A stretch of 44,979 bases of DNA from Bacteroidetes bacterium 4572_128 (lineage in GTDB: Bacteria; Bacteroidota; Bacteroidia; Bacteroidales; 4572-128): positions 1-44,979 of the forward strand of contig NBLL01000013.1 of assembly GCA_002084355.1 (NCBI GenBank). Reading direction: 5' to 3'. Below are positions 1 to 44,979 of the stretch, piece by piece. The translations under genes and the position numbers were made by a program. Positions within the stretch are counted from its first letter, which is position 1. Each line of letters opens with the position of its first letter. The notes beneath the pieces were generated by a model. It saw only the letters and a list, made by a program, of their open reading frames with translations, ran no database searches and was not told where the DNA came from.

Positions 1-297
1 TTTAGCTCTTTAGTTGCATATTTGTTTTACACGACAAAAATAAAAACGCATATTTTCCTAGAAAAAATTTCTGAAATTTCCGAAGAAGCTGGAAAAAAGT
101 TCGTTTCAACAGCGGATCTTCTAATTTCTGAAGGCAAGAAAAAAGGAATAATAGAAGGAATGCAAAAAGGTAGAAAGGAAGGAATTGAGAAAATAGCTTT
201 CAATTTAATCTATAATGGTTTTGATAATCGTTTGATTAAAAAAGTTACCTCTTTGGATATTAAGGAAATTAAGAGATTAAGAGAGTTACAAAATTAA
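1..297 (+). CDS. C-terminal part of an Rpn/PD-(D/E)XK-type transposase/nuclease-like protein (5' partial)
   Basis: Frame is open to the window edge. C-terminus FVSTADLLISEGKKKGIIEGMQKGRKEGIEKIAFNLIYNGFDNRLIKKVTSL..IKRL resembles the usual Rpn-family tail. The nominal start at 22 is TTG. Confidence 0.55.
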   Translation, partial: FSSLVAYLFYTTKIKTHIFLEKISEISEEAGKKFVSTADLLISEGKKKGIIEGMQKGRKEGIEKIAFNLIYNGFDNRLIKKVTSLDIKEIKRLRELQN

Positions 298-315
298 AAA
301 TATAAAAGTTTTATA

Positions 316-368
316 AAAAATTGGGTGTTTTTTGAAAAAATATTTTTTTCAAAAAACACCCAATTTTT
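316..368. terminator. Perfect 25-bp inverted repeat, 3-nt loop
   Basis: aaaaattgggtgttttttgaaaaaa (316-340) / tat / ttttttcaaaaaacacccaattttt (344-368), about 20 bp after the stop at 297. Confidence 0.75.
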
Positions 369-1152
369 ATGAGAAATTTAATAATGTTTTAATTTTTTTC
401 ATTCCTAATTCTTCATTCAAATTAAAAATTTCTCATTTTATTTCGTTATCTTGGAAATTTATTTCATTTTCTAATTTTAATTTTATTAAAAAATTGACGT
501 TTTTTGGAAAAAATTTTTTTTAATAAAATTAAAAGCAAGATAAAAAATATTAAAATTTTGGACGAATTTTAAAAAATTTTTCAGCAGATACAAACCTAAT
601 TTTTAGGTTTTTTATAATTTTTCCAATAAAATTTTTTTTTTTAAAGTTTCTTTATTTTTGAAAAAATAAATTTTATGGAAATAAAAAATAAATTTAAAAT
701 TAATTTAAAATTAAATGAAATCAACATTTTACAAAAAAAAAAAAGAAAATATGGTGATTTGAAATTATTTTTTCCTACTGAAAAATTTAATAAATTAATG
801 AAAAAAAAATAAAAACAAACATTTATTGCATTAATTGAAAATGAATTATTATTTTAATAAAAAAAAATATTTAAATATTTATTATGCTATTTGGGTAGAT
901 AAATAAAAAAATATCGTAATGAAGAAAGAATAATGTGAATGTGAATAAATAATGAAAAAATTTTTAAATTATTCATTAAAAATTCCTCATTAAAAATTAT
1001 TGGATTATTTTCATTTGAAAAAAAATTATTCGCAATTATTTTTGTAAAATAATAAAAAAACGATGAAATTTTAATGATTTTTTATTAAAAAAAATGACGA
1101 TTTTTTTATAATTTATAAAAAATTACTTTTGAAAAATTTTTATTTTTAAATT

Positions 1153-1956
1153 ATGAATGCATATATTTTTCCTGGTCAAGGTTCTCAGTTTGTAGGTATG
1201 GGAAAAGAACTTTATGAAAGTTCTTCTGTGGCAAAAGAAATGTTTGAAAAAGCAAATAAAATTCTTGGTTTTCGAATTACAGATTTAATGTTTAATGGAA
1301 CAAACGAAGATCTTAGGCAAACAAAAGTTACACAACCTGCCATTTTTTTACATTCTGTTATTTTAAAAAAAGTCCTGGAATCTAATTTTAAATTAGATAT
1401 GGTTGCTGGACATTCTTTGGGAGAATTTTCTGCTTTAGTTTCAAATGGTTCTTTATCTTTCGAAGATGGTTTAAAATTAGTTTACAAAAGAGCTATGGCA
1501 ATGCAAAAATCTTGTGAAAAAGAGATTTCTACTATGGCAGCAGTTATTGGAATGGAAGATAAAAAAGTGGAAGAAATTTGTAATTCTATAGATGAAATTG
1601 TTGTTCCTGCAAATTATAATACAAAAGGGCAAATTGTTATTTCTGGTTCTGAGAAAGGAATTGATTTGGCAATAAAAAAATTAAAAGCATCCGGAGGAAG
1701 AAAAGCAATAAATGAAACTTGTTTTAAATTTCCAATTTGTCCAATTTACCAAAATGTAAATGCAAAAGCGGTAAAAGACCCGGAAATTATAAAAGGAAAT
1801 TTAATTGCACAATTAACTTCTCCAGTGAAATGGACACAAACAATTCAAAATATGATAAAAGATGGTGCTTCTAATTTTACAGAAGTTGGTCCAGGAAAAA
1901 TTTTACAGTCTTTGATAAAAAAAATAAATAGGAAAATTCCAACAAGAAGTGCTTAG
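1153..1956 (+). CDS. fabD: Malonyl-CoA:ACP transacylase
   Basis: MNAYIFPGQGSQFVGMGKELYE, active-site VAGHSLGEFSALV, FTEVGPGKILQSLIKKI. Confidence 0.95.
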   Translation: MNAYIFPGQGSQFVGMGKELYESSSVAKEMFEKANKILGFRITDLMFNGTNEDLRQTKVTQPAIFLHSVILKKVLESNFKLDMVAGHSLGEFSALVSNGSLSFEDGLKLVYKRAMAMQKSCEKEISTMAAVIGMEDKKVEEICNSIDEIVVPANYNTKGQIVISGSEKGIDLAIKKLKASGGRKAINETCFKFPICPIYQNVNAKAVKDPEIIKGNLIAQLTSPVKWTQTIQNMIKDGASNFTEVGPGKILQSLIKKINRKIPTRSA

Positions 1957-1959
1957 AAA

Positions 1960-2721
1960 ATGAAATTTAAAATTATCGTTTCATCTTTTGCATTTTTCAT
2001 TTTATTTTTATATTTATCATTAATTATAAGTGCTTTTTTATATTTTGATATTGATAATTTTACATCAGATATTTTTTCAGAGCGAACATTTTTTTCTATA
2101 AAATTAAGTGTAATTACAGCAAGTATTTCTACTTTACTATCTATAATTATTTCTATACCAGCCGCTTATGCTTTATCAAGATATAATTTTTTCGGTAAAA
2201 ATTTAATAGATTTATTTTTAGAATTACCTTTAATTTTATCTCCTGCGGCACTCGGAGCAACTTTATTAATTTTTTTTAGTAATTCTGTTGGAATTTGGTT
2301 GCAGGAAAATATTACACAAATTATTTTTACTTTTTGGGCAGTTATTATTGCCCAATTTGTGAGTATACTTGGAATTTCTACTCGTATGGTAAAATCCATA
2401 ATGGACGAAATTCCAAAACGCTACGAAGACATCGCAAGAACATTAGGAGCAACTCCAATGCAAGCATTTTTTACAATATCTTTACCATTATCTAAAAAAG
2501 GTTTATTGTCTGTTTTTATAATGACTTGGGCAAAAGCTTTTGGCGAATTCGGAGCGACTTTCACAATAGCAGGAACAATGGCGATGAAAACAGAAACAAT
2601 ACCCGTTTCAATTTTTATGAAACTTTCAAACGCAGACGTAAACGGAAGCATCGCAATGATAATGGTTTTAGTTAGCACAGGAATAAGTTTGTTATTTATC
2701 ACCAAATTAATAAAATCTTAA
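1960..2721 (+). CDS. Molybdate/tungstate-type ABC transporter permease (ModB/WtpB-like)
   Basis: Multi-TM protein with permease loop DEIPKRYEDIARTLGATPMQAFFTISLPLSKKGLLS and WAKAFGEFGATFTIAGTMAMKTETIPVSIF. Starts 3 nt after fabD. Confidence 0.8.
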   Translation: MKFKIIVSSFAFFILFLYLSLIISAFLYFDIDNFTSDIFSERTFFSIKLSVITASISTLLSIIISIPAAYALSRYNFFGKNLIDLFLELPLILSPAALGATLLIFFSNSVGIWLQENITQIIFTFWAVIIAQFVSILGISTRMVKSIMDEIPKRYEDIARTLGATPMQAFFTISLPLSKKGLLSVFIMTWAKAFGEFGATFTIAGTMAMKTETIPVSIFMKLSNADVNGSIAMIMVLVSTGISLLFITKLIKS

Positions 2722-3370
2722 TCTTGTAATAAATTAAAAGTATGACAAGCAACTATTCCGGCAGTTTCTGTTCGCAATCTACTTTCTCCGAGACTTACAG
2801 ATTTAAAATTATTTTCCTCAGCCATTTTTATTTCTTTTTCAGAAAAATCGCCTTCTGCTCCAATTAAAATTAAAAATTTTTTTTCGTTTTTTTTGGCATT
2901 TTTTAATAAAATTTTTTTTTGATTTTTACAGTGAGAAATAAATTTTAAATTATTAGATTTTTTTAAAATAAAATCTTCAAATTTTATCATATTATTTAAT
3001 TTTGGCAAAAACAATTTTAAAGACTGTTTCATCGCAGAAATAATAATTTTCTCTGACCGCTCAAATTTAATATTTTTTCTTTCTGAATGTTCACATAAAA
3101 TTGGCGTAATTTCATTTATTCCGATTTCTGTTGCTTTTTCCAAAAACCATTCAAAACGAGAAATATTTTTTGTCGGAGCAATTGCAATGTGTAAAAAATT
3201 TGTTTTTTATTGTCGTCTATAATTTTTGCTTTGTATAATTTACCTTTTCCGTCGGTAAAATAAATTAAATTACCATTTTTTAAACGTAATACTTTAGAAA
3301 TATGTTTTGATTCTATTTTATCGAAAATATAAAATTTGTCATCAAAATTAGGAATATAAAATAATTTCAT
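2718..3370 (-). pseudogene. rsmE: 16S rRNA m3U1498 methyltransferase RsmE, broken by one frameshift
   Basis: 3116-3370 encodes the N-terminal part and 2718-3143 the C-terminal part (IGAEGDFSEKEIKMAEENNFKSVSLGESRLRTETAGIVA). Adding one A in AATAAAAAACAAATTTTTTACAC restores ...DNKKTNFLHIAIAPTKNISRFEWFLEKATEIG. Confidence 0.85.
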
Positions 3371-3459
3371 AAAATTAAATTTTTTTCAAAAATCGTAATT
3401 TTTAAATAATATTTTTTTTATTTAATATTTTTATTTAATATTGTAAAAATTTATAAATT

Positions 3460-4059
3460 ATGATTTATAACACAAGTAGAAAAAAACTTGCTCTTCCGGA
3501 GTATGGAAGAAATATCCAAAAATTAGTAAATTATGCTTTGTCAATTGAAGACGATATAAAACGTAATAGAGTTGCAAAAAATATTATTAAAATAATTGGA
3601 AATAAAAATCCACATCTAAGAGATATTGAAAATTTCAAACATAAATTATGGGAACATCTTGCAATTATGTCTGATTTTAAATTGAAAATAGACTATCCTT
3701 TTGAAATTCCAAAATTAGAAAATTTTCAAGAAAAACCAAATAAAATTCCTTATAAAGAAGAGAAAATTATTTTTCATCACTACGGGAAAATAATAGAATT
3801 TCTCATAGAGAAAGCAATAAGTTTAGAAAATATTGACGAAAAAAGAAAAGAAGAACTTACAGAGACCATTGCTAATCAAATGAAAAAATCTTATTTGATG
3901 TGGAATTCTGACGAAGTAAACGAAGAAACAATTTTGCAGAATTTGAATAGAATGTCAAGAGGAAGATTGAAATTAAAAAAAGATTTCAAATTTATAGATG
4001 CAAAAAATATAGTAAAAAAACATAAAAAAAAGAGACAATCAAACAGAAGATATAAATAA
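3460..4059 (+). CDS. DUF4290-family protein
   Basis: MIYNTSRKKLALPEYGRNIQKLVNYAL...IIGNKNPHLRDIENFKHKLWEHLAIMSDF...MKKSYLMWNSDEV, a characteristic Bacteroidetes family. Confidence 0.85.
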   Translation: MIYNTSRKKLALPEYGRNIQKLVNYALSIEDDIKRNRVAKNIIKIIGNKNPHLRDIENFKHKLWEHLAIMSDFKLKIDYPFEIPKLENFQEKPNKIPYKEEKIIFHHYGKIIEFLIEKAISLENIDEKRKEELTETIANQMKKSYLMWNSDEVNEETILQNLNRMSRGRLKLKKDFKFIDAKNIVKKHKKKRQSNRRYK

Positions 4060-4207
4060 AATTTAAAAAAAAATTTTTTTAATAATCGTCTAAAATTTTC
4101 TCATAAAATTGCTTAAAATTTTAATATTTTCAATATTAAAAAAAATGTTTTTTTTTATAAAAAAAAATTAAATTTGTATTTTAAAAATTTAAATTTAAAA
4201 ATAAATT

Positions 4208-4924
4208 ATGGATAAAAATAGTAATCTTTATACTTTTATTTATGCTTCTATTCTTGTTATTTTAGTTGCTTTGGTTTTGTCTTTTACAGCGATAACTTTA
4301 TCTCCTATGCAACAGAGAAATATAGAAGTTGAGAAAAAACAAAATATACTTACTTCAGTTTCTATTGAAAGCAGTTTTGAAAACGCAGAGGAGCTTTTTT
4401 CTAATTATATAAAAGAAAGTTTTCTTGTTGATGTCAAAGGGAATAAAAAATCAGGAGACGCTTTTTTAACAGATTTAAAAAAAGAGATGTCAAAAGATTT
4501 AGAAGATAGAAATTTTCCAGTTTATATCGCCGAAAAAGATAATAAAAAAAATATTATTATTCCTCTTTTAGGTAAAGGTTTATGGGGTCCACTTTGGGGC
4601 TATATTTCTTTGGAAAAAGATTGTAATACAATTTTTGGGGCAGTTTTTGACCATAAAGCAGAAACTCCTGGTCTTGGAGCAGATATAAATAAAGAATGGT
4701 TTGAAAAACCTTTTACAGGAAAGAAACTTTTTGATAAAAAAGGAAATTTTATTTCTATAACTGTTTATAAGGGTGGAAAAGGAGCAGCAAAAATAGCTGG
4801 CGATTTAGAACATGGAGTAGATGCTATTTCCGGTGGAACTATAACTAGTAAAGGTCTTGAAGATATGGTAAAAGACTGTATGAAAAATTATGAAGAATTT
4901 TTAAAAAAAAGTAAAATTAATTAA
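4208..4924 (+). CDS. nqrC: Na+-translocating NADH:quinone reductase subunit C
   Basis: Single N-terminal TM segment, GLWGPLWGYISL, ETPGLGADI and the flavinylation motif SGGTITS. Confidence 0.93.
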   Translation: MDKNSNLYTFIYASILVILVALVLSFTAITLSPMQQRNIEVEKKQNILTSVSIESSFENAEELFSNYIKESFLVDVKGNKKSGDAFLTDLKKEMSKDLEDRNFPVYIAEKDNKKNIIIPLLGKGLWGPLWGYISLEKDCNTIFGAVFDHKAETPGLGADINKEWFEKPFTGKKLFDKKGNFISITVYKGGKGAAKIAGDLEHGVDAISGGTITSKGLEDMVKDCMKNYEEFLKKSKIN

Positions 4925-4927
4925 CCA

Positions 4928-5548
4928 ATGGATCCAAAGAATAAAAAATTATTAACAAATCCAATAAATATTGATAATCCAATAACGATACAAGTTTTAG
5001 GGATTTGTTCGGCATTGGCAGTAACGGTAAAATTAGAGCCGGCTGTTGTAATGTCTATTTCTGTTTTGTTTGTACTTGCTTTTGCAAATGTAATTATTTC
5101 TTTGCTGAGGAATACTATTCCTTCACGAATTAGAATTATTGTTCAGCTAGTAATAATAGCATTTCTTGTTATACTTGTCGATCAAGTTTTAAAAGCATTT
5201 CTTTATGATGTTAGTAAACAGCTTTCTGTTTTCGTTGGTTTAATAATTACTAATTGTATTATTATGGGACGTTTAGAAGCTTTTGCTCTTGCCAACAAAC
5301 CTTTTCCTGCTTTTCTCGATGGACTCGGAAATTCGGCAGGTTATGGAATAATTTTAATTATTGTTGCGTTTTTTAGAGAATTACTTGGTTCTGGCACTGT
5401 TTGGGAAATTCAAGTAATTCCAAATTTTGTTTATGAAATGGGCTATCAAAATAATGGTCTAATGATACTTCCGCCTATGGCTTTGATAGTTGTAGGAATA
5501 ATTATTTGGATACAAAGAGCGAAAACTCCTGAATTAATAGAAAATTAA
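4928..5548 (+). CDS. nqrD: Na+-translocating NADH:quinone reductase subunit D
   Basis: NPITIQVLGICSALAVTVKLEPAVVMS, TNCIIMGRLEAFALANKPFPAFLDGLGNSAGYG. Confidence 0.95.
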   Translation: MDPKNKKLLTNPINIDNPITIQVLGICSALAVTVKLEPAVVMSISVLFVLAFANVIISLLRNTIPSRIRIIVQLVIIAFLVILVDQVLKAFLYDVSKQLSVFVGLIITNCIIMGRLEAFALANKPFPAFLDGLGNSAGYGIILIIVAFFRELLGSGTVWEIQVIPNFVYEMGYQNNGLMILPPMALIVVGIIIWIQRAKTPELIEN

Positions 5549-5553
5549 TTTTT

Positions 5554-5588
5554 AATGAGGAATGATAGAGTTTTTTTCATTCCTCATT
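5554..5588. terminator. Hairpin between convergent nqrD and ribH
   Basis: aatgaggaatga (5554-5565) and tcattcctcatt (5577-5588) are complementary; the loop is T-rich. Confidence 0.6.
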
Positions 5589-5596
5589 TCTCATTT

Positions 5597-6082
5597 CTAA
5601 TTCCTCATTAATTTGAAGTTTATCATTTTTATTGCTGTTATAGCTGCTTCTTCTCCTTTGTTTCCTAATTTTCCACCAGCTCTGTCTAATGCTTGTTGTT
5701 TTGTGTCCGTAGTTAAAACACCAAAAATAACTGGCATACGACCAATAAGATTTAAAGAAGTAATACCATGAGTAACTCCAGAACACACAAAATCAAAATG
5801 AGATGTTTCTCCTTTAATAACTACACCAAGAACAATTATAGCATCGAAACCTTCAGAAGAAAGATATTTTGCACCGTAAGTTAATTCGAAAGCACCTGGA
5901 ACGTCTTTTTTTACGATTTTTTCGTTTTCAACACCAAGTTTCAAAAGTGTTTCTGAAGCACCTTGATATAATTTTTTTGTAATATCAGAATTCCATTCTG
6001 AAACAACTATACCAATTCTCACACGTTTAATATCAAAATATAAATCTAAAGAATCAGAATTAGGCAAATTTACTGTTGTCAT
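5597..6082 (-). CDS. ribH: 6,7-dimethyl-8-ribityllumazine synthase
   Basis: [87 protein letters not shown]. Confidence 0.96.
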
Positions 6083-6173
6083 AATTTTTTTATTTTTTTT
6101 ATTTAAAAACGCAAAATTATTATTATAAATTAATAAAAAAAATCAAAAATTAAATTATTTTATGAAATTTAAA

Positions 6174-6614
6174 TTAAAAAAAATTTTTTCAAAAAAACCG
6201 CAAATTTTTAACGTTTTTATAATTAAAAAAAAATTTTTTTTTCAAAAAACCGCAAATTTTTAACGTTTTTATAATTAAAAAAATTTTTTTTTCAAAAAAA
6301 CCGCAAATTTTTAACGTTTTTATAATTAAAAAAATTTTTTTTCAAAAAAACCGCAAATTTTTAACGTTTTTATAATTAAAAAAAATTTTTTTTTCAAAAA
6401 AACCGCAAACTTTTAATGTTTTTATAATTAAAAAAAAAATTTTTTTCAAAAAACCGCAAATTTTTAACGTTTTTATAATTAAAAAAAATTTTTTTTTCAA
6501 AAAAACCGCAAATTTTTAACGTTTTTATAATTAAAAAAAATTTTATAATTTAAAAAAAATTTTTTCTTCAAAAAACCGCAAATTTTTAATGTTTTTATAA
6601 TTTAAAAAAAAACT
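6174..6614 (-). repeat. Tandem repeat array A, 8 units of about 51 bp
   Basis: CCGCAAA[T/C]TTTTAA[C/T]G starts at 6198, 6250, 6301, 6351, 6403, 6454, 6506 and 6576. The minus strand reads GCGGTTTTTTGAAAAAAA..TTTTTT. Confidence 0.95.
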
Positions 6615-6663
6615 TTATTTGAAAAAAAAATTTTTACTAAATTTTGTACTTTTAACATTTTTT

Positions 6664-8256
6664 TTAAAAAATATAAGTTTTTAAACCAATCATAAAAGAA
6701 TTTGAAATATTTTTTTCTATATATTTTTGCACCATAAAAATATAAGAAATTTCAAAATACAAATTCCAATTTGGATTTATCAAATAAGATAAACGATTTT
6801 CATTATAAAAAATATAATTTTTTTCACCTTGTGTAGTTTTATTTCCATAATCATTTAAAGCACTTAAATAAGATAAATAAATATTTTGACCATAATTTTC
6901 ATTATTTTTATTCATTCCTTGCACAGAAATAATTGATAGATTTTTTATGAAAAATCTATTTTTTCTATAAAAAATATTTAAAATTCCCTCTCTAAAATTT
7001 GCTCCTAAAGGATGTGCAAGAGCTTGATAATAAGAACCATAATTATTTAAAATAGAACTATGCGAATAAGTAAAAGGACGAACATAATTATATTCGCTTT
7101 GTATTTTTAAATTTTTTATGGATAAAAAGTCAAAAATTTTTATTCCAATTTGAAAACCAAATTTATTATGTTTCCAGCCGTTTCGATTTTTTATTTCTGA
7201 CAAAAGAAACTCGTCTAAAATTGTTTGTCCATATAAATAATAATTTTTAATAATTTCAAATTTAAAACCTGCTCCAAGAATAACATTGTCCGGCGAACCA
7301 ACTGAATTTTCCAATGGACGATAAAAAATAATTGGATTTAAATAATTCACTTCAAAATCTCTGTTTTTTATACTATCTTTTTCAGCCCAAATTATCGCTT
7401 CAAAAATATTAATATTAAATTTTTTATTCAAATTAAAACTTAAAAAATGTAAATTAATATACTTTTTTGAAAAATTATTTTTCATCTCTACGAAATCGAA
7501 ATCTTGCAAAAACCCCATTAAATTTATATAATGAAATTTCCCAATTTTTGTAGAAATTTTGTAAAATGGAAAAGAGTTTGAATTTCTCGATAAAAATAGC
7601 GAACGAAAACCATCACCAAAAAAATGTTTATCTTTTCCGAGATGAAAAGAAAAATATTTATTTAATGAATAAACAAATAAAAAATCGCTTTTTAAAAAGC
7701 GATAAAAACTTTCATTTTGATAAATACTTTTTCCAAAATTTTTTACAATTTTTGTACTATCTAATAATTCATAGTTTTGAAAATTTTTTAAAGAATATGC
7801 GAAATTCCAGTAAAAAAAAAATTTTTTATTATAATTCATTTTTGCAGAAAAACCCGCAGAAAATTCATAAGGATTTTTAAAACTATTAAAATTTTCCGAA
7901 AGTCCCATGCTTAAATATGGTGCTTCTTCTATAAATTTTGGTTTTAAACTTCCAAAAAGTTCTATAATAGGAAACAAAGAAAATTTATAATTCCCCTTTT
8001 TTTTTATGAAAAAATTAGAATTTAAAAAAAAATTTTTTTGGAAAAATGGCATTTTTTTTTGAAAATTTTGAAAATTTTTATTTTCTGATATAAAAAAAGA
8101 TTTTATTGAAGTGTGAAATTCTTTCTCATCATAAAAAAATTTTTCATAAATTTCTATCAAATTTTTATTTTTTGACAAAAAATCTTGCGAAAAAACCTTA
8201 TTCGTAAAAAGAAAAATAATTAATAAATAAAAAAAAAATTTTATATAAAATGCCAT
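6664..8256 (-). CDS. Outer-membrane protein, possibly RemB/Wzi-like
   Basis: Signal peptide, beta-barrel-like alternation, and motif HLGKDKHFFGDGFRSLFLSRNSNSFPFYKISTKIGKFHYINL, which resembles Bacteroidetes RemB/capsule-assembly barrel proteins. Confidence 0.5.
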   Translation of the reverse strand: MAFYIKFFFYLLIIFLFTNKVFSQDFLSKNKNLIEIYEKFFYDEKEFHTSIKSFFISENKNFQNFQKKMPFFQKNFFLNSNFFIKKKGNYKFSLFPIIELFGSLKPKFIEEAPYLSMGLSENFNSFKNPYEFSAGFSAKMNYNKKFFFYWNFAYSLKNFQNYELLDSTKIVKNFGKSIYQNESFYRFLKSDFLFVYSLNKYFSFHLGKDKHFFGDGFRSLFLSRNSNSFPFYKISTKIGKFHYINLMGFLQDFDFVEMKNNFSKKYINLHFLSFNLNKKFNINIFEAIIWAEKDSIKNRDFEVNYLNPIIFYRPLENSVGSPDNVILGAGFKFEIIKNYYLYGQTILDEFLLSEIKNRNGWKHNKFGFQIGIKIFDFLSIKNLKIQSEYNYVRPFTYSHSSILNNYGSYYQALAHPLGANFREGILNIFYRKNRFFIKNLSIISVQGMNKNNENYGQNIYLSYLSALNDYGNKTTQGEKNYIFYNENRLSYLINPNWNLYFEISYIFMVQKYIEKNISNSFMIGLKTYIF

Positions 8257-8261
8257 TTTTT

Positions 8262-9155
8262 TTAATTTTTTTCAGCAATTCTAAGTTTTGCACTTCTTGA
8301 CCTTTTGTTATTTTTTAATTCTTTTTCAGATGGAATAATTACCTTTCTGTTTATAATTTTTAAATCATTAATAATATTTCCAAAAAAATCTTTTTCTATT
8401 TTGCCGTCAAAATTTCCACTTTTAAAAAATTTTTTTACAATTCTGTCTTCTAAAGAATGATAACTTATTATTACCAAACGTCCATTTTTTTTTAAAATTT
8501 TTGGCGTTTGTAATAAAAATTTTTTTAAAACTTTTATTTCTTGATTTACTTCTATTCGTAATGCTTGAAAAACTTTTGCAAGATATTTATTTTCTTTATT
8601 TTTTGGAATTGCAATTTTAATAGCTTCTAAAAAATCAAAAATTTTATTGAACTCATTATCACGACGATAAGTTGTAATTAAATTAATTAATTTTTTACAA
8701 TTTTTAATTTCCCCGTAATTTTTAAAAATTTTATATAAATTATTTTCTGTATAATTGTTTAAAATATCTTTTGCTTTTAAATTACTATTTGTGTTCATTC
8801 TCATGTCCAAAGTTCCATCAAAACGAAAAGAAAAACCTCTTTTTTTTTCATTAAAATGGTGTGATGAAACACCTAAATCTCCTAATATTCCATCAACTTT
8901 TTTTATTCCATAATAAAGAAGATAATTTTTTAAATACATAAAATTTCCATTTATGAAAATAAAATTTCCATTTTTTAAAATATTTTTTTCGGCATCTTTG
9001 TCTTTATCAAAAGCAATTAATTTTCCTTTTGTTAATTTTTTCAAAATCAATTTTGAATGTCCGCCGCCGCCGAAAGTTAAATCTATATAAATTCCTTCTG
9101 GATTAATATTCAAAGCATTAATGCTTTCTTCTAATAAAACTGGTAAATGATACAT
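8262..9155 (-). CDS. rsmH: 16S rRNA (cytosine1402-N4)-methyltransferase
   Basis: MYHLPVLLEESINALNINPEGIYIDLTFGGGGHS, ILGDLGVSSHHFNEKKRGFSFRFDGTLDMRMN, ALRIEVNQEI, ISYHSLEDRIVKKFF. Confidence 0.96.
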   Translation of the reverse strand: MYHLPVLLEESINALNINPEGIYIDLTFGGGGHSKLILKKLTKGKLIAFDKDKDAEKNILKNGNFIFINGNFMYLKNYLLYYGIKKVDGILGDLGVSSHHFNEKKRGFSFRFDGTLDMRMNTNSNLKAKDILNNYTENNLYKIFKNYGEIKNCKKLINLITTYRRDNEFNKIFDFLEAIKIAIPKNKENKYLAKVFQALRIEVNQEIKVLKKFLLQTPKILKKNGRLVIISYHSLEDRIVKKFFKSGNFDGKIEKDFFGNIINDLKIINRKVIIPSEKELKNNKRSRSAKLRIAEKN

Positions 9156-9297
9156 AATTTAATTTCTATAAAAAAATTAAAAATGATAATTTATTTTAAA
9201 TTCAAAATAAAAATATATTTTTTTTACAATAAAAAATTTTTAAATAAAAATTTTTATTAAAAATATTTTAATAAGTTTGCAAAAAATATAAAAAAAA

Positions 9298-10470
9298 ATG
9301 CTTATTTTTGAATTTTTATTCTGGATTTCTGTCACAGCAATTTTACATACTTATGTTATATATCCATTTTTTCTTAAAATTTTTTCGTCAAAAAAGAAAA
9401 TGAATAAAATTATATTTTATAGAAAAGATAATTTACCTGTTGTTTCAGTTTTATTGTCTGTTTTTAATGAAGAAGAAGTAATAGAAAACAAAATAATAAG
9501 CGTTTTCAAAACAAATTATCCCAAATCTAAATTAGAATTTATTATAGGTTCAGATAATTCAACAGATAAAACAGATGAAATAATAAAAAATTTTAAAAAA
9601 AAATTTAAAAATTTATATTTTTTCACCTACAAAAAAAGACAAGGTAAAGGTAACATAATTAATCAATTAATAGATAAATCAGTAGGCGATATTTTAATTT
9701 TAACAGATGCAAATGTTATGTTTGACGAGAATACTATTTTTAATCTAATAAAACATTTCAAAAATAAAGAAATCGGACTTGTTGATACACAAATGATAAA
9801 TAAAAATTTTAAAAAAGAAGGAATTTCTTTGCAGGAAAAATCATATATTTCGCGAGAAGTTAAAATTAAAAACATGGAAAGTAAACTTTGGGGAACTATG
9901 ATGGGACCTTTTGGCGGCTGTTATGCAATTCGAAGATATTTATATTCTAAAATTCCTGAGAATTATCTTGTGGATGATTTCTATATTAATATGAAAGTTT
10001 TTGAAAAGGGGAGAAAAGCAATTAATGAATTAAATGCAAAAGTTTATGAAGATGTTTCAAATAATTTGAAAGATGAATTTCATAGGAAAATAAGAATTTC
10101 TACGGGGAATTTTCAAAATTTATTTACTTTTTGGAGATTATTATTTCCAATTTATTCTGCGATCTCGTTTTCTTTTTTATCTCATAAAGTCCTCCGTTGG
10201 CTTGGAAGTTTTTTTATATTGATAATATATTTTTCAAATATATTTTTGTATTCTAATCATATTTTATATAAAATCAGTTTTTATTTATTAAATATTTTAT
10301 TTTTTTTACCATTAATTGATTTTATTTTAAAGAAAGTAAATATTCATATTTCTATTTTACGTTTTATAACGCATTTTTTATTTATGAATTTAGCTTTATT
10401 TATAGGTTTTTTTAAATTTTTAAAAGGAGTAAAAAATAATGTCTGGCAACCAACAAAACGAAATCAGTAA
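9298..10470 (+). CDS. Family 2 glycosyltransferase with TM segments
   Basis: [67 protein letters not shown], and C-terminal TM helices. Confidence 0.88.
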
Positions 10471-11683
10471 AAAATTTCAGTTTAATAGCATAGAAGAAGC
10501 AATAGAAGATATTAAATTTGGGAAAATTGTAATAGTCGTAGATGACGAAGACAGAGAAAATGAAGGTGATTTTATCGCTTCTGCAGAGCTAATAACTCCC
10601 GAAATAGTTAATTTTATGGCTACTCACGGTAGAGGTTTAATTTGTGCTGCAATTCCCGAAGACAGATGCGAGGAATTAAAACTAGAGTTAATGGTGGGTA
10701 AAAATACATCTTTGTATGAAACACCTTTTACAATATCCGTTGATTTGATAGGAGAAAATTGCACAACAGGAATTTCTGTTTTTGACCGAGCAAAAACAAT
10801 TAAAGCTCTTGTTTCGCCAAAAACAAAACCAAAAGATCTAGGAAAACCCGGACATATTTTTCCTCTGAAAGCGAAAAATAAAGGAGTTCTTAGAAGAGCT
10901 GGACATACAGAAGCAAGCGTCGATTTAAGTCGTTTAGCAAAATTACGTCCGGGTGGAGTTCTTGTAGAAATTATGAACGAAAACGGAACTATGGCTCGTT
11001 TACCTGAATTATTTAAAATTTCTAAAAAATTCGGTCTAAAAATAATTTCCATAAAAGATTTAATTAAATACAGATTAGAAAATGAAAGTTTAATAATAAA
11101 AGGTGTTGAAGTGGAAATGCCAAGTAAATATGGTGTTTTTAAATTAATTCCTTATATTCAAAAATCTAATGGATTAGAGCATGTCGCTTTGATTAAAGGT
11201 GATATTAAAGAAAATGATGAAGTTCTTGTAAGAGTACATTCTTCTTGTGTTACCGGAGATATTTTTGCTTCTGAGCGTTGTGATTGTGGTAATCAATTGC
11301 ATAAAGCAATGGAAATGATAGAAAAAGAAGGGAAAGGTGTTTTAATTTATATGAATCAGGAAGGTAGAGGTATAGGTTTATTCAATAAAATTAAAGCATA
11401 TAAATTGCAAGAAGAAGGACGAGATACTGTTCAGGCAAATCACGATTTGGGTTTTAATGAAGATGAAAGAGATTATGGTGTTGGAGCTCAAATACTTAGA
11501 AGTCTTGGAATAAAAAAACTTCGTTTGATGACAAATAATCCAAAAAAAAGAGTTGGACTTGAAGCTTACGGTTTAGAAATAGTTAGTAATGTAAATTTAG
11601 AAATAAAACCAAATTCTCACAACCGTTTTTATATGAAAACAAAAAGAGATAAAATGGGACATAATTTAAATTTCGAGTATTAA
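10439..11683 (+). CDS. ribBA: Bifunctional 3,4-DHBP synthase / GTP cyclohydrolase II
   Basis: [46 protein letters not shown], then [24 protein letters not shown] and [21 protein letters not shown]. Overlaps the upstream gene by 32 nt; AAAGGAG lies just upstream of the ATG. Confidence 0.96.
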
Positions 11684-11703
11684 AATATTTTTTTTATTTA
11701 TAA

Positions 11704-11728
11704 GAGCGAAAATTATTTATTTTCGCTC
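11704..11728. terminator. Bidirectional hairpin between convergent ribBA and the GlmU-like gene
   Basis: gagcgaaaa (11704-11712) / ttttcgctc (11720-11728). Confidence 0.75.
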
Positions 11729-11740
11729 ATTATTTTTATT

Positions 11741-12922
11741 CTAATTATTTACGTTAGAATATATTTTTTTTAAAATTTCTTTTTCCTCTTGGATTTCTTC
11801 TTCATTTTTATTACGTCTTTTCATTACAATTTCGGCAACTTCTAAAACTTTATTAATGCGATAATTAACAAATCCATTTGCACCACCCCAAGAAAATGAC
11901 GGAATAAAAACTCGTGGAAAACCTCCTCCAAAAATATTTGAACTTACACCAATTACAGTTCCTGTATTTAACATAGTATTAATTCCAGTTTTTGAATGGT
12001 CAGCCATAATTAGACCACAAAATTGCAAATTTGTATTTATAAATTTTTTTTCTTTATATTTCCAAATTTTCACTTTTGAATAATTATTTTTCAAATTAGA
12101 ATTATTTGTATCCGCTCCCAAATTACACCAACTTCCAATAATTGCATTTCCAAGATAACCGTCGTGTGCTTTATTTGAGTAGTCGAAAAATACAACATTA
12201 CTTATTTCGCCTCCAATTTTACAGCCTTTTCCGATACTTGTTTCGCCGTAAATTTTTGCTCCCATTTTCACCGTTGAATTTTCAGAAATAGCAAAACTTC
12301 CTCTTATCATTGCTCCTTCCATAATTTGCGAATTTTTTCCTATATAAATTACACCTTCACTGGCATTTAAAGTTGAAAATTCCAATTTTGCTCCTTTTTC
12401 TAAAAAAATATTTTCTTTATTTATAATTCTATTGGTAGAACTAATTTCCTCTGATTTTCTATTTTTTGTTATTAATCGAAAATCATTTTCAATTTCTTGA
12501 CCGTTTTTTTCAAAAACTTCCCAAATATTTTTTATTTGAAAAAAATCGTCATAAAAATTTTTTTTTTCAAAATTAGATATATTTTTTAATATATTTTCAG
12601 TTTCAAAATTTGAAACACAAAAAGCTATTATTGTGTTTTCTTTTATAAGAATTTGATTTAATTCAAGCGATTGAATTTCCGAAACAAGATTTTTATTCGG
12701 TAAAATAGACGAATTTATTAATACATTAAAATTTGTTTTTTTTAGAACAAATTTTTTTGACAGGTAATTTTTTGTTGAAAAAGAGCATTTTTCTTTTAAA
12801 AAATATTCCCATTTCTGACGTATTTTTAAAATACCAATTTTTATTTCTCCAACTGGACGAGTAAAAGTTATTGGAAGTAAATTTTCCCAAATTGAATCAT
12901 CAAACAAAATGTAATTTATCAT
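11741..12922 (-). CDS. GlmU-like sugar nucleotidyltransferase/acyltransferase (left-handed beta-helix)
   Basis: Hexapeptide-type segment EGVIYIGKNSQIMEGAMIRGSFAISENSTVKMGAKIYGETSIGKGCKIGGEISNVVF; N-terminus YILFDDSIWENLLPITFTRPVGEIKIGILKI. Confidence 0.85.
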   Translation of the reverse strand: MINYILFDDSIWENLLPITFTRPVGEIKIGILKIRQKWEYFLKEKCSFSTKNYLSKKFVLKKTNFNVLINSSILPNKNLVSEIQSLELNQILIKENTIIAFCVSNFETENILKNISNFEKKNFYDDFFQIKNIWEVFEKNGQEIENDFRLITKNRKSEEISSTNRIINKENIFLEKGAKLEFSTLNASEGVIYIGKNSQIMEGAMIRGSFAISENSTVKMGAKIYGETSIGKGCKIGGEISNVVFFDYSNKAHDGYLGNAIIGSWCNLGADTNNSNLKNNYSKVKIWKYKEKKFINTNLQFCGLIMADHSKTGINTMLNTGTVIGVSSNIFGGGFPRVFIPSFSWGGANGFVNYRINKVLEVAEIVMKRRNKNEEEIQEEKEILKKIYSNVNN

Positions 12923-12979
12923 ATATTTTTTTATTTTTTCAAATTTAATTTTTTTTTAATAATTTTAAATAAAAATTAA

Positions 12980-13625
12980 AAAAAAATGGCGTTTTTTAGA
13001 AAAAATTTATTTGAAATAAAAGTTAAAAAAAATGGCGTTTTTTGGAAAAAATTTTTTTATGATAAAAAATCCGTAAAATATTGGCGTTTTTTAGAAAAAA
13101 TTTTTTTAATAAAAATTAAAAAAAAATGGCGTTTTTTGGAAAAATTTTTTTGAAATAAAAGTTAAAAAAAAATGGCGTTTTTTGGAAAAAATTTTTTTGA
13201 AATAAAATTTAAAAAAAATGGCGTTTTTTGGAAAAAATTTTTTTTGAAATAAAAGTTAAAAAAAAATGGCGTTTTTTGGAAAAAAAATTTTTTTTGAAAT
13301 AAAAATTAAAAAAAATGGCGTTTTTTGGAAAAAATTTTTTTTGAATAAAAATTAAAAAAAAAGGCGTTTTTTGGAAAAAATTTTTTTTGAATAAAAATTA
13401 AAAAAAAATGGCGTTTTTTGGAAAAAATTTTTTTTGAATAAAAATTAAAAAAAAATGGCGTTTTTTGGAAAAAATTTATTTTAAATAAAAATTAAAAATT
13501 TTGGCGTTTTTTGGAAAAAATTTTTTTTGAATAAAAGTTAAAAAAAATGGCGTTTTTTGGAAAAATTTTTTTTAATAATTTGAAATAAAAATTAAAAATT
13601 TTGACGTTTTTTGAAAAAAATTTTT
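12980..13625 (+). repeat. Tandem repeat array B, about 14 units of 46-49 bp
   Basis: GGCGTTTTTT(A/G)GAAAAAA starts at 12988, 13034, 13083, 13128, 13174, 13220, 13268, 13317, 13363, 13410, 13457, 13503, 13549, and a GACG variant at 13603. Confidence 0.97.
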
Positions 13626-13638
13626 TTAAAAATTTGAA

Positions 13639-14484
13639 ATGAAATATATATGTTACAATGGAGATTTTTTTCTTAAAGATGATTTTAGAATAAGTTTTAA
13701 AAATAGAGCTTTAAATTATGGTGATGGTTTATTTGAAACTTTGAGAGCATCAGCAAGTGATATTTTTTTTTTTGAAAATCATTTGAAAAGATTAATAAAT
13801 GGAATGAAAATTCTTAAAATGAAAATTCCTAAAAATTTCGAGAATGAAAATTTAAAAAACCAAATTAAACATTTAATTTTAAAAAATAAGCTTTTTTCTG
13901 GAGTTCGTATAAAAATTTTAGTTATTCGTAAAGATGGAGGACTTTATACGCCAATAAATAATGAAATAAATTATTATATCTTTATTGAAAAATTACCTAA
14001 AAAAAATTATTATTTAAATAAAATAGGATTAAGAATAGGAATTTTTGATGAAATTTTCAAAGAAAAAACCTTTTATTCTAATTTTAAAACTATAAATTCT
14101 ATGCCTTTTATTCTAGCTGGAATTTTTAAAAAAGAAAATAATTTAGACGATGTGATTCTTATAGATGGAAAAAAACAAATGGTTGAAACAATTAGTTCAA
14201 ATATTTTTCTCATTAAAGACGATTTTTTATTTACTCCGTCTTTAGAAAATGGTTGTGTAGATGGAATTATGCGAAAATTTGTAATAAAAATTTCCAAAGA
14301 AATGGGCTTAAAAATATCAGAAACAAAAAGTTTAAAAAAAGTTCATTTAATAAGAGCAGATGAAGTTTTCTTAACTAACGCTTTGCAAGGAATAAAATGG
14401 GTTGCTGCTTACAAAGATAAAAGATATTTTAATAAAACAGCTAAAAAAATTATGCAAAAACTCATAATAATGAGGAATGAATAA
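13639..14484 (+). CDS. Class IV aminotransferase (PabC/IlvE-like)
   Basis: NYGDGLFETLRA, GVRIKILVIRKDGGLYTP, DDVILIDGKKQMVETISSNIFLIKDD, PSLENGCVDGIMRKFVI, DEVFLTNALQGIKWV. Confidence 0.92.
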   Translation: MKYICYNGDFFLKDDFRISFKNRALNYGDGLFETLRASASDIFFFENHLKRLINGMKILKMKIPKNFENENLKNQIKHLILKNKLFSGVRIKILVIRKDGGLYTPINNEINYYIFIEKLPKKNYYLNKIGLRIGIFDEIFKEKTFYSNFKTINSMPFILAGIFKKENNLDDVILIDGKKQMVETISSNIFLIKDDFLFTPSLENGCVDGIMRKFVIKISKEMGLKISETKSLKKVHLIRADEVFLTNALQGIKWVAAYKDKRYFNKTAKKIMQKLIIMRNE

Positions 14485-14494
14485 TTCCTCATTA
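14468..14494. terminator. Hairpin formed by the AATGAGGAATGA-type repeat
   Basis: taatgaggaat (14468-14478) / attcctcatta (14484-14494), overlapping the last codons of the aminotransferase. Confidence 0.5.
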
Positions 14495-14529
14495 TTCATT
14501 CCTTATTTCTCTTTCACATTAAGAAATTC

Positions 14530-15830
14530 TTAATTAGATTTTTTGTATTTTGAAATTAAAAATTTGAAATAAGGTTTTTTTTTGAAAGAATAATTTATAT
14601 GTTTTTTGAAATTTAATGCGATAGCATTTTCAAAAAATTTATAAGCTTCTTCTTCATTTTTCACTATAAAAAAATACTCTGATATACGGTAATTAATTTC
14701 TGCATTTTTTATGTTAAAACATAAAGCGTCTTTTAATACATTAATAGCATTAAAAACTTGACCGTTTTCGTAGAATAAATTTGAATATTCTAACCATGCT
14801 TCAACATAATAAGGGTCTAACTTTATGGTTTTTTTTAATGACATAAATGCTTCTTCAAATATTTTTAATTCTATATAAATTTTTCCGAGGAAGAAATAAA
14901 ATCTAGTATCTTTTTTATTAAAATTTATTATTCTTTTTATATAAAATAAACTTTCTAAGAATTTAGATTTTAAAAATTTAATATATGCCATTCCAAAAAG
15001 TGCTTCTTCTAAATCTCCCTCAATTTTTAGAGATATTTTATAATATTTTTCTGCATTTTTAAAATCTTTCATATCTTTATAGCAACTTCCTATATAAGAA
15101 TATGCCACAGAATTTTCGTTTTTTTCAAGTTTCAAAAAATGTTTATACATTTTTATTGCTTCGTCGAATTTCTCCATTTCAGCAAATGTGTTTCCTTTAT
15201 TGAAATAAGCATCGCTATAATTTTCATCATTTGTTATAGCAAAGTCATAAGATTCTAATGCTTTTTTATATTCACTTTTTTTAAAATAAATTACTCCAAT
15301 TTCTAACCACGCTTCCTTAGAAAAAGGTTCTTCTTCAAGATACATCTTATAAAAAGTAATACTTTCGTCATCTCTATCTATTTTTTCATAAGTAAAAGCT
15401 ATTTCATAAATAGTATCTAAATCAGTATTGTCATATTCATGAGCTTTTTCAAAATAATCTATAGAGATTTCGTATTTCCCCATTAATTGAAAAAACATTC
15501 CAATTGTATGCAAAATAAGACCTTTTTCACTATTCTCGTTTCTTCTATGCTGCTCAAAAAATTCAAAGCATTTACTGCTTGTCCTTTTTTTAAAAAAACT
15601 TGTGCTTTTTTCATTTCTAATTCTATAGAATTTGGATGCTGCGCACAAGCAAGTTCTACAGCTTCAAAAGCTTCTTTTACTTTATCTTCATAAACATAAT
15701 AATCTATTATAAGCTCAAATTCAAAAATATCAAAATAATGCTTTACATTATTTTTTTTCATATTTTCATAACGAATAACATAAATTTCTGCCTCTTTCTT
15801 ATTGAAAAATTCATCTGAGTTTCCTTTCAT
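14530..15830 (-). pseudogene. TPR-repeat protein, broken by one frameshift
   Basis: 15483-15830 (N-terminal) and 14530-15648 (C-terminal) are both TPR-like; one added base near 15530 joins ALNFLSSIEE to NENSEKGLILHTIGMFFQLMGKYEISIDYFEKA. Confidence 0.8.
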
Positions 15831-15985
15831 TTTTATTTATTTAATTTATATTAATTTAATAAAATTTAAAAATAAATTTTTTTTATAAAAAAAAATTATT
15901 CATTTTTGTAATTTATATTAAATAAATAAAATTAATTTTGTAAAAAATTTATATTAAAAAATTTAAAAATAAAAAATGTTGTATT

Positions 15986-16843
15986 ATGAAAATTTTTTTA
16001 AAAAAAAAGTTATTAAAAACTATGAAAATACAATATATAAGTTTTTTACTAATTTTTTTTATTGCGTGTCAAGATGTAAAAGAAGAAACTGATGATTTTG
16101 ATGATTCAGGTTTTATAGCAGTTGAAACAAAAAAGCATCTTCGGGTAGTTGAGAAAATTTTTGCAAATATGCCTTCTCATAAAGAAATGTTATCTTTTGT
16201 AAAAGGTACAGGTGAAATTTATAATGATACGATTTTGAATAATACAAAAAACATTTCTAATTATTTTTCTAATTATAAAAAAGCTGTTAATTTAGGAACT
16301 TACGGTGCTGATATTTCTTATTCACGTATGTATGACCAGCTTCAGGTGAGTATGAATTATTTAATAGTTATACAAAAATTAACTAAAGAAATTGGAATAC
16401 CTGAAAAAATAACTGCTTCGGCAATAGAACGTTTGCAAAATAATTTGAATGATCAAGATTCTGTTTTAATAATTGTTAAAGAAACTTATAGAACAACAGA
16501 TAAATTCTTAAAAGAAAATGAAAGAGGAAGCACTGCGTCTTTAATAATTTTTGGCGGATGGATGGAAACTTTTTATATTGCGATAAGATTATTTGACGAA
16601 AAAAATCCAAATTCTGTTATTTTAGAAAAAATAATTAACCAAAAACAATCTTTATATAATTTATATGAATTACTTTTATTTTATAAAGAAGAACCTGAAG
16701 TTGAGAAATATTTAAAAGATCTAAAAATTTTAATGAAAAAATTTGGCTCTATAAGTAATGATGAAAAATTAGAAGAAAAGATTAAAAAAGTTTCTGATAT
16801 TAAAAAATTAATTTCAGAAATAAGAACAAAAATTGTAAAATAG
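15986..16843 (+). CDS. Predicted lipoprotein, uncharacterised paralogous family (copy 1)
   Basis: Lipobox-like FFIAC after an internal Met (MKIQYISFLLIFFIACQD); conserved KKAVNLGTYGADISYSRMYDQLQVSMNYLIVIQKLTKEIGI. The real start may be the internal ATG at 16022. Confidence 0.8.
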   Translation: MKIFLKKKLLKTMKIQYISFLLIFFIACQDVKEETDDFDDSGFIAVETKKHLRVVEKIFANMPSHKEMLSFVKGTGEIYNDTILNNTKNISNYFSNYKKAVNLGTYGADISYSRMYDQLQVSMNYLIVIQKLTKEIGIPEKITASAIERLQNNLNDQDSVLIIVKETYRTTDKFLKENERGSTASLIIFGGWMETFYIAIRLFDEKNPNSVILEKIINQKQSLYNLYELLLFYKEEPEVEKYLKDLKILMKKFGSISNDEKLEEKIKKVSDIKKLISEIRTKIVK

Positions 16844-16848
16844 AAGCT

Positions 16849-17485
16849 ATGAAAAAAAATTTTTTATTTATTCTAATATTTTTTTTTAACTTTTTTGCTT
16901 TTTCGCAAGAAAAATTTTTATTAAAGAATAAAAATTATTTACAATTTAATTTTGGTCTTGCATATCCAAGTGGTAATTTTGCGAAGAAAGATTTTTTCAA
17001 TAAAAAACATGGTTTTGCTTTACGAGGTTTTTCAACAGATATAGACATAGTTCATTTTTTTATAACAAATTTAGGAATGAATATAAGGATCTCTGCCATT
17101 GGAAATTCTTTGGATTTGGGAAAAATTGGAGAGTTGTATTTAAAAGAATATGGAACAAAAATTGAATTTGTAAAAGGAAATTATGATTTTATTTCTTTGA
17201 CTACAGGTTTAATTTTTGAGAAAGAACTTTTAAAAGATTTGTTTTTATCAACAAAAATTTTATCTGGAGTTTTATTTGCTTATCAAGATGAACTAATTAT
17301 CAAAACAAAAATACAGATAAACGACTCTACTTTTGTAAAAGAACCTATTTTATTTAATAAAAAATCGTCTTCTGTTGATTTACCTTTTATTTTAAATATC
17401 AGCAAAATTTAATGTAAATAACGAAAAAACAAAAATTGATATAAAAATGTTCAAAATTAATATCGGAATAAGTTATAATTATTAA
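16849..17485 (+). pseudogene. Small outer-membrane beta-barrel protein, frameshifted near its 3' end
   Basis: Signal peptide FFNFFAFSQ and barrel-like strands. ORF stops at 17412, but the adjacent frame continues AKFNVNNEKTKIDIKMFKINIGISYNY and ends in an aromatic at 17485. Confidence 0.65.
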
Positions 17486-17554
17486 TTAATAAAATTTGTA
17501 TTTTTTGAAATTTTTTTTGAAAAAAAATATTTTTTAATAATAAAAAATTAATAT

Positions 17555-18421
17555 ATGTTTAAGAAAGTTTTTTATATTTTACTTTTTATACTTTTTCAAT
17601 TTTCTTGTTCTAATAAAAAAGAAAAAAAAGAAAAGATATCTAATTTTACAGAAATTAATTTAAATAATAATTCTTTTAATATTCCTTCTCCTTTTCTTGC
17701 AATTTCTTTATTTGAAAAATTAGAGATAAAATTTTTAGATAATATTATTAATTTATCAGATAGGAATATTGAAAATTATGAAAGTGATTTTAAAAAGTCA
17801 TTAAATTTAGGGATTTATATTGCAGATTTTGGATATTTAAAAAGCTATAAAAAAGCGGAAAAATCTCATAAATGTTATTTAGAGATAAAAAAATTATCAT
17901 CTCAATTAAAATTAAATAATATTATAAATGATGAAATTAAAAATAGAATAGAAAATAATTTAAAAGATTCTATATTTGAAATATATAATGTTGTTTTGGA
18001 AAAAATCAATATTTTTCTTAAGAAAAACGAAAAAAATGAAACTAAAGTTTTAATTTTAATTGGTGTTTATTTTGAAAGTTTACATTTTTTATTACAGAAT
18101 TATTTATTTATACAAAATTTAGAATTAAGGAAATATATTGCAGAGCAAAAAATATCAATAGAAAATATTATGAATCTTATGCGTCCATATTGTAAATATT
18201 CTAAAGAAATTAATGAACTTACCTTAAAACTTGTAGATTTATCTTATGATTTTGATGCAATTGAATTAATTCCAATAAATAATCCAAATTTATCAAAAAT
18301 TGATAATAAAAAAAATCTTATTAAATTGAATAGTGAAATTAATGTTGTTATTACAGATAAGAATTTATTGAAAAGAATCTCTGACAAAATTATTATTTTG
18401 CGTCAAGAAATTATAAATTAA
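17555..18421 (+). CDS. Predicted lipoprotein, uncharacterised paralogous family (copy 2)
   Basis: Lipobox-like QFSC; FKKSLNLGIYIADFGYLKSYKKAEKSHKCYLEIKKLSSQL..ENNLKDS..ILIGVYFESLHFLLQN aligns with copy 1. Confidence 0.8.
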   Translation: MFKKVFYILLFILFQFSCSNKKEKKEKISNFTEINLNNNSFNIPSPFLAISLFEKLEIKFLDNIINLSDRNIENYESDFKKSLNLGIYIADFGYLKSYKKAEKSHKCYLEIKKLSSQLKLNNIINDEIKNRIENNLKDSIFEIYNVVLEKINIFLKKNEKNETKVLILIGVYFESLHFLLQNYLFIQNLELRKYIAEQKISIENIMNLMRPYCKYSKEINELTLKLVDLSYDFDAIELIPINNPNLSKIDNKKNLIKLNSEINVVITDKNLLKRISDKIIILRQEIIN

Positions 18422-18427
18422 TTTTTT

Positions 18428-19564
18428 TTATAAATTATTAGCTATTTTAAAATGAAAATTTGCACCCTTGTTTTCTGCACTTTCTACCCAAATTTCACCT
18501 TTATGTTTTTCTACAAATATTCTACATAAATCTATTCCAATTCCTGTTCCTTTTTCTTCTTGAGTTCCATAAGTAGTGAAATTTTTATTTTTATCAAATA
18601 TTTTATCTATATTTTTCTTACTTATTCCAACGCCATTATCAGAAACAATAAACTCTAAAAATTCTTTATGTTTTTTTAATGAGATTTTTATTTTACCGTT
18701 TTCAAAACAAAATTTTATAGAATTAGAGATTAAATTTCTAAAAATTGTTAATAACATATTCTTATCAGCAATAATTTCAAAATCTTTTTCTATATCATTT
18801 ATAATTTTAATAGATTTTTTTTCTATACTTATGGAAAAATTAGAAATAATTTCATTTGTTAATTTTTTTATATTTAATTTTTTTGGTAAAAAACTAATTT
18901 CATCATCCTGTGTTTTTGCCCAAAAAAGTAAATTTTCTAATAAATTATAAGTGAAATTTGCATTTTCTTTCATTAAACCTAAAATTCGTTGCTTTTTTAT
19001 TTCATTTATTTTGTGATTTTTATGTGTCAATAAATCTAAGAACATTTTAAAATTTCCAATTGGATTTCTTAGCTCGTGTCCAATAACAGCTAACATTTTA
19101 TCTTTTGTTGAATTTGCTTTTTTCAATTTTTCATTTAAATTATTTATTTTTTTTAAGTCTCTTTTTATTTTATCCTGCGATAATTTTAAAGAAATTTGTG
19201 TTTCCATACGTGCTAAAAGTTCTTGAAAATTGAAAGGTTTTAAAACATAATCTGCTCCGCCAATTTTTAAACCTTTTACTATATCTACGGTTTCTTCTTT
19301 CGCTGTCAAAAATATTATTGGAATATTTTTTGTCTTTTCATTTTTTTTTAAAATCTTACAAACTTCAAATCCGTCCATATTTGGCATCATTACGTCTAAT
19401 AAAATTAAATCTGGTTTACTTCTTTTTATTGAATTTAAAGCGTGTTCACCGTTTGTAGAAATAGAAATTTTATAATTTCTATGACTTTTTTGTATAAAAT
19501 TTGAGACAATTTGTAAATTATCTATATTATCATCAACTATTAAAACTGATACATTATTTTTCAT
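18428..19564 (-). CDS. Response-regulator receiver plus histidine kinase (REC-HisKA-HATPase)
   Basis: VLIVDDNIDNLQIV, DLILLDVMMPNMDGFEVC, GGADYVLKPF; H-box VIGHELRNPIGNFKMF; SDNGVGISKKNIDKIFD, GTGIGIDLCRIFVEKHKGEIWVES. Confidence 0.94.
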   Translation of the reverse strand: MKNNVSVLIVDDNIDNLQIVSNFIQKSHRNYKISISTNGEHALNSIKRSKPDLILLDVMMPNMDGFEVCKILKKNEKTKNIPIIFLTAKEETVDIVKGLKIGGADYVLKPFNFQELLARMETQISLKLSQDKIKRDLKKINNLNEKLKKANSTKDKMLAVIGHELRNPIGNFKMFLDLLTHKNHKINEIKKQRILGLMKENANFTYNLLENLLFWAKTQDDEISFLPKKLNIKKLTNEIISNFSISIEKKSIKIINDIEKDFEIIADKNMLLTIFRNLISNSIKFCFENGKIKISLKKHKEFLEFIVSDNGVGISKKNIDKIFDKNKNFTTYGTQEEKGTGIGIDLCRIFVEKHKGEIWVESAENKGANFHFKIANNL

Positions 19565-19624
19565 AATAAAAAATTCATATTTGTAATTTTACAAAAATAA
19601 TATATTTTTATAAAAAATATTATT

Positions 19625-20201
19625 ATGTTTAAATTAACTTTTATATTTTTTCTTATATTTAATTTTTTAAAATTAAGTTTTATTTATGCTCAAAATGAGG
19701 ATACTATAAAAAAAATATCTAAATATAATTTTCTGGAAATAAAAATTATTGACGGAGACTCTTTTCCTCATATTTACCTTGATGATTTTTTTGTATTTTC
19801 TCCTTTAAAATTCAAAAATAACATACAAAAAAGAAAGTATTTTCGTCTATTGAGGAAATTAAAAAAAGTATTACCTTACGCAAAAAATTTCAAAACTAAA
19901 AACAGAAAAGGAGAAGAAAAAATATATTAAAAAAGCAGATAAACATTTACAAGAAGAATTCGCAGGTAAATTAAAAAAATTAACTTTTTCTGAGGGTCGT
20001 CTTTTAATAAAATTAATTCACAGAGAAACAGGAAAAACAGTTTATGATTTAGTGAAAAATTTGCGGGGTTCTTGGACAGCATGGTTTTGGCAAACTGTAG
20101 CAAAACTTTTTGGTTCTAATTTAAAGAAAAAATACAGACCAAAAAGCAAAGATAAATTAATAGAAAATATTATTCTACGAATAGAAAACAATCAAATTTA
20201 G
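19625..20201 (+). pseudogene. DUF4294-family protein, broken by one frameshift
   Basis: 19625-19930 has IKIIDGDSFPHIYLDDFFVFSPLKFKN; the other frame to 20201 reads KYIKKADKHLQEEFAGKLKKLTFSEGRLLIKLIHRETGKTVYDLVKNLRGSWTAWFWQTVAKLFGSNLK. Removing one A from GAAGAAAAAATATATT joins them. Confidence 0.85.
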
Positions 20202-20224
20202 ATTTTTTTTTAATAAAAAACCAT

Positions 20225-20515
20225 AAAATTTTGGCGTTTTTTTGAAAAAAATTTTTTTAAAATTTAAAAATCATTAAAATTTTGGACGAATTTTGAAAAA
20301 AATTTTTTATTTTAAAATAAAATCATTAAAATTTTGGCGTTTTTTTGAAAAAAAAATTTTTTTTTAATTTAAAAATCATTAAAATTTTGGCGTTTTTTTG
20401 AAAAAAAAATTTTTTTTTAATTTAAAAATCATTAAAATTTTGGCGTTTTTTGAAAAAAATTTTTTTTAAAAATCATTAAAATTTTGGCGTTTTTTGAAAA
20501 AAAATTTTTTTATTA
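20225..20515 (+). repeat. Tandem repeat array C, 6 units of 44-53 bp
   Basis: AAAATTTTGGCGTTTTTT units with GG at 20233, 20284 (GGACGAATTTT variant), 20336, 20389, 20442 and 20486. Confidence 0.95.
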
Positions 20516-20550
20516 ATAATTTAAAAAATATAGTTTTGTAAATATTTTTT

Positions 20551-21615
20551 ATGAAAATTATGAAAAAAATTATCAGCGGAATACAACAAATTGGAATTGG
20601 AAATTCTGATGTTTATAAAATTTGGGAATGGTATAGAAAGGTTTTTTCTGTAGATGTACCAATTTTCGACGAAGAAGCTGAAGCAAAATTAATGCTTAAA
20701 TACACAGGCGGAAAAGCAAGAAAAAGACATGCTGTTCTCGCAATAAATATGCAAGGAGGAGGAGGTTTTGAAATATGGCAATATAAAGAACGAAAACCAC
20801 AAAAAGCAGATTTTGAAATTTTAATGGGAGATTTAGGGATTTTCGCAGCAAAAATAAAAGCAAAAAATGTAAAAAAAGCATTTTTAAATTTCAAAAAAAG
20901 AGGAATAGAAATAATTGGAGAATTACAAAAAGACCCAAATGGAGATGACTTTTTTATTCTAAAAGATTGTTACGGAAATCATTTTCAAGTTGTAAAAGGA
21001 CAAGATTTTTTTAGTGAAAATAAAGATTTTACCGGAGGAGTTTATGGAGCAATAATAGGTGTTTCTGATATGGAAAAATCAAAAAATTTTTATTCAGATA
21101 TATTAGAATATGATAAAATTATTTACGATAAAACAGGATATTTTAAAGATTTAAAAAACTTTCCAAATGGAGAAAGTAAATTTAGAAGAGTTTTATTGGG
21201 ACATAAAAAAAATAGAAAAGGAGCATTTTCAGAGTTATTAGGTTCAAGTCAAATAGAATTAATACAAGTTATGGATAAAAAAGGAAGAAAAATTTTTAAA
21301 AATAGATTATGGGGAGATATTGGTTTTATTCATCTTTGTTTTGATGTTTCTGGAATGAAAATAATAGAAAAAGAATGTGAAGAAAAAGGTTTTCCATTTA
21401 CCGTAGATAGCAGTGAAAATTTTGATATGGGAGAAGCCGCTGGTCATTTTACTTACATAGAAGATCCAGACGAAACATTAATTGAATTTGTAGAAACAAA
21501 AAAAATTCCTATTTTAAAGAAAATTTCTTGGTATTTGGATTTAAGAAAAAGAAATCCTGAAAAACCATTAAATAAATGGGTTTTAAAAGCAATGTCTTTA
21601 AACAGAAAAAAATAA
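20551..21615 (+). CDS. VOC/glyoxalase superfamily protein, two VOC modules
   Basis: IQQIGIGNSDVYKIWEWYRKVF, DPNGDDFFILKDCYGNHFQVV; second module GAIIGVSDMEKSKNFYSDIL..DIGFIHLCFDVSGM..FTYIEDPDETLIEFVE. Confidence 0.88.
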   Translation: MKIMKKIISGIQQIGIGNSDVYKIWEWYRKVFSVDVPIFDEEAEAKLMLKYTGGKARKRHAVLAINMQGGGGFEIWQYKERKPQKADFEILMGDLGIFAAKIKAKNVKKAFLNFKKRGIEIIGELQKDPNGDDFFILKDCYGNHFQVVKGQDFFSENKDFTGGVYGAIIGVSDMEKSKNFYSDILEYDKIIYDKTGYFKDLKNFPNGESKFRRVLLGHKKNRKGAFSELLGSSQIELIQVMDKKGRKIFKNRLWGDIGFIHLCFDVSGMKIIEKECEEKGFPFTVDSSENFDMGEAAGHFTYIEDPDETLIEFVETKKIPILKKISWYLDLRKRNPEKPLNKWVLKAMSLNRKK

Positions 21616-21639
21616 AATTTTGAATCTAATAAAAAAATA

Positions 21640-24192
21640 ATGAAAATTTTTGAAAAATATTTTACTGTGAAAAATAGGATGATTTTTGTATTTTTAATAA
21701 TTATATTTTTCTTTTTTATTTCAATTTTGTTGATATATTTATTTTCTAAGGAAAAAAATTATTTTGAAATTTTATATAAAAAAATAGAAATTTATGAAAA
21801 AGATGTAATTTTATTAGAAAATAATGAAAAAAATTTTTTCTTATTAGAAAAAAAAAGTTCCTTTTTTTTCAAAAAAGGAGAAAGTGTATATATTAAAAAT
21901 TTCGAAAATATTTTTTTTAAGATAAAAATTTTAGACGGAAATATAGAAACAAATTTATTATCAAAAAAAGAAAATAAATTATTTGAAAATCTAAAAAAAA
22001 ATCTTTTTGATTATAAAAAACATTTTAAAAAATTAACTATAGAAATTAGAGAAAGAGGTTTTGAGGATTTTGGAATAATTGCTTCTATGCAAAAACATAG
22101 GATTAAAACCTTTGAAAAAATAACAAAATCAAATGTAAATGAAGAAATAAAAAATTTAGCTAAGGATTTAGAAATTTTAGAAAGAGATTATTTTTTGAAT
22201 AAAAAAATTATTTATAAAGAAAAAATAATTAATAAAATAAATTTTTTATCAAAAACAATATCTATGTTTTCTGATTCTATAGAAAATCAAATTAGTCCAA
22301 TAGAATCACTTATTTTAACTGACGGTTTAGAAAATTATAGAATTGCATTTAGTTCTCTTATTGAAAAAGATAAAAAAATAGGTTTTATTGTTGGCGATGA
22401 TAATTTATTAAAAAAAATTGATTTTACAAGAAAAAAAATTTTTGAAAATATTAATGATTTTTCAGAAAAAATAAAGATAAAAAAAAATAATGCAGAGCAA
22501 TCTTTTCTATTTAAATTAATTTTAACATTAATTATCTTTATAATTATTTCAATATTTATTTATACAAAAATTTATTTTGCTACTATAAATTTTTTAGAAA
22601 ATATAAATAAAAAAATGTTTTTACTTGAAAAAGGCAATTTTATTGAAAAATTTGAATCCTTAAAAGAAAAAGATTTAAGTAATTTATTTAAATCTCTTTT
22701 TAAATTAAATTCTAATTTAAAAAGTGTAAAAATGTTTGTTGAAGAAATAGGAAAAGGAAATCTTGAGGCTAAGATTAATATTTTTAATAATAAAGGAGAA
22801 ATTGGTTCTGCTTTAATAAAGATGAGAAATGAATTAAAAATTCTATCTGACGAAAGAAAGAAACAAAAAGTCGATGAAAATTTAAGGAATTGGACAACCG
22901 AGGGAATATCAAAATTTAATGATATTTTAAGAAAAACGAATAATTTAGAAAAACTTGGAAATGAAATAATTAGAAATTTAATTTTTTATATGGACGCAAA
23001 TCAAGGAGGAATTCTTATTCATAATAAAATAAATGAAAATGAAGAATTTTTAGAACTAATAGCATCTTATGCTTATGATAGAAAGAAATTTATAAAAAAA
23101 AAGATACTTATGGGTGAAGGTCTTGTCGGAACTTGTGCATTGGAAAAAAAGACTGTTTATATGAAAAATATTCCGGAAAATTATATAGAAATTACTTCCT
23201 CTCTTGGTTCTTCAAATCCAAAAAATTTATTGATTGTGCCTTTAAAATTAGAAAATGAAATTTTAGGTATTGTAGAAATTGCTTCTTTTAAAAATTTTGA
23301 AAATTATCAAATTTCTTTTTTAGAAAAAGTTTCGGAAAATATTGCTTCAACTTTAAAATCTTTAAAAGTAAATACACAAACTAAAGAATTTTTGAGACAA
23401 GCACAAATGCAAACAGAAGAACTTGCTTCAAAAGAGGAAGAGATGAGACAAAATATGGAAGAATTAAAAGCTACACAAGAAGAAGCATCCAGAAAAGAAG
23501 TTATTTCTGATGAATTTGTAAATGCAGTAAATATTACAACTATGAAAGCTAATATTGATTTAAATGGAAAATTTAAAAATGCAAATGAAAAATTTTTAAA
23601 GAAAATTGGAGAAAATTTATATGATATAAAATTTCATTATTTTAATGAAATATTAATAAACTCTGAAATGAAAAAATATTTTAATGAAAAATGGGATAAA
23701 ATGTTAAAAAATTCAAAATATTTTAGTAATGAATTACATTTAAAAACAAAAATAAATAATTTTTGGATTTATGGAACATTTATTCCTGTTTTAAATGAAG
23801 AAAATAAAATTAATAAAATAATTTTTCTTGCTTATGATATTACTGAAAGAAAAAATAAAGAAATAGAAGTTTTAAAAATTACAAAAAAAATAAAAGAAAA
23901 TGAAAAAATATTAAAAGACAATTTAAAAATATCAAAAGAAAATGAAGAAATAATGAAAAAGCAAGAGGAAGAAATGAAACAAAATTTAGAAGAAATGAAA
24001 ATTACTCAGGAAAATTTATTAAAAAAACAAAATGAAACGGATAAATTGAATAAAAAAATGAAACAAAGAGAAGAAATTTTGAAAAAAACTTTTGAAAACA
24101 ATAGAAAGGAAAAAAATAAATTTTTTGAAAAAATTAAAAATAAAGATAAAGAAATAGAAGAATTGAAAAAAGAATTAAAAATTAAAAATTAA
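21640..24192 (+). CDS. Large membrane sensor: two TM, HAMP-like, GAF, PAS-like and coiled-coil regions; no kinase domain seen
   Basis: N-terminal TM helix, second TM IILTLIIFIIISIFIYTKIYFA, GAF-like region (GGILIHN..LMGEGLVGTCALEKKTVYMKNIP), EELASKEEEMRQNMEELKATQEEASRKE, PAS-like ..IIFLAYDITERKNKE, coiled-coil tail. Confidence 0.75.
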   Translation: MKIFEKYFTVKNRMIFVFLIIIFFFFISILLIYLFSKEKNYFEILYKKIEIYEKDVILLENNEKNFFLLEKKSSFFFKKGESVYIKNFENIFFKIKILDGNIETNLLSKKENKLFENLKKNLFDYKKHFKKLTIEIRERGFEDFGIIASMQKHRIKTFEKITKSNVNEEIKNLAKDLEILERDYFLNKKIIYKEKIINKINFLSKTISMFSDSIENQISPIESLILTDGLENYRIAFSSLIEKDKKIGFIVGDDNLLKKIDFTRKKIFENINDFSEKIKIKKNNAEQSFLFKLILTLIIFIIISIFIYTKIYFATINFLENINKKMFLLEKGNFIEKFESLKEKDLSNLFKSLFKLNSNLKSVKMFVEEIGKGNLEAKINIFNNKGEIGSALIKMRNELKILSDERKKQKVDENLRNWTTEGISKFNDILRKTNNLEKLGNEIIRNLIFYMDANQGGILIHNKINENEEFLELIASYAYDRKKFIKKKILMGEGLVGTCALEKKTVYMKNIPENYIEITSSLGSSNPKNLLIVPLKLENEILGIVEIASFKNFENYQISFLEKVSENIASTLKSLKVNTQTKEFLRQAQMQTEELASKEEEMRQNMEELKATQEEASRKEVISDEFVNAVNITTMKANIDLNGKFKNANEKFLKKIGENLYDIKFHYFNEILINSEMKKYFNEKWDKMLKNSKYFSNELHLKTKINNFWIYGTFIPVLNEENKINKIIFLAYDITERKNKEIEVLKITKKIKENEKILKDNLKISKENEEIMKKQEEEMKQNLEEMKITQENLLKKQNETDKLNKKMKQREEILKKTFENNRKEKNKFFEKIKNKDKEIEELKKELKIKN

Positions 24193-24195
24193 AAA

Positions 24196-24238
24196 TTTTT
24201 ACAAATTTCAAAAAATAATTCTTTGAAATTTGTAAAAA
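24196..24238. terminator. Perfect 17-bp bidirectional hairpin between convergent genes
   Basis: tttttacaaatttcaaa (24196-24212) / tttgaaatttgtaaaaa (24222-24238). Confidence 0.8.
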
Positions 24239-24243
24239 TAAAA

Positions 24244-25563
24244 TTATTCAAATAATTTTATTATATCATTTCCATTTGCAAAAACCACTAAACTTAGCAA
24301 AATAATCATTCCGGTTACTTGTGCATATTCCATAAATTTGTCGCTTGGTTTTCTTCTTGCAATAATTTCATAGATTAAAAATAAAACATGTCCACCATCT
24401 AAAGCAGGAATTGGCAAAATATTTACAACACCAAGCATAATAGAAAGTAAAGCTGTCATAGACCAAAAAATTCTCCAGTCCCAAGTATCTGGAAAAATAT
24501 TTCCAATTGCAATAAAACCTCCAACAGATTTATAAGCCTCTGTTTCTGGAGAAAAAATTAATTTAAATTGTTTTAAATAACTTCCAACTTCTTGATAACC
24601 TCTTGAAAAACCTGCAGGTATAGATTCAAAAAAACTATACTCAACAGTTTTTAAATCAAATAATTCTTCTTTATTTTGCAAATAATAAACACCTATTAAA
24701 CCTTCTTCAGAAATTTTTGTTTTAACTTTCAAAGTATCACCATTTCTAATAAAAACCAAATCTACAACTTGATTTTTTAACTCTTTCAAAACCGGAGGAA
24801 AATCAGCAAATAAATTTAATTTTTTTTCATTTATGCCAATTATTTTATCTCCAATTTTTAAACCGCTTTCTTTACCATGAGAATTTTCTGTAAAACCAGC
24901 AACAATAAAAGGAAACCCAAGAGAAATAAAAGATTGTCTTTTTATAATATTTGCTATTAAATCTTTTGGAATGTCAATATTTTTTATTTTTCCATCTCTT
25001 TCTATCTGTATAGTTTTTGGTTGATTTAATAAAATATGTGGGATAATTTTTCTAAAATTATCTACTTTTTTATCATCGAAAGATAAAATTTTATCTCCGT
25101 TTTTCAAATTCATTTCTAATGCTATAGAATCGCAAACTATACCATATTTTGCATTTTCTAATGGTAAATATTTTTCTCCCCAAGCAAATAAAATACTAAT
25201 GTAAATTGCAATTGCAAGTAAAAAATTAAATAAAACTCCTCCTATCATAATTAAAAGTCTTTGCCAAGATGGTTTTGCCCTAAATTCCCAACTTTTTGGA
25301 GGTTTTTTCATTTGTTCTTTATCCATAGATTCATCTATCATTCCAGCTATTTTAACATAACCTCCCAATGGAATCCAACCAACTCCATATTCAGTTTCTC
25401 CTTTTTTGTATTTGAAAATAGAAAACCAAGGGTCAAAAAAAAGATAAAATTTTTCTACTTTTGTTTTAAAAAGTTTTGCAAAAAGAAAATGCCCAAACTC
25501 ATGTACAACAACCAAGATAGCTAAACTTAAAAGTAATTGTGCAATTTTTATTAAAATATCCAT
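24244..25563 (-). CDS. rseP: RIP metalloprotease RseP (site-2 protease)
   Basis: VVHEFGHFLFAKLFKTKVEKF (HExxH), WIPLGGYVKIAGM, PDZ-like region, VNILPIPALDGGHVLFLIYE. Confidence 0.95.
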   Translation of the reverse strand: MDILIKIAQLLLSLAILVVVHEFGHFLFAKLFKTKVEKFYLFFDPWFSIFKYKKGETEYGVGWIPLGGYVKIAGMIDESMDKEQMKKPPKSWEFRAKPSWQRLLIMIGGVLFNFLLAIAIYISILFAWGEKYLPLENAKYGIVCDSIALEMNLKNGDKILSFDDKKVDNFRKIIPHILLNQPKTIQIERDGKIKNIDIPKDLIANIIKRQSFISLGFPFIVAGFTENSHGKESGLKIGDKIIGINEKKLNLFADFPPVLKELKNQVVDLVFIRNGDTLKVKTKISEEGLIGVYYLQNKEELFDLKTVEYSFFESIPAGFSRGYQEVGSYLKQFKLIFSPETEAYKSVGGFIAIGNIFPDTWDWRIFWSMTALLSIMLGVVNILPIPALDGGHVLFLIYEIIARRKPSDKFMEYAQVTGMIILLSLVVFANGNDIIKLFE

Positions 25564-25636
25564 ATTTATTTAAATAAATTTTTTGCAAAAATATAAATAA
25601 TAAATAAAAAAATTATTTTTTATAAAAAATTCCTCA

Positions 25637-26419
25637 TTATTCATTATTCATTAAAAAAATCGTTCCTTCGAAGACAAAATTTGCTTTTCCTTGTAGAAAA
25701 ATATTTTTAAAAATATTGTCATTTTTTTCAAAAAAAACTTTTAAAATTCCTCCTTTTGTGGAAATTTCTAAATTTGTTTTTTTAGGATTATTTTCTAAAT
25801 AATTAGCAATTGCAGAAGCAACAACACCAGTTCCACAAGATAAAGTTTCGTCTTCTACACCTCTTTCGTAAGTTCTAACAAAAATTTTATTTTCTTTTTT
25901 TTCTATGAAATTTACATTCGTTCCTTTTTTTTTAAACATATCATTATAACGAATTTTTTTTGCTTCATAAAGTAAATTAATATTTTCTAAGTTTTCTACA
26001 AAAGAACAAAAATGAGGTGAACCTGTATTTAAAAAATAAGAATTTCCAATTTTTTCTATTTTTTCTAAATTATTCATCTGTAGTTTTACAAAATTTTCGT
26101 CATAAATTTCCGCATTATGTGAACCGTCAAAAGCAGAAAATTTTGTTTTATTATTTATAATTTTCAATTTTTTCGCAAAAGCAACTATGCAACGACCACC
26201 ATTTCCACACATACTTGCGATTTTCCCGTCAGAATTAAAATATTTCATTTGAAAATCAAATTTTTCATGATTTTCCAGTAAAATTAATCCATCTGCACCT
26301 ATTCCAAATTTTCTATCACAAAGAAGTTTTATTTTTTTTTCATTTTTCGAAAAAAACTTTTTTCTATTATCAATCATAATAAAATCATTTCCTGTGCCTT
26401 CGTATTTATAAAATTTCAT
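25637..26419 (-). CDS. dapF: Diaminopimelate epimerase
   Basis: KYEGTGNDFIMIDNR, FGIGADGLILLE, YFNSDGKIASMCGNGGRCIVAFAKKL, YERGVEDETLSCGTGVVASA. Confidence 0.96.
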   Translation of the reverse strand: MKFYKYEGTGNDFIMIDNRKKFFSKNEKKIKLLCDRKFGIGADGLILLENHEKFDFQMKYFNSDGKIASMCGNGGRCIVAFAKKLKIINNKTKFSAFDGSHNAEIYDENFVKLQMNNLEKIEKIGNSYFLNTGSPHFCSFVENLENINLLYEAKKIRYNDMFKKKGTNVNFIEKKENKIFVRTYERGVEDETLSCGTGVVASAIANYLENNPKKTNLEISTKGGILKVFFEKNDNIFKNIFLQGKANFVFEGTIFLMNNE

Positions 26420-26489
26420 ATAAAAAAAATTTTTAAAAATAAAAACAAAATTTTAATAATTTAAAATTAAAAAAAAATCTCTAAAAAAA

Positions 26490-26780
26490 GCAATTTTTTT
26501 TTTTTTAAAAATTTTTTTTCAAAAAAACGTCAATTTTTTTATGATTTGATTTTATTAAAAAAAAATTTTTTTTTCAAAAAAACGTCAATTTTTTATGATT
26601 TTATTTTAAAATTTTCCCCAAAAACAGCAATTTTTTTATGATTTGATTTTATTAAAAAAAAATTTTTTTTCAAAAAAGCGTCAATTTTTTATGATTTTAT
26701 TTTAAAATTTTCCCAAAAACAGCAATTTTTTTATGATTTGATTTTATCAAAAAAAAAAAAATATTTTATAATTTAATTTT
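26490..26780 (-). repeat. Repeat array D with alternating subunits
   Basis: CGTCAATTTTTTATGATT.. units near 26528, 26583 and 26679 alternate with CAGCAATTTTTTTATGATTTGATTTTAT at about 26625 and 26721. Confidence 0.85.
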
Positions 26781-26843
26781 ATAAAAAAAAATTCAAAAAT
26801 CTATTTTTTTTTTAATTTTGTGTTTTAATTTTAAAAATTTGTA

Positions 26844-28037
26844 ATGAAAAAAATTTTTTATTTATTATTTATCATTTTTTTAAATTTCTCTTGTAATTCA
26901 GATAAGAAAAGTTTTTGGGAAATTTATGGAGAACTAAAAAACAGTAATGATGAAATTATTTTTTTAAAACATTTGAAAAATGAGAAAATTGTAATTTTTG
27001 ACAGTACAAAAATTACAAATGGTAAATTTCATTTTAAAGACACAAGTAGTAAATCAGAATATTTATTTCTGGAAATTTCACAATTTAATAATACACCTCT
27101 TCTAATAGAACCGAATAATAAATTAATTTTTAAATCTGACGCAAAAAATTTAAAAAATTATGATGCAAAAGGTTCAAAAAATATAGAATTAGTTTGTGAA
27201 TTAAACAGTTCTTATAACGAATTGTTAGAAAAATTGGACACATTTTTTACTGTTTATGAAAAAAAATTATCTGTAAAAAAAGTTGATTCTGTAAAAACTA
27301 TAAAAGAATTTAAAGACAGTTTAGATATTTTTATAAAAAAACATCAAGATTATTTGATTAATTTTGTTGAGAAAAATATAAATTCGCCAAGTTCTTATTT
27401 TGCTTTGATGCAAAGAATAGACGAAAAAATCAGCTTTTTTAGTATCAATGAACATATAGAACTATTAAAAAAAGTAGATAAATCTTTATATGAAAAATAT
27501 CAAGATTTTGAATTAGCGAAAAATTTACATAATTTTTTGATAAGATACAAAATGATGGCAGAGCAGAAACATGCATCACAACAAGCAGAAGTGCACAAGA
27601 AAAATGCCATAAAAATAGGTGATATGGCAAAAGATATTTCTTATAAAAATCCTGATGGTAAAAAAATCTCTTTATTTTCTTTAAAAGGAAAATATGTTTT
27701 ATTAGATTTTTGGGCATCGTGGTGTAAACCTTGCCGCTTAGAGAATCCAAATCTTGTAAAAGTTTATAAAAAATATAAAGACAAAGGTTTTGAAATTTAT
27801 CAAGTTTCTCTGGATAAAGATAAAAAATCTTGGTTACAAGGAATAAAAGACGATAATTTAGAAGATTGGATACACGTCAGCGATTTAAAATATTGGAGTT
27901 CTGAGCCGGCAGCCAAATATAACGTTCGTAGTATTCCTTCAAATTTTCTTATAGATAAAAATGGACGGATTATTGCAATGAATTTAAGAGCAGAAGAACT
28001 TGAAAAAAAATTTTCGGAAGTTTTTACTAAAAAATAA
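26844..28037 (+). CDS. TlpA-like thiol:disulfide oxidoreductase with DUF4369-like N-terminus (lipoprotein)
   Basis: Lipobox NFSC; YVLLDFWASWCKPCRLENPNLVKVYKKYKDKGFEIYQVSLDKDKKSW. Confidence 0.9.
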   Translation: MKKIFYLLFIIFLNFSCNSDKKSFWEIYGELKNSNDEIIFLKHLKNEKIVIFDSTKITNGKFHFKDTSSKSEYLFLEISQFNNTPLLIEPNNKLIFKSDAKNLKNYDAKGSKNIELVCELNSSYNELLEKLDTFFTVYEKKLSVKKVDSVKTIKEFKDSLDIFIKKHQDYLINFVEKNINSPSSYFALMQRIDEKISFFSINEHIELLKKVDKSLYEKYQDFELAKNLHNFLIRYKMMAEQKHASQQAEVHKKNAIKIGDMAKDISYKNPDGKKISLFSLKGKYVLLDFWASWCKPCRLENPNLVKVYKKYKDKGFEIYQVSLDKDKKSWLQGIKDDNLEDWIHVSDLKYWSSEPAAKYNVRSIPSNFLIDKNGRIIAMNLRAEELEKKFSEVFTKK

Positions 28038-28062
28038 ATTTATTATTATTTAAAATAATCTT

Positions 28063-29545
28063 TTGAAATTTTTAAAATTTATAAAAAAAAATATTTTTTT
28101 AATGAAAAAACTTTTAATATTAATAATATTATTAATTATTTTAAATAATAATTTTTTGAAAAGTCAAAATCCGAATCTTGTTTCTAATCCGAGTTTTGAA
28201 AATTATAATAAGTGTCCGAATAGTTTTACTCCATTTAATAAGACTTTTTCTCTTATTCCAGATTGGACTTATCCAACACATGGAACTCCGGATTATTTTA
28301 ATCGTTGTTGTAAAAATACTATAGTTGGTGTACCTAAGAATTTTGCTGGTTGGTCACAACCACATTCTGGCGATGCTTATATGGGTTTTATTCTCATAGG
28401 AAGTTTTAATAAAAATAATGAGCAATTTAGGGAATATTTACAAGCAACTTTAACAGAGCGTTTAGAATTAAATGAAAAATATTGTATAAGTTTTTATTAT
28501 CGTTTATCGAAATTTTCAAAATTTGCAATAGACCAAATAGGTGTTTTTTTTACAGATAAAGAGGTCAGAAGAGGAACAGAAAATCATCTTGGTTTTGAAG
28601 CACAAGTTAATAATAATCCAGGTAATTTTCTAGATAATCAAGATAAGTGGGGAAAATTTTGTGGATATTTTACTGCACAAGGAACAGAAAATCACTTAAT
28701 TATAGGTAATTTTAGAAATACAGAAGACACAGAAATGATAGAAAGCAAAAATTATAGTGGTAAGAAAAACAAAAGAGGCAAAGAATATTCTTATTATTAT
28801 ATAGATGATGTTTCTGTAAAAAAAATTACAAATTGTAATGATTGTGATTGTTTACCAAAAGATTTATCTGTAAAAATAATAAACACTTCTACAAATGATG
28901 CATCTTCTGCAAGAGTTAAAGTTATTGGAGGCACAAAACCTTATAGTTTCTTATGGTCAAATGGTGAGAAAACACAATCAATAAGTGATTTAAATACTGG
29001 AAAATACAGTGTTACGGTAACAGATTATTATAATTGTCAAGACAATGCTGACATTGATATTTTTTCAAAAGAAAGAAAAAAATTACAAGTTACTCACGAG
29101 AGTTCTTTCAATGGGAAAAATACAGGAAAAATAAAACTCAATGTTTGTAAAATTTTTAGATGAAAATGCTGATTTAAGCGATAAATTAGAAGCTGCAAAT
29201 GAAGGTGAAAATATACGTTTGAAAGTTTTTTTTGATTCTAATAAGTCAAATTTATTGGATAAATCTGTAGAAGAATTGGATAAGTTATGTGATTTTATGA
29301 AAAAATATAATGTGAAATTAGTCCAGATTTCCGGACATACAGACAGTCAAGGTTCTGATGTTTACAATCAATCTTTATCTGAAAGACGAGTGATTTCTGT
29401 TAGAGATTATTTGACAAATAAAGGAATTTCAAAAAATAAATTAAAATATATTGGTTACGGTGAGGTTTTGCCTGTTGCAACGAATAAAACTCCAGAAGGC
29501 AGACAATTAAATAGAAGAGTAGAATTTAAGATTTTAAAAAAATAA
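28063..29545 (+). pseudogene. Secreted/OM protein with SprB-like repeat and C-terminal OmpA domain, frameshifted
   Basis: NPNLVSNPSFENYNKCPNSF..; SprB-like GGTKPYSFLWSNGEKTQSISDLNTGKYSVTVTDYYNCQ. OmpA domain ISGHTDSQGSDVYNQSLSERRVISVRDYLTNKGI lies in the +1 frame from about 29150. Confidence 0.85.
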
Positions 29546-29553
29546 TTTTTTTT

Positions 29554-29996
29554 ATGAAAAGAAATAAAATTACAATTTACACTGACGGTGCTTCCAGAGG
29601 AAATCCCGGAAAAGGTGGTTATGGAATTGTTTTAATTTCTGGAAAATTTAGAAAAGAAATGTCTCAGGGTTATTTGAGAACTACAAATAACCGCATGGAG
29701 CTTCTTGCGGTTATAGTTGCTTTAGAAACTTTAAAATTCAAAAATTCTTTAGTTGAAGTTTTTACAGATTCAAAATACGTTGTAGATTCTGTAGAGAAAA
29801 AATGGATATTTAATTGGATAAAAAAAGATTTTAAAGGTAAAAAAAATGTAGATTTATGGAAACGTTTTTTAAAAATTTATCCAAAACATCAAGTGAATTT
29901 TTTTTGGATAAAAGGACATAACCAAAATATAGAAAACGAAAGAAGATTTTATTGCAAATTAAAATTCCAATTATTATTTTGAAATTTTTTTATTAA
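29554..29996 (+). pseudogene. rnhA: Ribonuclease HI with C-terminal frameshift
   Basis: ITIYTDGASRGNPGKGGYGIVL, TTNNRMELLAVIVAL, VFTDSKYVVDSVEKKWI, WIKGHNQNIENER. After ENER the alternative frame KILLQIKIPIIILKFFY (to 29996) fits the expected C-terminal helix better than the RFYCKLKFQLLF of the ORF. Confidence 0.8.
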
Positions 29997-30066
29997 AAAA
30001 AAAACCACATTTTCAATATGGCATTATTATTGTAATTTACATTTAAAATTAAAAAAAAATATTGAT

Positions 30067-31284
30067 ATGTATTTTACTTCTACAATAAAAATAAAAACTC
30101 CACAAAAAAAAATAAACAAAAAAGAATTGTTATTTTTTAAAATTAAAAAATCTCTAATGATTTTTGCAGGAATTTTAGCAAGTTTATTAATAATATATTT
30201 TATTTTTTGGATAGTTTCTCAAATAATATTTTTGAAATCAACAATATCTTTTGTTTTATTTTTCTTTCTTTTTGTATTACCATCTTCTATTTTTTCTATT
30301 TTTTCATTTTCTATTCTAAAAAAATACTGGTTTTCGTCAAAAAAAAATAGTATTACGAAAACAACAATAATAATTTTAGAAATCTTAAATAGGATTGTTG
30401 AAAAAATGTCTATAAACTCGATAGTAAAATTTTCTAAGGATAATTCTTCTTATGCTTTACCAAAAAACGGAGCTAATTTTTCAGATTTAATAGCTAGATT
30501 TAAACATAAGATACAAAATTTAGAATTAATTAAATTTGATAATTTAGAATTTGTATTTAAACATAGTGATGAAAATTTAAAATATTTGATAGAAATTAAG
30601 GTAAATAAAAAATTTGATGAAAATGAATATCCATTTATTATTACGATAAATGCTATGAGTAAATTATTTTCCGATAAAAAATTAAGTTCTGTTTCTGATT
30701 TTAAAATAAAATTTAGGAACGAATTAAGAACACAAGAAAAATATGATGCCTTTATTAATAATTTACAAATTAATTTTGAAGAATATATATCTTTTTTAAA
30801 AGAAAATATAAATTATTATTTGAAACCAACGGAAATGAATGAAAGGACTGAAATTACAAAAAAAATAATTCGTCCAGTTAGTTTTTATTTTGATTTTAAT
30901 CAAATTAAATATAGAAAAACAGAAGACCCTATTTTTCATGGATATTCTGAATATAATAAACAATCTATATTTTTCTTATTTTTATGGGGTGATTTGATGT
31001 ATGAAAATAATATTTATTGTAATAATTCTACTTTAGTTGATTCTTTTGGAATTCCATTCATGGAAATAGGAAATAGAGGTTTTTATGCAGGAGAATTTAA
31101 TACTTTAAATACAAATAAAACTTTTGAAAAACCAAAAGGAGAAATATATATCCATATAGAAACAAATTATATTAGTGAACTTTTAGATTTAAAATTTTAC
31201 CACAGAAAGCCAAAAAATAAGGAAAAAGCAGTGAATTTTTTTAGTGACGAAATACAAACAATAAAAAACATGGAGATAAATTAG
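30067..31284 (+). CDS. Hypothetical membrane protein, two N-terminal TM helices
   Basis: 405-aa uninterrupted ORF; TM segments IFAGILASLLIIYFIFWIVSQII and ISFVLFFFLFVLPSSIFSIFSFSIL. No family recognised. Confidence 0.7.
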   Translation: MYFTSTIKIKTPQKKINKKELLFFKIKKSLMIFAGILASLLIIYFIFWIVSQIIFLKSTISFVLFFFLFVLPSSIFSIFSFSILKKYWFSSKKNSITKTTIIILEILNRIVEKMSINSIVKFSKDNSSYALPKNGANFSDLIARFKHKIQNLELIKFDNLEFVFKHSDENLKYLIEIKVNKKFDENEYPFIITINAMSKLFSDKKLSSVSDFKIKFRNELRTQEKYDAFINNLQINFEEYISFLKENINYYLKPTEMNERTEITKKIIRPVSFYFDFNQIKYRKTEDPIFHGYSEYNKQSIFFLFLWGDLMYENNIYCNNSTLVDSFGIPFMEIGNRGFYAGEFNTLNTNKTFEKPKGEIYIHIETNYISELLDLKFYHRKPKNKEKAVNFFSDEIQTIKNMEIN

Positions 31285-31474
31285 ATAAATAAAAAATTCA
31301 TTTTTTTGAAAAAACGTCGAAATTTTGAAATTCTATTAAAATCAAAATAAGAAAATTTCAAAACTGGAAGAACTATATGGAATATAATTCTATTATAAAA
31401 AAAATGAAATAAAAAAAATTTTTTCAAAAAAATGCCAATTTTTTTAATTTTTTTTTATTGAAATGAAAAAAATT

Positions 31475-31531
31475 TTTCAACAGATACAAACCCAAAAAAT
31501 TAATGTTTTTTTGGGTTTGTATCTGTTGAAA
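31475..31531. terminator. Perfect 25-bp inverted repeat between convergent genes
   Basis: tttcaacagatacaaacccaaaaaa (31475-31499) / ttaatgt / ttttttgggtttgtatctgttgaaa (31507-31531). Confidence 0.8.
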
Positions 31532-31559
31532 TTTATTTAGTAATAAATGTGAAAAAATA

Positions 31560-33073
31560 TTAATCATTTATAATACCTAATAAAACAATACCTAATAAAA
31601 CAACTTTTTTTATTTTTCTTTCTTTTGAATTTTCCAAAGAAAAATAATAAACTCCAGCTTTTAAATTATATTTTTCTGCATTTAAAGGAATAATATAATT
31701 TCCTTCTTTTTTTAATTCTTTATAAAAAAAGATAATTTCATTTCCGTAAACGTCAAATAATTTTGCTGTAACTTCAGAACTTCTTTTTAGTTTAAAATTA
31801 AAAATAGTTTCATCAAAAAAAGGATTTGGAAAATTTTGTTTCAAGTAAATTATAGATTTTTAAAATTATCTAATCTTGTCCAAATTGGACGAACAACATT
31901 ATTATATGCTGAAATATTTGTATAATCACCAAAAAAAACAGAACTATTTGGAGTAAAAGGAGATTCACTAATTTTAAAATTAGTAAAATTTTCTCCTCCA
32001 TCTTTAGAAACTGCCATATAAACATCAGTTTTTAAATCATCATAATTTCTTCTGTCATAAAAAACTATATAAATATATCCAGTAACTTGATCTAAAGTCA
32101 TCCATGTTGAAAATTGATGTTTTCCTGCGGGGTCATCATTAACTCTTTTTGGAATACTCCAATTTTCGCCTCCGTCATCAGATTTAATCAGCCAAATATC
32201 AGTATCATTTTCACCGTGTTTTTGATCCGACCAATTCAAATATATCCTGCCTCTATATTCGTTTTGACTTGTATCACAAGCACTTACCACCATACCATTT
32301 GCTCGCATAATTCCCGGAATATTATAATTCCAACCGCCATAAATTTGTGAAATAATTTTATCATTCTCCAACCAAGTTTCGCCATAATCTAATGATTTAT
32401 CAAAATAAATATTTTCATCTTTTGTCCATGCAATATAAATTTCACCATTTAATCCAATGCATGGAACTGCTCCTTCTGTTGTATTATCATCATCTAAACA
32501 ATTTCCCGCTTCTTTGCTTAGACGAATTGCATTATCCCAATTTTCGCCTCCATCTGTCGAACGAGAAAACAAAATCATAGAGCTGTCTTCTGAAGCTGAG
32601 CTTCCATATTTATCAAATTGTGTCCAAGCAATATAAATATTATTATTACTTCTATCTACAACTGCCCATTCCTTATCTTGAATTTTTGAACCATTTAAAC
32701 CCATAAAAGTTCCGGAAGACCAAGTTTCACCACCGTCATTTGACTTTTGACAAACAATCCTATCTATCCAATTTCCATTTGTTGGATTTGATAGATGAAA
32801 AAAATAAAAAGAACCTGCTGTATCAACAATTATACAAGGATCTCCCCAAACTCCATAATCAGAAGTTAAAATTCCATTTTGCCAATTAAAACCTCCGTCG
32901 TCAGAATAATAATAAATATTCAAATTGCTTCCCGCAACCATTTCATTAGTATTAAGCGGATTAATTGCTATGGACGGTTCATTGCAATTCAAATTATTAA
33001 AAATTTGTATATTCTCATGTTGAGAAAAAGCATTGAAAAATAAAAAACAAAAAATAATTTTAAAATATTTCAT
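31560..33073 (-). pseudogene. Secreted sialidase/BNR-repeat protein with T9SS type A sorting domain, frameshifted
   Basis: Asp-box motifs SDDGGFNWQ, SNDGGETWS, STDGGENWD, SDDGGENWS, SKDGGENFT. 31560-31844 is a CTD (LKQNFPNPFFDETIFNFKL..AKLFDVYGNEI..LKAGVYYFSLENSKERKIKKVVLL). One extra A in TTTTAAAAATCT joins the parts. Confidence 0.87.
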
Positions 33074-33135
33074 AATTAAATTTATAATTTAAAAAGAGCT
33101 AATAATTATGTAAAAAATAAAAATAAAAAAATTAT

Positions 33136-33948
33136 TTATTCTATAGGTCTTTTTTTAATCATTCCACCTTTTGCATCTTTGATACTGTGCATTACAACAA
33201 ATGCTTTTTCGTCTATTTTTTCTATTTCTTCGTCTCCACGTTTAGCATAGCCTCTTTTTCCTAGATATATTGTGCAAGCTCTTCCTAATTTTTCAATAAT
33301 TGCTGTCCTAATTTCTTCGCTTTGCTCAGATATAATAGTTACACCGACATATTCTTCTATTCCAGAAACTACAAAATCAACAGTTTTAGACGCAGACAAA
33401 TAAGTCAGCATAGCATATAAAGAAATTTCTATAGAAAAAATATAAGCAGCAACAGAAAAAATCATAACATTAAATATTAAAATCACGTCTCCTATAGTTA
33501 AAGAACTTTTTTTACTTATAAAAATAGCTAGAACTTCTGTTCCATCTATAACAGAACCTCCACGAATAGCTAAACCTATTCCTAATCCTAAAAAAAATCC
33601 GCCAAAAACAGCTATTAATAATTTATCATTAGTAATCATTGGAAATGATATAAAATGAACAGAAAAAGCTAGTAAAATAATAGCAAAAATACTTCTGATG
33701 GCAAATTGTTTACTAATGGTAGAAAATCCTAAAATAATAAAAGGTGCATTAATAATAATCAATAATATAGAAAGAGGAAAATTTGTAACTTCTGTGATTA
33801 TCAAAGAAATACCCATTACACCACCATCTATAAATTCATTAGGCAATAAAAATCCTTTTAATCCAAAACTTGCACATAATACACCAATAATAATAAAAAA
33901 TATATCATTAATGATATGTTTAAATTCAATTCTTTTTTTTGTATCCAT
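33136..33948 (-). CDS. YitT-family (DUF161/DUF2179) membrane protein
   Basis: FGLKGFLLPNEFIDGGVMGISLI, GLGIGLAIRGGSVIDGTEVLAI, EYVGVTIISEQSEEIRTAIIEKLGRACTIYLGKRGY. Confidence 0.9.
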   Translation of the reverse strand: MDTKKRIEFKHIINDIFFIIIGVLCASFGLKGFLLPNEFIDGGVMGISLIITEVTNFPLSILLIIINAPFIILGFSTISKQFAIRSIFAIILLAFSVHFISFPMITNDKLLIAVFGGFFLGLGIGLAIRGGSVIDGTEVLAIFISKKSSLTIGDVILIFNVMIFSVAAYIFSIEISLYAMLTYLSASKTVDFVVSGIEEYVGVTIISEQSEEIRTAIIEKLGRACTIYLGKRGYAKRGDEEIEKIDEKAFVVMHSIKDAKGGMIKKRPIE

Positions 33949-34131
33949 TATTCTAAATTTTATTTTTTTTTTTTAATTAAAAAAAAAATACTATCTTTTT
34001 ATTATTTAAAAGCTATAAAAAAAACGCCATTAAAAAAAAAAATTTTTTCAAAAATTGTGAAGAAAATATTAATATTTATGTTTTATTTATTTTTCCGTAA
34101 ATTTTTTTATTGTCTTTGTTAATTTTTACTC

Positions 34132-34323
34132 CTATATTTTTCTTTTTTTTATACGAATTTTTTTTTTATTTCCATCAGCAAATTCTAAGAAAACTGATGC
34201 ATTTTCAACTTTTTTTTTTCGTTTTTTTATCAAGAATTTTTAAACAAAACTGACAAAATTTTGTGAAAAAGAAATTTTTGTCAGAAAGAAAAACACAAAT
34301 AAAATATAATAATATTTTTTCAT
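34132..34323 (-). pseudogene. Possible decayed small secreted protein
   Basis: ATG at 34323 gives MKKYYYILFVFFFLTKISFSQNFVSFV*, then the same frame continues KFLIKKRKKKVENASVFLEFADGNKKKIRIKKRKI* to 34132. Confidence 0.4.
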
Positions 34324-34419
34324 AATTTTTTATAATTTAAAATTTTCATAATTTAAAATTTAATTTAAAAATGTTAAAAATTTTGCTGAATTTTTGAAAA
34401 AAAATTTAAAAATTAAAAT

Positions 34420-35130
34420 TTAATTATAAATTAAAGTTCCAATTTTTTCAGAGTTTATAATTTTTTTTAAGTTTCCTTTTTTATTCACATCAAAAACAAT
34501 AATATTTAAATTATTTTCTTTTGCCATTGTAAAAGCAGTTAAATCCATAATTTTTAAACCCATATTATAAGTTTCTTCGAAGGAGATTTTTTCGAATTTT
34601 TTTGCAAATTTATTTTTTTCTGGGTCTTCAGAATAAACTCCATCTACACGAGTGCCTTTTAACAAAATATCTGCTTTCATTTCTATTCCTCTTAATACTG
34701 AAGCCGAATCTGTTGTAAAAAAAGGATTTCCTGTTCCTCCGGAAAAAATTACAATTTCATTATTTTCAAAAGCATCTTCAACTTTTTTTTGATTAACTTT
34801 TTCGCCTATGGTGGACATTTCAAAAGATGTAAACAAACGAGTTTTTTGCTCCATACTTTCAAAAGCAGATTGCAAAGCTATAGAATTAATTACCGTTGCT
34901 AGCATACCCATATAGTCTCCTTTAACTCTATCAAAACCTTTATCAATGCCAGAAAGCCCTCTAAAAATATTTCCTCCGCCAATTACTATTCCTACTTTCA
35001 CACCAAGATTTGAAATTTCTTTTATTTGCTGGGAATATTCTATTAAACGCTCTTCGTCTATTCCATAAGAATTTTTTCCCATTAAAGATTCGCCACTTAA
35101 TTTTAATAAAATTCTTTTATATTTTATCAT
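34420..35130 (-). CDS. pyrH: UMP kinase
   Basis: YKRILLKLSGESLMGKNSYGID, VGIVIGGGNIFRGL, DYMGMLATVINSIALQ, IFSGGTGNPFFTTDSASVLRGIEM, GVYSEDPEKN. Confidence 0.97.
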   Translation of the reverse strand: MIKYKRILLKLSGESLMGKNSYGIDEERLIEYSQQIKEISNLGVKVGIVIGGGNIFRGLSGIDKGFDRVKGDYMGMLATVINSIALQSAFESMEQKTRLFTSFEMSTIGEKVNQKKVEDAFENNEIVIFSGGTGNPFFTTDSASVLRGIEMKADILLKGTRVDGVYSEDPEKNKFAKKFEKISFEETYNMGLKIMDLTAFTMAKENNLNIIVFDVNKKGNLKKIINSEKIGTLIYN

Positions 35131-35142
35131 ATTTTTTATTTT

Positions 35143-35376
35143 TTATCCGCCAGAAAAAATTGGCAAAAATGCAATTTCATCTCCATTTTTAAAATTTACA
35201 TTTTCTAAAATAATTTCTTCATTGACAGCTATTTTAAAGTTTTTCTTTTCAAAACTTTCATATTTTTTAAAAAAAATTTTTTTCAATTGGTTTATATTTT
35301 TTACATTTTCTAATGTAAATTCATCTTTTGAAAAAATTTTTTTTAATTCTCCGAAAATAAGTATTTTAATTTTCAT
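35143..35376 (-). CDS. MoaD/ThiS-like ubiquitin-fold sulfur carrier
   Basis: 77 aa; KIKILIFGELKKIF...FKIAVNEEIILENVNFKNGDEIAFLPIFSGG, ending in the diagnostic GG. Confidence 0.85.
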   Translation of the reverse strand: MKIKILIFGELKKIFSKDEFTLENVKNINQLKKIFFKKYESFEKKNFKIAVNEEIILENVNFKNGDEIAFLPIFSGG

Positions 35377-35908
35377 AAAATTTTAATTTTATTAATGCAA
35401 ATATAGAATAATTTATTATATCATAATAATTTGCATCTACTCCTTCAGAAATAATTGTTTTACCATCATGATTTTCTATTTGTTTAGTGCGATGTATTTT
35501 CATCAAAATAAAATCTGTATAAGATGTTAAACGCATTTTTCTCCATGCTTCGTTGTAATCGTGATTTTTTTTACACATTAAATTTTTCGCATATTCAAGA
35601 TATTTATCATAAAGTTCTAAAACTTTTTTTTGCGATAAATTCAAATTTTCTGAAAAACCCAATTCCATCTGAATTAAAGCGATGGTAGAATAATTTACCA
35701 TTGCAACATATTCATCAAAAATACTCTCATTTATTTTTTGAACTTTTTTTATTTCAAAACTTCTAATTCTTTCTGCTTTGATAAAAAGTTGGTCTGTTAA
35801 AGAAGTTGGACGTAAAACTCGCCAAGAAGTACCATAATCATGAGATTTTTTTTCAAAAATATCTCTACAAATTTTAATAATATTTTCAAACTCTTTTGTT
35901 GATTTCAT
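35366..35908 (-). CDS. DUF1599-domain protein
   Basis: Two internal repeats: CRDIFEKKSHDYGTSWRVLRPTSLTDQLFIKAERIRSFE and AKNLMCKKNHDYNEAWRKMRLTSYTDFILMKIHRTKQIE. Confidence 0.88.
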   Translation of the reverse strand: MKSTKEFENIIKICRDIFEKKSHDYGTSWRVLRPTSLTDQLFIKAERIRSFEIKKVQKINESIFDEYVAMVNYSTIALIQMELGFSENLNLSQKKVLELYDKYLEYAKNLMCKKNHDYNEAWRKMRLTSYTDFILMKIHRTKQIENHDGKTIISEGVDANYYDIINYSIFALIKLKFYEN

Positions 35909-35954
35909 AATATTTTATTAAAAAAATTCAAATTTAAATTTTTTTAATAAAATA

Positions 35955-36135
35955 TTAAAATTTTGGTGTTTTTTAGAAAAAATTTTTTTTTAATAAAATA
36001 TTAAAATTTTGGCGTTTTTTAGAAAAAAATTTTTATTCTTGAAATTAAAAAATATTAAAATTTTGGACGAATTTGAAAAAAATTTTTTTTATTTTAAAAA
36101 GATTAAAATTTTGGCTTAAAAAAAAAAAATTTTTT
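35955..36135 (+). repeat. Repeat array E, 4 units of about 46-54 bp
   Basis: AAAATTTTGG(T/C)G.. with GG at 35965, 36011, 36065 (GGACGAATTT variant) and 36113 (GGCTTAAA). Confidence 0.9.
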
Positions 36136-36159
36136 TGAAAAAATGAGAATTTTTAATTA

Positions 36160-39100
36160 TTATTTTATTTCAATATTTCTTTTTTTATTTATAATTGCAA
36201 TTTCAAGATCTTCGTTATTTTTTTCTTCTATATTTGGTTTTTCACCTATCCAAAACCAATTTATAAAAAATTTTGTTTTATATAAATAAAATTTTAAACG
36301 AATTAAAACTAAAATTAAAGGTGGAAAGATTAATAAAATAAGTGCTGTACCAATAAAAACGCCATAAGCAAGTGATGCAGCCATAGGTTTTAAAAATTGT
36401 GCTTGAAAGCTTTTTTCAAAAATTAAAGGATATAAACCTACGCTGGTGGTTATGGTTGTCAATATAATTGCTCTAAACCTAGAAATTCCAGCATTATAAG
36501 CTGCTTCTTCAACTTTATTCCCTTCTAAGATTAAAGAATTATATTTTGCAAGAAATACAACCGCATCATTTATAATTACTCCGGAAAGTGCAACCATTCC
36601 CCAAGCACTTAACATAGAAATTGGTATTCCTTCTAAACCGTGTCCCCAAATTGCTCCTATCCACGCAAGCGGTATCATTAAAAGAATTATAAAAGATTGC
36701 GAAACAGATTTAAAATGTAACATTAACAACAAAAGAATTACCGCAAAAGCAATGGAAAAATTATTCTTCATATCTTCTATAGATTCACCGCCACTTTTAC
36801 TTTGTCCTTGATATAAAACACTCACTCCTTTATATTTTAATTTCATAGGTTTAATTATATCATTTTTAATTTGTTCCATAATTGCAGGAATTGGAGAATA
36901 AGGGTCTAATAAATCAGCATCTATACGAATTTCTCGGGAAGAATTAAAACGACGAATATTTACAGGACCTCTTTCCAAATGATAATCTACTAAATCTTTT
37001 AAAAAAAATATCCCTTTTTGTGTCTTAATTTTCATATTTTCCAATTGACCAACATTTAATCTATCTTCTTTTGGATACCTTACCCAAACTCTTAATTCGT
37101 CTTTTCCATTTTGTAAACGCTGAACCTGTCCACCAAAAAATCCTTGTCTAATTTGATTACTTATGCTTGCATGATCTAAACCTAAAAAATATGCTTTATC
37201 TTTTAACTTTATACGAATTTCTTGTTTACCTGCGGCATCATTATCAACTATATCTTTTAGAGTTGGAATTTCTAATAAACCATCTTTTAAAAACTTTTTT
37301 GCATGAGTTAATTCATTTAAATTTTTACTTAAAATAGAAATAGAAACAGGTTTTCCAAATCTATTTTCTGCACCAATTTTGAACTTTTCTGCTTCTTTAA
37401 CAAAAGGTATTCTTTCTTGTATTCTTCGAGAAATTTCAAAACTTGAAATTGGAGCACCTTCTAAATCACCAAGCATAATTTGAATATGTCCAGCATGTGA
37501 ACTGTAATTCGTCATTCACCTGCCATACAATTTTATCAAATTTTTGTAAATATTTAAAAGTTTGTTTTTCACCATCACTTGGTTTAAAAGCAATATCAAT
37601 TTTAAACATATCAAAAGGAATGGCAGGAAAAATAGTATATTTAATAAAACCGCCTTGTATTAAACCTATGGTTAAAAAAAGAAAAAACACTGGCATAGTT
37701 ACAGCTATCCATTTCCATTTTATAATAATTTTTAATATCCTACCATAAATTTTATTTTTCATAAAATTTATAAATTTCTCAAGTATTTTTCTAATTTTAC
37801 TTTTTCTTGATTTTCTTCTCAAAATATGTGGACTTGCAAGGTGTGCAGGCAAAACAAAAAATGCTTCTATCAAAGAAAAAAATAAACTTACAATAACAAC
37901 AAAAGCCATTTCTCTTAGAAATTCCATGCGTCCGGAAAGAAATAAAATTGGAGTAAAAGCAATTATAGTCGTACTTACTGAAGTTGTAACAGCAGGTAAA
38001 ACTTCCATCGTTCCGTCAATTGCTGCTTGTTTTGGTGTTTTTCCTTTTTCATAATGAGTAAAAATATTTTCACCAATAACTATTCCATCATCAACAAGTA
38101 TTCCAATAACCAGTATCATTCCAAATAAAGAAATCATATTTATTGTAATACCATATAAATTTGCAACTATAAACATCGCCAAAAATGCGGAAGGAATTCC
38201 CCATGCAACCCAAAGCGATAATCGGAAACTTAAAAATAATGCCAGAGTAACTATCACAAGAATTAAACCTAATCCGCCGTTAGATAATAACATATCTAAA
38301 CGACTATTTAACATACCTAAAAAATCAAATGTTACTATCAATTCAATACCTTTGTGAATTTTATTAAATTTTTCTACATAAGCATTACAAAATACAGATA
38401 TTTCTTCTAAGTCTTCATTATTTAATTTATTGATCATTATATAAACAGCATTTTTTCCGTTCATTAAACTCAAAGATGAAACATCAGCAAATTTATTTTT
38501 TACTGTTGCAATGTCTCTAATTCTTATAAAAGAACCGTCATTATTTGCTCTTAAAATTATTTCTCCTATATTTGCTGGTTTTACACTTCTAGAACGAGAA
38601 CGTATTAAAATTTCTTCTTCGTCGGATTTTATCATACCTGCAGAAATATCTCTATTATTTTGAGAAATGGCACGAGAAATCTCATCGAAACTTATATTAT
38701 ATCTTAATAAATCTTCTTCTGTCACTTCAACAGAAATCTCTAAATTAGGAAAACCTTGCAAACTTATCTGAGACATAATTCCAGAAGCATAAAAATCATC
38801 TTCTATTTCTTGAGCATATTTTTTTAAAGTTGATAAATCTACATCGCCAGAAAGTCCAAGATAAATTGCTTGTGTAAAAGAACGACTTTTGGAAACTATA
38901 GGTCTTTCTGCATCTATTGGCATTGCACTAATTCCATCTACTGCATTTTTCACTTCCATTAAAGTTTCGTCCAAATCAAATTGTCCGGTTGTTTCTATTG
39001 AAACTCTTGCGAAATTTTCAAAAGAATTAGATGTAATTTCTTTTATTCCAACTATTCCACGCAAAGCTTCTTCTATTCTTGTTGTAATACCTTCTTCCAT

Positions 39101-39277
39101 TTCTTTTGGAGAAGCTCCAGGATATGAAACTGAAACATTTATAAATTTTGAAGTTCTTTCGGGGAAAAAAGATTTTTTAGTTTTTAATATACTAAAACCT
39201 CCGGCAAATATCAAAATGGCAATTATTATATTTGCATAAAAAGGGTATTTTACAAATGTTGTTATTAAGCTTTTCAT
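36160..39277 (-). pseudogene. RND efflux transporter permease, split by one frameshift
   Basis: 37466-39277 N-terminal half (SVSYPGASPKEMEEGITTRIEEALRGIVGIKEITS, GILVDDGIVIGENIF) and 36160-37515 C-terminal half (PLAWIGAIWGHGLEGIPISMLSAWGMVALSGVIINDAVVFLAKYN). The frame changes at about 37490-37510. Confidence 0.9.
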
Positions 39278-39368
39278 AAATTTAAAAAAATGGATTTTTT
39301 AAAAAAAATTTTTACAAAATTAAAAAAAAAATGACATTCTTATAAAAAATTTTTTTCAAAAAAAAATT

Positions 39369-40351
39369 ATGTGTAAAATATTAGTAGGACATCTTGGAAT
39401 AATGCATGCTGACTTTAAAAATTTTATTTCTTCTTATAAAAAATATAAAATCGATTTTGAAATTTTTAACATTTTAAAAGACGATTTAAGAAAAATTAAA
39501 TTATCTAGTAATGAAATAATTGATTTGAGAAATTGTAGAGGATATCACGAGATTCATTCATTTCAAAAACATTTAACAAATTTAGAAATAAATTTTAAAA
39601 ACATTCCTACAATTCCATCAATGAAAATGATAAAATGGAGCATTGATAAATCTAAATATTTGGAAGATTTAAAAAATATTAAAAAAATTCCAAGTAAAAT
39701 CTTAAAAAAAAATGATATTTCTGTAGAAAATATTTTGAATTTTATTGATAAAAATACCTCACTTGGAATAGTTTTAAAACCATTAATTGGTTCACGAGCT
39801 TATCAAATTATCAGGATAAGGAAAAAAAATCAAAAATACGATATTTATATTCCACATAGAAGAATTGAAAAAAAAGAAAGCTGGACAGAAGAAAAAACTT
39901 TAAATAGGAATAATTTGAAATTTTTATTGAAAATTACATAAAAAAAAATTATTCTGGAATTATTTTGCAAGATTATATAATATCAAATGAATATTGTGCA
40001 ATTTATTTAAATAATAAATTATCTCATATTGTTGAAAAAAAAGGAATGTATGAAGATAATATTGATAATTTCAATATTCATCATAAAAATTTTGGCGGAA
40101 AAAATATACTACATTCTACATTAGATAATAAAATCATCAAATTTGCAAAAGACGTTTTTAATAAAATTCCAAAATGGATAAAAGAAGATCCATTTATTAT
40201 TTATGAAAGAATTGATATTTTATCAAATAAATTAAATATGAACCTTTATTTGTTGGAAATAGAAGCATTTGTTCCGGATATTTTTCTTAGAGAAAGTGGA
40301 AATATTAACAAATATTGTAAGTTGATAAAAAAATTATTTAAAAAAATTTGA
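39369..40351 (+). pseudogene. ATP-grasp (RimK/glutathione-synthetase-like) ligase, frameshifted
   Basis: IPSMKMIKWSIDKSKYLEDL..LGIVLKPLIGSRAYQIIRI.. then, in the adjacent frame, NYIKKNYSGIILQDYIISNEYCAIYLNNKLSHIVEKK..LYLLEIEAFVPDIFLRES. One extra A in TTGAAAATTACATA joins them. Confidence 0.65.
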
Positions 40352-40571
40352 AATATATTAAACAAATTTTAATGAATTTTATAATTAAAAAAAAATTTTT
40401 TTTTCAAAAAAACGATAAATTTTTATATTTTAAAGTGAAATTTTTTTTAATAAATGACGAATTTTTTTTTAATTTTAATTGTATAAATATTTTTTCATAA
40501 AAAAATTTGTAATTTTCATAAAAAAAAATTTTTTTTTATGAAAAAATTATATATTTTTATTAAAAAAAATT

Positions 40572-42788
40572 ATGAAAAAATATATAATTTATTTCTTTTT
40601 TTCTTTTATTTCAATAAATTTATTTTCGCAAAAAGATTCTTTAGATTTTTATCTAAATATGTCTTTGGAGGAATTAATGCAAATTGAAATTATTACAGCA
40701 TCAAAAAATTTACAAAAAGCAACTGATGCGCCAGCAACAGTTTATGTTGTAACAGAAGAACAGATAAATGAACGTTGTTATTCTTGTTTGGGTGATTTAT
40801 TAGAGGATATTCCACAAGTAGAAATACAGAGAAAAGTACATTCTGAAACTTTCGATATATTTACTTTTAATGGAATTACAGGAAACGAAAAATTTCTAAT
40901 TTTGATGGATGGAATTAGAATTAATTCGGCAACAGGAACACCGCACACAATAGGAGAAAGTTACTCACTTACAAATGTGAAACAAGTTGAAATAATATTG
41001 GGTCCTGCGTCGTCTTTGTATGGAGCAGACGCTTTTACAGGAATTGTAAATATTATTACAAAAAAATCTTATGAAAATAAAGGTTTTCATTTGAACGCTT
41101 CTTATGGAATGTTCAATACCAGTAATACTTCATTAACTTTTGCTACAGGAGATGAAAATATTTCTTTTTCAATAACAGGAAAATATTATCATTCTGACGA
41201 AGCATTTTATCCAAAATATTATAAAAAAGAATATGATTGGTACATAAATCATTATAAACCTCATGGTGATATTATAATTTTTGGAGACACTGTTAATGTT
41301 CCGATTAAAGATTGGGAAATTCCTACAAATTCTTATTTTATTCATTCTAAATTAAATATTAAAAATTTTGAAATAGGATATTCGAGAAATTATGAATCAC
41401 ATTCTACCTCAAAATCTTCTAACCCAGAAACAGCTATACTTTCTGAAGATGTGATTTATAATACTCATGTAGAATCTATTTATGCTCTTTATGATTTTTA
41501 TTCTGACAATGAAAAATTTAATTTAAAATCTATAATTTCTGCACAAGAATTTAAAATACATCCAGAATCAAAATTTCTTAATCAATACACAGCTATTAAA
41601 GATGGTTTTAAATATGAAAAAAATAATTATTTAAGAATTGAAGAACAGTTAAGTTATAATTTTTCTAAAGATATTTTTTTACTCGGAGGAATTTCTTACG
41701 AAAATATTAATGCACTTCCAAAAACGAGTGATTTACCTTTTCAATTCGATGAAAATCAAGCAACTAATTTGCAAAATATTTATTACCCAGGGACTAATAT
41801 TTTAGATAAAGACAGTAATGATTTAACTATTTATCAAGATTTTTATTCTATAAATTATAAAAATTACGGATCATATTTACAATTACAAAGTAATTTTGAA
41901 AATTTGAAAATTACTTTAGGTGCTAGATATGATTACAATACAAGATATGGAAAAACTATAAATCCAAGAATTGGTTTTGTTAAACATTTTTCTGAAAGAT
42001 TAACTGTAAAATTACTTTTTGGTAAGGCTTATCTTGCTCCTTCACCTCATAAATCGCATCAACATTATGGTGCTTTATCTGAAATAAAAGATAGTATTAC
42101 AAATGAAATTATTGGTTTAAAAGCTACATTTTTACATCTACCAAATCCTAATTTAAAACCAGAAAAAAGAACTTCTTATGAAGCATCTTTTTTATATAAA
42201 ATAAATAAAGAACTTGCTTTGTCTTCTAATTTATATTATGGAATAATAAAAAATTTAATAGAACCAGAAGGTTTTTTTGGTGAAACTTTTCATAATGTTC
42301 CAGTTGGTTATGTAGAAAGGGCTGTAAATAAAGGCGAAGCAGAAACTTACGGTGGAACTTTTAGAATAGATTATAGAAAAAATTTTTCAAAATTATTAAT
42401 TAATTTCTTTTCTTCCTACACTTATTCTGACGGAGAAATATTATCTGATAATGAAAACGAACCTTTAAAATTTAATGCTAAAAATACTGTTAAAACTGGT
42501 CTTGGAATTAATTTTAAAAAGATAGTTCTTTTTACAAAATTATTATACAGAACAAAAAGTCATCATAGAAATTCTACCTATAAAAATCCAATTACAAATG
42601 ATGAATTTATATATTTAAATTTATCTATAAAATATAATCTTTTAAAAAAAGATAATATAAATATTGCATTTTTTACGAAATTTACAAATTTATTAAATTC
42701 TAAAATTTATCATGTTGGAGATTCTGATTTTAATAAAATTCCGCAAGAACCTTTAAAAATTAGTTTTGGTTTTAATTTAGATTTTTAA
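40572..42788 (+). CDS. TonB-dependent outer-membrane receptor
   Basis: EIITASKNLQKATDAPATVYVVTEEQINER plug, VKQVEIILGPASSLYGADAFTGIVNIITKKS, NPNLKPEKRTSYEASF, terminal aromatic. Confidence 0.93.
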   Translation: MKKYIIYFFFSFISINLFSQKDSLDFYLNMSLEELMQIEIITASKNLQKATDAPATVYVVTEEQINERCYSCLGDLLEDIPQVEIQRKVHSETFDIFTFNGITGNEKFLILMDGIRINSATGTPHTIGESYSLTNVKQVEIILGPASSLYGADAFTGIVNIITKKSYENKGFHLNASYGMFNTSNTSLTFATGDENISFSITGKYYHSDEAFYPKYYKKEYDWYINHYKPHGDIIIFGDTVNVPIKDWEIPTNSYFIHSKLNIKNFEIGYSRNYESHSTSKSSNPETAILSEDVIYNTHVESIYALYDFYSDNEKFNLKSIISAQEFKIHPESKFLNQYTAIKDGFKYEKNNYLRIEEQLSYNFSKDIFLLGGISYENINALPKTSDLPFQFDENQATNLQNIYYPGTNILDKDSNDLTIYQDFYSINYKNYGSYLQLQSNFENLKITLGARYDYNTRYGKTINPRIGFVKHFSERLTVKLLFGKAYLAPSPHKSHQHYGALSEIKDSITNEIIGLKATFLHLPNPNLKPEKRTSYEASFLYKINKELALSSNLYYGIIKNLIEPEGFFGETFHNVPVGYVERAVNKGEAETYGGTFRIDYRKNFSKLLINFFSSYTYSDGEILSDNENEPLKFNAKNTVKTGLGINFKKIVLFTKLLYRTKSHHRNSTYKNPITNDEFIYLNLSIKYNLLKKDNINIAFFTKFTNLLNSKIYHVGDSDFNKIPQEPLKISFGFNLDF

Positions 42789-42822
42789 ATCTAAATTAAG
42801 ATATAATTTTTAAAAACATACA

Positions 42823-42851
42823 ATTTTGTTAGAAAAATTTTCTAACAAAAT
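42823..42851. terminator. Perfect 13-bp hairpin 3' of the TonB receptor
   Basis: attttgttagaaa (42823-42835) / tttctaacaaaat (42839-42851). Confidence 0.65.
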
Positions 42852-42931
42852 GTTCTATGATAAAATTTTTTAATTTTGAAAAAAAATATAATTTTCAAAT
42901 AAAAATTTGAATTTATAAAAAATAATTTTTT

Positions 42932-44836
42932 ATGAAATTTTTTTATTTATTTTTAATAATACTATTAATATCATTTAACAAAAAAAATGATGATGAAAAA
43001 CCTTGTATAAAAATTACTAATAAAAAAGCAATTTCTTTTTATGAAAAAGCTATGGATAATTTAAAATTTTTCGAAAAAAATGCCTATAATTTATTTGAAA
43101 AAGCAATAGAAATCGAGCCAAAATATGCAAAAGCATATTATGAACTTGCAAACATAAACTATAAAAAAGCATTAAAATTTATTAATAATAAAAATAAAAT
43201 AGATAAATATGAAATGTATTCTAATAATGCTTTTGTTTATTTTGGAAAAGTTGCTGAATATTGTCCTTCTTTATATAATTATTCGGCTTTTTTTTTTATA
43301 GGAAAACATCTTTATGAAAAAAGACAATTTGAAAAATCTGATATTAAACTGAGTTTTTTTATAGAAAATTTCGAAATTGAAAAAAGAGGAGTTGAAAATT
43401 ATCGAAATGCAAATAAAATGCTTAATAATATTAAAGAATATAATTATCTAATAAATAATCCTGTTCCATTTAACCCAAGACTTTTATCTTTTTGTACTGA
43501 CGAAGATGAATTTTTACCACTTATTACACCTGATGGAGAATATTTTTTTTATACACATAGGTATGAAAAAGAAATTATAAAAAAAAAAAAAAAACTAGTT
43601 ATAACTATGGACAATAAACATATTTTTTTAACCGTTTGTGACTCTGAAAGAGACAAACATACATCTTATAAAAATTGTGATATTTATACTTCTGACCATA
43701 TAAATGGTAAATGGTCTTCATTAAAAAAATTAAGTTCTAATATTAATTCTCCACACACATGGGAAGGACAAGCAAGTATTTCTGCAGACGGTAAAACTTT
43801 ATATTTTGCTAGTGCAAGAGAAGGAGGTTTTGGAAAATTAGATATTTATTATTCTAAAAAAAATAAAAATGGTGAATGGTCTAAGGCAGTAAATCTCGGC
43901 GAAACAATCAATACAGAAGGAAATGATAAAACACCATTTATTCACAGTGATAATAAAACTCTTTATTTTTCTTCTGACGGTCGTTTTGGTTTGGGTTCTT
44001 TTGATATATTTTTTTCGAGGTTTGAAAATGGAAAATGGAATAAACCTAAGAATATTGGTTATCCGATAAATACCGAAAATGATGAAGTTGGTTTTGTGGT
44101 TAGTAGAGATGGTAAAAATATTTATTTTTCTTCTAATACATTATCGGAAAATCACGAAAAAGAAGACTGGGAAATATATTCTTCTGAATTACATGATAAA
44201 GTCAAACCACAAGAAGTTTTATTTATAAAAGGACAAATTTTTGATGACAATGGAAATGCGCTCACCGGAGCAAAAGTAGAATTATTAAATACAAAAAATA
44301 AAGAGAAAAGCTTTGCGATGGTAGATGAAGAAGGAAATTATGTTCTTGTGGTTGGAACAAATAGAGAAGGTAAATTTATTATGACAGTTCAAAAAAAAGA
44401 TTATTTTTTTAATACAGAAGAATTTGATATGAATAATTTAGAAAAAGGGAAAGTTGTAAAATCAAATATAAAAATGAAAAAAATAAAAATTGGTGAAAGT
44501 ATGAAATTAGAAAGTGTGCATTTTGAAACAAATTCTTATGAACTTGATGAAATTAGTATGGAATATTTAAAAAATTTATTATTATTTTTAAATGAAAATC
44601 CAAAATTAAATATAGAAATCAGCGGACATACAGATAATATTGGAATAGATGCAAATAATTTAATTCTTTCAAAACATAGAGCAAAAGCGGTTTTTTATTT
44701 TCTTATTGAAAATGCTATAGATAAAAATAGATTATCATATAAAGGTTTTGGTAAAAATAAACCAATAACAACAAATGATACTTCAATAGGAAGAGCATTA
44801 AACAGACGTACAGAATTTAAAATTACAAAAATGTAA
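42932..44836 (+). CDS. TPR + beta-propeller (WD40-like/PD40) + carboxypeptidase-regulatory-like + OmpA protein (PorE-like architecture)
   Basis: TPR-like N-terminus; GQASISADGKTLYFASAREGGFGKLDIYYSKKNKNGEWS repeats; IKGQIFDDNGNALTGAKVELL; C-terminal EISGHTDNIGIDANNLILSKHRAKAVFYFL..GRALNRRTEFKI. Confidence 0.88.
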   Translation: MKFFYLFLIILLISFNKKNDDEKPCIKITNKKAISFYEKAMDNLKFFEKNAYNLFEKAIEIEPKYAKAYYELANINYKKALKFINNKNKIDKYEMYSNNAFVYFGKVAEYCPSLYNYSAFFFIGKHLYEKRQFEKSDIKLSFFIENFEIEKRGVENYRNANKMLNNIKEYNYLINNPVPFNPRLLSFCTDEDEFLPLITPDGEYFFYTHRYEKEIIKKKKKLVITMDNKHIFLTVCDSERDKHTSYKNCDIYTSDHINGKWSSLKKLSSNINSPHTWEGQASISADGKTLYFASAREGGFGKLDIYYSKKNKNGEWSKAVNLGETINTEGNDKTPFIHSDNKTLYFSSDGRFGLGSFDIFFSRFENGKWNKPKNIGYPINTENDEVGFVVSRDGKNIYFSSNTLSENHEKEDWEIYSSELHDKVKPQEVLFIKGQIFDDNGNALTGAKVELLNTKNKEKSFAMVDEEGNYVLVVGTNREGKFIMTVQKKDYFFNTEEFDMNNLEKGKVVKSNIKMKKIKIGESMKLESVHFETNSYELDEISMEYLKNLLLFLNENPKLNIEISGHTDNIGIDANNLILSKHRAKAVFYFLIENAIDKNRLSYKGFGKNKPITTNDTSIGRALNRRTEFKITKM

Positions 44837-44979
44837 TTTTTATTAAAAAAATTTTAGCGTTTTTTTGAAAAAAAAAGTAACCGCTCATTATAGTATGGTA
44901 AAAAAAGTTTTTTCGCAAAAAATAAAAACCATAAAGCTTTGATTTTAAGGTTGTTACGTTTTTTGTAAAATGCAAAAAA

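What the first reader, a model, noticed from the sequence alone, without database searches (positions are those of the whole stretch)
316..44870. Dispersed, tandemly amplified intergenic repeat family with core GGCG-T6-G-A6-T7
The same core (about GGCGTTTTTTGGAAAAAATTTTTTT) recurs throughout the window, only between recognised genes. It appears as arrays A (6174-6614), B (12980-13625), C (20225-20515), D (26490-26780) and E (35955-36135). Single copies occur near 498, 31300, 31430, 40405 and 44855. The short GC core is the only GC island in nearly pure A/T sequence. Arrays lie in divergent and codirectional gaps and in both orientations relative to neighbouring genes, so simple terminator or promoter function does not explain them. 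Each array has its own spacer but shares the core. This suggests dispersal followed by local tandem expansion, or concerted evolution around a selected core (protein site, curved DNA, or REP/BIME-like element).
Basis: partly seen in the sequence, partly recalled or inferred. Interest (0 to 1): 0.72.

Follow-up and report, generated by a model that had tools for sequence, protein, structure and literature searches.

The report
Satellite repeats at gene-order breakpoints
A very AT-rich uncultured Bacteroidales bacterium carries thousands of short tandem repeats between its genes, and nearly every gap that holds them has different gene neighbours in the sister species, so the repeats look like the joints along which its chromosome is being reshuffled.

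Summary
The repeat family is real. In the window the core pattern (up to 2 mismatches) occurs 24 times against 0 in 100 shuffles. In 581 kb of contigs taken by number, a profile finds 864 copies against 2 in reversed sequence, about 3,900 by extrapolation; clusters cover 8.8% of the DNA and 95% of copies are intergenic. Units of 43-58 bp run head to tail, uniform within an array and different between arrays; the GC core itself varies. Among held genomes the exact core is confined to this genus.

The main result goes beyond the finding. Against the only congener (median protein identity 94%), element-bearing gaps have lost gene adjacency in 59 of 65 cases, element-free gaps in 23 of 102. One breakpoint lies inside an array. 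Both genomes lack detectable XerC/D and FtsK-gamma but keep the FtsK motor; replication-strand skew is weak.

Best reading: intergenic minisatellites homogenised within arrays, acting as substrate for rearrangement. REP/BIME is rejected. Main caveat: both genomes are draft metagenome assemblies, so long reads are decisive.

The parts
312..369 (.). small cluster, two opposed element copies
   Evidence: profile 23.2 and 22.3 bits
484..580 (+). two copies: GACG core and GGACGAA variant
   Evidence: 30.4 and 12.3 bits
6175..6593 (-). array A, 8 copies, GCGG core, period about 52; the genes on its two sides lie on different contigs in G001 (one at a contig end)
12980..13629 (+). array B, 14 copies, GGCG core, period about 46; in G001 the right-hand gene has a different neighbour inside a contig
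20220..20511 (+). array C, 6 copies incl. one GGACGAA variant; adjacency broken in G001, both sides interior to contigs
26507..26737 (-). array D, 5 copies in an alternating 96-bp two-unit period; adjacency broken in G001
31292..31447 (-). two copies; adjacency broken in G001, both sides interior
34374..34406 (+). weak single copy; adjacency broken in G001
   Evidence: 14.4 bits
35952..36090 (+). array E, 3 copies incl. a GGACGAA variant, opposite to both flanking genes; the flanking genes are on different G001 contigs
40385..40417 (-). weak single copy
   Evidence: 16.8 bits
44847..44874 (+). weak single copy
   Evidence: 16.9 bits

Best explanation
A genus-specific family of dispersed intergenic minisatellites: a 43-58 bp A/T-rich unit with a short GC core and a T-tract, G(G), A-tract, T-tract. 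Units multiply locally and are homogenised within an array by unequal exchange or gene conversion. Arrays and single copies then serve as recombination joints between operon-sized blocks, so gene order is reshuffled at element-bearing gaps while the blocks stay intact. Shown: the arrays, their homogeneity, and the coincidence of breakpoints with elements. Inferred: that recombination between elements, probably by RecA and perhaps helped by T6-loop-A6-loop-T6 structures, causes the breaks, and that loss of XerC/D and of the FtsK gamma domain goes with tolerance of it.
For: Adjacency lost in 59/65 element-bearing vs 23/102 element-free junctions, odds ratio 34, p=3e-19; still 59/63 vs 9/23 when at least one of the two gaps is >=120 bp; same direction in convergent, divergent and codirectional gaps. 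Strict set with both genes mapped: element gaps 9 far, 1 near, 1 adjacent; element-free 3 far, 1 near, 70 adjacent. One array (G000:C50 / G001:C233) shares its first units between species, then switches to other units and another gene. One orthologous array is kept nearly unit for unit with a copy-number change, so arrays can be inherited. Left and right halves of arrays are nearly as similar (0.686) as units within a half (0.707), against 0.47 between arrays. A break also occurs at a 145-bp gap with one copy. Replication-strand skew is weak (ICC of GC3 0.105 and 0.021 vs 0.33 in a control genome). XerC/D and FtsK-gamma are undetected in both genomes, FtsK motor present. RecA is found in the congener. 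Other long repeats are few.
Against: Both genomes are draft metagenome assemblies; contig ends are enriched in elements and the congener has N gaps, so some junctions may be wrong. At broken junctions, left-right similarity beats the best other array in only 16 of 29 arrays. A break inside an array was seen in one clear case; elsewhere arrays beside the same gene are mostly no more alike than random, so rapid turnover, or array growth at old breakpoints, is possible. RecA was not found in G000 (73% complete). Some 'broken' element-free junctions are probably ORF-calling noise. Only two genomes could be compared.
Confidence: 0.58

Rival explanations
1. Passive satellites: elements grow in any intergenic gap that is not under selection, and rearrangements fix at the same unconstrained operon boundaries for other reasons; the two only coincide.
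For: 90% of convergent gaps hold elements but only 33% of divergent ones, as expected if promoters exclude them; arrays beside orthologous genes are mostly unrelated.
Against: The association holds within each orientation class and for gaps >=120 bp; one breakpoint lies inside an array.
Confidence: 0.25
2. Assembly artefact: reads were joined wrongly through arrays, so the scrambled gene order is false although the repeats are real.
For: Contig ends are enriched in elements; N runs in G001.
Against: Internal arrays are uniform end to end and differ from other arrays; breaks also occur at short gaps with one copy; skew is weak even within element-bounded segments.
Confidence: 0.12
3. Chromosome-organising sites: a nucleoid-associated protein binds the A/T-tract plus GC core, which is kept by selection.
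For: Architecture is conserved although core and spacer sequences vary; modest 10.5-bp periodicity.
Against: No constancy of orientation or phase: neighbouring arrays share strand in 104 of 193 cases and periods range over 43-58 bp; no candidate protein was identified.
Confidence: 0.1
4. REP/BIME-type elements spread by a RAYT transposase.
For: Dispersed, intergenic, repeated.
Against: No Y1 transposase in the genome with positive controls; fold z about 0; mostly single-orientation arrays.
Confidence: 0.02

Closest known systems
BrickBuilt minisatellite-MITE of Porphyromonas gingivalis (PMC4596501)
   Same: Same order Bacteroidales; tandem minisatellite, always intergenic, several loci
   Different: BrickBuilt has 23-nt units, 19 loci and a shared leader and tail with inverted ends; here there are no shared flanks, units of 43-58 bp, thousands of copies and array-specific spacers
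Mosaic, rearranged genomes of Achromatium oxaliferum (PMC5587575)
   Same: Conserved genes and operons with shuffled order, separated by less conserved spacers
   Different: There attributed to abundant transposases in a polyploid giant cell; here other long repeats are few, ploidy is unknown, and tandem repeats sit at the joints
Intrastrand triplex motifs linked to instability in E. coli (PMC4666352)
   Same: Intergenic motif associated with rearranged loci; 50.5% of units fit T6-loop-A6-loop-T6 (or its complement) vs 4.6% of shuffles
   Different: The characterised motif is G/C-rich and not tandem; triplex formation by the A/T unit is untested
Bacterial VNTR/minisatellites such as MIRU (from general knowledge)
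   Same: Head-to-tail units of tens of bp dispersed in intergenic DNA, copy-number change
   Different: Here a far larger share of the genome (8.8%) and tied to loss of synteny

Membership tests
Minisatellite / VNTR | head-to-tail units of about 10-100 bp | tested here: met
   92 of 113 arrays of >=3 copies all in one orientation, median periods mostly 43-58 bp
Minisatellite / VNTR | copy number varies at one locus | tested here: met
   one orthologous array, 8 vs 10 hits; a single case between species
REP/BIME | palindromic hairpin | tested here: not met
   mean z -0.22 and 0.26 on the two strands
REP/BIME | RAYT (Y1 transposase) in the genome | tested here: not met
   0 matches, controls positive in 5 of 14 genomes; genome 73% complete
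REP/BIME | pairs in inverted orientation | tested here: not met
MITE with minisatellite (BrickBuilt type) | shared leader and tail with inverted ends | tested here: not met
   no 10-mer (>=3 G/C) shared by more than 7 of 137 array flanks
CRISPR array | identical repeats separated by unique spacers | tested here: not met
   spacers are near-identical within an array
Intrastrand triplex motif (ITxF, PMC4666352) | three stems of at least 6 nt with loops of 1-6 nt | tested here: met
   T6-loop-A6-loop-T6 type in 50.5% of units vs 4.6% shuffled
Intrastrand triplex motif (ITxF, PMC4666352) | forms a triplex | not testable with these tools
   needs CD, NMR or footprinting
Intrinsic terminator | stable hairpin before a U-tract, oriented with the gene | tested here: not met
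   no orientation bias, no fold signal

The most novel reading that the evidence does not exclude
This genus has given up a fixed replichore layout: it lost XerC/D and the polarity-reading FtsK gamma domain, and uses or tolerates thousands of minisatellite joints at which operon blocks are continually re-joined, perhaps in a polyploid cell. Gene order would then be fluid at the scale of a few kilobases.
Probability: 0.25. Interest if true: 0.9.

Novelty: new variant of a known kind. Interest (0 to 1): 0.7.

Why it matters
Bacterial congeners at about 94% protein identity normally keep long collinear stretches (general knowledge). A lineage where order is lost at nearly every repeat-bearing gap, with the FtsK-gamma/Xer system missing, would allow a direct test of what holds bacterial chromosome architecture in place and whether tandem repeats can drive its collapse.

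Tried and rejected
REP/BIME and RAYT; site-specific recombination by a tyrosine recombinase (none in either genome); RNA function (Rfam none; fold z about 0); MITE ends; viral origin (0 matches in viral contigs); loss of mismatch repair as the cause (MutS1 present); a polar chromosome signal such as KOPS (neighbouring arrays share strand in 104 of 193 cases). The habitat of the congener MAG (JAOZVH01, isolate GMC9.metabat2.18) could not be traced.

Full report
What the sequence shows. The window is contig 107 of a 2.6-Mb, 73%-complete draft genome, 22.8% G+C, with Bacteroidota-type genes. The repeat unit reads roughly AAAATTTT-[GC core of 2-6]-TTTTTT-G(G)-AAAAAA-TTTTTTT followed by an A/T spacer. 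All five arrays are present and chance is excluded (reversed-sequence controls).

Genome-wide anatomy. In 581 kb of contigs taken by number (plus the window), 986 copies at >=12 bits form 212 clusters covering 8.8% of the DNA; 849 copies are in arrays of three or more; 92 of 113 such arrays are in one orientation; median periods are mostly 43-58 bp. Elements occur in 37 of 41 convergent, 71 of 184 codirectional and 19 of 58 divergent gaps of at least 60 bp, without orientation preference (39 vs 32). Array G+C is 12%, other intergenic 17%, coding 25%. The core varies between arrays, with one form dominating inside an array (mean 60%). Within-array similarity is 0.70, between arrays 0.47, with little decay with distance, the mark of array-wide homogenisation.

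Distribution. The exact core has 234 copies here, 130 in the only congener held, and none in 58 other genomes of the order, nearly all from different families. Viral contigs have none.

Gene order. Coding DNA matches the congener mostly at 88-98% and orthologous proteins at a median 94%, but the window maps to about ten separate congener contigs. Counting gene neighbours, 59 of 65 junctions with an element in either genome are broken, against 23 of 102 without. The effect survives a gap-length filter and holds in every orientation class. In the strict set with both genes mapped, element gaps give 9 far, 1 near and 1 adjacent, element-free gaps 3 far, 1 near and 70 adjacent. Some of the far cases include contig ends, but arrays C and D, the pair at 31.3 kb and a 145-bp one-copy gap are interior on both sides. 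In one case the first units beside a gene are shared by the two species, after which units and neighbouring gene differ (G000:C50 about 2.9-3.6 kb; G001:C233 about 20.3-20.7 kb); in another, shared units run into an N gap. One array is orthologous and kept almost unit for unit.

Is it an assembly artefact? Contig ends favour elements and the congener contains N runs, so caution is due. Against artefact: arrays are uniform from end to end, and of 29 arrays at broken junctions 22 have left-right similarity of at least 0.6, although only 16 beat the best other array. Third-position strand skew is weak here (ICC 0.105 and 0.021) relative to one control genome of the order (0.33), and lower than the control even within element-bounded segments, as expected if blocks have changed replication strand over time. 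Low G+C adds noise to the GC measure; the AT measure agrees.

Correlated gene losses. No tyrosine recombinase is detected in either genome, though 18 of 19 other genomes of the order have one (the exception is 61% complete). FtsK-gamma is undetected in both and present in 6 of 6 others, while the FtsK motor is present in both, in a 731-aa frame in the congener against 813-897 aa in controls. FtsK-gamma reads polar chromosome sequences and activates XerD (general knowledge). Loss of this system fits a chromosome without fixed polarity; cause and effect cannot be told apart. MutS1 is present.

Mechanism. Shown: tandem arrays, homogenisation, breakpoint association. Inferred: exchange between elements. 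T6-loop-A6-loop-T6 arrangements are found in 50.5% of units against 4.6% in shuffles; A/T-rich motifs of this class are catalogued in PMC4666352, where a G/C-rich class is tied to rearranged E. coli loci. Whether the A/T unit folds or breaks in cells is unknown.

Comparison. Closest in anatomy is BrickBuilt (PMC4596501), which differs by its shared ends and small copy number; closest in genome state is Achromatium (PMC5587575), there attributed to transposases. The family is best filed as intergenic minisatellites, an unusual variant by abundance and by its tie to lost synteny.

Noticed in passing
G000 and G001 whole genomes: No XerC/XerD or other PF00589 protein and no FtsK gamma domain detected, although the FtsK motor is present; nearly all other families of the order tested have both.
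   Followed up: partly
window about 575-620 and 31480-31530: A second inverted repeat, CAGATACAAACC...GGTTTGTATCTG, terminator-like, near element copies.
   Followed up: no
G000 intergenic DNA (sample): Another dispersed motif, AACATTGGAGGTTTTTT / AAAAAACCTCCAATGTT, in 28 places of the sample, apparently a repeated terminator hairpin.
   Followed up: no
L266 (G001:C152), gap between genes at 16215 and 16390: A stretch resembling a TPP riboswitch (GGGGGTGCTT...CTGAGATTATACCCTTTGAAC) before an outer-membrane-type gene, seen by eye.
   Followed up: no
L018 7279-8488 and L124 4027-4418: DNA beside this array is almost identical between the two species, well above the 94% median protein identity, suggesting recent exchange.
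   Followed up: no
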